Assembly: GCA_010094025.1 (NCBI GenBank)
Contig: ML991774.1
Coordinates: 560,821-624,820, forward strand
DNA: 64,000 bases
Direction of reading: 5' to 3'
DNA from: Viridothelium virens
Lineage: Eukaryota; Ascomycota; Dothideomycetes; Trypetheliales; Trypetheliaceae
Under the pieces are notes generated by a model that was given only the letters and a program-made list of their open reading frames with translations, searched no databases and was not told the origin of the DNA. Shown one piece after another: positions 1 to 64,000 of the stretch (positions are counted from its first letter, which is position 1; every line of letters starts with the position of its first letter). A program made the position numbers and the translations under genes.

Positions 1-866
1 TGAAGGGGCACTCATTATAGGGTGACAGGTGTCCTCGAAAATCCAGTCCGAAACCCTCAGCCCATTCGATCCAATCAGTCATGCAGTTGCAACCGTGCCG
101 AGATGAAGCTCAAATCCACAGCTCTAAGTTATGGTCTAAATGTCTACACACGCTGTGATGGATCTTGAAACAAATGACATCAACAAGTTCTCTCTCGGGT
201 AGCTTCCATCTGCTGCCGAAGTGCTCTCCAGTTCCGCACCTTTTCAGACGTCTACGCTATGTTCTGACGCGAACATCTTCGTCAGTTACAACTAGCCACG
301 CAACCAACGCAGCTAAGATCAAACGAGACCGGCACGCTCACGCATGAGCCGGCACATTGTGCCTCAATGGTAGAGATTGACGAGAATGGATTGATTAGGT
401 GGTGTACTATGAGGCGAAAGCGCTGCGGTGAATGGCAAATAGGGGATCGTCCGCATGAACTACCTAATCCTGTAGAATTTTCTACTCAGATTATCTATCT
501 CAAGCGCACACAGCGCGAGGGAGTCTGCCATGGAACATAACGCTCGATGCTGAGTAAGTCTCGACTTTTTCTGACAATTCTCTTGCAGATGCATCGTCTA
601 CAAAGATTCACCGCAGCCTGGTGGGGTTCTGCTGCATATACGCCTCTTGGCAATGGCAACCCTTGTATGCCAAGGCGAATGGCTTGAGAATCCCCCAATG
701 AAGCAATGTTCGGTTGAGAGCCTCAAGACGGCAAATGTGCTGGAATGCGAACCCGAAATGAATGGGGACGTATTTAACAGCTCTTGAATGTAAGGAATGC
801 TCCTTTGCAGAATGAAATATCACAAGCTTTGACAGTTTCCTCCTACCTCTATCTAAAGCATCTACG
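1..866. other. Left-edge intergenic region
   Basis: I see no supportable gene here. Short open frames on both strands have no recognisable family, no plausible splice partners and ordinary non-coding composition. The last 150 bases before position 867 are presumably the promoter and 5-prime leader of the secreted hydrolase. The true neighbour may lie beyond the left edge. Confidence 0.5.
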
Positions 867-1665
867 ATGGTTCCAATTCTCCTTAAAATCCTGATCAGCC
901 TCGGCTTCCTTAGTTATGTTGCAAGCGCAAACGTCGTTCCGTTCGAGCGTCTCGATATCAACGACTCTGTGCTTCTGATCCTTGATCTGCAAGTTGGACT
1001 GTATCATCTCGCCCGCGACTTCGATGCCACCCTTTACCACAACAACCTTCTTGCTCACGCCTCGCTTGGCCAACTTTTCAATATACCGGTCGTCATGACT
1101 ACGTCTGCTGAGACAGGTCCTAACGGTCCCCTTCCGAAGGAGATCGTAGAGATGTATCCCAATGCTTCTTTCGTCAAGCGCCAGGGTGAAGTTGATGCTT
1201 GGGACAATCCTGAATTCCGCGCTGCTATCGAAGCAACTGGGAGAAAGCAGATCATTGTGGGCGGCATCACGACCGATGTTTGTATGTTGCATCCTCTCCC
1301 AAGTCTCTTTGATTCGTTCATCACTTCGCGGCTTAGTCTGACTATCTAAAGGCACTACCTTTCTCGCTCTCAGCCTACGCTCTGAGGGCTACAGCGTCTT
1401 CGCCAACGTCGAAGCCTCAGGGACTACTACAGAACTGATTCGCGATGTGTCCAACTCGCGCATGCAAGCTGCGGGGGTCCAGCTCATGAGTACTTTTGCT
1501 ATCGTCTGCGATCTCATGCGAGATTGGCGCAATGTGCCGGGGGCTGCGGAAGTCATTCCTTGGTTGGACAAGTACTTCCCTATCTATGGTGATTTAGCTA
1601 GAGCACACGGAGCAGCGGTCCTGAACGGGACGCTAGTGCCAGGGGAAGCTGCGTTAATAGGATAG
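867..1665 (+). CDS. Secreted YcaC/isochorismatase-like cysteine hydrolase
   Basis: Two exons, 867-1281 and 1352-1665, encode 242 residues. The first ~21 residues form a hydrophobic signal peptide ending in VASA, so the product is probably secreted. The isochorismatase-like alpha/beta fold follows. The family triad is visible: Asp40 in LILDLQ, Lys104 in FVKRQGEVDAW, and nucleophile Cys139 in GGITTDVC. The AWDNPEF and CDLMRDWRN blocks are typical of the YcaC branch, whose substrate is unknown, rather than true isochorismatases. The 70-base intron splits the codon of the nucleophile Cys (T|GC), so an unspliced message lacks the active site. Fungal relatives are usually cytosolic, which makes the leader notable. 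Fold and triad are secure; substrate and extracellular role are inference. Confidence 0.88.
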
Positions 1666-2874
1666 GCAGAAGTCAGGTTTAAATCCAGTGAGGAACACGT
1701 CGCGCAGCTGCTGATTGGTGAGATGTCTTCGGGTCAACGAGTGGCTTAGCAGTCTCCTAACATTCACCTTCGATGGAGAACCCGCATCTCATTGGTGAAT
1801 CTAACTGCATTCGTATAAAGAGATTCAGCTTTAGCAATGCTTTCTCCTGCTCAAGTAGCATGTGTTATTGAAGTAAACTGTTCATCAGTATCTAATCTGC
1901 ATCATAGTAGAAGGAAAACCTCTCAATTTCGTGAGTATGCCCGCGCCTTTCTTGCTTTATCATACTTCAGAATTGTAAAAATGACTCGGAATCTAAAATG
2001 TTTGTTTAAGCACTTTCTTCGCAATTCATCAAAAATAAATAAAAGAATTATCACAGCACGACTCTGCTCGATCTCCGCTCAACAGCGTTCCAGTACAAGA
2101 GCTTTACTACGGTGTGCGTAGTACCATCTGTGGACAATAGTGAAAGGATTCAGACGGGATAGGGTATCAAGGTCGTGTATGAGTTGAAGGAGCACTTGGT
2201 GGATGTTGTCCTTGACAACTCGGACATGGATAACGGCGACACACTCTCGTCTGTTTAGCCTTTGGATCTGTGGTCGTTGAGGCCGGATGATGAGGATCAT
2301 CAGCTGGACGAAAATAGAGCTGCTGCTTAAACAGAGTAGGTGAATGCATATGTGATTGTATCAACTGCTATCAACATACAAAGCTTCTCGCTTTTCATCT
2401 AAGAATAGTAATGGTGAGCATCTATCTCAATCCTACGGTAATGATGCTAGGATAGGAACAACGTCCTTCGTATGACGTCACTACGCGTCGCGCAAAATGC
2501 CGCGATTTTGCTCTTTGCAACCCCACGTACCAGGGTTTCCATCGAACTCTCCGACTAGGTAGCTTTTCTCCCGCTAGCCAGCCTTGGCTCTTGATGAATT
2601 GGCGATAAGCAGCGGGGTACTTCACTCTTGGCTGCATCATTCTCCGCTTTCGCCAAAGGCCCAAATCGAAAGAATCTCTGCAGCACCCTGGTACAAGTCA
2701 AAGGCTCCTGCACAGCTGCGGAAGCCACTACGCCCTCAAAGGAAGCTTGCTGCAATGTAGGAAAAGCTACCTCCGGCGGGGCAGCTATATGTAAGTCTCC
2801 TGGGGTCCGAAGCTGGAGCTTCAAGCAAGTGTCGAAGGGTTGGTTGGTGAGCTCCAGTCAAGATACACTCAGGT
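1666..2874. other. Intergenic region, no gene seen
   Basis: About 1.2 kb between two genes on the same strand. It should hold the 3-prime end of the hydrolase and the promoter of the carboxypeptidase. A TATAAAG string lies near 1815. Open frames at 1837-2121 and 2628-2963 show no family resemblance and do not splice into anything recognisable. Confidence 0.4.
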
Positions 2875-5212
2875 ATGACAAGCTCCGCTCTGCGCAGCTT
2901 GACCGCTGCGATCTCCCTAATTATACTCCATCTTGCTTCTGCTCAATTTCCTCCAAATCCTGAGAATGTAACGATACTAAACTCTAGATTCAATGATGGG
3001 GTGCATATTTCGTACAAGGAGGTCTGCTTTTTCTCGAACTCTGCTTCACGAGACTGCTACTGACACATCGGACTCAGCCTGGAATATGCGAGACTACTCC
3101 AGGTGTCAGGTCGTACAGCGGCACTGTCCACTTGCCAGCTGGAACACTCGGCGACTTAAACGAGGAGCAACCGTACCCCATCAACACTGCATTCTGGTTC
3201 TTCGAGTCTCGCAAGGACCCGCAGAATGCACCTCTTAGCATTTGGATGAATGGAGGCCCTGGCAGCTCTTCAATGCTAGGTTTACTCGTCGAGAATGGAC
3301 CGTGTCGAGTCAATGTGGATTCTAACTCCACTTATTTGAACGAGTGGTCTTGGAATAACGAGGGTAAGCCAACAAATACGGAAAACAATTGATCTCTGCT
3401 CACTGTTGCACACAGTCAACATGCTTTATCTCGATCAGCCTACGCAGGTCGGCTTTTCTTATGACACTTTAGTCAATGTAACACTCAATACACTAAGTGG
3501 GGATATCACAGTATTGAATGCAAGCGATCCTATTCCGGAACAGAACAACACGCTCTACGTTGGTACATTCCCTAGCCAAATGGTCAATAATACTGCTCGC
3601 GGGACCGCGAATGGCGCTAGAGCGCTCTGGCACTTTGCCCAAATCTGGTTTCAAGAATTTCCGGCTTATCATCCTAACGATAGCCGTATTTCGATTGCTA
3701 CAGAATCGTATGGTGGCCGTTATGGGCCAGAATATACCGCGTTCTTTGAGCAGCAAAATCAGAAGATCCGAAACGCCACCTTCACAGAGGATGGCGAAAT
3801 GTATATCATTCACTTAGACACTCTTCTGATCATCAATGGATGCATCGATCGGCAAGTCCAGTGGCCATCGTACCCACACATTGCATACAACAACACCTAC
3901 GGTATCCAAGCTGTTAATGAGACCCTGTATAATAGCATGGTTGATGCTTATGTCCGACCTGGTGGATGCCGAGAGCAGGTAGACACCTGCAGAAATCAGT
4001 CTATACAATACGATCCGACGAACCAAGGTATCAACGCATCCGTGAATAGCGTCTGTCAGCAAGCCGAGACATTTTGTACGAACAATGTTCGAGATGTCTA
4101 CACGAACCTATCTGGCCGTAACTACTACGACTTTGCGACTCTTGATCCAGACCCATTCCCACTACCCTTTTACGAAGGCTATCTCAACCAGCCGCATGTG
4201 CAAGCCGCTCTCGGATTCCCTCTTAATTGGACGCAGAGCTCTGGTCCTGTTGCGGATGCGTTCCGAGCAATTGGCGATTACCCGCGGCCGGGCTGGCTTG
4301 AGGATCTATCATACCTGCTCGAGAACAATATCAAGGTCACACTCATGTACGGCGATCGCGACTTCGCGTGTAACTGGCTGGGGGGTGAGGCTGTCTCTCT
4401 AGCTGTCGATTATGCAAACTCCTCCGAATTCCGCGCAGCTGGATACCAAGGCATCAAGACAAACGATTCGTACACCGGAGGTCAAGTCAGACAATACGGT
4501 AATCTTAGCTTTAGTCGAGTGTACGAAGCGGGCCATGAGGTGCCTGCTTACCAGCCTGAAACTGCATACCGAGTCTTCACCCGAGCGCTCTTTAACCGAG
4601 ATATCTCCACCGGCGAGATCGACACCGTTGCTAACGCGACGTACGGCACGGTCGGACCTTCGGATACATTCTTCATTAAGAACGAGGATCCACCAGATCC
4701 ACCGGCACTTTGCTACGTTCTAGATCCTACTTCGACATGTACAGATGAGCAGATTGATAGTATACTCAACGGCACGGCGTTGATTCATGATTGGATCCTG
4801 ATTGATGGTAACACTTCAAGCTTGTTCCCAGGCTATGGCAATGGGACAGGAGGCTACGGTATTCCACCCTCTCCTCAACTTTTCACTAGAACAAGCATGG
4901 TAGCTGATCCGTAACGTCATTTTAGGTGGCAGTAGCTCAGGCGGCAACAGTTCGAGCGGTACTACCACTGGCGGTAATAACACTTCCAGCAACAGTACCA
5001 GTAGTGGTGTTCCCAGTAGCAGTACCTCTAGTGGTAGTGGCTCTGGAAGCGGCACCTCCAGCAGCAGCGCTTCAGGCTCCAGTAGTGCTCCTTCGCCCAG
5101 CAGCACTTCCGTAACACCTTCTACTGGTGGAGCTCCGTCAGCGTTCAGCAAAGTGAGCATTCTCTCAAGCGCGATCCTGGCCGCTTTCATCGTTGTTGTC
5201 TTCGTCATATAG
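2875..5212 (+). CDS. GPI-anchored serine carboxypeptidase (S10)
   Basis: Four exons (2875-3021, 3078-3363, 3416-4858, 4926-5212) give 720 residues. A signal peptide of about 23 residues is followed by the S10 domain with [22 protein letters not shown], the nucleophile in ESYGGRY (Ser about 242), the acid in [11 protein letters not shown] (about 456) and the His in AGHEVPAYQ (about 517). There are many N-glycosylation sequons. The last exon adds a Ser/Gly/Thr-rich stalk and ends in a hydrophobic tail ([13 protein letters not shown]), the arrangement of a GPI signal. The enzyme should remove C-terminal residues from peptides at the cell surface, like the ScpA/ScpB type of dermatophytes. Skipping the last splice would give a soluble form stopping at about 4914, without the stalk and anchor. 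The first donor (GTCTGC) is weak but is the only one giving the family sequence. Confidence 0.93.
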
Positions 5213-5814
5213 AGGGAAAAAAAGCATCAAGTTCACCTGGCCCAGAAGATGAAGTCATTCACTTTGCAACGCCGCCATCTATCTCCCTTAAATTCTTATG
5301 GGAAGAACATTTGCCGTGGCTTCAATTTCTCAAAGCAGGGGCCGCAAATAGGAAGAATATAAGGTATTGTCGAAGGTGGAAACGATCGCCTTTATTTGTT
5401 ACCTAGGTAGGTTACATTTAGACTAGGCTATAAAGGGTAATTCAAGCTGTTGACTGAGTTGCATTGAGCGTTGCTGTGCTATGACGGCGCATTGCGGCTA
5501 CCTACTCTCCCAACCTGCAATAGCGATCTACCACTCTTAAACCCCTTTCATAAGTGCCTTTATCCCCACTCTCTTATGTGCCCTTGCCCCACGAGTTCAG
5601 CAATTTGTATATTACCATTAACGGGAGCTATTCAGACAAGTGGCTTGATTACCGCGTTTTGGGGAAGCGGATAATTCACAGGACCTCATATATCAACAAA
5701 GTGCTTCGCGTTTTTTGATCGCTACTTTTTAGGCTCATCTCCTCATTCCAGCAAGTGAGTCCTGAATCCAATCTACAAAACTCAAGTGGTAGCCAGCCAC
5801 GCGATTCCACCCGC
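5213..5814. other. 3-prime region between convergent genes
   Basis: The carboxypeptidase and GST genes converge here. An imperfect CCTAGGTAGG repeat lies near 5402-5415. No gene is supported. Two transcripts must terminate within about 600 bases, but no terminator motif stands out. Confidence 0.4.
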
Positions 5815-6712
5815 TCAGACCTTCTTCTCCATATAAGGCTGGCACGCCTCATAAACCTCCTCAAAACCAGGGTACTTGATAATTCTCTGAAACACCCCCT
5901 CATCCACCACCCTCGCAGCCTGAATCGATCCCGCAATGAAGAAATCCGTCCCGCTCGGCCGGGCACCCAGCACAAATGGCCCTTCCGCCCTACGCGACCG
6001 CATCAGCTCGCCAACAGCGCGGATGTCGCCATCCACCGCGTTCCAGACACTGTCCTCCTTGCCCAGGCCGAGCAAGTCCTCAAGCCGGTGCCCGAGCGCG
6101 GCCTCGCGGGTACGGCGGAAATAATCCTGCGCGCGCGGCGACAGGATGCCTATCTCGCGCGGCATCACTGACGTGCGGAACGCGGTGCCGACGACAGCGC
6201 GTGCTTTCGCTTCGATCTCGCTGCCCAGCTCCGACGTCAGCGGGACGGCGGGGTCGGGGTAGGTCGACTCGAGGAAGGGCGCGATGGCGGCGGAGTCCAT
6301 GATGTAGGTGTTGGTGGGCGTGTGCTGGATGGCGGGGACTGTGTATTTGGATCCCGAGGCGGATTGGCTGGGGGCCAGGCCGCTGGGGAGATTTTCTAGG
6401 TCAGGAGACTTCTTACGCGCGATACGAGGGTTTTGAGGCCGTAAGTTGGGATATGAGAGGGTGAAAAGGGTGATAAAGGTGACAAGGGAACGAAATGAGA
6501 TTGAAGGTGAACAATGAAAGCAAGAAGGCAAATATAACTCACAGCCCTTTCAACGTAGGCTCAATATCCGGAAACTCGAGGAAGACCGTCACGTAAGAGA
6601 TACGCTTATAATTGAGCATGAGGCGGATGCGCCAGACAGCGGGAGAGAAACAGACGTTTTTGGTGCAGGCCAAGTCATATAAAACAATCTGGGGCTCAGT
6701 TTGGGTGGCCAT
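5815..6712 (-). CDS. Etherase-like glutathione S-transferase
   Basis: Two exons on the minus strand (6712-6543 and 6382-5815) encode 245 residues. The N-terminal thioredoxin-like domain carries LYDLACTKNVCFSPAVWR, KYTVPAI and the PTNTYIMDSAAIAPFLE block that contacts the glutathione glutamyl group. An all-helical C-terminal domain follows, with GPFVLGARPSGTDFFIAG near residues 190-210. It resembles the fungal LigE/LigF-like etherase branch, which conjugates glutathione in detoxification or secondary metabolism. The 160-base intron is long for this window; I chose the acceptor before CGGCCTGG because it restores the family sequence around KGLGLAPS, whereas an acceptor nearer the donor would insert residues. 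Codons are C-ending in the 5-prime part and G-rich toward the 3-prime end, a pattern shared with four other genes here. Confidence 0.88.
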
Positions 6713-7716
6713 TTTATGCTACGCTCTTATGAAGACCTCATTGAAGGGGCAAAGTGCAGTTGTAGAATTTGTGATCGGTTAATGTAGACACCTGATACTT
6801 TCGAGTATATTGAAAAAAGGAGCTGCAAATGAAATCGTCTTTCAAATGGGGATAGGTAATGAGTGAAGGAAAGGACCAAGAGGCCGCTTTGGGCAACATT
6901 TGAACTGCAGTATAACGTAAGCGCAATGAATCCTTACACTCGCAGGAGCATTTGGGCACTAGCCCGCGGAGGCAGGTTGGCAAGAGAATATGATATGGGT
7001 ACGTATCAGATCTTGTAAGAATTCCCCGGGAGTACAGGTGCTGATCAATACTCATCAAAGTCTTGGCGGTCTCGACTAGCCATGGCAATTTGCATACAGA
7101 TGGCGATCTACAGGAGAAGAGCGAGGATCACCGCCATTGCGTCAATATTTATAGCATGGAGCCAGACTTCGAAGATCAAGAAAATCTTGACGGTAGGAAT
7201 CGAAATTACCTACAACTGTGTTGAATATTTGCTCTGGACGGGCTTGTCTAAATTGATCTGCTGCATTGGATAAAGAATCCACACTTCCAAGTGACTCGAT
7301 TCGCAACAACACATTTCCAGCTTCTTCGCTGAATAACTTGCACCTCAAAAGCTTCGCAGGGCAAAGCTGCAGAGGTTGCATCTCCTTGAGAAATTCCTCA
7401 TTCACAGTCTCGTGACGCCTTTAACCGAGAAAACATACTTGGTTTCTGATCAGCAGAGCAGAAACATGGAGTACCCGTGGGGAATCGAGTCTTCAATGGA
7501 CAATTGCCACCGTAGCTGAATGCTGCCTCAAAGCCATGCGCCAGTATCGTATGCAAAACATTCGCCGAAGACAAAACCGTGAGCTGTGATCCATCCTTCC
7601 CAATACCAAGATGAAGCCAACAGTGATTCCATCTTCCGTCTTGGGTTCTTGATGCATCGTATCTTTGACGACATTTCCGATCCATTTGCGCAGATTGAAG
7701 CAGGGCATCTGATCTG
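6713..7716. other. Intergenic region, no gene seen
   Basis: One kilobase between two minus-strand genes, containing the GST promoter and the 3-prime end of the FHA-RING gene. Several frames of 60-140 codons exist on both strands (for example 7398-7811 minus) but none has a recognisable domain or coherent splicing. Confidence 0.4.
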
Positions 7717-9627
7717 TCACTGTTCTTGGACCACACTTTCCAGGTTGCCAATTCCAGTCTGTCTTTCTGCTCTTCCTGCGCTGCCGTCCAGGATAAAGGG
7801 ACCTGCATCATTGCGTGGAGTCATGGGACCGTCTGATGCTGCCGTTTCCGCTCTTGTCAGGGCAAATTGCGTCGCCGAGCCAGGAGGAGAAAGTTGACCA
7901 TTGAGGCCGGCCGAAATTGATGAACTGCCACCAATAGGTACAGGTGTAGCACGAGGCACGCGGAGGCTACTATCAGAGTCTGGATCTGTAGGGTTGTTAT
8001 CAAACCGTGGCGAAGGGTTTTCCAGCTGCGATGGTAAGGCTGTGTGGTCGTCCCCTTCCACGCCGCTCGTACCATCCTCATCCGTGTCACCATTGGCATG
8101 AATGATAGGATGTTCAGCTACAGAAGACATTGCGCCAGTGACGGCCTCTTTTTCTTGGGTTTCTGCGGGTGCTTCTTCCCATTCCTCTTCGAAGTCTGAC
8201 AGGGGATCGTCGACGTCGGCCTCCAAATCTGCCATTGCGCGGCAGTTTGGACATTGGAAATGCGGGTATGCTTGGTCATTCAACATGGGGCGCACGCACT
8301 TGTAATGCCACACATGTGAGCATGGAGCTACGAAAAGGGACTGACAGGGCTATGCTTCTACATCAGCTAATACATCGAACGATTATGACGGGAAGATACT
8401 GACCGATATTGACATAAGGCAAATCGCGCACTCGGAAGTATGCGTCGATGCCGCGTCGCCTTCCCCTTGCGAGGTGGACTTGGCAAGATTTCGTATTCTT
8501 TTGTGTGTGCTTTTGCTGGTGATTTCGTTAGTAGTAGTGTGAGGATTTTGGAATGAGGTTGCATACTTGAAGCTATTTAACCCCTTTTGCCAACCTCGGT
8601 TGCACTCAATCCGAATTTTGACGCATCTGAATATCATCTCCTCTCCACCCCTAAAGTCTATCCCCAACTGGACAATATCTCCATCTGAAACTTGGTACGG
8701 CTTTGATTCGACACCTGGCTGGCTCAGGCGTATGTGGTTAAGAAAAGTTCCCGAGCTGCTTTTGACGTCCTTGATATACCACTGTCCATTTTGACACCAG
8801 AACTCGCAATGCCTCCTACTTACAACCTTTGACTTGAATCCCACAGGAGCAGCAGAAGGCACGTTCTCTGGAATTTCTGGATTGTTGTCTCTTTCTGAGT
8901 AACGTCCCACTCGAATGACAGACCATGAACTAGGTAGGGTCCGCGAGACAGTTGAGAAGTTCAGGGATGGTCGCGAACTCCTAGACTCTTGGAAAGGTAT
9001 GAAACGAATCAATGGCATCTGCTCAACCTGGGGACCATTGGGACCCAGAACTGGAGCCGACTCACCCCTCGCTCTGGTGTCTACAGGAGCATGTGGTGCT
9101 GGAACTGGTCGGCTCACGCTCTCAGCAGCAGAGGAAGAGCCATTGCGCGTCATTTTAGCAGTCGTAGGAGGTTGATCGCGGGAAGATGTGGATTTTGTCG
9201 AGGCAGATTCCGTGATAGGCTCGGCTGGCGTAGACTCAGTTTGTGTAGAGACCTGTGAAGCACCACTTCTATCTCCTCCCGCAGGAAGCCAACCGCTGAT
9301 GGATTGATGGGAGGCGGAGGAAGGGTCGGAGTTTCCAGAGTGCGATTGCGTTCGAGTTGCTGCAGCTCCGTCGGCACCCTCAGTAGTAGCGGGGCCGGTG
9401 GCGCTCTCAGTGACACGGCCTGGACTGGGAGTGCTGGTTGAGCGGGAAAATGGAGGCCGGCTTGATGAAGTTGGAGCAGTACTGCTATGTAGGTGGAGGT
9501 GATTGTGGGTGTAATTTCTCAGGTAGCTCAGGCCGCGCAGTCTCCCAGAGCGAGTGGGTGATGTTGGCGAGGCGGGTGAGGTTGACGTTGATATGGTGGG
9601 CGGGGACGGAGCGGGAACCGTGAACAT
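7717..9627 (-). CDS. dma1: FHA-RING E3 ubiquitin ligase, Dma1/Dma2 type
   Basis: Two exons (9627-8404 and 8349-7717) with a 54-base intron encode 618 residues. The first ~210 residues are disordered and Ser/Thr/Pro-rich. An FHA domain follows, with the phosphothreonine-pocket motifs IRVGRYSERD, VVSRRHCEF and KDVKSSSGTFLN. A RING of the Dma class comes next: CAICLMSIS, then APCSHVWHYKCV and FQCPNCRA, followed by an acidic tail. In yeasts this family ubiquitinates spindle-checkpoint, septin and polarity factors. The intron sits inside the RING, between MSIS and PCQS, and splicing restores the zinc ligands. The stop after LESVVQEQ gives a C-terminus ending shortly after the conserved MTPRNDAGPF block. 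It is divergent from MPP alpha with only about 250 bases between start codons. Confidence 0.93.
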
Positions 9628-9878
9628 GCTTGGGAGACCTGATCAATTCCGACGGAGGCAGCCGTATCTGGCCGATTGCAAAAGGGATGCGAAGAGGATT
9701 GGGGTTTGACGTTTCACGAGAGTTTGTAAAACGACTTTCAGCTCTGGATAATAGTACAGGGGTTTGCCGCCGCTTGGACCAGCATCCAACGCTGCTGGTC
9801 AGCACGCGAGTACGAGTGACGCGGTAGAGACGGAGCCGGACGCCAAACCCGTTGGAAAAACTTCATCTTCCATCTGCT
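9628..9878. promoter_or_regulatory. Divergent promoter, DMA1 / MPP alpha
   Basis: The 251 bases between the two start codons must hold both core promoters. No TATA box is obvious. The upstream frame from 9764 is open into MPP alpha but is not counted as coding, because the mitochondrial presequence begins at the ATG at 9879. Confidence 0.6.
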
Positions 9879-11733
9879 ATGCTGCCAGCCACGAGAGCGA
9901 CTTTGCGCCGCTCTGCACCTCGCCCACTCTCACGTCTATCGCAGACTGCTCACCGGACTTCCCGAACCTTTGCCTCCGTCGTCACCGCCCCGCAGAAGGT
10001 CTGTCTTGCCTGGGCCAAATCTTGATATCCAACCGACTAACAGCACAGCAGGATCCTACCGAGCTCGATCGAATTACAACCCTTCCCAATGGCGTGCGAG
10101 TTGCAACAGAGGCCCTGCCAGGCCACTTCTCTGGCATCGGCGTCTATGTGGATGCTGGCTCGCGATATGAGAATAATGCGCTGAGAGGAGTTAGCCATAT
10201 CATTGATCGATTGGCTTTCAAGGTATGAGGACCCATCATCCATCAAAGGACTTTTCCTGACACATGTAGTCTACGAAAAATCGCACTGCTGATGAGATGT
10301 TCGAATCAATGGAGACTCTTGGCGGAAACATCCAGTGTGCCTCCTCACGGGAATCGCTCATGTATCAATCAGCTACCTTCAACTCGGCCGTCCCATCTGC
10401 TGTTGCCCTCCTTGCAGAGACAATACGCAACCCTTTGATTACAGAAGAGGAGGTCCAGATGCAACTGCAAACAGCCGACTATGAGATAGGCGAGATCTGG
10501 TCGAAGCCAGAACTGATTCTTCCCGAGTTGGTTCACATGGCTGCATACAAGGATAACACACTGGGGAACCCCTTATTATGCCCAAAAGACCGCTTGGATA
10601 AAATCGACAGGAGCGTAGTCAACGCCTACAGGGAAGCCTTCTACCAGCCAGAAAGAATAGTGGTCGCTTTTGCAGGTGTCGATCACTTGGAGGCTGTCAA
10701 ATTGACTGAGCAGTATTTTGGCGGTATGCAGAGCGCGAAGGATCCAGTACTTTCTGGAATAGGCACGGAGACGACCCTTCAAGACTCCTCTAGCCCCGAG
10801 ACATCTCATCCTCAATCATCCCATTCACAAACACCAACGCCCGTACAGGAGCCTTCACGACTTCTAAGCAAGATCCCCTTCCTCAAGAACCTCTCCACCT
10901 CCGCCAAGAACTCCGCTTCCGTCGCCTCGTCAACCGACCTTTCAAATCTCAGTCAACCCACCTCTCCAAACTCCAGTCTCGACCTCCACGCCCCCTCCCA
11001 CTACACCGGCGGCTTCCTCAGCCTCCCAGCGATCCCCATCCCTCCGAACCCGGCCCTCCCCCGCCTCTCACACATCCACCTCTCCTTCGAAGCCCTCCCC
11101 ATCTCCTCGCCCGACATCTACGCCCTTGCCACCCTCCAAACGCTCCTCGGCGGCGGCGGCTCCTTCTCCGCCGGCGGGCCGGGGAAAGGCATGTACTCGC
11201 GGCTGTACACGCACGTGCTGAACCAGCACGGCTGGGTGGAGAGCTGCGTCGCCTTCAACCACTCGTACACCGACAGTGGGCTCTTCGGCATCTCGGCGAG
11301 CTGCGGCCCGGGCTATGTCGACCAGATGCTCGAGGTCATGTGTCGCGAGTTGGCGGCGCTGACGCACGAGTCGGGCCCGAGCGCGTTGGGCGAGGGCGAG
11401 GTGCGCAGGGCGAAGAACCAGTTAAGGAGTTCGCTGTTGATGAATTTGGAGAGTCGGATGGTGGAGTTGGAGGATTTGGGGAGGCAGGTGCAGGTGCATG
11501 GGAGAAAGGTCGGGGTTAGGGAGATGTGTCAAAGGATTGATGATGTGACGGTGAAGGATTTGAGGAGGGTGGCAAGGAATGTGCTTGAGGGGAGTCTGGT
11601 GAATAATGGGCAGGGGAGCGGAGCGCCGACAGTGGTTTTACAGGAAGGGGAAGAGGAGGGGAGGACCTTGAAACCTATGAAATGGGGTGAGATTCAGGAA
11701 AGGATTGCGAGATGGAAGTTGGGAAGGAGATGA
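9879..11733 (+). CDS. MAS2: Mitochondrial processing peptidase alpha subunit
   Basis: Three exons (9879-9998, 10049-10222, 10270-11733) encode 585 residues. The N-terminus is an Arg/Ser-rich, acid-free matrix-targeting presequence. The M16-type fold follows. It has HIIDRL in place of the beta subunit's zinc motif HxxEH, so this is the non-catalytic, substrate-binding subunit. The hallmark glycine-rich loop (GGGGSFSAGGPGKGMYSR) lies near residue 390. With the beta subunit it cleaves presequences in the matrix. The second acceptor is ambiguous by one codon (CAG|CAG). A Ser/Pro/Thr-rich insert of about 70 residues precedes the C-terminal domain. Third codon positions are C-rich from 10860 to about 11150 and G-rich from about 11390 to the end. 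Confidence 0.95.
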
Positions 11734-11905
11734 TCCCCACTATGTTTATTCTATGGTCTGGTGCTCCGCTCTGAAGTTACTCCGGTCAGGGTTACTTGAA
11801 GTATTATAGACGTATTTTGTACGATCAAGAGGCTAGGGCTTTCGCCGTTGTGTAAATAAGGGTGTTGGATAACTATCATTTGGACCATAGGTAGAGAGCT
11901 TCGCA

Positions 11906-13399
11906 CTAGAGTGGAACCTCGACTGTCCTTAGCACATCTTCGATCACATCTTGAACGGTAACGTTCTCAAGCAGTTCCTTAACAGCCTCGACATTACTAC
12001 CCCATTGCAAACTTCTCTCGTCGTCAGGTTCGATCAGAATAATGCGATGAGTATAGACTTTTCGCGTGGCTAGTGCCACTAAAGACGGCGGCACGAATGT
12101 TAGGGCGTGAAGAGGAGCCAGAGCTCTGTGCGAAATATCAGCATATGATGCAACCAAAGTATTTCTCAGGCCAGTATGGACTGATTTCAAGCCAAATGAG
12201 GGATATACTGATGGCCGTACCGCACGAGAACATTTAGATGGCGAGTAGCTGTCGCTGAAACTCCGCCGGCCACTGCTCGATGGGCTCGTAGAAATGTGAG
12301 AACATTATGAAGGTAGCCCCGGACCTCAGCAGTAACGCGAACAGATGCAGCTAAGGATTGTAGCTCGTCAAGTTCCTGAAGATAATATCAGCGCTGCAGT
12401 ACTCAATGTTGAGACTGAAACCACGGATCGCTTACGTCTTGCGAGAAGCTCAAACGATGAGAACCTTTGCCAATATAGGACGTGTCTGGAAGGCTCGATG
12501 TGTCGAAGGAATGTGAGAGACAAAACTGGTCGTTCTTTGCATACGAACAGAATCAGAATCGAAAGTCATAGTTTTTTGGCTCCTTGTACTCACAAGATGG
12601 TTAAGCAACACTCCACCAACTTGGGAGCTAACCAATGCGATAAATAAAAATCGCTTAGGAGCCGCATGGACAGCTGTCCGAGTAAAGATCCGCTTCCCTC
12701 GTATAAGCTAGATACGAGATCAATTCCGTTTGCAGTTGCAAGTCACTAATCCATACACGCACCTCCAAGGCTTGTACTTGGACGTGATGGTGGGCCAAGT
12801 TCAAGTTCTTCGCAATCACTACGTCCGCTACCCGTCTACTGTCCAGCAAGCTCGTACTTAGACGTCCAGCAGAGTGAGATGTTCGTTTAAAAGTAGTCCG
12901 TCCAGCGTCTGCAGAGAAATATGAAGGCTACGACAGGTGAGCAAACGAGTCAGGGGATAATTTTCATGAATGCGAGTCCGTCTTCCATAAGATTTGATGC
13001 CTCCAAACAAGAGCAGCAAAAAGGGTAACAGTCACTTCAGAGCTGAATATAGAAGGAGGCTAACTTACCTCATCAAACCCCCGAGAGGGTGCATGCTCTG
13101 ATCCATCCTCATCCTTGGAGTTTATGAGTATGGCATTGCTGAAGTCATCAACACTCAGGTCCCCAGTACAGTTCACCACGGCACAAGACAGCCCAAATAA
13201 ATTCAAAGTAATCTATGAACATCAGGCTATTGGCCTTTTGGCACATCAAAACAGAACGTACCGCTTGTAATTCGTGCTGTGCCTCATCCAATGAATCGAT
13301 TTGGTCTGCATCTACAATACAATGCTGGCTCGCCACAAGACAAACAAGGGTTGCCAATTCTAGTTCGTCAAGGTCTTGAATTCTATCTGCCAAATTCAT
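11906..13399 (-). CDS. Conserved fungal protein, magnesium-chelatase-like by repute
   Basis: Seven exons on the minus strand (13399-13262, 13212-13069, 12927-12763, 12707-12594, 12534-12436, 12375-12221, 12125-11906) join into 344 residues without a frame break. Telling segments are LDELELATLVCLVA near the N-terminus, VIAKNLNLAHHHVQVQALE, KRIFTRTAVHAAPKRFLFIA and, at the C-terminus, ALAPLHALTFVPPSLVALA followed by VTVQDVIEDVLRTVE. From memory, relatives in other Pezizomycotina are labelled magnesium chelatase or MoxR-like AAA. I see no Walker A motif, so that label may overstate the function; a helical AAA-lid-type tail is possible. Gene structure is well supported because each splice restores family sequence; function is unknown. 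It is divergent from VPS16 and its stop lies 170 bases from that of MPP alpha. Confidence 0.75.
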
Positions 13400-13737
13400 G
13401 CTTTCCTTGGAAGTGGAAGAGTAGGTGTGATGATGGTCCCACCATTGCTGCTGCTGCGAGATCGCGGGATTTCACTGCTTTCTGCAAGCCATTTTGAACA
13501 GAATAGCAGAGTCGGTCGAGCTTTGCAGAAATTTGGCAGGTTGATTGCTGACCTTGGTCTTGTGTGTTCTTGTGGGAGTTGCAAGCGTTAAACGGAGCTG
13601 GTCCCGACGACGGAAGACGTCCGCCTTTTTATACGTACCTCGCTCGCAGACAGCAGCATCTTCTCCTACCACAACCGCGTCCAGACGTATTGAACCGAAC
13701 ATATTCCCGTCGATGGGCTCCAGATTGATGCACCACA
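13400..13737. promoter_or_regulatory. Divergent promoter upstream of VPS16
   Basis: This 338-base interval separates two start codons on opposite strands. Open frames cross it but give no family match. I see no clear TATA box or other recognisable element. Confidence 0.5.
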
Positions 13738-16521
13738 ATGTCAGTTCCCACTTCGGAGTGGGAGAGAGTAGGCGATCGGTTCTACCGCAAAATTCCACTC
13801 TACCAGGCTGTCTTCGATCAAGATCTTGAGCTTGAGAACTACATCGTAGTTGGAGCTCCTCTCAGTGGTGCTGTAGGTGAGAACGAGTAAGAAAGACATA
13901 CAATATAGCATTGCTAATTCATATCAGCAATCTACCGCGATGACCAAAAAGTACACACTTTGCGAGCGCCTACGTCTGGAAAGGCAGGTATCAGCATATA
14001 CAGCAGTTCAGGGAAGCTCATAAGGCATATCAGCGTACGATTCGCACTCCTTTGACATCATATGCTATTGCTAATGCGTTGAAGTGGGACAAGGGCTCAA
14101 TAAAAGCTCTCGGTTGGTCAGAAGACGAACAACTCCTCATTGTCACCTCTGACGGTTCGGTGCGCTGCTATCACGACCTCCAAGGTGACTTCGTGCCCTT
14201 CACATTGGGGAATGTAGGCTTCCACAACCGAGTTTGTCAACCATGCTAGTCTAATACGAACAGGGTGCGGAAGAACATGGAGTTCTCGAATGTCGATTTT
14301 GGTCATCCGGTTTTGTAGCTCTCTTAGGGAACAATACTCTCGTCGCTGTCTCAAACTACGACGAACCTCGTCCAAAATTGTTGGCGAAGCCTCCCACCGA
14401 ACACGTCGTATCATGGGCGATTATACCTCCATCTCAGAGCCTCTCGCTTTCTGTTGAGGTTTTACTCGCGGTTCGGCAAACGATCTATGTGATTGATATC
14501 TCTGAATCTGAAGACCGAATGTTGCAAAGAGGCCCTTTCGATCATATCAGCATATCCGAGAACGGCAAATTCGTTGCACTCTATACAGAGGATGGCAAGG
14601 TATGGGTCATCAGTAGCGATTTTCAGAACAAATTGAGCGAGTACGACACACAAGCAAGGACACGGCCGAGAGCGATGGAGTGGTGCGGCAACAACGCAGT
14701 TGTCCTGGCTTGGGAGGATGAGGTCCATATTGTTGGACCTAATGGTGCTTCTTCTAAGCAAGTAACCGGAGGAGGGCAACGATTCTCGGGCTGACTCAAC
14801 GTAGATTCTTTTACGACAATTGGGTCCATCTAATTCCCGACATTGATGGCGTTCGTATCTTGACGAATGACGTTTGCGAATTTCTTCAGAAAGTCCCAGG
14901 TATGTCTGGAGCTCTTCTTTTAATGAGGTCGCTGATGGATGTTACCAGATGTTGTTGAGGATACTTTCAGACTGGGATCGACCTCATCGTCTTCCGTTCT
15001 CGTCGATGCTGCGCGTCAGCTAGAGAATCAGTCTCCAAAAGCAGATGACAGCATCAAGTTGATACGTCCCGTCTTAGACGAGGCTGTGGATGCCTGCATT
15101 AAAGCCGCCGGCCACGAGTATCGCATTCCCCTCCAGAAGCAACTACTGAAGGCGGCGTCCTTTGGGAAATCAGTACTCGATCTGTATAACAGCGATGATT
15201 TTGTCGACATGTGTGAATTACTACGCGTGCTAAACGCCATACGATTCTATGAAATTGGTCTGCCGATATCGTACGACCAATTTCTACGGTTAACGCCCGA
15301 GAGACTGGTGAAGAGGCTGATCAATCGGTCGGAATATTTGCTGGCTCTGCGAATATCGGATTACCTTCATCTATCGACGGAAAGAATCTATGTTCACTGG
15401 GCGTCGCAAAAAGTCCGCCTATCTACAGACAATGATGAAGAAACTTGTCGACTTATTGTCGAAAGGTTGAAGGGCAAGGTAGCCGTCTCTTACGAAGAGA
15501 TAGCAAAAGCTGCTTTTGATGAAGGGCGGGCCCAACTTGCCACTGGACTTCTGAACCAAGAACCCCGAGCGGGAAAGCAAGTGCCCTTACTACTGAATAT
15601 GGAGGAAGACTCGATCGCACTGGACAAGGCCATTGAAAGTGGAGATACGGACCTGATTCTTTATGTACTGTTGCACATGAAAAAGAAACTACCCTTGGCA
15701 ACGTTTTTCCGAACAATCAACACACGTCCACTGGCTACCGCGATGATTGAAACTCTAGCTTTAGAACAGGACAGGGATTTAGCCAAGGATCTATATTACC
15801 AGGACGACCGCAGAATAGATGGCTCCAACCTTTCATTGCTGGAGGCACTCAGACAGAAAGAACCTGGCCCAAAAGCCGATAAGCTAAAAGCAGCTGGGAG
15901 ATTATTGCAAGACTCCAAAGAGAACACTTTTCAGGCAAAAGCAATCGATGAGGCACAGAAGCTCATCAAAGTCCAAACAGCCCTTGATACCGAGCTTGAC
16001 GTACACTTATCTGGACTGTCGGTCAACGAAACAATATTTGAACTAATTCGGATCGGTTCGATAAAGAGGGCGCAGAAGATGCAATCAGACTTCAAGGTGC
16101 CAGACAAGACATACTGGTGGATAAGGTTACGAGCACTTGTGGCAAAGAGAGATTGGACCGAATTGGAGGAAATAGGCAAGAACAGGCGTAGCCCGATTGG
16201 TTGGGAGGTAAGTACTTCTAGGATGATTAGATTTATATCATCCCTGCTGACCAGTATTTCCCATAGCCATTCTTCAACGATATCTTGTCTGCTGGAAACA
16301 CAAGGCTGGCATCTGTGTTCATTCCCAAATGCACTGCCTTGCCAGTGACAGAACGGATAGAGATGTGGCTGAAGTGCGGACTCGTTGTGAAGGCCGCTGA
16401 AGAGGCTTCTCGAGCGAAAGACATGGAGAGTCTCGAAATGTTGCGAGGCAGAGCAACTGGCAATGCTGCTCTGGAAGTCGAGCGACTGATGTCCCAAGTG
16501 ACACCTCAAAAGAGGAGATGA
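13738..16521 (+). CDS. VPS16: Vacuolar sorting protein VPS16 (HOPS/CORVET core)
   Basis: Seven exons (13738-13876, 13928-14034, 14085-14213, 14264-14757, 14805-14899, 14949-16207, 16267-16521) give 825 residues, the usual VPS16 length. The N-terminal beta-propeller contains GDRFYRKIPLYQAVFDQDLE, SWDKGSIKALGWSEDEQ and ECRFWSSGFVALL. The helical VPS16 C-terminal domain includes LLEALRQKEPGPKADKLKAA and ends ALEVERLMSQVTPQKRR. VPS16 is a core subunit of the HOPS and CORVET tethers for endosome and vacuole fusion. The intron after GPNGASS can only be spliced with a GC donor at 14758 (AA|GCAAGT); the nearby GT gives a stop. The third intron ends in TTGAAG, a weak acceptor, but it restores the conserved WDKGS motif. 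Confidence 0.95.
14758..14804 (+). other. GC-AG intron in VPS16
   Basis: The 47-base intron begins GCAAGT and ends ACGTAG. Joining AA to A gives Lys and continues into FFYDNWVHLIPDIDGVR, the family sequence. The alternative GT donor four bases downstream is out of frame and meets a stop. The donor matches the known consensus for GC-type U2 introns. Confidence 0.8.
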
Positions 16522-16810
16522 GGTCGTGCTTCGTTTTGGTCAACCCTGATTTTCAAAATATACCACTCCACGCGCTGCGTTGACCTCGATGCAGAACGTA
16601 AATCCTCTCCCGTACTATACATTGTTCACTCATGACAGCTCATCGTTACAGATGAGCTGCTCCATCGAAAAGTATTCAAGTCCTCTCTATTTGCCGCATC
16701 CCGTATGATGTCAGAGCTGTGGTATCCAAGCATCCTTCATGCTCCATTCCCCCGAGTCATTATCATCCTGCGTGAGGGACATGATGGCCAGGCAGCCACC
16801 GACACAAAGC

Positions 16811-18709
16811 TCAATTCCCTTGAGTCTCTCCAAGTGGTCCGCGTACCCCAAATCTTGACCGATCATCCGCCATCTTCTTCCTGAAAAGCGCCAAATCCTT
16901 CAGAATATCATTTGCGCGCGTGTGAACCTCATGCGTCACCTCATCCTTCCCATCATGATACCCTTCGTCCTCATCTTCCTCGTACTCCTCAACCGGCACA
17001 TTCTCTTTGTCTCCTTCCATCTCCACGCCCGAATCCGGCTCGCTCTTCGCTATCGGCAGCCTAATGGGATTCTTAAGCTCGCCCACCACAAGCCCCAAAT
17101 GCCGCCTCAAACTACTGATCTCACGCTCCAACGTCTCATTCAATGGCCGCAGCTCCTCGACCTCATTCGTCAGCGCCCGAATCTTGCACTCGCTGACCTG
17201 CCGCGTCTCCTCCATGAGCCGCTGCATCGCCTGCACCTGCTTCTGATAGTCCTCAAGCTCCGTCGCCTGGCGATCGAAATCCTCGCGCTTCCGCGTCGCC
17301 GCCGCATTGAGATTATTCTGCAGCGTGCGTATCGTCTCCTGCATACTGAGGATCTTGGCATCGCGCTCGGCCGCAGTGACGGCGTCCTGGTTGACCGTGG
17401 CCCGGGTGCGGATGCGTTTCGCCTGGTCGGCGTAGCGCAGCGTCGACAGTGTCTCGTCGTAATCCGAGGGCGCGATGCAGGCCACCATGGCGGTTTTGGA
17501 GTTGCCCCCTAGCGAGTCTTTGAGCAGCCAGGTGAGCACGGAGTCGCGGTAGGGGACGACGTCGCGGGTCCGGGACGCCTTGCCGGAGCTGCTGCTGCCC
17601 CGTCGTTGTCGCTTGGGATCTGCGAGGGCGCCGATCACGCGTCCGAGCGTGCTGAGAGATTGGTTGATGTTGCCGCCTTCGCGGAGACGTTGGCCGGTTG
17701 CTTCGGTGGACTTGGCGCGTTCGGAGCCTGCTAGGTCGACGAGTCTCATGCGGGCGCAGCGCTCGATGGTCTCGTCTGTACTCATGTCGTGCTGGATTTG
17801 CTTGAGCATTATGGTGAAGACTGCGTGAGAGCGAGAGGACGTGTCATTCATTTTTGTGGACGCAGTGGTTCGATTCTGAAAGACTTTGTTAGCATTCATT
17901 TGTCCGATCGAGTGTTCTTCATACGATATCTCCAATCCTCATCAGCCGCTCGACATCTGCGTAACATTTCACTGGCTCGTCTGTTAAGTTCTGGACATAA
18001 ACACCGTCGGCCTTGGATTCCCGGATTTTCAGGTATTGTGTTGCATTCGTTCGAGCAACTAGAAGATCTCGAACATGCTCGTTGTAAACTTCGAAGTAGG
18101 AAACATGAACGTTGTAAGTAATGCTCGAGGACTGTTCAGATTCGATGCGTTCAAAGAGTCCCTCACAAGTCCGCGGTATTAATCCAGGCTGTTCCGATGA
18201 GCCCATCATGGTATAGCTCTTGCCCGATCCTGTCTGTCCGTATGCGAAAATGCAGGTATGGTACCCATCGAAGTTGTGATCCAAGAATTCTTCCCCGAAA
18301 GAATTGTAAATGTCCTCCTGATGTGCATAGTGGGCATCTGCTTCGTTATGAGACCAAAATGACTTGTCGAACGTAAATGACTTGTCCTCAAAGATTTTGC
18401 GCGATTGTGAACGGGAGTTCGCTGGATCTATCTCGCTGGGCGCATTGAGGGTCGTTTTTTGTGAGGCTGGATCCATTTTGACAAGGCACCTTGCTCCTCT
18501 TTCAATTTCTGATTGTGTCAGCTTCGCGACAAAATCAAGATCGCTTCACTCGTACCTCGCTTAATGAATTTCCTCACACGTACAACGACTTTAACGTTGC
18601 CGCTGTCACTGTCAAGAATGCTAGAATCCATTGCGCTAATGGCAGGCTCTCTGGCACGAAGCGACGGCGCCGATGCTGTTGATCCGTACATGTGTTGCTC
18701 ATACGCCAT
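16811..18709 (-). CDS. Short kinesin-3 family motor (UncB-like)
   Basis: Three exons (18709-18556, 18508-17925, 17875-16811) encode 600 residues. The motor domain fills residues ~40-400: [18 protein letters not shown], the P-loop [13 protein letters not shown] near residue 145, switch I in [17 protein letters not shown] and switch II in [20 protein letters not shown] and [13 protein letters not shown] point to the kinesin-3 (Unc104/KIF1) family. A coiled coil (about 415-510) and an acidic patch follow, then the protein stops. The FHA and PH cargo domains of full-length Unc104 are absent. The likely match is the short second kinesin-3 of filamentous fungi (UncB), but I am unsure. An alternative splice near 16840 would replace the last ~14 residues by a tail ending at about 16709. 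Codon ending shifts from C to G along the gene. Confidence 0.87.
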
Positions 18710-19045
18710 GTCTCAAATGTTCTCGCTGCATCGATTGCGTAGTATTCCGTTTGAATGCTAGATATGGAACATACACCACGGAAGGCGTGGACGCGACGTG
18801 ACGTGACGTTGTTTACTTGTAAACTGCGCAGGGTTGCCGGGTAACAGCCGGGAATTCTGTTATAAACTACACGCTGAAACTCGACCGCCAGGTACCTTGA
18901 CCTCACCTACAGAAACCACTACGGGAAATCAATGCCGGCCCAGAATCTTGGATGATATCCTTCGTTCAGGGAACTCTATTTTGGAGGTAGCTACCGGCTT
19001 CTATCCTTCGGAGCGATAGCAAGGTGACAGAACTTGCTACTAGGA
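18710..19045. promoter_or_regulatory. Divergent promoter, kinesin / TRM3
   Basis: 336 bases between opposite start codons. A short direct repeat, CGTGACGTGACGTTG near 18797-18812, contains two TGACG half sites of the bZIP/CREB class. Whether it is bound is unknown. Confidence 0.5.
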
Positions 19046-22000
19046 ATGGCCTCACAGTCTGCAGGATCTGTATTGGGGAAGACTTTGGCCGCATATTTAA
19101 CACCCGACCAGAAGCGGACCTTGATTCCGCAAATATCTCAATGCTTTCGACAAGATGATGTACCAAACGACAACGAGTTCTTGCTATCTCTCTTCGCTGA
19201 AGTGAGCGACGTTGAGAATGAAAGGAAGTTGCCTCAATATCTCGACCGTCTCATCACTGAGAGCACTTCCAGTACATCGGCATTGAAATGTGCAGCCAGT
19301 CTCTGCGCTCGTCGCCCAGATGTTTGGTTCTCACTGCTTTCAATGCTTACTCAGCGTCTTGGACAGTTTTTGTCTAAGCAGCAGCGTGCTAAGGAATGGA
19401 CTGATGATGCCCTTCGTGACATACCTGTGCTTCTCTCCGCTCAAGAGCTTATCCAATCTACAACTCTCAAGGATGAATCAAACCGGGGATTATTGGTCAC
19501 CGAAGCTCAAGCTTATCTCCACTTCCTCAAGACGATATTTTTATCAGCGCACGATGAAGCGTTATCCTTTCCTTATGTCCTTTTCTCTTATTCACTCGCC
19601 CTATTTGATAGCGATAGTGACGTCGTTGCGGCGGCTGCTAAGGAAATGATATTTGGTTTGCTTTCGTCTGCTACGTATAAGAACATCAACGTTTTCTCTA
19701 AGTCGTCCAAGCAGAGTCCCATAGATCCTACGGAATTCTCAACTCTCATCTGGCGTCGAATAAATCCTGATACCCAAGACATACATGCAAAGCGCACTGC
19801 TCTTCAGCTTCGTCTTAGATGGACCGCTCTTCCGCATCCCTGGGGACCTTCGAAAAAAATATTAAGCCAGGATGAGTATTGGAGATCTCTTCAGGAGGGC
19901 CTCCGGACTGGTTTTGCTGAGCAGAAGAAAACGTGTCTCTACATACTGCGTCTTTCTATTCTAATGATTGAGCATGACATTGACCTAGATCATATGAATT
20001 TCACCAATACCGCGAAGGCCGCGATTCTGACCCAATACGAGCGGTATTGTGCAGTCTATGAGACTCTTGTTATTACAAGGTATATCAATCAAGTAGAGGC
20101 CTGCTTACACGATCTAGACTTTCTTGCTTCATCTACGTGCCTCGTCCACAAATCTTGGCTTTACGCACTTTTAGAGGCTGCAATGGGGCCCGTTATGCAA
20201 GATAGCATAAGGAACTTTACTGGCCGTTGGTTCACGAAAACGTCTAACTGGTCCATGCAAGGCCAAGCAGATCTGGTACATTTGCTTGAAGTTGCCTACT
20301 TGCCTTGGGCTACGCGAGGGCATCTTTACACATCTAGTCTCGTTGTTCGGGGTCAGACATGTATCTGTAGACACGGGCAATCTATTGCCAACTTCATCAA
20401 CCAGCTACTGGTCAATTCTCATGACAATGGTGATGGAGTTACCTCTCGAAGCATGGCAAGAGTACTTATCGACTTTATGGCGATGAAGGGTCGTAACCTT
20501 TTCGCCTACGCTGGCATATACTTACTTCTCGGGCTTATTCGGGGGTTAGGAGCAGCGCCGGAGCCACTGCTTGACATAGAGAACGATCAAGTCATACTCA
20601 AGATCGTAGCTCATGACAATCTCGCAGAGGTCGCCCAAGAGTTCTATCGCGCTGCGTCTTACTCCATCCTGGAATTATTAGGTTCCCCTCATGCAGGCCA
20701 TCAATTAATGAAATCCTTGCCTTCGTCCAGTGAAGAGAACCTGTCAAAGTCCGGGAACTCAATGACCAAATGGCCTGAACGTCTGCTTGTTTGGAAGAAT
20801 CTCTCAGCTAAGAAGTTTTCTTACGATGATGATGGTTTCTCTAAATTGGTAGACCCTACCGTGGAAAACTTCGTCGTCATCGTCCATACCTCTCAATACA
20901 GCTGTCTTAGACGTGAGTGTCTGAGCATTGCCTGCGACTACTTAGAGGATAGCCTGCATCATGTAAAAGCCCCGGTTTCGCCATGCAATCTTCTAATCGC
21001 TCTTGAGGCGATATGGAATGAGGCTGAGATTCAAGATTATCCAAAGCACATACTCCTGCGTATACCTCGACTGTTTCTGCACAAGACCTGTCTCACGACA
21101 ATGACAAATGAACAGTCTCAACCCGACGACCTCCACGAACTGATCCAAAGGGTCATCTTTGAGCTACAAAGCATGGCAGAAAATAGGATCTACGTGCTAA
21201 GTCCTTTAGCAAGAGCACTTCGGCTCTCAATCCTACGCGACGACCAGTTTGCCAGAAACTTTGCGCTCAAAGAATTTGTGGTGAACTTTGCCAACCGTCC
21301 CCCATCTCCAAAGCTGGAATTTCTACTCGAACTCGCAATCGTACCACTATTTGGGCAACTATCTAGATCTACGCCGCAGAGAATACGCTATGAAGATTAC
21401 TACGGCATTCGCGAAGGATACGGATACGCATGCATCTATGATATGTTGAATAGAGTCATTTTGGATACTGACAGTGCAAGGTCTATCCTTGATGAACTGT
21501 TGGATCCTTGGATCAATCAACGACGAGATACTCCAGTCGTGAGCAAATGGAAGACGACAGTACAACTGCAAATAATGTTTTTGGTCATGGACCAAGCGAT
21601 CGGAAGCTTCTCTGCTAACGCTACGAGCCGAAGCCGCGAGTACTTCGACAAGCTTCTAGGTATTCTGTCAATCGAGCCCCTTCCACGATATCGATTCCTC
21701 ATCGAATGCATTGTATTCCAGGTTTTAGCTCAAGATGGAAGCCTCCGCGATGCTTTGTTTCATATACTACAGGGCTACGACCAGTCAAATCCTAAATATG
21801 TTGCCTCGTTGATGAGACTAGCGGTGGCAGTGGCTCGGCTTGAGGACTCGACGGCTACCTACGCGCAAGATGTTATGACAATTTTGGTGACCATGGCTGC
21901 TTCACCAAAGGTGATGATACGTCATGAAGCTCAATGGTCTTTCCCGTTTCTTTGGAATCATGCCGCGACAAGTCGTCTCACGAATATCACGGAGAATCCT

Positions 22001-23059
22001 GCGTTCGCCGCTCTAAATGGTTATATCAGAAATCTGGAACAATATATGACACCTCCGCCTGGCCGAAAGCTCGAGCCTCTCGATCCTAGTAGAGGTTTGA
22101 CGATGTATAATATTGTTCAAGGTCCGTTCTTACAGCTCTATCCTCCGGAAGAAGAGCACGCAAGGGTAACAGACTTTGAACTCATCTTTGCGGACAAAGT
22201 TGAGATGGAAGGTCTGCCCCCGGCTCGAATCCCATCCGGCGAATTGCCTACGGATATAAATGGCACAGAGGATGATCATGAATGGAGTTCTCAAGACCGT
22301 TTTATAGAGCAAATGAAGCCTGAAGTCGTTGACATGGAGGCCGAAATATCGATTCCAATCCAGACAAAAGGTGCTGCGCGGCAAGCAAATGCATTAGATA
22401 GTATTTCGTCCGCTGAAAATCACTTGGTGGATTCTCACGCGTCTCTTGTTCTCATTGCAAGTCTAATCAAGAATCCTCACAACCTTGGTGGACTGTCCAG
22501 GGTAGCAGAGATTTTTGGGGTTGGAGCTTTGCATATAGCTTCTCGGACCGTTCTTACGAACAAGGAATTTCTAGCAGTCAGCATGACCTCAGAGCAACAT
22601 CTGAACATACAGGAAACGCCTCTGGAGACAAGGAAAGGAGGCACAGGTGGTATCACAGCAGAGGTTGAAGGGCTTGCTGAGACTCTATTAGAAATGAGAG
22701 GGAACGGCTACAAAATCATCGGAATTGAACAGACTGATGGGAGCGTCGTGCTTGGCGGAGAAGATGCAGCTAGGCTCCTGACTATGAGCTCAAGGAAGAC
22801 CGCCGCGGCTGTAGTGGACGAGTCCAAAAGTCCTGAAAGAGAGCGGTGGGGGCAATCCATGGGCTACGATCAAGCAAAGACGAGCAAGAAGATGGCACTC
22901 GTGCTCGGCAGCGAGAAAGAGGGTATCCCTGCGTGGATCTTGAAGGAATGTGATGCTTGTATCGAAATCCCACAAATTGGCGTTACTAGAAGCCTCAATG
23001 TTCAAACAGCCGCTGCAGCAGTGTTGTATGAGTATACGAGGCTCAATAGGATCAAATGA
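19046..23059 (+). CDS. TRM3: tRNA (guanosine-18-2'-O)-methyltransferase TRM3-like
   Basis: A single exon from the ATG at 19046 encodes 1,337 residues. The first ~1,120 residues are helical, HEAT/ARM-like repeats. The C-terminal SpoU/SPOUT domain (about 1130-1337) carries the three motifs: SLIKNPHNLGGLSRVAEIFG (motif 1), MALVLGSEKEGIPAWIL (motif 2) and IPQIGVTRSLNVQTAAAAVL (motif 3, the knotted SAM pocket). This is the architecture of yeast Trm3 and human TARBP1, which 2'-O-methylate G18 in the tRNA D-loop. It is the longest intron-free frame in the window and less GC-rich than the flanking genes. A frame extends 12 bases upstream only from a TTG, so ATG 19046 is preferred. Confidence 0.95.
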   Translation: MASQSAGSVLGKTLAAYLTPDQKRTLIPQISQCFRQDDVPNDNEFLLSLFAEVSDVENERKLPQYLDRLITESTSSTSALKCAASLCARRPDVWFSLLSMLTQRLGQFLSKQQRAKEWTDDALRDIPVLLSAQELIQSTTLKDESNRGLLVTEAQAYLHFLKTIFLSAHDEALSFPYVLFSYSLALFDSDSDVVAAAAKEMIFGLLSSATYKNINVFSKSSKQSPIDPTEFSTLIWRRINPDTQDIHAKRTALQLRLRWTALPHPWGPSKKILSQDEYWRSLQEGLRTGFAEQKKTCLYILRLSILMIEHDIDLDHMNFTNTAKAAILTQYERYCAVYETLVITRYINQVEACLHDLDFLASSTCLVHKSWLYALLEAAMGPVMQDSIRNFTGRWFTKTSNWSMQGQADLVHLLEVAYLPWATRGHLYTSSLVVRGQTCICRHGQSIANFINQLLVNSHDNGDGVTSRSMARVLIDFMAMKGRNLFAYAGIYLLLGLIRGLGAAPEPLLDIENDQVILKIVAHDNLAEVAQEFYRAASYSILELLGSPHAGHQLMKSLPSSSEENLSKSGNSMTKWPERLLVWKNLSAKKFSYDDDGFSKLVDPTVENFVVIVHTSQYSCLRRECLSIACDYLEDSLHHVKAPVSPCNLLIALEAIWNEAEIQDYPKHILLRIPRLFLHKTCLTTMTNEQSQPDDLHELIQRVIFELQSMAENRIYVLSPLARALRLSILRDDQFARNFALKEFVVNFANRPPSPKLEFLLELAIVPLFGQLSRSTPQRIRYEDYYGIREGYGYACIYDMLNRVILDTDSARSILDELLDPWINQRRDTPVVSKWKTTVQLQIMFLVMDQAIGSFSANATSRSREYFDKLLGILSIEPLPRYRFLIECIVFQVLAQDGSLRDALFHILQGYDQSNPKYVASLMRLAVAVARLEDSTATYAQDVMTILVTMAASPKVMIRHEAQWSFPFLWNHAATSRLTNITENPAFAALNGYIRNLEQYMTPPPGRKLEPLDPSRGLTMYNIVQGPFLQLYPPEEEHARVTDFELIFADKVEMEGLPPARIPSGELPTDINGTEDDHEWSSQDRFIEQMKPEVVDMEAEISIPIQTKGAARQANALDSISSAENHLVDSHASLVLIASLIKNPHNLGGLSRVAEIFGVGALHIASRTVLTNKEFLAVSMTSEQHLNIQETPLETRKGGTGGITAEVEGLAETLLEMRGNGYKIIGIEQTDGSVVLGGEDAARLLTMSSRKTAAAVVDESKSPERERWGQSMGYDQAKTSKKMALVLGSEKEGIPAWILKECDACIEIPQIGVTRSLNVQTAAAAVLYEYTRLNRIK

Positions 23060-23504
23060 ACCTATCGTCGAGAGCTCGAGATACATTAGGTACCTCGTAC
23101 TGCAGTTTAGTAATCACTCCTAGCTCCAAACCGGTGACTAGGCATCGATAGATGCGCGTCAGATTCCTCTCGGAGACTTCCGCTAATCCTATTCAATCCG
23201 GTGATCCTTGGCTTTAGTTATTACTAAGCCGCATACATTGCTTCTCAGGTTCATTGCATTGCATACTCCGTACACTTCAGTGGCTGCCAACTTCCAAGGC
23301 CGCAAAGGAGGCTGACCTCTAAGCAAATTATCCAAAGACTTCCCGGCTGCGTCCAGCCCATAGCTGGTGTCACTGCGCGGCTACATTGACCGTCACTCGG
23401 ACTCGGAGCTGTTCTAAAGTCCACACTGAGCCCTACGCTATCTCGGTAGGGTCTTTGAACGACATTCTTCACGGCCGATCTGCGACTCATTTGTTTGTCG
23501 TACA
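23060..23504. promoter_or_regulatory. Intergenic, upstream of Zn2Cys6 regulator
   Basis: 445 bases carrying the TRM3 terminator region and the regulator's promoter. It includes a TACTCCGTAC string at about 23264-23273, one of several copies of this motif in the window. No gene is seen. Confidence 0.45.
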
Positions 23505-26208
23505 ATGGCGACCAGCGAGTCATCCCCAGAAAATGCATTGCCAAACACACTTCCCTCCTCCGGCACTCAGAAGCGCAACCGTATCCAACTAAGCTGTACT
23601 CTGTGCCGCCAAGCGAAGCTGAAATGCAACCGCGTGAGACCTTCTTGCGACCAATGTATGAAACGGGCTCGCACAGATCAATGCTACTATGCACCCCCAC
23701 CTGTACGGAGGCAGCCTCCGCAGGACATGAGGGGCCGAGTCAGGCACCTGGAGCGTACGTAAATACTGTACGGGCATGCGGAGTACCAAACTGACTTGAC
23801 GAATCTAGGTCTGGTGGTGGACTTGATGCAAAGCAAAGGTAATCCAAGTACCAACGGTGTTCAATTTAGAAATGGTGCCCGTACTCAGTCGGGGAGCAAT
23901 GGGGATGGCGATGGCGCCAAGCTCGAAGACGGCGAGCCTACGGCGCAGGAAAGTATCTCTCATGATTTAGGAAGAATGACAATCGGAAAGAATGAGGCTC
24001 AGAGCTACGTGGGATCTTCTCATTGGGCTGCCATATTGAAAGACGTAGGCCTTACCTTAGTCATGGGACTACTCTCTGATACACTATGCTTACAAAGAAT
24101 ACAGATCGAAGACGTCAAGGAATATCTTGATGAGGATCAAGACGAACCAGAAGACAACGGACGGGATGATTCGCCTTCTGGGTCCGTTGAAGAGAACCCG
24201 TTGGCGGATCCATTCTCGAATGGCGTCGCAGTGGCGGTAGGTCATGCCAAAATGCAAAGCAAATCTCAACTTCTAGATGCAATGCCTGAAAAGCCTGTCG
24301 TTGACCGTTTGGTATTGGAGTGGTTCAATTCTTACGATCCGTTTTTGCGTGAGTTGGGGGTTCCAATGCACTAATCTTTGCTAATTGCGCACACTAGATC
24401 TCATTCATGCACCTACTTTTCAAGACGAGGTATGTAAGGACAACTGCGCAACAATCGAAGCTAATCTCAAATCAGTATAAAAACTTCTGGAAAGATCCAC
24501 AACGCACTCCGACCATCTGGATCGGTCTTCTGTGTGGGATCATGAGTCTCGCCGTCTTCTTTAGGCATCGCGCTGAAGGCTCAGGTTGTCAGCCTCCCAG
24601 GGCGGTTATGGATACTATGAAGAGATATAGGACTATGGCTGAGAGTGCCATGGTCATCGCCGACTATACGACCGGAAAGCCGTACACAATAGAGTGTATG
24701 ATGGTCACAGCAGCAAACCAACACCTGTTATCCGTTGGCAATCAATGCAATGTATGGGTTATGCTTGGCTTGACTATACGATTAGCATTAAGAATGGGCT
24801 TTCATCGAGACCCAAGCCATTTTCCAGAGATTGGTTTCATGCAGGGCGAAATGCGTCGACGAGTTTGGCATTTACTCACACAGCTGGATGTTTTGATCTC
24901 TTTCCAGCTAGGTCTACCGAGCATGATCAGGTCAATCCCCAGCGATATCAAGCCTCCACACAATCTTTTAGATGCGGACTTTGATATGAACACCAAGGAG
25001 CCTCCTCAACCCCGACCCCTGTCTGAGATGACACCAGTCTCATACTCGATAGCAAAGTGGAGGATATGTGCCGTTTTCGCCGAAGCCTGCGATGCGTCGC
25101 TCGCTGTCACAGAACCATCGTATGCGGAAGTACTCGATCTTGACAAGAGGATGAGGGAGGCCTACGGTCTGATACCTCCAACACTTCGAGTTCGACCGAT
25201 GGACCAAAGCGTCACAGATACACCGGAGATCATCATGTGCCGATTCAATTTGGAGCTGCTATACCTCAAATCTCAATGCGTCCTCCACCGAAGATTCCTC
25301 AATGAGAGCCAGACGGATACGCGGCATACGTACTCACGAAAAACTTGCTTGGAGGCTGCTTTTGAGTGTCTAAAATATCACAAAATCATCCACGATGCCG
25401 TACAAAGTGGTGGCCACCTAGAGAGATTTCGCTGGTACATGTCGTCAATTACCTCCCACAATTTTCTTTTGGCAGCCATGATCATTTGCTTGGAGCTCAC
25501 GACCTACCATGAGGCCGATGCTACGGCTGCGAACGCCATGCGCGAGCAACTCTCTTGGAACCAGGACGAGGCTATAGCACTCTTGAAAACTTCCTACGTT
25601 ATCTGGAAGTCTGTTCGCGGTCTGTCAAAAGACTCGGCAAAGGCGTGCGGGATCCTTGGAGTATTATTGCGGAAAGTCAAAGCCATTCCTACCTCGACTG
25701 CACCAGGTGCGCCACGGGGAACATCGCCCAATAGTAGCGAAGGCAAGTAATGGAAATCTTGAAACACGAATATAGGCTAAACAAAGTGGTAGGAACCATC
25801 GAGTCTTTCGATGACATGGGTGGATCTGAGCCGTCTAGCTTAGGCGGATTTGATATGATCACTCCGCAGGTAGTTCCGCCTGACCAGGCATTCAACTCTT
25901 CGGAACAGCTCTTAACGTCGAATCCTAATGACTTTGCCCCGATAGGAGATATGCTAGACGTGCCCACCAATATTGATTGGGTTTGATGCCCCTCCACAAA
26001 CTGTGACAATATTGATGCTAATCTGGGACAGTCTCTTTGGGACAACCAAGTCAACACCTATGCGACCGGACCACCGAATAGTTCAAACGAATCCTGGCCA
26101 ATGGACTTTGATATGACAGATGCCTTGTTATCAAATAGCGCTTTTATGCCGGGACCTGAGGACTTTGCCGTACCGGACACAATGCAGCGAAGTCAAAATA
26201 GATTTTGA
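23505..26208 (+). CDS. Zn2Cys6 transcription factor, fungal_trans domain
   Basis: Six exons (23505-23754, 23809-24348, 24398-24429, 24476-25742, 25793-25980, 26032-26208) encode 817 residues. Residues 31-60 form the binuclear cluster: CTLCRQAKLKC then CDQCMKRARTDQC. A short heptad stretch, LERLVVDLM, may dimerise. The fungal transcription-factor middle domain runs from about 260 to 640 (HAPTFQDEYKNFW, RRVWHLLTQLDVLISFQLG). The acidic tail contains WPMDFDMTDALL. Exon 3 is only 32 bases. The intron at 25743 works only as GC-AG. The last intron is 51 bases, a multiple of three, and holds an in-frame TGA; if it is not spliced the protein ends at 25986 with 760 residues. Target genes are unknown; neighbours are housekeeping genes. 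Confidence 0.88.
25743..25792 (+). other. GC-AG intron in Zn2Cys6 gene
   Basis: Fifty bases, GAAG|GCAAGT at the donor, a GCTAAAC branch-like site and GTGGTAG at the acceptor. It joins SSEG to TIESFDDMGG in frame. A GT donor four bases on would need a 29-base intron ending at TATAG, too short for normal fungal splicing. Confidence 0.7.
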
Positions 26209-27181
26209 GGTACCTTGGGACGCCTTGGGATGACTTAGGACGACTTTTTATGAGAATAACGATGATAGGCGAGATGTGGGGAAATAGAACACAGCATCGA
26301 AACTTGATTCGATTGCAAGTTCTCCCACTTAGGAAGCGTGATTACCTTGACAATACAGTTCCGAAGCTCATCAGTTCCGTTGGCTCATTGGATCGGATTG
26401 CCCTCGGTTTGGTGGCTTTTGGATACAATCTTCACTCTGAATTAAAATTAAGCACGGACGTGTGGACTTGGTGCAGAAGATATGGTAAATAGAGTTGATG
26501 GAAGTAGTCGCTAGGGCTGGAAGTGCTTACGTTTCTAGCCCGTCTCTCCAGTGGTGCCGCTGCTATTAGTCATGAGAATTTCATGGAGGAAAGTCTCTAG
26601 TCGTATCCCAGTCTGGGCACTTTCCTAGCCAGAAAGACGACCCTGCTGGTGCTGGGTGCTCAAATCCACGAGACGACGCAGTCGGCTTCATACATTCGAG
26701 CTGTGTATTATATCTACTGCATCAAAGTAAATCATCAATATTTCCAAGCCTGACATTATGAATTACTGTAGTACACGGACAAACTCTTTATCACAATTCC
26801 CGACATTATTTCTTCTAACAGGAAGGTGACACCCATCGGTGTCTACTTTTCCTTTCCAAAGCTCATCGACATTGACATTCACAAACTTTTGTATACGTCT
26901 CCTTGAGATGCCAGGAATTTGTACAAGTTTAAAGATTTCGACTATTTTATATACGGTCCTTGATATCGCTGCACGCGGAAGCTGGTGCTGACGCCCCCAA
27001 ATGCTATCCCCAGAGCATATCTAAGTTTGACGCCTGCTAAAATACAGATGCAGAGGTACAGCAGAAGTGGAGAGGTATTATAGCACAGAAATCATCCACA
27101 AGATCGCGCGTCACCAGGTTCGACTCAGGCCTCCAGACAGACATAGTTGCGATGCCTGCAGGCTCATAGTTTCCAAATATC
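26209..27181. other. Convergent intergenic region
   Basis: Nearly 1 kb between the convergent regulator and EF-Tu genes. It starts with an imperfect tandem repeat of a 10-base unit like CTTGGGACGC, at 26212-26247. The rest is AT-rich with no supportable gene. Confidence 0.45.
26212..26247. repeat. Imperfect 10-base tandem repeat
   Basis: Three to four diverged units (CTTGGGACGC, CTTGGGATGA, CTTAGGACGA) stand directly after the regulator's stop codon. The array is too short to classify further. Confidence 0.6.
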
Positions 27182-28736
27182 TCATTCAATAATTCTTGTC
27201 ACCAGTCCGGTAGCAACTGTACGCCCACCTTCACGAATATTGAATCTTTGGCCTTGTTCAAGGGCGATGGGACTGTTGATATCGCAAATCATCTCGACGT
27301 TGTCGCCTGGCATGACCATCTTCGCCTCGGGATGCTCGGTCCCTTCTGGCCACTTGAGGGCAGCAGCTTCGTCTGCGGCGTCATGGTTAGATGGAGAAAC
27401 ACTTTCCAGCCAAGCAAATGAGAAGACTTACCAGCAGTGCGAAGATAGATCTGTGGTCTATAATTGTCATGGAAGCCTGTGTGTCGTCCACCTTCTTCCT
27501 TCGTAAGGACGTACATGGAGACCATGAATTTCTTGTGCGCGGTTGATGCCCCAGGCTTAGCTATGATCATACCACGCTTGACGTCTTCTCTCTTAACACC
27601 TCGTAATAGAAGCCCTGAGTTATCTCCTGCTCTCGATTCGTCGCAGGATTTTTTGAAAGACTCGATATCAGTGACCTTGGTCTTGAGCGGGGCTTCATTC
27701 TTCCCGACAAGTTCGACCTCGGAGTCTTTCTTCAGAATGCCTCGCTCAACGCGCCCAGATGCAACAGTGCCACGACCAGGGATGGAGAAGACATCTTCGA
27801 CGGACATTAGGAAAGGCTTGTCGAGATCTCGCTGAGGCTGCGGTATCCACGAGTCAACGGCACTGAGCAGCTCGTCGATCTTGCCGGTGCCAATCTCTGG
27901 TTCTCGACCTTCAAGAGCGCAGAGGGCAGATCCCATAATGATCGGAGTGTCATCGCCCTCAAATCCGTAAGAAGAAAGCAATTCGCGCATTTCCATCTCC
28001 ACGAGCTCTAACATTTCCTTGTCCTCGATAGCGTCCACTTTGTTTACGAATACAACAATCCTGTTGACTCCGACTTGTCGGGCGAGAAGCAAGTGTTCCC
28101 TTGTCTGCGGCCTGCGCAAGGTCAGCCCTGTCAGTCTTGACCTGTGATACTGCAGTTGCCTTACATTTGTCCGTCTGATGCTGCGACAACAATGATCGCC
28201 CCGTCCATGTTGGCTGCACCTGTTATCATGTTCTTGATGTAGTCGGCATGGCCAGGACAATCCACGTGGGAGTAATGGCGTGCGTCTGTTTGATATTCAA
28301 TATGTGCCGACGCGATGGTAATACCACGCTTTCGTTCTTCCGGGGCTTTGTCGATAGCGCCATATTCGAGGAAATTAGCAAATCCCTTTTCTGCTTGTCG
28401 TTTCGTGATTGCTGCTGTCAACGTCGTCTAATACCAATTTCAGTTTCGCTCGAAAGATGGATCATAGGGACAGAAGCACCTTTCCGTGGTCGACATGTCC
28501 AATTGTACCTAATCTGAATCAGTATTTTATGACTAGTGGTACCATGAGTTCTCAGAAAACTTACCAACATTGACATGTGGCTTCGTACGCTCAAAGGCTT
28601 GAGCGTAATACCTTACCGCACCGGCGTAGCGAGCTCCCCCTTGAAGGCCAAGAGTACTTTGAACTGGATTTGTACCCTTCTGCGCACGTAGCAGAGCTCG
28701 CGAGGATCGCAAGAATGAATGTGCCGCGTTCGACAT
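27182..28736 (-). CDS. TUF1: Mitochondrial translation elongation factor Tu
   Basis: Five exons (28736-28565, 28508-28480, 28427-28165, 28111-27432, 27372-27182) encode 444 residues. A basic Ser/Arg-rich presequence precedes [20 protein letters not shown]. All G motifs are present: GHVDHGKTT (G1), the GITI switch I Thr, DCPGHADY (G3), NKVD (G4) and the SAL loop (G5). Domains 2 and 3 follow, ending [16 protein letters not shown]. The protein delivers aminoacyl-tRNA to mitoribosomes. Exon 2 is only 29 bases and the next intron falls between Lys and the first Thr of the P-loop. An upstream TTG frame is rejected because the presequence starts well at the ATG at 28736. It is divergent from the HIBCH gene, another mitochondrial protein. 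Confidence 0.96.
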
Positions 28737-29115
28737 GCTGCGCCACGCACCAAGAGAGTGAGAAATGAGAGAAATCGAATGAGATGGATTGGTGGGAGCA
28801 GACAAATCTGATGCGCAACTTTTTGCTCTAGTGCATCCCGCCTCCGCCGTCGCCCAGTCACGTGATGCAAGAGCTCGGCCAAAAGTCCGTCTCCATGAAT
28901 AAACTCATAAATAAAATATAAGACTTCTTCACCCTCCCAAGGCAGACTGAGATTATTAGGTCTTGTCAAGCTTCAATCTTGCTGTCGGTCAATCATTTTT
29001 CTTCCTCATGAATATCTGAGCCCTATCACCCTTCGATGGAACGTTTCATCCGAGGTTAAAACTTTCAAAGCTACCCCATGCCGTCATAAGCAACCGAGAA
29101 TCTCTATAACCGCCC
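28737..29115. promoter_or_regulatory. Divergent promoter, TUF1 / HIBCH
   Basis: 379 bases between two genes for mitochondrial proteins. A TAAATAAAATATAAG stretch near 28909-28923 is the only TATA-like segment. Co-regulation is plausible but not shown by the sequence. Confidence 0.5.
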
Positions 29116-30824
29116 ATGTTTCTCAGAAGTTCTGTTGCTCGGACGGCCTCGCCGCTGTTCTGTACTTCGAGAGCTCCATCTAGCACCATGCCTTTGAGAG
29201 CTAGAATTATGAATGCCGCCCTGACTGGGCAAAGACTGGTCAATTAGGCCTAACTCGGTATCCACAACCACTTCACTGACCATTCGCAGATGTCGACAGA
29301 GGCTGAAATTCCCCGCGAACTTCCAGGCGATGAACCTGACGATGTTCTGTTCAATAATATATATGGCGTCAGAACAATTGAGTTGAATAGGCCAAAGAAA
29401 TTGAACTCCTTGAACGGGTCGATGGCACGGAAAATCATACCAAGATTGAAGGTGTGTTTTAAGGAATATCTCAATTACCGAGGAACGTTCTGACAGACTC
29501 TATCAGGAATGGGAGAAATCACAAATGGCTAATGTCGTCATCATCAAAGGAGCAGGAAGAGCATTTTGCGCAGGAGGTGATGTTGCAGCGCTGGCGCAGC
29601 AAAATACCCAAGGACCCAAGGGCCAGGAAGAATCAACAGAATATTTTAGCCTCGAATACAGGCTCGATCATCTGGTAGCAACTTACTCAAAGCCTTACGT
29701 TGCCTTCATGGATGGAATCACCATGGGAGGAGGCGTTGGCTTGAGTGTGCATGCACCTTTCCGGATCGCAACCGAAAAGACTGTATTCGCCATGCCAGAA
29801 ACCACCATCGGCTTCTTCCCAGATGTTGGAGGAACGTTCTTCCTCCCACGCCTAGACGGCCAAATCGGAACGTACCTTGCCCTCACAAGCGAGCAACTCA
29901 AAGGTCCAAACGTTTTGTACGGCACCCCCTCTGTTCCCCAATCCTCTCCATTCATTTCCCTTCATATCCTAACACCCAGTTTCCCACAGCTACAACGGCA
30001 TCGCAACGCACTACATCGACTCGACCTCCCTCCCCGACCTCGAAGCTCGCCTCGCCGAACTCCACTTCCGCGACACCGCCTCCCTCCCCGACCGCCTCTC
30101 CATCATCAACGCCACCATCTCCGAGTTCTCCACCGGCATCCCCCGCGACACCTCGCGCCAACTCACGGGCGCCATCCGCACCGCCATCGACACCGTCTTC
30201 TCCCCCGCGCACTCCCCGACGCTCCCCTCCATCCTCTCCTCGCTCGACGCCCTCGCCTCGGACACCACTGCTGCCCCCACCGTACAGGACTGGGCGAGCA
30301 AGACGCGTGCCACGATCCTCGAGCGCAGCCCGACGTCGCTGCTCGTCGCGCTCCGCGCGATGAGAGAGGGTGCTCGCTGGTCGGTTGCCGAGGCGTTCCA
30401 GCGCGAGCACCGCATTGCGGCGAGGTTTATGCGGCATCCGGATTTTGTGGAGGGGGTGTCGGCGAGGTTGATCAGGAAGCCGGCGGAGAGGCCGAGGTGG
30501 CGGCCGGAGCGGATTGAGGAGGTGGATCCGAGGACGGTGGATGAGTTCTTTGCGGAGGAGGGGAAGGACGGAGCGCAGAGGTTGGCGTTGTTGAAGAGTG
30601 GGCCGGGGGCGGATTACTCAACTTATCCGCATCGGTGGATTGGGTTGCCGCCGGAGAGGGATGTGGAGGCGAGGGTGAGGGGGGTGAAGGGGACGAAGGA
30701 GGAGGTGGTGAGGTATTTCTTGCTGGAGGGGAAGGGGAAGCAGGGGGTGAGGGAGAAGGTGGAGGAGATTTTGGAGAGGAAGGCAAGGGCTTTTGGGGAT
30801 GGCTCGCTGGAGTGGATAGCGTGA
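29116..30824 (+). CDS. EHD3: 3-hydroxyisobutyryl-CoA hydrolase, mitochondrial
   Basis: Four exons (29116-29238, 29290-29451, 29507-29916, 29990-30824) encode 509 residues. A presequence (MFLRSSVARTASPLF) is followed by the crotonase fold with GVRTIELNRPKKLNSLN, the oxyanion loop KGAGRAFCAGGDVAAL, and GITMGGGVGLSVH followed by MPETTIGFFPDVGGTFFLPR, the HIBCH signature. It hydrolyses 3-hydroxyisobutyryl-CoA in valine breakdown. A second Met at the start of exon 2 could give a cytosolic form lacking the presequence. The last exon shows the strongest codon switch in the window: almost every third position is C before about 30290 and G after about 30380. The donor at 29917 (GTACGG) restores NVFYNGIATHYI. 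Confidence 0.94.
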
Positions 30825-31898
30825 GCTGGTTTTACACTTCTGCAATTTAGATGTAGACAAGTGTGAACATATTTGACACTTAGCTGTTGATACCACTGCG
30901 CGAACAATGACTGAGACGTAGAGGCATTTGGCGGACCGAAATGGAGGCATATCCTATGAAGTTGATAGAGGCTCTGGAAAGCAACCTTAGAATCCACATG
31001 TCAGAGAAATTCGTGTGCTTCATTACAGATAACGGCTAGAAAACATAAACCAGAGGCTGGGGCTCAGTCGTGTGTGAAACAGAAAAGGGCAATGGCGGAC
31101 CTATACCAGAAAAAAAGCAATGAGCAGAACTGCCTATGACTAAATCCTAATAGTGAGGACTAGAAAAAACCATATGAACGTGATTAAAGCTTAGTGGCTT
31201 TGATCGAAGCGCGGCATTCTGTAAGTAGAGGAAGTCTAGTGTTTATGACTGAGAAACAAGATTAGTGGTCTTCACGAGGAAAACATTTCGGCCACCTCCA
31301 GAAAGTCAAATGTCACCCAGGAAGGCACTCAGCATTCAGATCTCAAGAATTAGTAGTTTTAATGATCGCGATTAGGGAAATAGCAGTGATTGCAACCTGA
31401 GAGAATCTGGAGCTTGTAGCCAGAGGAGATACCAGGGAGTGCGGGCAAGTCTCATTGGTCATAACCAAAGGAAAGTGTTGGTAACAAGAGAAGATCTGTC
31501 CTACAATTAGAAAGACTCGCAAATAGTCAGGACTTGAGAGGAGGCCGAACCCCCATGAAGAGGAAATCTAAAAAAAAGTACCAGAGAAAGCCCAGTGGTT
31601 AAAACACAAAACGGCAACCACATCTAAATGCAGAAAATAAAGGGTATGGTACAAATTAAGAAAATATGCTAGTGGGATATGCCAATGCGAATCGTTGAAT
31701 GATCCGAGAACCTGATAGTAGGAACAATTCTTCAATTAGGAATGGAGATGATATACAAGAGAATCTATATCCAACAATCAACGATCTCTGACGTCTAGGA
31801 GTCGCATGGTGCGTGTCTTGTGTTGTCTTCTACCTCACCAGAGTCCTGCAGCTCATGTTGTGCGAACTCGTCCTTTCCATAAGCCTACGGTCTCCCTA
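30825..31898. other. A/G-rich intergenic region, no gene seen
   Basis: About 1.07 kb between convergent genes. From 31000 to 31780 the plus strand is rich in A and G, with stops in every frame and no frame of useful length. It is longer than two 3-prime UTRs need. A non-coding transcript is possible; I could not recognise box C/D, tRNA or other RNA motifs. Confidence 0.4.
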
Positions 31899-32491
31899 CT
31901 AATGCGTCTTCTTTCCGATCTGCTCTGCCTCCTTTTGAAGCTTGGATATCGTCTCTTCTGATGCGTCGATCTCGCCTCTATCCGCCTTGACCTATGTGAT
32001 GCCGAGCATGGCATTAGCCCAAATTACGAAGTCCTTTGATATGGTACTTTTATATTCCAGGAAGAGATCTCCACTTCGTTATGCATGGAATTGCTCGAAG
32101 GGGTTGAGAGCATCCATTTTAAGGAGAGGAGAATATGTGCCCGGAGAAATATTCAACAACTCACAATCGACTCGCTGTCCGATGCTAGCTCATCCTTCCA
32201 TTCTCCTTTGCCTTCCTTCTGCTTCCGTAACTGGTCCTGCTTATGATGTTCCGCCTCCTCAGCACGCGTCTCGTTATCTGTTACATGTGACTCGCGAGTC
32301 AGCTACCGATGTTTCTCCAATTGAAGAAGTGGGGCAGTGGGGGTTGGGTAGAAGTTCGTACGCAATGCGGATTCTTTGCCAGCTAGTCTCGTCGCGCTGG
32401 CTCGATAGCTGCGACTGGGTAATGGGGTGTATAGAGCGGGTCGAAGGCGAAGTGAGCGCTGAAAAGCGAAGGACCGGAAGGTCAGAGACAT
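31899..32491 (-). CDS. Small mitochondrial-targeted protein, conserved type
   Basis: Three short exons (32491-32362, 32277-32165, 31991-31899) join into 111 residues. The first ~38 residues (MSLTFRSFAFQRSLRLRPAL onward) are Arg/Ser-rich and acid-free, a strong matrix presequence. The mature part is short, charged and helical: AEEAEHHKQDQLRKQKEGKG, then ELASDSESIVKADRGEID and a Lys/Glu tail ending GKKTH. I believe similar small proteins occur across Pezizomycotina, but I know no assigned function. The gene is missed by simple frame scanning because each exon is under 45 codons, and a 191-codon shadow frame lies opposite. Introns are 84 and 173 bases with normal GT-AG ends. Confidence 0.78.
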
Positions 32492-33732
32492 GGTTGGAGG
32501 GGCCGAAAGTAGACTGAGGATGTTACGGAAGATTGAGAAGAAGTAACTGAAGTTTGTACGATTGCGTCAATTGGTCGTCGACGACAAAGAACTTTGTAGT
32601 ATTATTTTTGGAAGCTTTGAGCTTGAAAGGAACTAAAGGTGAGAAGTTGCCGTTGCTACGGACTAAAAGTCTAGTTCTACCTCGGCAACCTATGAAGTCA
32701 TTAATGTGTCAAAGTCACCAGCAGTTTGCTCCAAGGGCCTGGGCCACCCCTGAATCATGGAGGTACCTAATTATCACATGGAGGCACTAATACTCCGGTT
32801 TCTGGGGTCGAAACGCCAGAATATCTGACAATCAATGTTAGTTACCGTGCCACCGCTCCCAAGTTTCAAGATCTGACACACAGCGAAGCGAGCAGAAACA
32901 TTATTATCCGGGGTTGTGGAATCAAAACTTCAGAGTGAAGCGAAAGAGGTAAATTTGTATGAGTTCATATCACTAGACCGAAGCCGAAGGGAAATGGAGC
33001 GCATCATTCATATACAGAAGAAACCATCCAGAACCCTCCGATTTGGCACAACGCTGAGCCGAGACAATGATGCGAATAAGACCGAGCTCAAGAGCTAAGC
33101 CGAACAGCTAGCTGAGCAAAGATCAAAGCCAGAGATAAGGAAACCCATATATGCAGCCGTATTGTTGCCCATGTTGCCTTCACCCATCTGGTATCCATTC
33201 CGTGCAACAGGATGATAAGAAAGCCCCGGCCCAGACACCATCTCTCAATCGAGCACGCAAACTCCCTCTCTTCAAACAGTCAATGCTGTACAGGTCTGTC
33301 ATCGTAACCTAACCGACATGAGCACCATCTAGATCGTTTTGTTGTGTTTGCTAATAACCGTCAAGTTTCCTACTTGCCTCCCAACACCAGGAACAATGAA
33401 CAAACAACGCTCAGAGACATGGACCATTACACCAGTATATAATTTCCCTGACAACCACGTAGCCTCTGTCTTTGCCTTTTTTCAATTGGAAAAAATCGTT
33501 GTGAAATCGAAAACGCCGTTGCCCAGTCTAAAGGGGCTTCGCTTTAAGTACATTGGAGAAGGTGGAACGTGCATGTGTACAGTAGAATCATCAGAGGCAT
33601 CGAGGATTAAAAGGGTATCGTATGATGTTCCAGTCCAGTCCAGTCCAAAGCAAGCCTACCCAACTAGCAACGCAGTACGCTACGACAACGACAGTGATTA
33701 TGACAGCATCATGGCGTCAGGGCCCGAGGCGT
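32492..33732. other. Intergenic region, no gene seen
   Basis: 1.24 kb between two minus-strand genes. A frame at 33339-33926 plus is open for 195 codons but is antisense to the next gene at its end and has no recognisable domain. The region probably holds the small gene's promoter and a long 3-prime UTR of the next gene. Confidence 0.4.
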
Positions 33733-34438
33733 CTACCATCGGCGAGCATACTGGTGCTGCATCTGTCGGGCAGGCGAGATGGATGGCGGTGGACTCACAT
33801 TGCTGCGAGTGTTTGGATCAACGATGGGTATCGCGTTTCGGACTCGCTGAGCCATCGGTTGATGAAGTTTGTTTGACTGTGGATGTTGCTGTGGCTGGCT
33901 TTGCTGGAAACTCGGAGAAGGATTAAAAGCATTCGTCGCAGATGACAGAACGAGATTTGGCGTTGGCTGGACTTGAGGTTGGAGTGGAGAGGATTCGGGA
34001 GAGCCGCTGGACAAGGACGATCGATCGGATGAAGAGGAATGGATGGATTGAAGCTGACCCGTCATGTCAACATCAAGTATCTACATGGGGAAAAATGATG
34101 CTCTCCAGCACATCTCGTAACATCTGGGATACATCGTTTGGAGATCATTGGCAACTTACATCATCTTCAGTGAGCAAGTTGAAAGGGCAGAAGAGCTCGT
34201 CATCCTCCAAATCGAACGACTTTGCGGCCTCAAACTCCTTGACGAATACTGATGCAATAGGTACCTCAACTGGTGGGGATTCTTTCAGATTCCTTGTCCG
34301 GTTGTATTGTTTGTGGAGATGGCTGTGACTAGTTCCCGGTCTTGGGGCCCGACGGCGACCACCGTGGTGGTGGTGAGAAGATGAATTGGGCGAATGTGAG
34401 TTCATGTGATGTGGTGTGCCATAGTAGAAGTTGGCCAT
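33733..34438 (-). CDS. Conserved fungal low-complexity protein, function unknown
   Basis: Two exons (34438-34160 and 34080-33733) encode 208 residues. The start is taken at MANFYYGTPHHMNSHS; an in-frame Met 51 codons upstream lies in what looks like leader sequence. The N-terminal half is His/Asn/Arg-rich with a short conserved block, FEAAKSFDLEDDELFCPF followed by LLTEDD. The second exon is Ser/Gln/Pro-rich and probably disordered, ending YARRW. The 79-base intron splices LLTEDD to ILDVDMTGQ. I think the family is conserved in filamentous fungi but cannot name it. It could be a regulatory or RNA-binding scaffold; nothing here proves that. The 5-prime region is unusually long. Confidence 0.68.
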
Positions 34439-35727
34439 GATTGTGACAGGATGAAGTTGAGATGGTTCACAGAGCGGGGAGGCTGGAGGTAGAAGAGGCA
34501 ACAAGATCGGGGATCGAGCGGCTCCTGGATTGTCGTCGAGGTAACAAAGGAGACAGCGGGAATGCGTATGGCGTATGAAGGAGGGTCGCACAGCGAAAAA
34601 GAGAGATCAGACGAGAATGCGAAAGCGGTTGAATGTAGAAGACAACGGCGGAAGTACGGATGCTAAAGTAGGAGTGCAGCAGCAGTGATGGTAGAGGGGA
34701 GGTGAGATGGGATTGGGGAAGCTGGAGGAGAGCAGAGCGTGGGAGGGCGGGCGACTAGAGCGACTAATCAGAGCGGCTAGGGCGACAAGAGCGACTAGGG
34801 AGCCTTCTTGCCACCCACGACACCCACTACCAGCCTTGGCGCCTGTCGCACCCGTCGATCTTGTCCCATTTCATCCCAGCTCTGGCCCGTTCGATTGCGA
34901 CGATGCTGGTCACTGCTGGTGCTCCTGGTGATGCTGATGATGCTCTGCCTCGCCCAACATCGATTGACATGATTGCCATGGACGCCATCGACCTCCATTG
35001 ACGTAACACCGCCATTTTCCTCGTCGAGACCTACAACTTTCGCTCTCTTCACCTCTTCCTAATCCGATGTTAGCACTGGAAGCTGATGGTTTGTTGTGTT
35101 GACAACAGGCGAGAACCGACTACCCTACCACCCTACTGCGCACCGTGGTTCGATGCACCAGTCTAGGGGTGCGATGATCCGACACACCCTGGTTCGTCGT
35201 CTCGCGCTATCTAAGTACAGGTTCTCCCCTAGCTTTAGCACCGTCTACACCGCCCCCAACTGCTCCTCAACTCAGCCTTCTCCGGTCAAGCCAACCACGG
35301 CAATTTATGCCTTTGTTCTCGAAGGCTTCGATTTTTGATATCTGTAAAGCGTGCTGATATTTACACACTACTTCTTTCGCCAGTGGTTCTATTTCGATCG
35401 TTGAAGTAGGGCTGCATGTAAACGGCCGTGCCACGCACATCGTGTTTTGAAACCACCACTTAACCTCAAGTCTCGATGAGAACATTAATGATATTTAGCT
35501 CTGAAGCCTTGTCTTCTAGTTTACAATGAGTATGAGAAGAAACTGTCTCCGCCCATTGACTACCAGCAGTATGCAATCACTCACGGCATCTCTGGCGTCA
35601 ACACGCGACCATGTCCTACCGCGTGACCACCTCCGCATCCCAATGACAGTTGAGACTTCAACGCTACACCCTTGACAATGCAGAGGGACAACGCCGAAAA
35701 ATGCAGAAGCGAAAGCCTTTCAGGTGC
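34439..35727. other. Long leader/intergenic region with short repeats
   Basis: 1.29 kb upstream of the low-complexity gene. An imperfect GCGACTAGA-type repeat lies at 34748-34800. Upstream minus-strand start codons suggest a long 5-prime leader with small upstream frames. No gene is supported. Confidence 0.45.
34748..34800. repeat. Imperfect GCGACTAGA tandem repeat
   Basis: About five diverged units of GCGACTAGA/GCGGCTAGG/GCGACAAGA follow one another on the plus strand. The array lies in the presumed leader of the low-complexity gene. Role unknown; possibly simple replication slippage. Confidence 0.6.
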
Positions 35728-37710
35728 TCAGTAGAAACCCTGATCCTGATTCTGACTCCCATACTCCTGTCCAAACCCAGGCATCGATTCATGCTCGATC
35801 GAGTCGAGGTTCATGAAATCTTCAAGAGAACCTCCCTGGTCTGGGATTACCTCATCATTTTGATTCATCGTCGTCTCAGTCTCCGCTGTTATAGCCATTT
35901 GAGCGTAAGCATCTGAGGGTGGGGTGACCCCATCCACGACCGTGGTTCCTGCTGGAACAGCGCGACCCAGCGCCTCCTTCCTCTCCGCCTTACGTACGCC
36001 TGCCGAACCCGCTTTCATTCCATTACCACTAGTATTGCAATCCCCACGCCCATTCATGAGCAGACTGGCATCGCTTATGTCTCCTTTTCTTGCACTTTCT
36101 TGAAAAGCCGCCGAACCTTGGATCATGGGTAAAAGCAGACTGGCTTCATACCATCGACCCTTGATATCTGATAGGTCAAGACGAGATCCAGCCGATATTA
36201 ATTTCCAATATGATAGAGTCCCCTTTGTTGGGCCCGTGCACGAGTTACGGAAGCGAAGATCTTGATCTAAACGAAGGGGAAGTTGGGTATTGCTCGGAGG
36301 AGACTGTTTGTCCGGAACTGTTGCGATAGTGTAGATGTCTCCAAGCACGTAGACGGACTTTTGTAAAGTATTACCACCGTAGGCTGGCCGAGCTTTCTCA
36401 ACTATACCAGTGACCACCATGATATCTAATCCACTACCAATCCGTAGCCGGACCGGATCACCCAGCCAGACTTTTTCAGCCCCAAAGTACATGGCGTTCC
36501 AGTATGTCTCTTCCGCCCCGGGTCGAGCTGTTGACTTGCCGAGTGGTTGGATGAGGGTAAAAGTTTCATCGATATATTTCGCCGCCAGAATACTGCCATC
36601 AACCTCAGCATCACCATCTCCGTATCTTTTCTGATAGATCCCGTGCCAGTCAGCGCTCTCATACGTCACTGTCATCTCGTTAAGTTTGTTGCATGTGAAA
36701 GGGGGCACACTCCACGCAAGCCAAGGACGTAGCATGTTATCTCCTTCCAGCGTTATGACTGGAGATGAGCTCAGAGGATGAGATAGAGGCTGGATGACAT
36801 AACGGCGTGCAACGTGATGCTCGGATGACTGAAATGCATACCGCCTTGTAATGAATCCAAGGCCCCAAGCAGCCCCGCGGTTGAACCAGGCAATCTCACC
36901 GGGCCGAAACATGAACTGGTTGTATTGAGTATCAATCTGTTGATCAAGTGTACGAGCATGCGGGAGAGTCGTTGGCTGCACATTTGGTCGATTTGATGCA
37001 GGCGCTGGTGAAGGAGATGGCTTGATGCTGGGCGTCTGAGATTGCTGGCTAGGCGGTCTCTTGACTATCTCAACGATCGGATGCTTGTCACTGTCAACCG
37101 GCTCCTGCTGGACTGACTCCTTTTTCACGGGCTCTTTCTTGATCTCTCTTGGTTTGGGTAGTTTGTCTTCTGGTTGTAGTTCGTCAGGTGCACAAATCTT
37201 ACATGTGCAATTGTCTGGATCCCCAGCTTCATCGGTACATAACCAGAGGAGATGGGGAAAAAAATCTGCGGGTGAACGAAAGCGCTTCCTCCTTCCAATG
37301 GGATGCCCATAGAGATAAGCATCTTGTCTTTCGTTGCCGCCACCAGCGTGTGTTTTAATCCTTTGGCCTTTGCTGTCTACAACTTGTGCATTCTCGTCTG
37401 CTTCGGTGCTCTTGCATTTGACATGCTCAAATAGCCGGTAGCCTTCAGGAAGTGCTGCTAAGATGCAATTCTTATCTTTGTGCTCTTCTCCACCGAGTTC
37501 CTTCACAAGCATCCATCCTAGCTTCCTGCGCCAATCCTGATGCTTAATCTCTTCTTCCGCAACTTCTCTGTAGAAATCGCTGATCCCGTTTGCATCGGCC
37601 TTACGATCCAGCTGCTCTTGAGTCGGGCCATTAGATTCTGGCCTCTTTTTGCTGGCTATCTCACTCCTCCCATCAGATCTTCTCACATATAGAGGAAAAA
37701 AGCGCGGCAT
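35728..37710 (-). CDS. clr2: Clr2-like transcriptional silencing protein
   Basis: One exon, 660 residues, from MPRFFPLYVRRSDGR to a Gln/Tyr-rich tail. The N-terminal half carries the Clr2-type block with KLGWMLVKELGG, LPEGYRLFEHVK and the Cys cluster DPDNCTCKICAPDEL near residue 167. A Lys/Pro-rich linker follows, then a central domain with FMFRPGEIAWFNRGAAWGLG and GAEKVWLGDPVRLR that resembles a BAH/SH3-like chromatin fold. In fission yeast Clr2 is a SHREC subunit acting in heterochromatic silencing; in filamentous fungi the role is less clear. The Cys cluster may bind zinc. It is divergent from ORC6, with 314 bases between start codons. Confidence 0.82.
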   Translation of the reverse strand: MPRFFPLYVRRSDGRSEIASKKRPESNGPTQEQLDRKADANGISDFYREVAEEEIKHQDWRRKLGWMLVKELGGEEHKDKNCILAALPEGYRLFEHVKCKSTEADENAQVVDSKGQRIKTHAGGGNERQDAYLYGHPIGRRKRFRSPADFFPHLLWLCTDEAGDPDNCTCKICAPDELQPEDKLPKPREIKKEPVKKESVQQEPVDSDKHPIVEIVKRPPSQQSQTPSIKPSPSPAPASNRPNVQPTTLPHARTLDQQIDTQYNQFMFRPGEIAWFNRGAAWGLGFITRRYAFQSSEHHVARRYVIQPLSHPLSSSPVITLEGDNMLRPWLAWSVPPFTCNKLNEMTVTYESADWHGIYQKRYGDGDAEVDGSILAAKYIDETFTLIQPLGKSTARPGAEETYWNAMYFGAEKVWLGDPVRLRIGSGLDIMVVTGIVEKARPAYGGNTLQKSVYVLGDIYTIATVPDKQSPPSNTQLPLRLDQDLRFRNSCTGPTKGTLSYWKLISAGSRLDLSDIKGRWYEASLLLPMIQGSAAFQESARKGDISDASLLMNGRGDCNTSGNGMKAGSAGVRKAERKEALGRAVPAGTTVVDGVTPPSDAYAQMAITAETETTMNQNDEVIPDQGGSLEDFMNLDSIEHESMPGFGQEYGSQNQDQGFY

Positions 37711-38024
37711 TTTGGGCTAAGCGCATGGTCCTAGTCCAGCAGAATGGCGACGTGCCTTATTGCTAGATGGGATCACAAGTTGGCGGTTACTTCTGACGAG
37801 CTTTGATGGATTGCTGTTAGACTCGACGGTAGTGAGGTCGCTGGACTAAGAGTGGTGGTGCACCTTTTGATTTGTGGAATACAGAGGTGCTAGAGAGTAC
37901 CTGAAGCTCACACATGCGCGTGACAGCGCGTTTGGATCGCGTCGGAACGCCAATCAGCGGCGGCGTCTCCCTTCGATACTGTCTAAGAGCTTCAATTACC
38001 TATTTAAATAGGCAGGACCCCACA
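37711..38024. promoter_or_regulatory. Divergent promoter, CLR2 / ORC6
   Basis: 314 bases. TATTTAAATAGG at 38001-38012, about 13 bases before the ORC6 ATG, is TATA-like. A frame open from 37914 runs into ORC6 but upstream initiation is not needed. Confidence 0.5.
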
Positions 38025-39301
38025 ATGAAAAAATCCATTGACCAAGCTTTATCCAGTTTACTGCCAACGCTTAATGTGCCTCCATCCTCACTTGTGGATC
38101 TATCTTCTTCCTTTCTGGCGCAATCACGTTACAAAGCAGGCAGTTTGAAGCCCGAAGAGGAAATAGCAAGGACCTACGCATGCGCACATCTAGCCTGTGA
38201 CAGGTATCATAGCGCTTGACCTCCTCGATCGTCTTCTCAAGTAACTGTTCTAGATCAAAGCAATCTCTGAACCTTCCCAGTATTGACCCTCGGCCACCAT
38301 GCCCACCTCGAGTTTATAATAAGCTGTTTCGATATTTCAGCAATGTACTACCGGGCCACGAGCCTCGCACTCCAAAGAAGCAGAGATTAGGAACAAGGAA
38401 GGGCGAGGATGGGGTATCTTCACCGAGTAGGATTCCGCAACGAGCCAACAGCTCTAATCCCTCCCAAGTGCAGACTCCAGATTCGGCGCGGTCTGCCGGG
38501 CGGAAGCGCAAAATAAGAAGTCTCATAGCGCACGAGTGCGAGAATGATGTACCAGCCTGGGCAATGCCAGCAATACGGCACCTTTGCAAGACCTTAGACG
38601 CGCCTGCTGCTACACCGCACGTCTATGCTGGTCTATGCTCGGTTCTTAGTACCAAAAATATGGAGAGTATGACATTGTGGGATCCGGCACAGTCAACACT
38701 CCGCTTCAGCGAGCCTCCCAGGTCGAGCAGGTCTGCGACCACACACAATCAAGCAGGTGTGTTGGCTTACAGCAAGGACGATATAATCGCAGCAATCATA
38801 GTGGTTTTGTACTTATATACTATGACACGACTCTCTGCATCTGACATTTCGCAAGGAGACTACGTCAGTCAAAAAGCAAAAGCAATCGCTGCCATTCAGG
38901 AAACTCGTCCTCTCGATGAGATCGATGCGGATGGTTTTAGCGTACTCATTGAGAGACTTATCCGCGAAGCACAATCCGGCTGGCTTGATCTTGAATGGTT
39001 CACCAATATTCCGGAGGGACAGGGAGTACTTACGACCAGTGCCTTTGTTGCGCTTACAGAACATCTTGGGGCCAACGAAGAGGGAGAAAGGTCCGCGTTC
39101 CCAGATGGGAGAGAAGATACTATAAGACCAGGAGCAACAGACCAGTCAGCAGTGAACTTCGAGCATGGCCTAAGCTCCATGTTTGTTCAGGCTGTCGACT
39201 ACCTGAGCGATGAGCGCCGCCAAGACTATAAGGAATGGAGAGCTAATATTATGAAGAGGATTGAAGCAAAAGAATCGCAGCGAATGGTTAATAGCAGTTG
39301 A
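38025..39301 (+). CDS. ORC6: Origin recognition complex subunit 6
   Basis: Two exons (38025-38203 and 38254-39301) encode 408 residues. The N-terminal cyclin-like TFIIB fold starts MKKSIDQALSSLLPTLNVPP and includes EEEIARTYACAHLACDRSKQ, then CPPRVYNKLFRYFSNVL. A basic linker (TPKKQRLGTRKG, AGRKRKIRSLI) with possible CDK sites (SPSR, TPDS) follows. The second half includes DDIIAAIIVVLYLYTMTRLS and ends with FVQAVDYLSDERRQDYKEWR. ORC6 loads MCM2-7 with the other ORC subunits. The 50-base intron lies just after the first helical block. The stop is 66 bases from the stop of the convergent QNG1 gene, so 3-prime UTRs must overlap. Confidence 0.92.
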
Positions 39302-39367
39302 AGGCACCAGCTCCTGCCTTTGCCATCTCCCGTATCTCACGGGGCTGCGGTATATTTGGATTACTCC

Positions 39368-41026
39368 TCAATACCAGATGCATCTTGTGCGATGGTGAGG
39401 GATCTCTTCCTCCCCGTCCCTTTCCAGCTCCTTGACGGTATCATACAAAAAGAAATCTATAAGCACAGCATTCACTTTTGTCTCCGGGTTTTGCCGGAGT
39501 ATTTCACGCCGAATTTGCTCAATACACCAAATGCTACAGCCTGTTACGTCGTGGGAGTTGCGATTAGTAAGTGTGAGAGATCGGGGTCTTGAGGGCAAAA
39601 CTTACCGCGAAGTTGGACTTCCCAACTGTGTCCTGACTCAAGAGGCTTTAAACTGCGTATGTGACTCTCCAAAGGAGGGCTATATGACAAGCAGCCCAGC
39701 ATATGCAACATTTGAGGAATCCGGTAGTCTGCAGAGTCCTCAGTCCGACCAAATGTAAATCAAAGAGGTGTTCCGAACTTACCTGCAAACATGGTCAACT
39801 TATCAACGTCGCCAAACTTTCCAAACTGCTCCCCATTAAACGCGGCCCAGAGATCTGCTACAAGAATCTGCGCTCTCTTATAGAACTTTACCCGTCTCCT
39901 CTCAAATCGGGACTCATCTCGAAAGCACGGGAAATATTCCACAAGGAGGTTCACGAGGGTAGCGGTGGACTCATTGGCTCTGCGAACGAGTTCGGCGATA
40001 GAGCCACCAAAGTGCTGCAAGATTAGCCAAGTTTTGGATCAGCGTCGGTAGAAGAATAGGCAAATACCTTATGCAATACCTTTCCGGCCTCATGAAGGCA
40101 CTCAAGACGCTCGTCCAAGAGCGGGATCAACTCACTAGTTTGCGAACGAAAAACATGCGCCAAAAGCTCTTTAGAGATGAGGACCTCTTCCTCTACTTCT
40201 TCGGTCTCAGTCCGAGGATTTTGGGAAGCCTCTACAGATTGAGAAGGCGGAATCGTATCCGGAACTGGTTCAGATTTGTCGGTGTACTGTCGCGTCTCTT
40301 TCCCATCGTCCGAAGCGGCCGTCAGACCGTCTTGTTTGGTCAGCTTTTGTACCAGCTCTGAGTCTGAGTCTGCCATGGGATCTTGATCTTCTCGACCACC
40401 AGACTCTTCGCTAGCTTCTACCTTTTCTGTTTCCGGAGTCTCGTCTACAGCCTCATCAACGACCTCGTCTCTTTCCCCAGTTGCAGGGGCCTTGGTGATC
40501 AAGCTTCTCTTGATCATGTACCAGCAGAATGGCGAAGTTATTGGTATGCCTGCATTATCATCGAGGGACAATAAGCCTACGTCGTGGAAATGGCTAGTAT
40601 GAAATTCTCACCTTCATCAAGAGCTCTATGGAGAGCGGCGACTAAGCCCCAATATCCCGTCCATTGTTTATCATGGTACTCTACAGTAAACTTGCTATTG
40701 AGATCATCGCTCCAGAAGCAGAAATTCAGAAGGTCCATTGTAAAAATGAAATCCAGGGCTGCTTCATCCTTGGTCTTGGGATGTAGCTCGTGCTCTGACC
40801 AGTTCTGCGTACTGTATTCACGACGCTGCATATTCTGCCAGATATGCGCTGCGGCTCTTTTTGTGCCAAACATATCGACAGCGACGTCTATGCTGTTGTT
40901 GTAGATATAACTTGCACTATCTAGTACGCCTGTATCAGCTGGTCTTGGCTGGGAGGAGGTCCCAAGACCAAGAGACTGGCGGAGCAACGCAATAAGTTCT
41001 GGATCTGCTTCCTCATCGTCTGCCAT
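39368..41026 (-). CDS. QNG1: Queuosine salvage glycosidase QNG1 (DUF2419)
   Basis: Five exons, about 41026-40602, 40544-40067, 40018-39784, 39731-39605 and 39539-39368, encode roughly 480 residues. Recognisable blocks are SASYIYNNSIDVAVDMFGTK, ALDFIFTMDLLNFCFWSDD, KQWTGYWGLVAALHRALDEG, LLDERLECLHEAGKVLHKHF, RVKFYKRAQILVADLWAAF, DYRIPQMLHMLGCL and a final HHRTRCIWY. The enzyme releases queuine from queuosine 5'-phosphate so that it can be put back into tRNA position 34. An acidic insert of about 100 residues rich in Glu, Asp and Ser sits in exon 2 between the conserved blocks; similar loops occur in other fungal copies. It is divergent from UBA2 (370 bases) and tail-to-tail with ORC6. Confidence 0.93.
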
Positions 41027-41396
41027 GCTTTCAAATTGAAAGCAGTAGAATTAATCTTGAGATCTGTACTGCGGTAGCTCGAACGTCTTTGCGGTGCAGT
41101 GAAAATGGTAAGCAATGCACCTTGGGGTCTCTCTCTCTGATATGTACTCCGTACTCCGGAGTGTGTGACGCAACAAGCAGATATAAGCTTAACTTGCTAG
41201 CGCCAGTGAATCCCGGCTTAGTGTTTGCATCAAACCGCCAAAGGCTGCCAGGCACGAAACGTCAAACTGACCTCACATCTCACTCTTCTCATTTATCTTC
41301 GCACCCGGTCAATCCCATTTCTTTCTCCGCTACGTCATCGCGCGCCAGTCCTGGTTCAGTCGCGTCTTTTTACCTGATGCGATTCACCAGGAAACC
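41027..41396. promoter_or_regulatory. Divergent promoter, QNG1 / UBA2
   Basis: 370 bases holding both promoters. At about 41145-41162 it contains TACTCCGTACTCCGGAGT, a dense form of a motif seen in other intergenic regions of the window, including the perfect palindrome ACTCCGGAGT. Confidence 0.6.
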
Positions 41397-43474
41397 ATGG
41401 CCGCGACTTTGGGACGAGATCGTTATGCGCGCCAGTCTCTAGGCTCTCTCCATGCGCGCGTTAAGGAGGTAAATGTGTCTTCTTGGCTATCGCAATACGT
41501 AAACTGACCATTTAGTCACGCGTGCTGATGGTCGGAGCTGGCGGTATTGGTTGCGAATTACTCAAGAATCTGGTACTCACGGGGTTCGGCGAGATCCATG
41601 TCGTCGACCTGGATACGATTGATCTCAGCAACTTGAACCGGCAATTCTTATTCCGACATGAGCATATCAAGAAGTCAAAAGCTTTGGTATGTAATTTGCT
41701 GCTCTGGATATCCTACAGTCTGGACGGCAGGCTGACGGATTTTCTACAGGTCGCCGCAGAATCCGCCACGAAATTCAACCCCAACGTCCAGATCCATCCC
41801 CATCATGCGAATATACGAGACCCACAATTTAGCCTCAATTGGTTTAAGAGCTTCGCGATCGTGTTCAACGCCCTCGATAATCTGGACGCGCGAAGATATG
41901 TCAACAGAATGTGCTTAGCAGCGGATGTACCACTTATCGAAAGCGGGACTACTGGCTTCAACGGCCAGGTACAACCAATCAAGCGGGTTCGTACCCAAAG
42001 GAATTCATTGGCATTCGCGCGCTAATAGCAGCTCACAGTGTCAAACTGAATGCTACGACTGCACAGTCAAAGAAACACCAAAGACCTTTCCTGTTTGTAC
42101 GATACGCAGCACACCCTCACAGCCTATACATTGCATAGTCTGGGCAAAGAGCTATCTTTTCACCGAGATATTTGGGACCAGTGAGGACGATGCGCCGGAA
42201 CTTGATCATTCCGAGGACGCCGATAACGCAGAAGAGATCGCAAAGCTGCGTGAGGAATCTCAAGCGCTAAAGCGATTGCGGAAGTCCATGGGTTCTGAAG
42301 ATTTCCCTCGGCTAGTCTTCAAGAAAGTATTCAAGGAAGATATTGAGCGATTGCGCAGCATGGAAGACATGTGGAAAGCGCGCGGACCTCCGGAAGCACT
42401 TGACCTCGACACCATAACCCAGCAATCCTTAGGCACTGGACCAGCGATAGCGCAACAAGATCAGGTCGCATGGACGCTCGCCGAAAATTACGCCGTCTTT
42501 TCAGATAGCATGCGACGACTGGGGAATCGCTTAGAAGAAGCCAGAGCCAATGCGGATCTTGGCAATGCGCAACCTATCCTCACTTTCGACAAGGATGATG
42601 AGGATACCCTGGACTTTGTGGCTGCGGCAGCTAACCTAAGGTCTACAATATTCGGCATAGAATCAAGGTCGAAATTTGACATTAAGCGTGAGTATTAGGT
42701 CCTCAGATACTTCGCCTTTTGAAGAGGAGCTAATGTGCCTTAGAAATGGCCGGCAATATTATCCCTGCTATCGCCACTACGAACGCCATGACCGCTGGAC
42801 TTTGCGTCCTTCAAGCTTTCAAGGTTCTTCGAGGAGACCTACAAAAAGCCCGGATGGTCTTCCTTACGAAATCCACCGAACGCATCATCTCCTCCGAAAC
42901 TCTTCGTCTTCCCCAGCCGGATTGTGCCGTTTGTGGAGTTGCGCAGGCAAGCATTCAAGTCGATACGAGCAAAGCAACTCTCAACGATCTGGTGGAAGGG
43001 GCACTGAGGGAACAGCTGGGCTACGGAGAAGAATTCAGTGTGAGCAGCGACGCCGGTGTTCTTTACGACCCAGAACTAGAGGACAACCTCGGAAAGACAT
43101 TCAAGGATTTGGGTGTCGCAGAAGGACAATTTCTCGTCATTGTTGACGATGCACTAGAGAACCCGAGGGTGAATCTAGTGCTTGCAATACTGGCGAAAGA
43201 ACTGAGCGATGACGCCAAAGCGATAATACTTCCGGAAAAGATAGAGATACCGCTCCGACCACCCACAGATCTTCCAACAACAATCAACGGTGCTAATGGA
43301 GAAGCCGTCGTCGGGGTCGCCGGGAAGCGGAAGCGCGAAGCAGACGAGGCAGATTTGGAGGAAGAGCAAACGAAGAAGAGAGGGAAGGTTGTGGAGGAAC
43401 CTGCGGCTGGTCTAGATGATTTGGTCCTTGTGGATGATTCTGCTACTAACGGGGCCATCTTGATCGACGACTGA
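41397..43474 (+). CDS. UBA2: SUMO-activating enzyme E1 subunit UBA2
   Basis: Five exons starting 41397, with introns near 41469-41517, 41685-41749, 41988-42036 and 42690-42742, encode about 625 residues. The adenylation domain shows [37 protein letters not shown] and [16 protein letters not shown]. Zinc ligands are in CQTECYDC and LPQPDCAVC. The catalytic Cys is about residue 180 in [20 protein letters not shown] second adenylation segment ([19 protein letters not shown]), a ubiquitin-like domain and a C-terminal basic/acidic tail ([16 protein letters not shown]) follow, giving nuclear localisation. With AOS1 it activates SUMO for UBC9. The last intron joins IK to QMAGNI. Confidence 0.94.
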
Positions 43475-43932
43475 AACGGCATCAACGCAGCCGCGAACTC
43501 TCGGATACTTTCAATCCTCTAAGGCATATTGATTGCGTAATAGCGGCACGCAGCCAGTTGATAGATTAAGCCCGAGGCATATGCAGGCCTTCAATGCTTA
43601 TGGTGCGACCATAGCGATTTGTACATTAAATTTTTAATGAAACCAAACTTCAAATCAAATGCACTGATGTCAAGAGTACTGAATATTGTGAGTCAAGGGA
43701 ATGTCTGACATCTGTCCCAGGTAATATATGGTGAAATTGTGCAGCAAACGCCCACTATATGGCTTGTACCGCCTTCGCACTCCCAAGGATAGCGACATCA
43801 CCTTGTGCACTAACAAGGTTACCTTCACGTTTGACAGCTTGTACACCTGACATAGCCATTGAACAGGGCATATGCTCAACTTCGACTTCTTGCGTCAATC
43901 AGCCTGCTTCCGATTCTACATAATCTCGTGCC
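43475..43932. other. Convergent 3-prime region
   Basis: 458 bases between UBA2 and SNF2 stops. No gene is seen; a minus frame at 43670-43879 is short and featureless. Confidence 0.4.
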
Positions 43933-46900
43933 CTACTGCAAAGACTCTCGCAGTTTCTGATTCAGGCGTTAGCATCCTTTGAACATCTTCAGTACTTAGT
44001 TTTACTTACAGTCCATCGATCCATGTCAATTCGAGGTTGTGAATATTCGTCAAAGTCAAGGGATTGATTGATTAGCCTAAGCTTATCTTGCTGGACCCAC
44101 TGGATATACTGGACTCCCATTAGAACAAAGTCTGGAAAAATCCGAGATATCATTTTCTGTGTTCCAGTCTTACCGTTTCAATTGAGTCGCGCATAATGTA
44201 TCTTGTGACGACCACCTCCCGCGTTTGTCCAATCCTATGCACACGGTCCACAGCTTGTGCCTCAGCCATCGGGTTCCAATGGGGCTCAACCAAGTGTACA
44301 CGGCTTGCAGCTGTGAGGTCAATACTAAAGTCAAGTCAACATTAGCTACCTGAACTGAATCTCAACGACGGTTGGAATTGACGTGCCCTTCTCCTGCGCT
44401 GCCAATGCTCGCAAGCATCACCGTACATTTGGGGTCCTCCCTAAATCGACGCAGAGCCTCGCTCCTTTGTTCGAGGCTTGACGAGCCGTCGATTCGTTGG
44501 GTGCAGAAGCCTTCACTCTCGAGCGCTTGTTGGATCAAGTTGAGCATTTTGGTCCAGTAGCTGAAAATTACACTTCGACCAGTTAGCAATGTATAATGGC
44601 GTTGTGGACCTTGGGATTGTTTTTAGCTACCTTTTGACAATGGTTTCTGAGTTGATATGGCGGTTCAGAGCTTGTTCCGTAGCTATATTCTTCAATAATC
44701 TCTCGACCTTCGCCGATGGTCGAACAAATGCTCCAGCAGGACTCGGGATATCAGGAACACGGGCAGTGCTTACTTCTGGGGCATCATCTGGGCGATCCAC
44801 TCTTGCCTCATCGATTGGACTGTCGCGATACTCGGAGGTACATTTCGTACAAATGATCTGCCCATGCTGGAGATGAGGAGCAGCATTAGGACCTGAGTCG
44901 CTTCGTTCAATTTCCGCATCGCAAATGTCGCATCTATTGCTCGAGTTACGCATTAGTCGCCAATCAATAGACGTACGATCTCTAGCCTCCCAGGCTGCCA
45001 AAGCAGAAGTTGGGAGGAGATTCTTCCCATGATCACATATCAATCGCAAAAAGTTCATAAGCGAGATGATATTGCTCTCTTGGAAGAAGTCACGTGTGGA
45101 GTTGCCTGGATTTCGCGATGAAAGTCTACTTGCAACTTTCGCTGTGCTCTCTTTGAAGAACGTATAGAGCTCATCATCAGCATGATAAAAATCAACCTTT
45201 TCGATCTCTTCGAGGCGCCGTGGAAGCTCTAGAGTATTGCCAATCATCTTCTTCGTGCGACGAAGACAAGTAGCTCGCACGAGCGATTGAAGACTCTCGA
45301 GGCTACCTACCCTTCTCTCTGTCAGTGGAGATGCAATCCAGAAGTCGAACATAGACTTCTCTGTAAAGGGTGGAACGCCCAGAAAACTGAGGAGAGCTCC
45401 GTAGTCATCGAGAGAGTTCTGTATTGGAGTTCCTGTTAGGCACCATCGATACCGTGAGACGACTGCACATGCGGCCTTAAAGATCTGAGAGGCTCGACTT
45501 CGGACACGATGGGCTGTGCTGAAGATTAGCCGGAATCTCCGCAGTGATAGAAGACATTCCAAAGCCGACCTTCATCCAGTACGAGACGATGCCATTTTTC
45601 TGAATAGAGAGCTCCTTTTGTCATCCACTCCGCTCTGAGGGTCTCATACGTAGTTAAGACAATATCAGCACCTTCGAGCTCGGTGTGCATGCGCTGCCGA
45701 GTAGAACCATGGTACACAATTACCCGTACACAAGCAGGACGAATATGTCTGGGAATTATTCAGCCGCTGAATTTCTCTACTACAAGATCTGCATACCTTG
45801 CAATTTGTTGCTTCCAGCCGGGTATAGCTTGAATTCGTCAGTGGGTTTCCGCCTTTAAAATGTTAAAAAGGGAGTATGGGGCGCATCTACTTGATTTTGG
45901 GGTAACAATCAGTGTCCCCAGAGTCATGCCATCAGCAGACGACCCATTTTGGTTGGTCTGCGTGTCGATCGAGGAACAGATCAGAGCTAGGGTACTTAAT
46001 GTCTTTCCAAGGCCCATATCCTTGTGAAGCATTTAGCATGCCTCGCTGATTGTTGTAAGGATTTAGATAAGCAAACGCACATCAGCAAGTATTCCTCCAC
46101 GCAGTGGAGTGGGATCAGTATTGAGTGCACCTGTAATCGCATGGCGGTATCTATGCAATTCATGAGTGAATCCAGCTTGCCCTGCTTGACATCTCTTAGT
46201 GACTGACCTTCGACTCACACCAGAATCGGTGCTCAATTGCCAGAGTGACGGGAACATAAGATTTTCTATAGTGCCACATTCTTTCTCAATCATCATAACA
46301 AGGGCAGAGAGTTGGTGGCTTTCACCTGTCAGTCTTTCACAAATAGAGTTGGACGCGCTACCTACTCTTTTAGGCAAGACCGCAAGCGAGGGCTAGGTGT
46401 GATGGGTGGACGGAGATTATCAGCGTTGGCAAAGTCAAAGATCCGCATAAGCCGACCCTTATCAACTTCGTTCAACCTTTCCGGTCCTGGATTACTCCGG
46501 TCGTCAGATAAAGTCGGGGATTCTTCAAGGTCCGGCATTTGAGATCCCGGACGTATTAAGTAATGCGGATTTGCATACGCGATGTTCTTGTCGCATTCGG
46601 CTACTGTGGGTTGCTGAAGATAAACACCAGCGTCTGATAGGATGTTGCCCACAGCCGACTTCTCACATTGTAGACCGTAAACGACAATGCGGGCGGAGCA
46701 GTTCTGTGACCTTTGCAAATTCCTCATACTCTTCTTACTGCGGGACTTTCCTGGTTGAGACACTAAGGAGACCAGTGTTGCGGCAAATTTCACGTTGAAC
46801 TCCTCGAGGATTTCTCCTAGAATTGGCAGCTTAATTATACCGGCATACTTGTTGGAATTCTGAAAGTTTAATTTGATCATATCCCCAAATCGACGGGTAG

Positions 46901-47988
46901 TTACTGGAACACAGGTACCTCCCTGGCTACCGGTGAACGAAGACACGACATCTGCTACGATCTTTCATAGTTAGTTCTTTCCTCCTCGTACGTGGGAGGA
47001 AGTCAACTTACAACTCCGAAACAAGCATCATACTGGTCTTGGCATGGGTCAATGTGATTATTCAGGGAGTTCGAGGAGAGATTTAGCTGGTCAGCATCGA
47101 GTTTTGTAGTTAGATCATTACAATCATTTTCGGTGACAACAGTCGACTTCCCCGTAAAGTCATCACCACCAGTGACAGGCTGGTCGATAAATTCAAGTGC
47201 AGAAGTACAGACCTCATGCTCTTCACGCAAAGGTGCTGAGGAAGATGTAGTCTCCGGCATGACCGCGGGGATGAGGCCTGTAAGATGAGATGTCGTGGGG
47301 CTACACCAGTCAAATTGCGGTTCAAAAGTCATGATTGCAAAATTATTCCTTGAGTCTATCGGGTCCAGCGTCTTGTAAAGGGTGTCGTCACCTATTACTG
47401 ACGGCAAAGGATACTGCGCGGGCCATGCGTCGAATTTTCCAAATTCGAAGAAGCCAACTTTATCGTTGATGTTGAGTACGTAGGTAGGATCGTCGACCTG
47501 AGGGAATTAGGAATGCAATATTCAAACGAACTTGTCAAGAGGGGGCTTACACGCATCAGATCACCAATTGTGTCTTCCACTTCTGCTGTGGCTGGTCCAT
47601 TCCCAGATATTGCTGGATAAACTTGAGAATCCATCATTTGGGTATCCTCAGTGAGGGCCTCGGCATGTCGTATAATTGCTGGAACCGGATCAGCCGGGCT
47701 GACTCCGTGGAACTCAGGCTGCAATGTTGAACTGATGTTGACGGAAGGGTCGGGGGCTAAGCAAAGTGGGGAATCATGAGCGTATCTCCGCGATGAGTTG
47801 AAGTTAGAGGTTGAGGAGGGCCATCTGGTATCTATCGACGAACCGGTTTCCATTTGTTCTACAATATTTCCGTTTTCAGAAATGCTGTGGAGAGATTCTG
47901 TGCGGTTCCTCTTTGCGTGGCGGCCGGATACGTCTGTCTCGCCCTCAAAAGCTCTTTTGACGACCTTACTCTCTGGAGGGAACGTCAT
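43933..47988 (-). CDS. SNF2-family ATPase, RAD5/HLTF-like
   Basis: About 13 short-intron exons give roughly 1,100 residues with no net frame break. Two non-conserved N-terminal exons (Ser/Thr/acidic) are followed by CSARIVVYGLQCEKSAVGNI, a HIRAN-like region. The helicase core follows: SALVMMIEKEC, ITGALNTDP, GGILADDMGLGKTLSTLALI (motif I), LIVTPKSTIPGWKQQI, a DEAH box rebuilt across an intron (LVLDEAHRVRSR), RWCLTGTPIQNSLDDYGALL (motif III), a degenerate RING (CDICDAEIE then IICTKC), then GSSSLEQRSEALRRF, GSAGEGIDLTAASRVHL and AVDRVHRIGQTREVVVTRYI. This order of RING inside the SNF2 core is the RAD5/HLTF arrangement, linked to postreplication repair and chromatin remodelling. Motif V requires a GC-AG intron near 44313-44377. 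Exact orthology is uncertain; such genes are multi-copy in fungi. Confidence 0.9.
44313..44377 (-). other. GC-AG intron in SNF2 gene
   Basis: On the minus strand the donor reads GAAGG|GCACGT and the acceptor GACTTTAG|TATTGACC. Joining GG to T gives Gly and continues IDLTAASRVHLVEP, helicase motif V. The nearest GT donor (GTCAAT) leads to an immediate stop. Confidence 0.65.
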
Positions 47989-48381
47989 TGGAAATTAACC
48001 CTATGTAAATTTAACATGCCAAGGGACGATCAAGAATGACGGCCAATTTCGTATTTAAACGACACTCAGATAACATGGGTTTCGTTTATGCCTCGCGGTA
48101 CGTCAGACAGCGGCCAACATAGCCGCCTGCGATTGCAAGGGGGGACCTGTGATTCCCATGAACCACAACCAATGCGAGATGCAATCTGGGCCGAAGGCGC
48201 ACTTTCCGGAAGCCAGGCTGAGCAAGTCTGCGGCTACGCCACCGCATTGTGCAGGCAAGGCTTTCCATCAAGGAGAGTATATTAGCCATGTCCATCATCG
48301 AAAGTTTGGGGAAAACTTTCGAGACTGGGCTAGTGCCCGTGCTGCTCTTTTCGCAACTATTCTAATACGGTAATATCGAAT
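47989..48381. promoter_or_regulatory. Divergent promoter, SNF2 / NLR
   Basis: 393 bases shared by the SNF2 ATPase and the NLR. No TATA box is clear. The interval has stops in most frames and looks non-coding. Confidence 0.5.
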
Positions 48382-51300
48382 ATGGCTGCCGCCTACGATC
48401 CGGTCCAACAGGCATTCGAGAGTGCTTCACGAGATTTCAGATCCAATCTTGGAGATGACGAACTGTACCAGGAGATCCTAAAATCGGCCAGCATCGATGA
48501 GGTTTACAATGCCACAGACAAGCTTCAGGCGGAACAAGCAAATAAAGGCCATCTTCGTCATTTGTCGAAGATCGGCCCATTTCTGGAAGGCCTCCGCGGG
48601 TATGCCGACGTGATAGAAGTCTTTATGCAGGCGAAGCCAGACGTTCTTGCTCTTATATGGGGTCCCGTAAAGCTTATCCTTCAATGGACTAGTGTACTGA
48701 AGCAATCCTTTGACGCGGTGGTTAACACTATCGCGGAGATCGGAGTGCTCCTGCCGGAATTCCGAGGCGTCGCCAAACTCTTTGACCATAACAAGCACAT
48801 CCAAGAGGTTCTGATTTTGTTTTTCAAGGACATCCTTGACTTCTACTTCATTGCGCTTAAGTTCTTCAGCCTCAGTCGTAGGTGGTCATTTCATTGTCTA
48901 TCACCCGGAGGCTGTAACAAGAAATAGGCCATATCGAGGCTCAAGATGAAAAGCGACTGGGGTTCTCAAAGTTGTATAGATTTAGGATAGTGCATTAGGG
49001 GATCTTCTTGGATCCTTGCTCGATGTGCTAAGCTCTCTATCTTATCTCGAATAGCGCGTACTAAGGGGGTTTCCAAACTATGCCGACATTACGATAAAGG
49101 TTCGGCCCGGGCCATGTCTAATAACACAACATATCTTATTTCCACCCCTGGTGTAATTCGCAGACCGAATTTTCTAGACTGACTAGAGCGACAGGCTGGA
49201 AATACCTATTCGAATCACTGTGGCCGAGACATAGAGAAAAGATCAAAGTGGTCACCGACCATATCGCTCGGCTCGCATTGCTTTTAAGGAACGAGGTACG
49301 CTTAGAGCATATTCAAGCAGAACACAGCGCAAGAGCCCGAGCATTGGAGCACTTTGACCGTGCAGAGAGATCCCACCGCCGACAAGAATATAAATCAATT
49401 GAAGCAGACATCTCTCCCAAGACATACGGAGATGCACTGTATCGTTTCCGAGCCCGGATAGCAGAAGAAGCAGCAAAATGGTTAATTGAAGACACTACCT
49501 TCAACAAATGGCTAGACTTGTCAGACACATCTACAAAGGTTTTGTGGTTGGAAGGCATTCCGGGAGCTGGTAATTCTAGCCTGAATACGTAACTCCCCCC
49601 CCACTCGTGTATACTAATGAGGATTTTGCCGCAGGAAAGACATTCCTCTCGTGCACGGTCACCGATGAAGCAAGGACTCTCGGCCTAGTCATCTTCACTT
49701 TTCTCAGCTATACACTGAGCAGCACCACAACCGCGTTATCGATTATCCAGTCCCTGATATTCCAGCTTGCTTCCAATCATGAGGACTTGCAAGCAGTTCT
49801 GACCCAGTCAAGCCACGAAGATCTCAAGTACAATATTGACAGTGCGACTCGTCTTCTGACAACGCTTGCCGCCTGCGCCGGTCCGGTTTACTTTATCATC
49901 GATGGGTTGGACGAAGTGGAGGAACTCGAAAGAGGTCGATTTTTAAAGCGGCTTCTGGGGGCGTTAGAAAGCTGTAAAGATGCAAAGATTCTTGTGAGCA
50001 GCCGACCGGAAGCGGATCTCGAAAAGATATTAGAGGAAACAGCCACCAGACTCCGTGTCGACCATCGAAATGCGCAGGGCATAAAGGCGTACGTAGACAA
50101 ACACACAAAAAAATGGTTTCGGGATCGCGAATTTCTACCTGAAGCCGAAATGGAGATCAAGAACTTATTAGCCCCTCTCCCTGCTACTGCGAAGGGTATG
50201 GTGCAAGTCCTAAGAGCGAAAAAAAGGTGGCTTACCGTAATAGGCATGTTCCTGTACGCAAAGATCGTTTTGAGTAACATTCAACAACTGGAAGTTCATG
50301 AGATTTGCCAGGAGCTCCAAGTTCTCCCAGAGTCATTGGATGATGCGTAAGCTATTTTCTGCTATTCCAAACCGGTGAAGGCTCATTCTATTTAGATACG
50401 GCAGAATCCTCGTACGAGTGAACAGCTTACACCCTCCGAAATTAAAGGAAAAGGCTCGAAAACTTCTAGGATGGATTGGCTGCTCCCCGACTGCCTTGAC
50501 GATCCAAGAAATGGAGCAAGCTCTTGTCATCGATCCGCAAGACTTAGATGGCGACTCAAGAGTCCAGAGTAGACTCAACGTCACCAAGATATGTGGTCCA
50601 ATTGTAGAGATCGTTGGCGGTTTTGTACAATTCGTGCACTTCACAGTCAAAGAGTTGGTCATTCCACCATTCATGTTCAACATGGCTGACGCATCACGAT
50701 AGATATCTGTTCCATAACCAAATTACAGGCTTCATCGACGATACTGTAGCTACTCTCAGTCTCGCGACGACTTGCATTGCCTATCTTTGCCAACCCCATC
50801 ATGGTCCAGAGTTGCGGGATGAGGAAATAGAACATAATACAATTGCTGGGGTGTATAGGCTTCATGACTTCGCAGCGTCGACATGGTTCGAGCTCGTTGA
50901 GAAACTTGCTCACCTCGGACCATCGTATACTCCGCCAAATGAGCTCGTCAACTTACTTGAGATACTTTCCGCGTGCAGGATGAATGAGAGTTACAATAGT
51001 GCTCTAAGCTCCGTCGCCCCTTCAAGCTCGTTCTGCTTCGGCCATGAGCCGCCGGCAGTGTATGAGATGCTTTGCAGAATGTCTCAATTCCGTAAGGCTA
51101 GCTCAGGATCCGTATTTCACAAAGGCAAAGGTAAAATTCATGGAATGCCTACGTCATTTGGTTATCGCCTATCTGACAAGCGCAAGGCACCGAATGGATC
51201 AATCTCGATCCTCTGACAATATCCTCTACCTCTATCCGCATCGACCGGCAGCTTGACCAGCTTTTGCAGCTTTTGTGTCATACATCAAGTCACAAGACGA

Positions 51301-52502
51301 ATTGCCACTGCGGTGCGATCGAAAAACACTATGGCGCTGCGCCTTTCAAATGCGGTTTCTTGAGCTGTCCGGATCGAAGATATCGGTTCGAGAATCGAGC
51401 ACTCCGAGATGCTCATGAGACACGTCATGATCGGCCATGGAAGTGCACTTTCCCAGGCTGCGCGTTTGCAGATGGGGGCTTCCTTTCGCGAAAAATGCGA
51501 GACGATCACTTAGATCGATTCCATGCGCAAAACCAAACCGGCAAGTCTGTCGCCTTTGGTGAGCTCCATCCAGACGAAATAGAACCACTCTTCTTCGACT
51601 TGGTCAAAGCAGACCATATAGACGCCGTTGAGGCATCTCTTGAGTGGTTCGAGGGGCTTCGTATCGGAGTCAAGAATGAACTTTACATGCTGGTGGCGTC
51701 CACAGGTTCGGTTGCAATGCTAAGATTGATAACACCAGTACGAGTCCGGCGTGTGCTGGATTATATTCCTGAAGTGAAGTCAATCTTCTTGAGAATGCTC
51801 GAATGTGCTATACAAGGAAGCAATATGGAGGCCGCCAAATTCCTAATCGCAGAGTATTTCAGCCATTTTGATGATACTGCTAACAAATATGATCGTTTTA
51901 CATCTCACTGTTTTGCAGTAATACTGAGAGCCGACTCAGAAGAGATGGTTGAGGAACTGCTGACGCATTTGAAGATTCGAAAAAATCGTAGTGTTAAAGC
52001 TCCGCCCGGCTATTCTTCCATCTCGTCTATTGTCATCGGTGCAACTGCTGGACAGCCCAACAGGGAAGAGATGCTCCTTCAGTTATGGATGAAGTTCGAT
52101 CTGCCAAATTCCTTTGAAAGAATATATGTTGGAGATGCACTTGTAAACGTCGCGTCAACTACGTGTTCGGTTTATCTCGCAAAATTCTTACTTGATTCCG
52201 GAGCAAAAGTGGACCACCGGCGCAGCAAGAAATATATCACTCCGCTTCATTACGCAGCCAAGAATACTTCTCTTGGGGCAGCAGAATTTATGAGGTTATT
52301 ACTTCTTCACGGAGCGGATCCGGAGCCCATTGTATTACCACTGTCTCTTGGGAAAGGGCTAAGAACTCGCGAAGTTGGCAAGATTAGGGATGAGGAGGGC
52401 GCAAGGGGCATTTCAAAGTGGCTGGGTAAGTCTTGGGATGAACTGCTGGCCGAAGCTAAAGAAGAGAGAGAACGATGGAGCCTTCTGGATTGCGCAAGCT
52501 AA
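48382..52502 (+). CDS. NLR: DUF7708-NACHT-zinc finger-ankyrin
   Basis: Six exons (48382-48877, 49195-49569, 49635-50346, 50396-50653, 50703-51130, 51187-52502) join in frame into 1,194 residues. Residues ~75-165 form the fungal DUF7708-type N-terminal domain (ALIWGPVKLILQW, DILDFYFIALKFF). A helical linker leads to the NACHT: Walker A GIPGAGKT (291-293 end), Walker B YFIIDGLDE (near 377) and a sensor-like ILVSSRPEADL. VQFVHFTVKEYLF is the typical winged-helix end of fungal STAND proteins. Next come Cys/His clusters (NCHCG, FKCGFLSC, RPWKCTFPGCAF, then DHLDRFH; about 795-870) and a C-terminus with one clear ankyrin-like unit (ITPLHYAAKNTSLGAAEFMR, LLLHGAD) near 1080-1140. Fungal NLRs act in self/non-self recognition and programmed cell death. 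Several frames seem broken until the introns are removed; the gene is intact. Confidence 0.87.
48878..49194 (+). other. 317-base intron of the NLR gene
   Basis: This is the longest intron in the window; most are 45-70 bases. It starts GTAGGT and ends CTGACTAGAGCGACAG, with a branch-like CTGAC, and joins FSLS to RWKYLFESLW. A small dyad, GGATCTTCTTGGATCC, lies at about 49000-49015. No terminal repeats or coding potential are seen, so I cannot say whether it grew by insertion. Confidence 0.65.
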
Positions 52503-52765
52503 AGTAGGATGGAAGAGATCACCTTTCTATCTATTCATTTCCAATAAAAAGAATTCTGAATCCTGTAATTTATAGGCGCCATAGTGCATACCCAAGAATT
52601 TACATACAGTACGGTACTCGACGGAGTACTGAGGTCGCCTTGTGCACGCCGAACGGAGAGCTTCATGCTTAGCCTGACCTGGACTAGTTTCTTATTCTTT
52701 GTCCTCCAAATGCTCCCACCAGCACGATTGACACAATCCCTTGCCTTCGCGGTGTACGCATTACG

Positions 52766-53321
52766 ATGTCCCATCTGACTGACTACGTCACGCTCGTTTC
52801 CAGCGACGGCTTCGAATTCGTGGTCCAACGCTCCGCAGCCCGCATCGCAGGCGCCATCAACCGGATGCTCGACCCCAAAAGTGAGCTACCCACCGTCCAC
52901 TAACCGTCTTTATTTACTTTCCCATTTCCACTCCCCTCGGCATTTTGCCCCACCATTCTGCCTTTCCTCGTTCCCATTTCCTATCCAGTCGCACTCGACG
53001 CGAACCCTCTCCAAAAATGACGGTGGCTGATAGCGTTTGGCTATAGACAACTTTTCCGAAGCCCTTACGAACCGCTGCGAGCTGCGCGAAATCAACGGGG
53101 TGGTGCTCGAGAAGGTGTGTGAGTACCTCTACTACAACGAGAAGCACAAGGACGCGCGAGACGTGCCAGACATGGACATTCCGCCGGAGCTATGTTTGGA
53201 GTTGCTGATGGCGGCGGATTATCTGAATGGTGAGTTGGCGACTTCTTGGCCTGATGAGTTGGAAGGGGAAGCGCGGGGCGAGCAGTATTAGAGAAGCGTT
53301 GCTGACCTATGTCTAGTGTGA
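52766..53321 (+). CDS. ELC1: Elongin C (SKP1/BTB family)
   Basis: Three exons (52766-52880, 53047-53229, 53317-53321) encode 100 residues. DYVTLVSSDGFEFVVQRSAA, INRMLDP, NFSEALTNRCELREI and the long block from GVVLEKVCEYLYYNEKHKD to IPPELCLELLMAADYLN are close to universal elongin C. It forms cullin-based ubiquitin ligase adaptors and, in fungi, an Elongin A partner. The last exon is only five bases: it completes a Val codon and supplies TGA. If that intron is retained the protein gains 22 residues ending at 53291. The short form matches the family length, so I prefer it. First intron is 166 bases. Confidence 0.92.
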
Positions 53322-53919
53322 CCGAGATTCCGAGCGGCGTACTTGGGAGGAGATGATGAGATGAGCTAAATGATACCATGGGATGGGATTTATCTTCTTA
53401 GCGAGGTGTTGAGGTATCTTTTGAAATGGAATCAAACCGGTCGAGCTCCGCTGGGCTCAGAATGACCGGTCAATTAGTGCTTCGAGCTGGCCCCATCGGA
53501 ATAATCAGACTCATACACTAAGATTTGAGGCATGCCCTAGAACTACGACTTGAATGTGCAAACCGATACAGCATCACGAGCATATACGTCTTGCGCTTCC
53601 CATGTGAGCCTGACGCCTATAGTTGGTGCAAAATCAAACGTCGTCTATATTCAGTCAGGTTCAGGCAATGATGCGATGACGCTTTGACTTTATTCCAGGC
53701 GAGACACGACGGATCATAAATTTGGTCAAGGTCATTTATGTGGTCCGCAGCAGCGGCGATTATTGTTCTATCTACGAGGCAGCATCATCATGATGCATAC
53801 AAAGTCGCCGTCTATCATACATAACAGGGGTTTCCATTGAGCCCGGATGCCTTTGCTGTGTTTGAGGCATATGGAATCGTGCCGAGATTACCTCTGCAAT
53901 ATGCAACCACTTCCATGTT
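53322..53919. other. Convergent 3-prime region
   Basis: 598 bases between elongin C and PRP43 stop codons. No gene seen. Confidence 0.4.
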
Positions 53920-56339
<2,420 letters not shown>

Positions 56340-56965
56340 GGCTTGGAGGGGTGAAGTGAGAGGTGGCGGCCGCGAAATGTCGTGGTGTCGGTGGTCTGGT
56401 TACCGAAATTTTGGCAGGGTACAGAGTACACACGTAACTTACAGTATGGAGTAAGCTATGGAGTAAGCTACGGAGTATTTGGACTAGTGCCAACGTGCCC
56501 CCACAAACTGTCTACCTAGGCCTGGACGACGGTTGCCACCCTGCCACCCTACCTTAATTAAAATAATCCTTACCTTAGCTAGAACTCCGTACTTTGGATC
56601 ATCTCGTCGTAGCCTCCTCCATCCACAACACATCTCAAGGTAAGCATCTGAGTTCTACCCATTCACAGCCTAGTCATCTTGGATTCGCTGCATCGGATCA
56701 GTGCAGATTTACTGCGCTTGAGCGTTGCCTTGCATAGCACCTAGTCCGGAGCGCCTTGCAGAGCATCCCTGTGCCAATACATACCGCTCGGAGGCATTCA
56801 AACCCAAAGCCTGAATTCTACTTTTCAAACTGAGCTGCGTCACCATGGGGCGTTGCCACAAGCCAAATATCTTCTTTGCGCTTCTGGATCTTTCAACACC
56901 GTAAAGTGTAGACTGAAGAAATCGACAAGATCCTGTCAATTTCAAAGTGTCAGCACCATTACGCC
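56340..56965. promoter_or_regulatory. Divergent promoter, PRP43 / PRMT5
   Basis: 626 bases, the longest divergent interval. At 56444-56477 there is a triple repeat of GGAGTAAGCT/GGAGTA ending in CGGAGTA, and an ACTCCGTAC at about 56584-56592. These are copies of the window's recurrent CGGAGTA motif. An AT-rich ACCTTAATTAAAATAATCC stretch lies between them. Confidence 0.6.
56444..56477. repeat. Direct repeat of GGAGTAAGCTA
   Basis: ATGGAGTAAGCT, ATGGAGTAAGCT and ACGGAGTA follow head to tail in the PRP43/PRMT5 promoter. The third unit merges with the CGGAGTA motif found elsewhere. Confidence 0.7.
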
Positions 56966-59552
56966 ATGGACGAGCAAATGCCCATTTTTTATGTTGGCCA
57001 GCATGAGACAAATCGCACCCTTCCAGTCACTGAGGATGTTGTGCTCCAAGCTCACAGCTGCAATGCAAGTCTCCTTCTTCAACCTCTCGCCAGACGTGAA
57101 CTAATGGAGCATCAGTATGACATGGTCACTACCCCTGTAACCACGCCATCATTTCATTCCCGTACACTTTCCATTCTGTCAAACTACAATGCTACCACAA
57201 ATTCCGAGGAAGCTGACTGTACTCCGTTTCCTCTAATCCCACCCCTAACACCTTTGGATACTTTCCTGGCTCCTACTGAGCATGTCACCCAGCAACCCGT
57301 TGTCACAGCACCTTGGATAGACCTCGCTTCTCCGGATCCGTTGATTGCGAATCTCTCTCAACAAGTGTTTAAATTAGAAGTCGCCTACGCTGCCTTTTGT
57401 GGCGCAACGTCGGTCCTTATTCGAGGTCCGAGATTCAGATGTGGAGCTTCGCATGAGCCTTCAGTTACTCATTTTGCGCAAGCTATACTAGAAGGGCTAA
57501 ATATAGGCCCCTATTTGCACCTCAGTATTCTCCTCCCAATGGTGGAAAGTAAAGACGAAGAAGAACCGGAACCCGTAGGGAGTTTGGCAACATTTGCTAG
57601 AGAAGACTTCTTAACCGGCTTGCCCAAGAGGAAATCGTCTTCATTTGATGCACATCGGAGCTGGGACACCTGGAATGTTGTTCGGACCATTTGTAACTAC
57701 CATGGAAGACTCTCCTTAGGTAAGGAACCATTTTCCTAGCGAGCTTCCCACATCTTTGCCTGGGTGCAAAGAAAAGACAGAATCCACTATGCAAACGCGC
57801 TTAGATTACCCAAGAGTGCTAGAATGAGTACTGATATAGCTCTTCACCATAGCTCTATCTATTCCTCGGCATTTACCTGACGTATCAGTACAATCGCGTT
57901 GGTTCGCTGAGCCTCTGCGAATGCTTGAACTTACTGCCGAATCCTTCGCCAAGAATGCAAAGGGCTATCCAGTTCTCACGAAGCTTGCTCAAGGTTTCAT
58001 AGGACGTTGCATGCGCCTACGAACTAGTCCCTGGTTACTGCTTACAGATGTTGGCTCGATTCCCGGTCTGAATAACCCGGAGGAGATATTTCCGATGTCG
58101 GACGGCATGCTTTCGCCAACCAAGACTGAAGACATGTCACGAGAGAACAGCAAGTCCGCTTCGCCGACGTCATCTGATCCCACTCCGGCTGAAGCGGCAG
58201 CCATCCCCCAACCAAAAAAGAAGAACAAAGATCCGACACCACACTTGAGCTACATTCGCTTTCTTCAGAGAAACCAGCCAGTGAAGACCACGGTCGAACG
58301 CTTCGGAGGAGGATATCAGGATTATCTTCAATCTCCATTGCAACCGCTGGCTGACGACTTAGAAAGTATCACATACGAGGTGTTCGAGAAGGACCCAGTC
58401 AAGTACGAGTGGTACGAGCGCGCCATTGCTCTTGCCCTTGCGGATTGGCATCCGTTCGGCAAACCAGCATCGTCACCCGACGGTAGCATCATCATTGCAG
58501 TTGTCGGAGCCGGCCGGGGTCCTCTGGTTACTCGAGCCTTACGAGCTGCGGCAACCACAAACGTCAAGGTCTCAGTGTGGGCTGTAGAAAAGAATCCCAA
58601 TGCGTACGTGCTGCTTCAAAAACATAACTTGGGGATGTGGGGAAACGCAGTGCAGATAGTGAAATCCGACATGCGATCCTGGCAGGGTCCTGTACTCACC
58701 GATGGACAAATCGGCAAGGTCGATATTCTGGTGTCGGAGCTACTGGGTTCCTTCGGAGATAATGAGCTCTCGCCCGAATGCTTGGATGGTGTGCAACATG
58801 TCCTCAATCCTGGGACGGGAATCAGCATTCCCGCTAGCTATGCGGCGCATCTTACACCCATTGCGAGTCCAAGACTGCATGCAGATATCATGGGGCGAGC
58901 AGTCTCAGACAAGGATGCTTGGGAAGTCCCATACGTCGTCTTCCTCCACCAAATGCATTATCTGTCCTCTTTGAACCCAACGTTAACTGACGGCCATTCT
59001 TCGAAGATGGAGCTTCCCACCCCCAATGTCCAGCAAGCTTGGGAATTTCGCCACCCTCAACCGAATTCCACATTGATTCAGTCCCAAATGAGGAAAGGCG
59101 GCAGTGTGGCCGGTGGCGGTGCTGGAGGTTTCTCTGGTGGTGATGGTGCAAATGACCACAATGCACGATCTACCACCTTGCGGTTTGCCTGCCAAAAAAG
59201 GGGGATTTGTCATGGTTTAGGTGGGTACTTTGAGACTGTTTTGTACAAAGGCCAAAGTACCGAAAAGACAGACAATGAGTCGAGTAAGAAAGTCGAGCTG
59301 AGTACCAATCCAGTGACTATGGAGGAAAAGAGCAAGGAGATGATTAGCTGGTTTCCAATATTCTTTCCATTGAAGGATCCACTCTATATACCCGATGATT
59401 CAGAACTTGATGTCAGCATTTGGCGACTTACCGACGACCGCAGGGTGTGGTACGATTGGATGGTAGAGGCATATGTGGTCGTAAAAGATAAAAGGGTCAG
59501 GATAGGTCTCTCTGGTTTACACTCAAGTAGGAAAAATGGCTGTCTCATGTAG
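56966..59552 (+). CDS. Protein arginine methyltransferase PRMT5
   Basis: Two exons (56966-57720 and 57852-59552) encode about 818 residues. The N-terminal TIM-barrel-like domain begins with PIFYVGQHETNRTLPVTEDV. The Rossmann domain holds the SAM-binding segment IIAVVGAGRGPLVTRALRAA, VEKNPNAYVLLQ, and the double-E region DILVSELLGSFGDNELSPEC. The C-terminal beta barrel includes YDWMVEAYVV. The family symmetrically dimethylates arginines on Sm proteins, histones H2A/H4 and others (Skb1/Hsl7). A Ser/Pro/Lys-rich insert near 58100-58230 and a Gly-rich loop (GGSVAGGGAGGFSGGDG) near 59095-59150 expand it beyond the typical 640 residues. The intron between LSL and ALSIPRHLPD is 131 bases. Confidence 0.94.
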
Positions 59553-60571
59553 CTCTCGGCACTAGCAATAAAAACCGAGCTAATCACTGGTCTGACGACA
59601 ATATGAATCAAAATGTGAAATAAAATGTGAAATGAAATACCATCCGTAGTACTGACTTGATTTTGGTAGAGTAGACAGTCGATACCTAAGACGCAATGGG
59701 AGATCGTCACTTCTTCGACGGATAAAGGGACACCAAAAGTGGTGAACGGGCAGTAAATGCGAGAGCAAGTGAGAACCTCAAAAAAAAAAAAAGGGAAGTA
59801 GGAGGGAAAAAAATATTGACAAGAGTGGGATTCGCTGTAATAAAGTCAACATAAGAAATCTCCCAATGAGAGAGAATCACTCACAACCCACGCCCTTTCA
59901 GATTACGGATTTAGTTGCCTAAACGTAACGCCTTAGACCACCTAGTGAGGTTAGCATATCCTGGCCTGGATATCGCATGGTGTTGACTGACTCGGCCATC
60001 TTGCCTGCGCTAAGTTGGAAATTTTCCTAACGCACAATCATACTGTTCAAGGCGATAGCCACGAATCTCTCGTTTAGCGGGCATTATCTACCCGACTATC
60101 ATCTGTGCCTCCACCACCTTCACATCAGATAGCGATAACGAGGCGTACACGGGACAGCTCATAGATAAGATATAGCTAGTCCTGTGAGCAATAGGTTATC
60201 TGTAAACCACCTAAGAGAATGATGTGATGTGAGCGAAACGAAGCCTACTAATCGCGTTCTGAGATGTCGGAGTAAGTGCACTGGGCCATGAAATAGGGCA
60301 GCATCACAGTTTTCACCATCCGAAAATGTTTCTTAGCTATCGTGAAGTCATGATATTATTTTTGAAAGCTATAATACAAGTTTGCTCCTGCAAATCTATG
60401 CACTTGAATGGCTAGATCAACATTGGAATACGACGGAATCCTTGCAGATCGATGACAATATCTGCAGACCAGCTCGACGCATGCAATGAGCAGCGCGACC
60501 ACAGAAACCACTCCTGGGGGAAATATATACAATTGCTGCCGCACTCACGCTGTACGAGTACATTGGTAGAA
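59553..60571. other. Convergent intergenic region
   Basis: One kilobase between PRMT5 and PPG1 stops. It contains a doubled AAAATGTGAAAT near 59610-59635, a run of 13 A at about 59780-59792 and GATA-type strings (AGATAAGATA near 60164). No gene or RNA motif is recognised. Confidence 0.4.
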
Positions 60572-62201
60572 TCATAAGAAGTACTCAGCACGAGTCCCTC
60601 TACTTGAAGGTACCGCCCGTTTTGAATCGGGCACAGCACTGAAGATGGTGAATTTAGGGTCCAGGTCTTCTGCGAGGTTCATGATGGATGCAACATTCCC
60701 ACATCGGTAACAGTAGTTTGGAGCTGACCATACTGTGACAACGTCCTTATCTTTGAAATGATACTGCAGGAAAGTCAATTGCTGACAGATGATGGGAGTT
60801 GCGAGTGTATTGACTGACCTTGTAGCCCTCATTTACCAGCTGGTGCGCTCTGGCTATTAATTGCAACCCGTTCACATGGTTGAACTGCAGAAAGTCGAGG
60901 TCAGTTGAGTCTTCGTCATCATTCAGGATGCAACACCAACCTCTGAAGACACCTTGTCACCAAAGAGCCATCCTGCACCTCTCGGCGAGACAGCCCACGT
61001 ATCAACATCTTCTGGATCACTCCACACGAGATCGCAAAAGGCGCCCTCATGTGGTATTTCTTGTGCCCTTGCCACGACTCTGATTTGATCCAGAGTCCTT
61101 ATCTCTGGACTTAATCCTCCGTGCACACACAGGACCTTGCCATCAACGATGGCTGCTAGGGCCAAAAAGTCGAATACCTGACAACAAGATTTCCAAACCG
61201 AAGCGTTACCGTATTTGGTCTGGCATTCCTCGTAGAATCCATAAACCTGAGTTATTTGCCGTGACTCGTGGTTCCCCCGGACAAGCGTAACTTTGTCAGG
61301 GAATCTGTAAGGTCGTTAGCCAGAACTGCCGAAGCCGTCCAAATCCACGATAACATACTTAGCCTTCAAACACATCAACAACGTAAACGTCTCCAAACTA
61401 AAGTACCCCCGATCCACAAAATCGCCCAAGAAAATAAAATTCTGCATCCCATTCGCCATCGCGGGATTCGTATTCCTCTCCGACACATTAATCCCAGAAT
61501 CACTCTCCGTCCGACTCGTCTCCCTCCTCACACTCAAACTCCTCCCTCTATTCTCCTCCTCCTCCGCCAGAAACTCATCCACCTCCTCATCCTCCTCCTC
61601 ATCCCCCGGGCTCGTCCCCCCAGGGCTCGTCCCAGAGTTCGCCGACCCGCTGCGCTCGCTCGCGCTGCTCGTGTATGCGCTGTCGGCCTGGTAGCGGCGC
61701 TTCATCTTGCGCCGGGCGCGCGGGTCGCTGATCTGGGTCGGCGGCTCGAGGTCGGCCATGTTGATCGTCTTGGTTTTCGGGGCGGAGGCAGGAGGAGGCG
61801 AGGAGGAGACAGCGGCGGACGCACCGTCGTTCGGGATGCCGCCGGCGACGCGGAAGAGCTCGAGAAGGTCGTAGAATTGGCCGTGGATGTCGCCGCAGAC
61901 GGTGACGGGGCTGCGGACGGGTTGGATGTTGGATTCTGTTTAAGGGGGTGAGAAGGCTTGGCTAAGGTAGGAGAGGAGTGAAAGATTGGGGGTTCTATGT
62001 TGGGGGGATGAAAGCGGTGGATGAGGGAGAGGGATTGCGCGGACCTTCCATTAAGAGTTCTTTGCAAATCTCACAGAGACGCTTCATATCGGCTTCCGGG
62101 AGGTATTTGCACCTTTTGGCTGCTTCGAGCCATTCGTCGGGACCTCCGCCAGGCGATATACTTGCAGGACCTGGTTGAGGAATCTCCTCCTCTTTCGACA
62201 T
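60572..62201 (-). CDS. PPG1: PP2A-like phosphatase PPG1 with long insert
   Basis: Five exons, from 62201 (last exon ends 60572), encode about 455 residues. The start has [20 protein letters not shown] and [20 protein letters not shown]. The metal-binding motifs [19 protein letters not shown] and RGNHESRQ are intact, as are [17 protein letters not shown] and [11 protein letters not shown]. The C-terminus is YFL, the PP2A-type methylated tail. An insert of roughly 115 residues, Ser/Glu-rich and disordered, lies between the first two metal motifs; canonical PP2A has about 15 there. Filamentous fungal PPG1 proteins carry a similar expansion, as far as I recall. PPG1 works with STRIPAK-like complexes in fusion and development. 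C-ending codons in the 5-prime part give way to G-rich codons. It is divergent from UPF3. Confidence 0.92.
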
Positions 62202-62629
62202 CTTGATCGGTGACTGATAGGCTTTTTGAAGTGGGATGGAAGAGGACTCGGAACAGATGCTGACGATGAGCGGAGAATAAGGAGTGATCAGCGCAACCCA
62301 ATGCGGTCAGCCGTAAGGATTAGTTGCAGGATCACGTCTTAGCGATGGACTTTGCGGAATCTTTTGAAAGCGGAGACGTTGTTTGGTCGGAGTTTGAGCG
62401 ATTCGGGATTTCTTTGGTACCTGCTTAGTGGATGATTCGAGGACGGGAGAAGCTCCGCGGTTGAGCAACAGTGGCACCGTGGCGACCCCTCCATCCACAC
62501 CTGCACTCACTGGCGCATGGCTTTCGCACAACAATGACCCTCCAAAAACTGACGACCCTGGGCTAGAGCATCGGCCATTGGACAGAGGACGACCTCTCCC
62601 GATTTTTTCCACGATCGCGTGCAATACTG
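62202..62629. promoter_or_regulatory. Divergent promoter, PPG1 / UPF3
   Basis: 428 bases between opposite start codons. Open frames cross it on both strands, one joining UPF3 in another frame, but no conserved sequence is present. No TATA-like element is clear. Confidence 0.5.
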
Positions 62630-64000
62630 ATGGCCACGGCCTCAGCGTCAACACCTACGAAAAAGTCCGGCCCTGCCAGCGGCGTACTCCCCATTTCCGC
62701 GTCTGCTCTTCACAAGAATGCGGGTGGTAAAGATGCCTCTCGCCGAGCTGCGAAGGACCAAGGGCCGCGACTCAAAGTTGTTGTTCGACGACTTCCCCCT
62801 GGCCTCACAGCGTCTGAATTCGAAGCAGCTCTGGGTGATGAGTGGAAGCTTGGCGGAGAAAGGGTAGATTGGATGGATTATCGGCCTGGCAAAGTCTCAA
62901 AGGAGTACGACTACCCTGTGTAGGACTGTGGCTGACTTCTTGTCTGACCATCTTTTTACTAGTCTCGCCAAACCCTCACGACCTTCGCGTGCATACCTTC
63001 ACCTCACTGGCCAACCTCATCTACCCTCACTTGCTGATAAAGTGCGGTTGACGAGCTTCCAAGATGCCAAAAACACAACGAGGGACGCCGCTCTCATCGG
63101 CCCGCCCTCAGTGGAATTTGCCCCATACAACAGGATTCCAGCTGGCAGAGTGCGCCGCGATGCCCGTCAAGGCACAATTGACCAAGATCCCGACTTCATT
63201 TCTTTCCTCGAGAGTCTTACTTCCCCGATCGCAAAGCCTCCACCGATCGATGCTAATGTGGACACTAACCCCGCAGAAAAGGACAAAATCAAGACTACAC
63301 CGCTGATTGAACACCTCCGCGAAATGAAGGCAAAGAAGGACAAAGCACCCAATACCAAAAGTGCTAAGCACTCGCGCCAGAGCTCCAAAGAAGGTGCTGC
63401 TGAGAAGGCCGTGGACAAGAAGGTACCTCAGAAAGCCACCAAGGAGACGACGGCGTCAGCGGACCGGAAACAAGGGCGGCCTTCGCGCGCTGAGAGGGAG
63501 AAGGCAGCAAAAGAAGCTGTAAAGGTGCTGAACAAAGAATCCAATTCTACCCAGCAAAGCTCGCCTTCTACAGACGGTACCACGCCCGCAAAACCGGTCA
63601 CACCACCTGCTGCACCAGCAGCAGAGAGGAGACGAGAACGAGGCAACGCAAGGCTCGCTGCGCAAATGGTACAGCGAGATTTGGGTCTTGGAGGCGCAAA
63701 CCCAAGGCCTAGACGAACGGCAACTCCTCCTGCGGCCTCTCCAACAAGTGTACAGCCTTCTAATCCTCCAAACCCACCTCCAACCACAGACAAGCAAACA
63801 GAAAATCAGCCCCGCGCGCCACGAGGTACCAAAGCCCCCCGAGGTGGTCATAAACCGCAAGGCTCTCCTCTCGTGCAACATACCACCATTGCCCCAACAT
63901 CCGACACCGCCAAACCCACCACCGACTCGAGCACGAACCAAATTCAACCGCGACCTACCCTCCTCAAGAATCCCGCCGCGCCAGCACCCACAACGAAACC
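62630..64000 (+). CDS. UPF3: UPF3 nonsense-mediated decay factor (3-prime partial)
   Basis: Exon 1 runs from 62630 to about 62909 and exon 2 from about 62964 past the right edge, so at least 435 residues are visible. An N-terminal Ala/Ser/Lys tail precedes the UPF3 RNP-type domain: LKVVVRRLPPGLTASEFEAA, WMDYRPGKVSKD, then AKPSRPSRAYLHLTG and PPSVEFAPYNRIP. The RNP1/2 face of this domain binds UPF2 rather than RNA. The rest is a charged Lys/Glu then Pro/Thr/Arg-rich disordered region. UPF3 is required for nonsense-mediated mRNA decay. The intron (GTACGA donor) joins SKD to LAKPS. Likely near-complete, since fungal UPF3 is around 450-550 residues. Confidence 0.9.

What the first reader, a model, noticed from the sequence alone, without database searches (positions are those of the whole stretch)
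5815..61990. Same-polarity C-to-G codon switch in five unrelated genes
In five genes the coding strand starts with C-ending codons and then changes to G-ending codons, always in that order: GST (5815-6380, minus), MPP alpha (C-rich 10860-11150, G-rich 11390-11720, plus), kinesin (C-rich coding at 17430-17800, G-rich at 16920-17330, minus), HIBCH (C-rich 29990-30290, G-rich 30380-30820, plus), and PPG1 (C-rich coding at 61640-61940, G-rich at 61330-61630, minus). Because the order follows the coding strand whichever strand that is, it cannot come from replication direction alone. The switch occurs mostly at synonymous sites inside local GC peaks, and neighbours such as TRM3 lack it. Candidate causes are strand-asymmetric repair or GC-biased gene conversion around an intragenic break hotspot, or transcription-coupled mutation with R-loop-prone 3-prime halves. 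I know of no named description of this pattern in fungi.
Basis: seen in the sequence. Interest (0 to 1): 0.72.

Follow-up and report, generated by a model that had tools for sequence, protein, structure and literature searches.

The report
GC-skew reversals near gene 3' ends
In this fungus, short GC-rich peaks just upstream of stop codons are C-rich on one side and G-rich on the other, a mirror-symmetric DNA scar that looks like the mark left by recurrent chromosome breaks or recombination rather than by gene direction.

Summary
It shows mirror symmetry about a centre. In 334 kb from three contigs, 27 of 30 GC peaks, and 21 of 21 above 0.65, switch C to G. Paired wobble runs occur 694 times C-to-G and 0 times G-to-C, then 159 to 0 on an unseen contig. 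Arms are about 400-460 bp. C-arm introns, DNA just past stop codons and codon positions 1 and 2 are affected too, so the process acts on DNA, not codons. Two components separate: a GC bias near the centre, and a C-over-G strand bias strongest 300-450 bp out, which plain GC-biased gene conversion does not give. Centres lie 171-766 bp (median 361) upstream of frame ends, mostly in tail-to-tail pairs (17 of 21). Best reading: footprint of recurrent breaks, probably meiotic recombination hotspots. Skew reversal at hotspots is known in mouse and yeast; strength, coding location and 3' anchoring are new. No break map was available.

The parts
5807..6507 (.). Site 1 (GST gene, coded on minus): + strand C-rich 5807-6157, G-rich 6157-6507, centre about 6157, 339 bp upstream of the stop
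   Evidence: scan f 0.39; 300-bp GC 0.69; GST_C_7 E 1.4e-16 on minus
5815..6549 (-). GST-family open frame bearing site 1
   Evidence: Pfam; convergent neighbour 3340-4911 (+), Peptidase_S10
10926..11626 (.). Site 2 (mitochondrial processing peptidase alpha-like gene, plus): C-rich 10926-11276, G-rich 11276-11626, centre 11276, 455 bp upstream of the stop
   Evidence: scan f 0.55; GC3 0.83 around the centre
10270..11733 (+). MPP alpha-like open frame bearing site 2
   Evidence: Peptidase_M16 and M16_C; best PDB match MPP alpha chain 1hr6_A
16959..17659 (.). Site 3 (kinesin, minus), the weakest of the five, best centre about 17309
   Evidence: f 0.31 at best centre, 0.15 at GC peak; below the 0.35 scan threshold
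16811..17938 (-). Kinesin motor-domain exon bearing site 3
   Evidence: Kinesin E 3.6e-55; convergent neighbour 14936-16345 (+), Vps16
30009..30709 (.). Site 4 (HIBCH, plus): C-rich 30009-30359, G-rich 30359-30709, centre 30359, 463 bp upstream of the frame end
   Evidence: scan f 0.62, the strongest in the window
29973..30824 (+). HIBCH-type (ECH_2) 3' open frame bearing site 4; the 5' part of the domain lies in frame 29450-30514
   Evidence: ECH_2 profile 164-335 here and 25-164 in 29450-30514
61335..62035 (.).
   Evidence: scan f 0.55; a model intron 61936-62074, C 54 G 12 on the coding strand, lies in its coding-upstream arm
61316..61939 (-). Calcineurin-like phosphoesterase exon bearing site 5
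   Evidence: Metallophos E 4e-8
52715..53415 (.). Sixth, unlisted C-to-G site, centre about 53065, not in an identified gene, between a + gene ending 52500 and a - gene ending 53923
   Evidence: scan f 0.36; models

Best explanation
Each site is the composition scar of a recurrently used DNA break point, most likely a meiotic recombination hotspot, placed about 360 bp upstream of a stop codon and preferentially in genes whose downstream neighbour is convergent. Shown: a centre with mirror-symmetric arms of about 400-460 bp, a GC bias highest within 150 bp of the centre, and a separate strand bias in which the strand running 5'-to-3' towards the centre gains C and loses G. Inferred: the centre is a double-strand break whose position scatters by 100-150 bp. 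Near it both strands are affected alternately, leaving mainly GC bias (ordinary GC-biased gene conversion). Further out the side of the break is fixed, so the two strands keep different roles: the 3'-ending single strand that is kept and invades, against the resected and resynthesised strand. A bias that depends on strand role, in mismatch correction or in resynthesis errors, then writes C on the invading-strand side and G on the other. One simple form would be that mismatches containing G are corrected towards the donor more often than mismatches containing C. That form predicts C up, G down and A equal to T, as seen. It is my own proposal and untested.
For: Mirror symmetry. Decomposition at fourfold sites of 21 site genes (20 of 23 scan sites plus kinesin): GC bias b 1.5-1.7 within 150 bp falling to 0.04 at 550-700; strand bias s 0.35 at 0-75 bp rising to 0.95-0.97 at 300-450, 0.22-0.23 at 550-1000 and 0.02 beyond 1000; A and T about equal (t between -0.07 and 0.19). 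Twofold sites: C/(C+T) 0.82-0.91 but G/(A+G) 0.22-0.32 at 150-450 bp, so on one strand the A/G pairs move away from GC. DNA level: introns in the C arm C 0.38 / G 0.11 (5 introns, 352 nt; 4 of 5 with C over G) against C 0.25 / G 0.20 in 112 other introns; skew after the stop 0.53 at 200-300 bp from the centre, equal to the CDS value 0.52. Positions 1 and 2 also shifted. A SPO11-type domain is encoded in the genome (PF04406, E 3.4e-13). GC-skew reversal at hotspot centres is reported for yeast Spo11 hotspots, with mutational bias as the suggested cause (PMC8276760). Strand-biased mismatch resolution set by break processing is shown in mouse cells (PMC9001825 abstract and discussion).
Against: No recombination, Spo11 or polymorphism data for this organism were available, so no break is shown. 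Fungal hotspots are described as associated with promoter-like features (PMC13186367 passage), not 3' coding DNA. [quoted passage not shown] G-arm length correlates with distance to the stop (rho 0.63), and the skew decays faster after the stop at 300-500 bp (0.27 and 0.14 in the first 100 bp past the stop, against 0.51 and 0.40 in CDS), which a process blind to gene structure would not predict by itself. The four model introns on the G side are not G-rich overall (C 0.24, G 0.20; 1 of 4 with G over C). Recalled, not tested: simple cytosine deamination of the 3' overhang would give the opposite sign.
Confidence: 0.5

Rival explanations
1. Transcription-linked mutagenesis in tail-to-tail gene pairs: read-through from the convergent neighbour, polymerase collision or a cryptic bidirectional start inside the gene, with R-loops that expose opposite strands on the two sides.
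For: Pattern stronger where the downstream neighbour is convergent within 1 kb (34 of 37 genes with right>left, 13 of 37 above 0.3) than at longer convergent gaps (10 of 16, 1 of 16) or with same-strand neighbours (25 of 41, 3 of 41; within 1 kb 11 of 17, 1 of 17), and stronger for shorter convergent gaps (rho -0.40, p 0.003; none for same-strand gaps, rho 0.006). Centres anchored near stops.
Against: Arms are nearly equal although transcription crosses them in one direction. Convergent read-through predicts skew through the intergenic gap; it is 0.03 by +150 bp after the frame end. Usually only one gene of a pair has it (rho between partners 0.03, 34 pairs). Collision with the recalled vertebrate sign (G-rich coding strand) gives the wrong order. 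A site on contig C20 sits in a gene whose downstream neighbour is same-strand at 976 bp.
Confidence: 0.25
2. Replication initiation sites: leading-strand asymmetry gives C left and G right of an origin.
For: Correct sign (recalled rule); recalled models in which polymerase pushes helicases to convergent gene ends.
Against: Strand bias drops to about 0.2 at 550-1000 bp and 0.02 beyond 1000 bp; replication skew should extend for kilobases. The central GC peak is not explained.
Confidence: 0.1
3. Selection on codons or mRNA structure, the C arm pairing with the G arm.
For: C and A preferred on one side, G and T on the other, as pairing would need; 14 sites fold slightly better than synonymous permutations within arms (mean z -1.13, sem 0.35); with 12 sites and 100-codon blocks z is -0.82 sem 0.35 against -0.20 sem 0.27 for 16 control genes.
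Against: With 33-codon blocks, which keep the composition gradient, the difference is not seen (sites -0.44 sem 0.39, controls -0.29 sem 0.25). C-arm introns and post-stop DNA are affected.
Confidence: 0.05
4. Chance or annotation artefact of GC-rich frames.
For: GC-rich DNA keeps frames open on both strands, and gene models here are homemade, with some wrong strands found and corrected.
Against: Order test needs no genes: 694 to 0 and 159 to 0. Strand supported by Pfam in 20 of 21 site genes.
Confidence: 0.02

Closest known systems
GC-skew reversal at meiotic double-strand-break hotspots (yeast Spo11 hotspots, PMC8276760; mouse, Smagulova 2011 as cited there)
   Same: Skew changes sign at a centre, with the two sides reversed.
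   Different: There an average profile over mapped hotspots; here seen in single genes and very strong when pooled (C 0.65 against G 0.10 at fourfold sites 300-375 bp out, 21 genes), inside coding DNA and near stops of mostly convergent genes. Whether the sign agrees could not be read (figure not held).
GC-biased gene conversion peaks (dog hotspots, PMC3861134; gerbil GC-rich regions, PMC7403616; passages seen)
   Same: Local gain of GC; in gerbils amino-acid sites are affected as well.
   Different: Plain gBGC favours G and C on both strands equally; here A/G pairs in the arms move towards A.
GC skew at 3' ends of genes linked to R-loops and termination in human (recalled, not looked up)
   Same: G-rich coding strand near the 3' end.
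   Different: Here preceded by an equally strong C-rich arm, and mostly inside the CDS.

Membership tests
Meiotic hotspot with GC-skew reversal | Skew reverses at a centre | tested here: met
Meiotic hotspot with GC-skew reversal | Centre coincides with mapped Spo11 breaks or crossovers | not testable with these tools
   no map for this genome
Meiotic hotspot with GC-skew reversal | Organism encodes the break enzyme | tested here: inconclusive
   PF04406 one match over cut-off at C75, profile 25-62 of 62; a partial exon match, so a SPO11-type domain is present, its function not shown
Plain GC-biased gene conversion | Local GC peak | tested here: met
   fourfold GC about 0.83-0.85 within 150 bp of centres
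Plain GC-biased gene conversion | Equal gain of G and C on each strand | tested here: not met
   G/(A+G) falls to 0.22-0.32 while C/(C+T) rises to 0.82-0.91 on the same strand at 150-450 bp
Replication origin skew | Sign change with kilobase-scale extent | tested here: not met
   s 0.02 beyond 1000 bp
Promoter or CpG-island R-loop skew | Skew change located at gene 5' ends | tested here: not met
   no comparable switch from first ATGs of 44 long frames; centres near stops
Transcription-coupled asymmetry | One sign along the coding strand | tested here: not met
   sign reverses within the gene with nearly equal amplitude

The most novel reading that the evidence does not exclude
A strand-asymmetric form of biased gene conversion or break-linked mutagenesis, directed to the 3' ends of tail-to-tail genes, strong enough to rewrite coding sequence, so that break positions and strand roles can be read from one unannotated genome.
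Probability: 0.4. Interest if true: 0.8.

Novelty: new variant of a known kind. Interest (0 to 1): 0.62.

Why it matters
If the centres are break sites, sequence alone would map recombination in this fungus to within about 100 bp. It would also separate two biases that are normally mixed: a strand-blind GC bias and a strand-role-dependent C/G bias. Reversed skew at hotspots has been put down loosely to mutational bias (PMC8276760); here the effect is large enough to test mechanisms. The link to convergent gene ends would also contrast with the promoter association described for fungal hotspots.

Tried and rejected

Codon or RNA-structure selection: tested by folding, not supported.

Pair-level cause: strengths of the two genes in a convergent pair do not correlate (rho 0.03, 34 pairs), so it looks per gene.

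Shared centre motif: a first count gave GC-rich words such as CTCGCGC (12 of 23 centres, 0 of 46 arm windows). Against a composition model of the centres no 7-mer among 3559 survives correction (best p 7e-5), and CTCGCGC is not among the ten best. No motif claimed.

Minus-strand or opposing genes behind the four site genes without a convergent neighbour (MPP alpha, HIBCH, Asd4, HisPhos): Pfam found none above cut-off in the 10 frames tried, about a fifth of the frames of 70 aa or more listed for the four gaps.

Rows dropped or wrong: in the 21-gene set, three of 23 scan sites without identified genes (C4 435997, 453345, 613901) were left out, and kinesin, below threshold, was added from the finding. 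My first gene lists had wrong strands or frames: site 379458 was called minus where Pfam puts TRAPP on plus; and in the frame list, three of 18 site frames (at 591179, 622505, 128864) are not the Pfam-supported ones. An earlier wording of mine, 23 of 23 peaks at GC 0.64, was a rounding effect: the exact count is 24 of 25 (the exception C4 456685, f -0.15).

Literature: 10 searches listed no paper that I recognised as describing this pattern in filamentous fungi; most listings were read by title and abstract start only, and the library is partial.
Full report
WHAT WAS CHECKED. The window is C4:560821-624820 of a 30.7-Mb, 175-contig genome. I fetched 200 kb upstream on C4, 50 kb of C1 and later 20 kb of C20 as comparison.

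THE LOGIC OF THE FINDING. Reverse-complementing a C-rich then G-rich stretch gives again C-rich then G-rich. All five cases are C-left and G-right on the + strand. So the argument against replication is empty, and the real information is mirror symmetry around a centre plus the near absence of the opposite order.

IS IT MORE THAN CHANCE. Peaks chosen by GC alone: 30 of at least 0.62 in the four stretches (334 kb), 27 C-to-G, 19 strongly (f>0.2), 0 strongly G-to-C; 22 of 25 outside the window, Wilcoxon p 2e-5. By threshold: 24 of 25 at 0.64, 21 of 21 at 0.65, 20 of 20 at 0.66. A test that needs neither peaks nor genes counts eight C at every third base followed after 30-299 bases by eight G at every third base: 694 overlapping matches in 14 clusters, against 0 for the reverse order, in 314 kb; 159 against 0 on C20. 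With seven letters it is 1090 (19 clusters) against 8 (3 clusters), with six 1916 (38) against 82 (19). A scan for skew change of either sign finds 23 C-to-G and 15 G-to-C at 0.35; by their coordinates 14 of the 15 lie 393-659 bp from a C-to-G centre and are arm edges. The exception is window 34803.

ANATOMY. Averaged over 23 sites, C rises to 0.46 and G falls to 0.145 on the left, mirrored on the right, GC reaches 0.65 at the centre, A and T fall about equally, and beyond about 600 bp only small fluctuations remain. At fourfold sites of 21 site genes, read on the strand running towards the centre, C is 0.64-0.66 and G 0.10-0.13 at 150-375 bp. Splitting this into GC bias and strand bias shows different shapes: GC bias is largest within 150 bp of the centre, strand bias at 300-450 bp, with a small remainder (0.22-0.23) at 550-1000 bp. 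At twofold sites T/C pairs go to C (0.82-0.91) while A/G pairs go to A (G fraction 0.22-0.32) at 150-450 bp. All 21 site genes have C over G on that strand at synonymous third positions, but sites were selected on overall skew, so this is a consistency check.

DNA, NOT CODONS. Introns in the C arm are C-rich and G-poor overall (5 introns, 4 with C over G). Four model introns on the G side did not show the mirror effect (C 0.24, G 0.20), two of them in the poorly modelled gene at C4 436 kb. DNA after the stop codon keeps full skew at 200-300 bp from the centre (0.53, 349 nt) but less at 300-500 bp. First and second codon positions shift in the same sense, so the pressure overrides some protein constraint. 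Folding tests do not support selected pairing between arms once the composition gradient is kept.

WHERE THE SITES ARE. In 21 site genes, 20 with Pfam support for the strand, centres lie 171-766 bp upstream of the frame end, median 361, sd 137, against sd 714 for the distance to the frame start. In nine frames of 1000 nt or more they sit in the 3' part (mean 0.33 of the frame from the 3' end, p 0.04; with 150-bp margins p 0.016). Seventeen of 21 have a convergent nearest downstream neighbour (p 0.017 against 53 of 94 for gene ends in general); the other four have same-strand neighbours 1.6-2.8 kb away. A metagene that ignores the site list agrees: with convergent neighbours under 1 kb away, third-position G minus C goes from -0.126 to +0.160 between codons 130-260 and 0-130 before the stop, against -0.040 to +0.015 for same-strand neighbours under 1 kb (Mann-Whitney p 0.0016). 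On C20, unseen before, three sites appeared; two lie in Pfam genes, about 376 and 408 bp from their frame ends (Peptidase_M3 and MFS). The first has a same-strand neighbour at 976 bp, so convergence is a tendency, not a rule; the neighbour of the second is unclear and the third site has no Pfam gene.

INTERPRETATION. Symmetry, size, central GC peak and strand-role-dependent arms fit a recurrent break with scattered position. Two biases are needed; ordinary GC-biased gene conversion supplies only one. A SPO11-type domain is present. Reversed GC skew at hotspot centres has been noted in yeast with mutational bias proposed, citing the mouse work (PMC8276760, passages and section 15 read; the mouse paper was not held). 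Break processing can make mismatch correction strand-biased (PMC9001825, abstract and discussion read), though there mismatch type mattered little. I put the break reading at 0.5, transcription in convergent pairs at 0.25. The association with convergent ends and the dependence on gap size are better explained by the transcription rival; arm equality and the lack of skew in the gap are better explained by breaks. A combination, breaks caused by convergent transcription, is not excluded.

LIMITS. 1.1% of the genome, homemade gene models with known strand errors (listed under Tried and rejected), one genome, no population or functional data, no relatives held for this organism.

Noticed in passing
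window 34600-35000: The only free-standing G-to-C switch above threshold in 314 kb (f -0.41, GC 0.56), purine-rich then pyrimidine-rich, outside my gene models.
   Followed up: partly
window 10929-10978, 61574-61604, 61603-61633: Three of the five tandem arrays found in the window lie in the left (+ strand C-rich) arms of the MPP alpha and PPG1 sites.
   Followed up: no
C4:436000-437540 (L011): Gene model with GC3 about 0.90 over its last 800 bp; two short frames tried near 435997 had no Pfam match. May not belong to the same class.
   Followed up: no
C4:555586 (L023): Convergent pair, 233 bp gap, in which both genes carry strong sites (0.84 and 0.94), so the + strand reads C-G-C-G; the WD40/cofilin pair at 366464 also has two scan sites.
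   Followed up: partly
window 16931-17512 (+) and other site genes: Long antisense open frames overlie GC peaks, probably a by-product of composition.
   Followed up: no
first ATGs of 25 long frames with divergent upstream neighbours: Mild C3 excess over G3 (0.29-0.34 against 0.20-0.22) in the first 300 bp.
   Followed up: no
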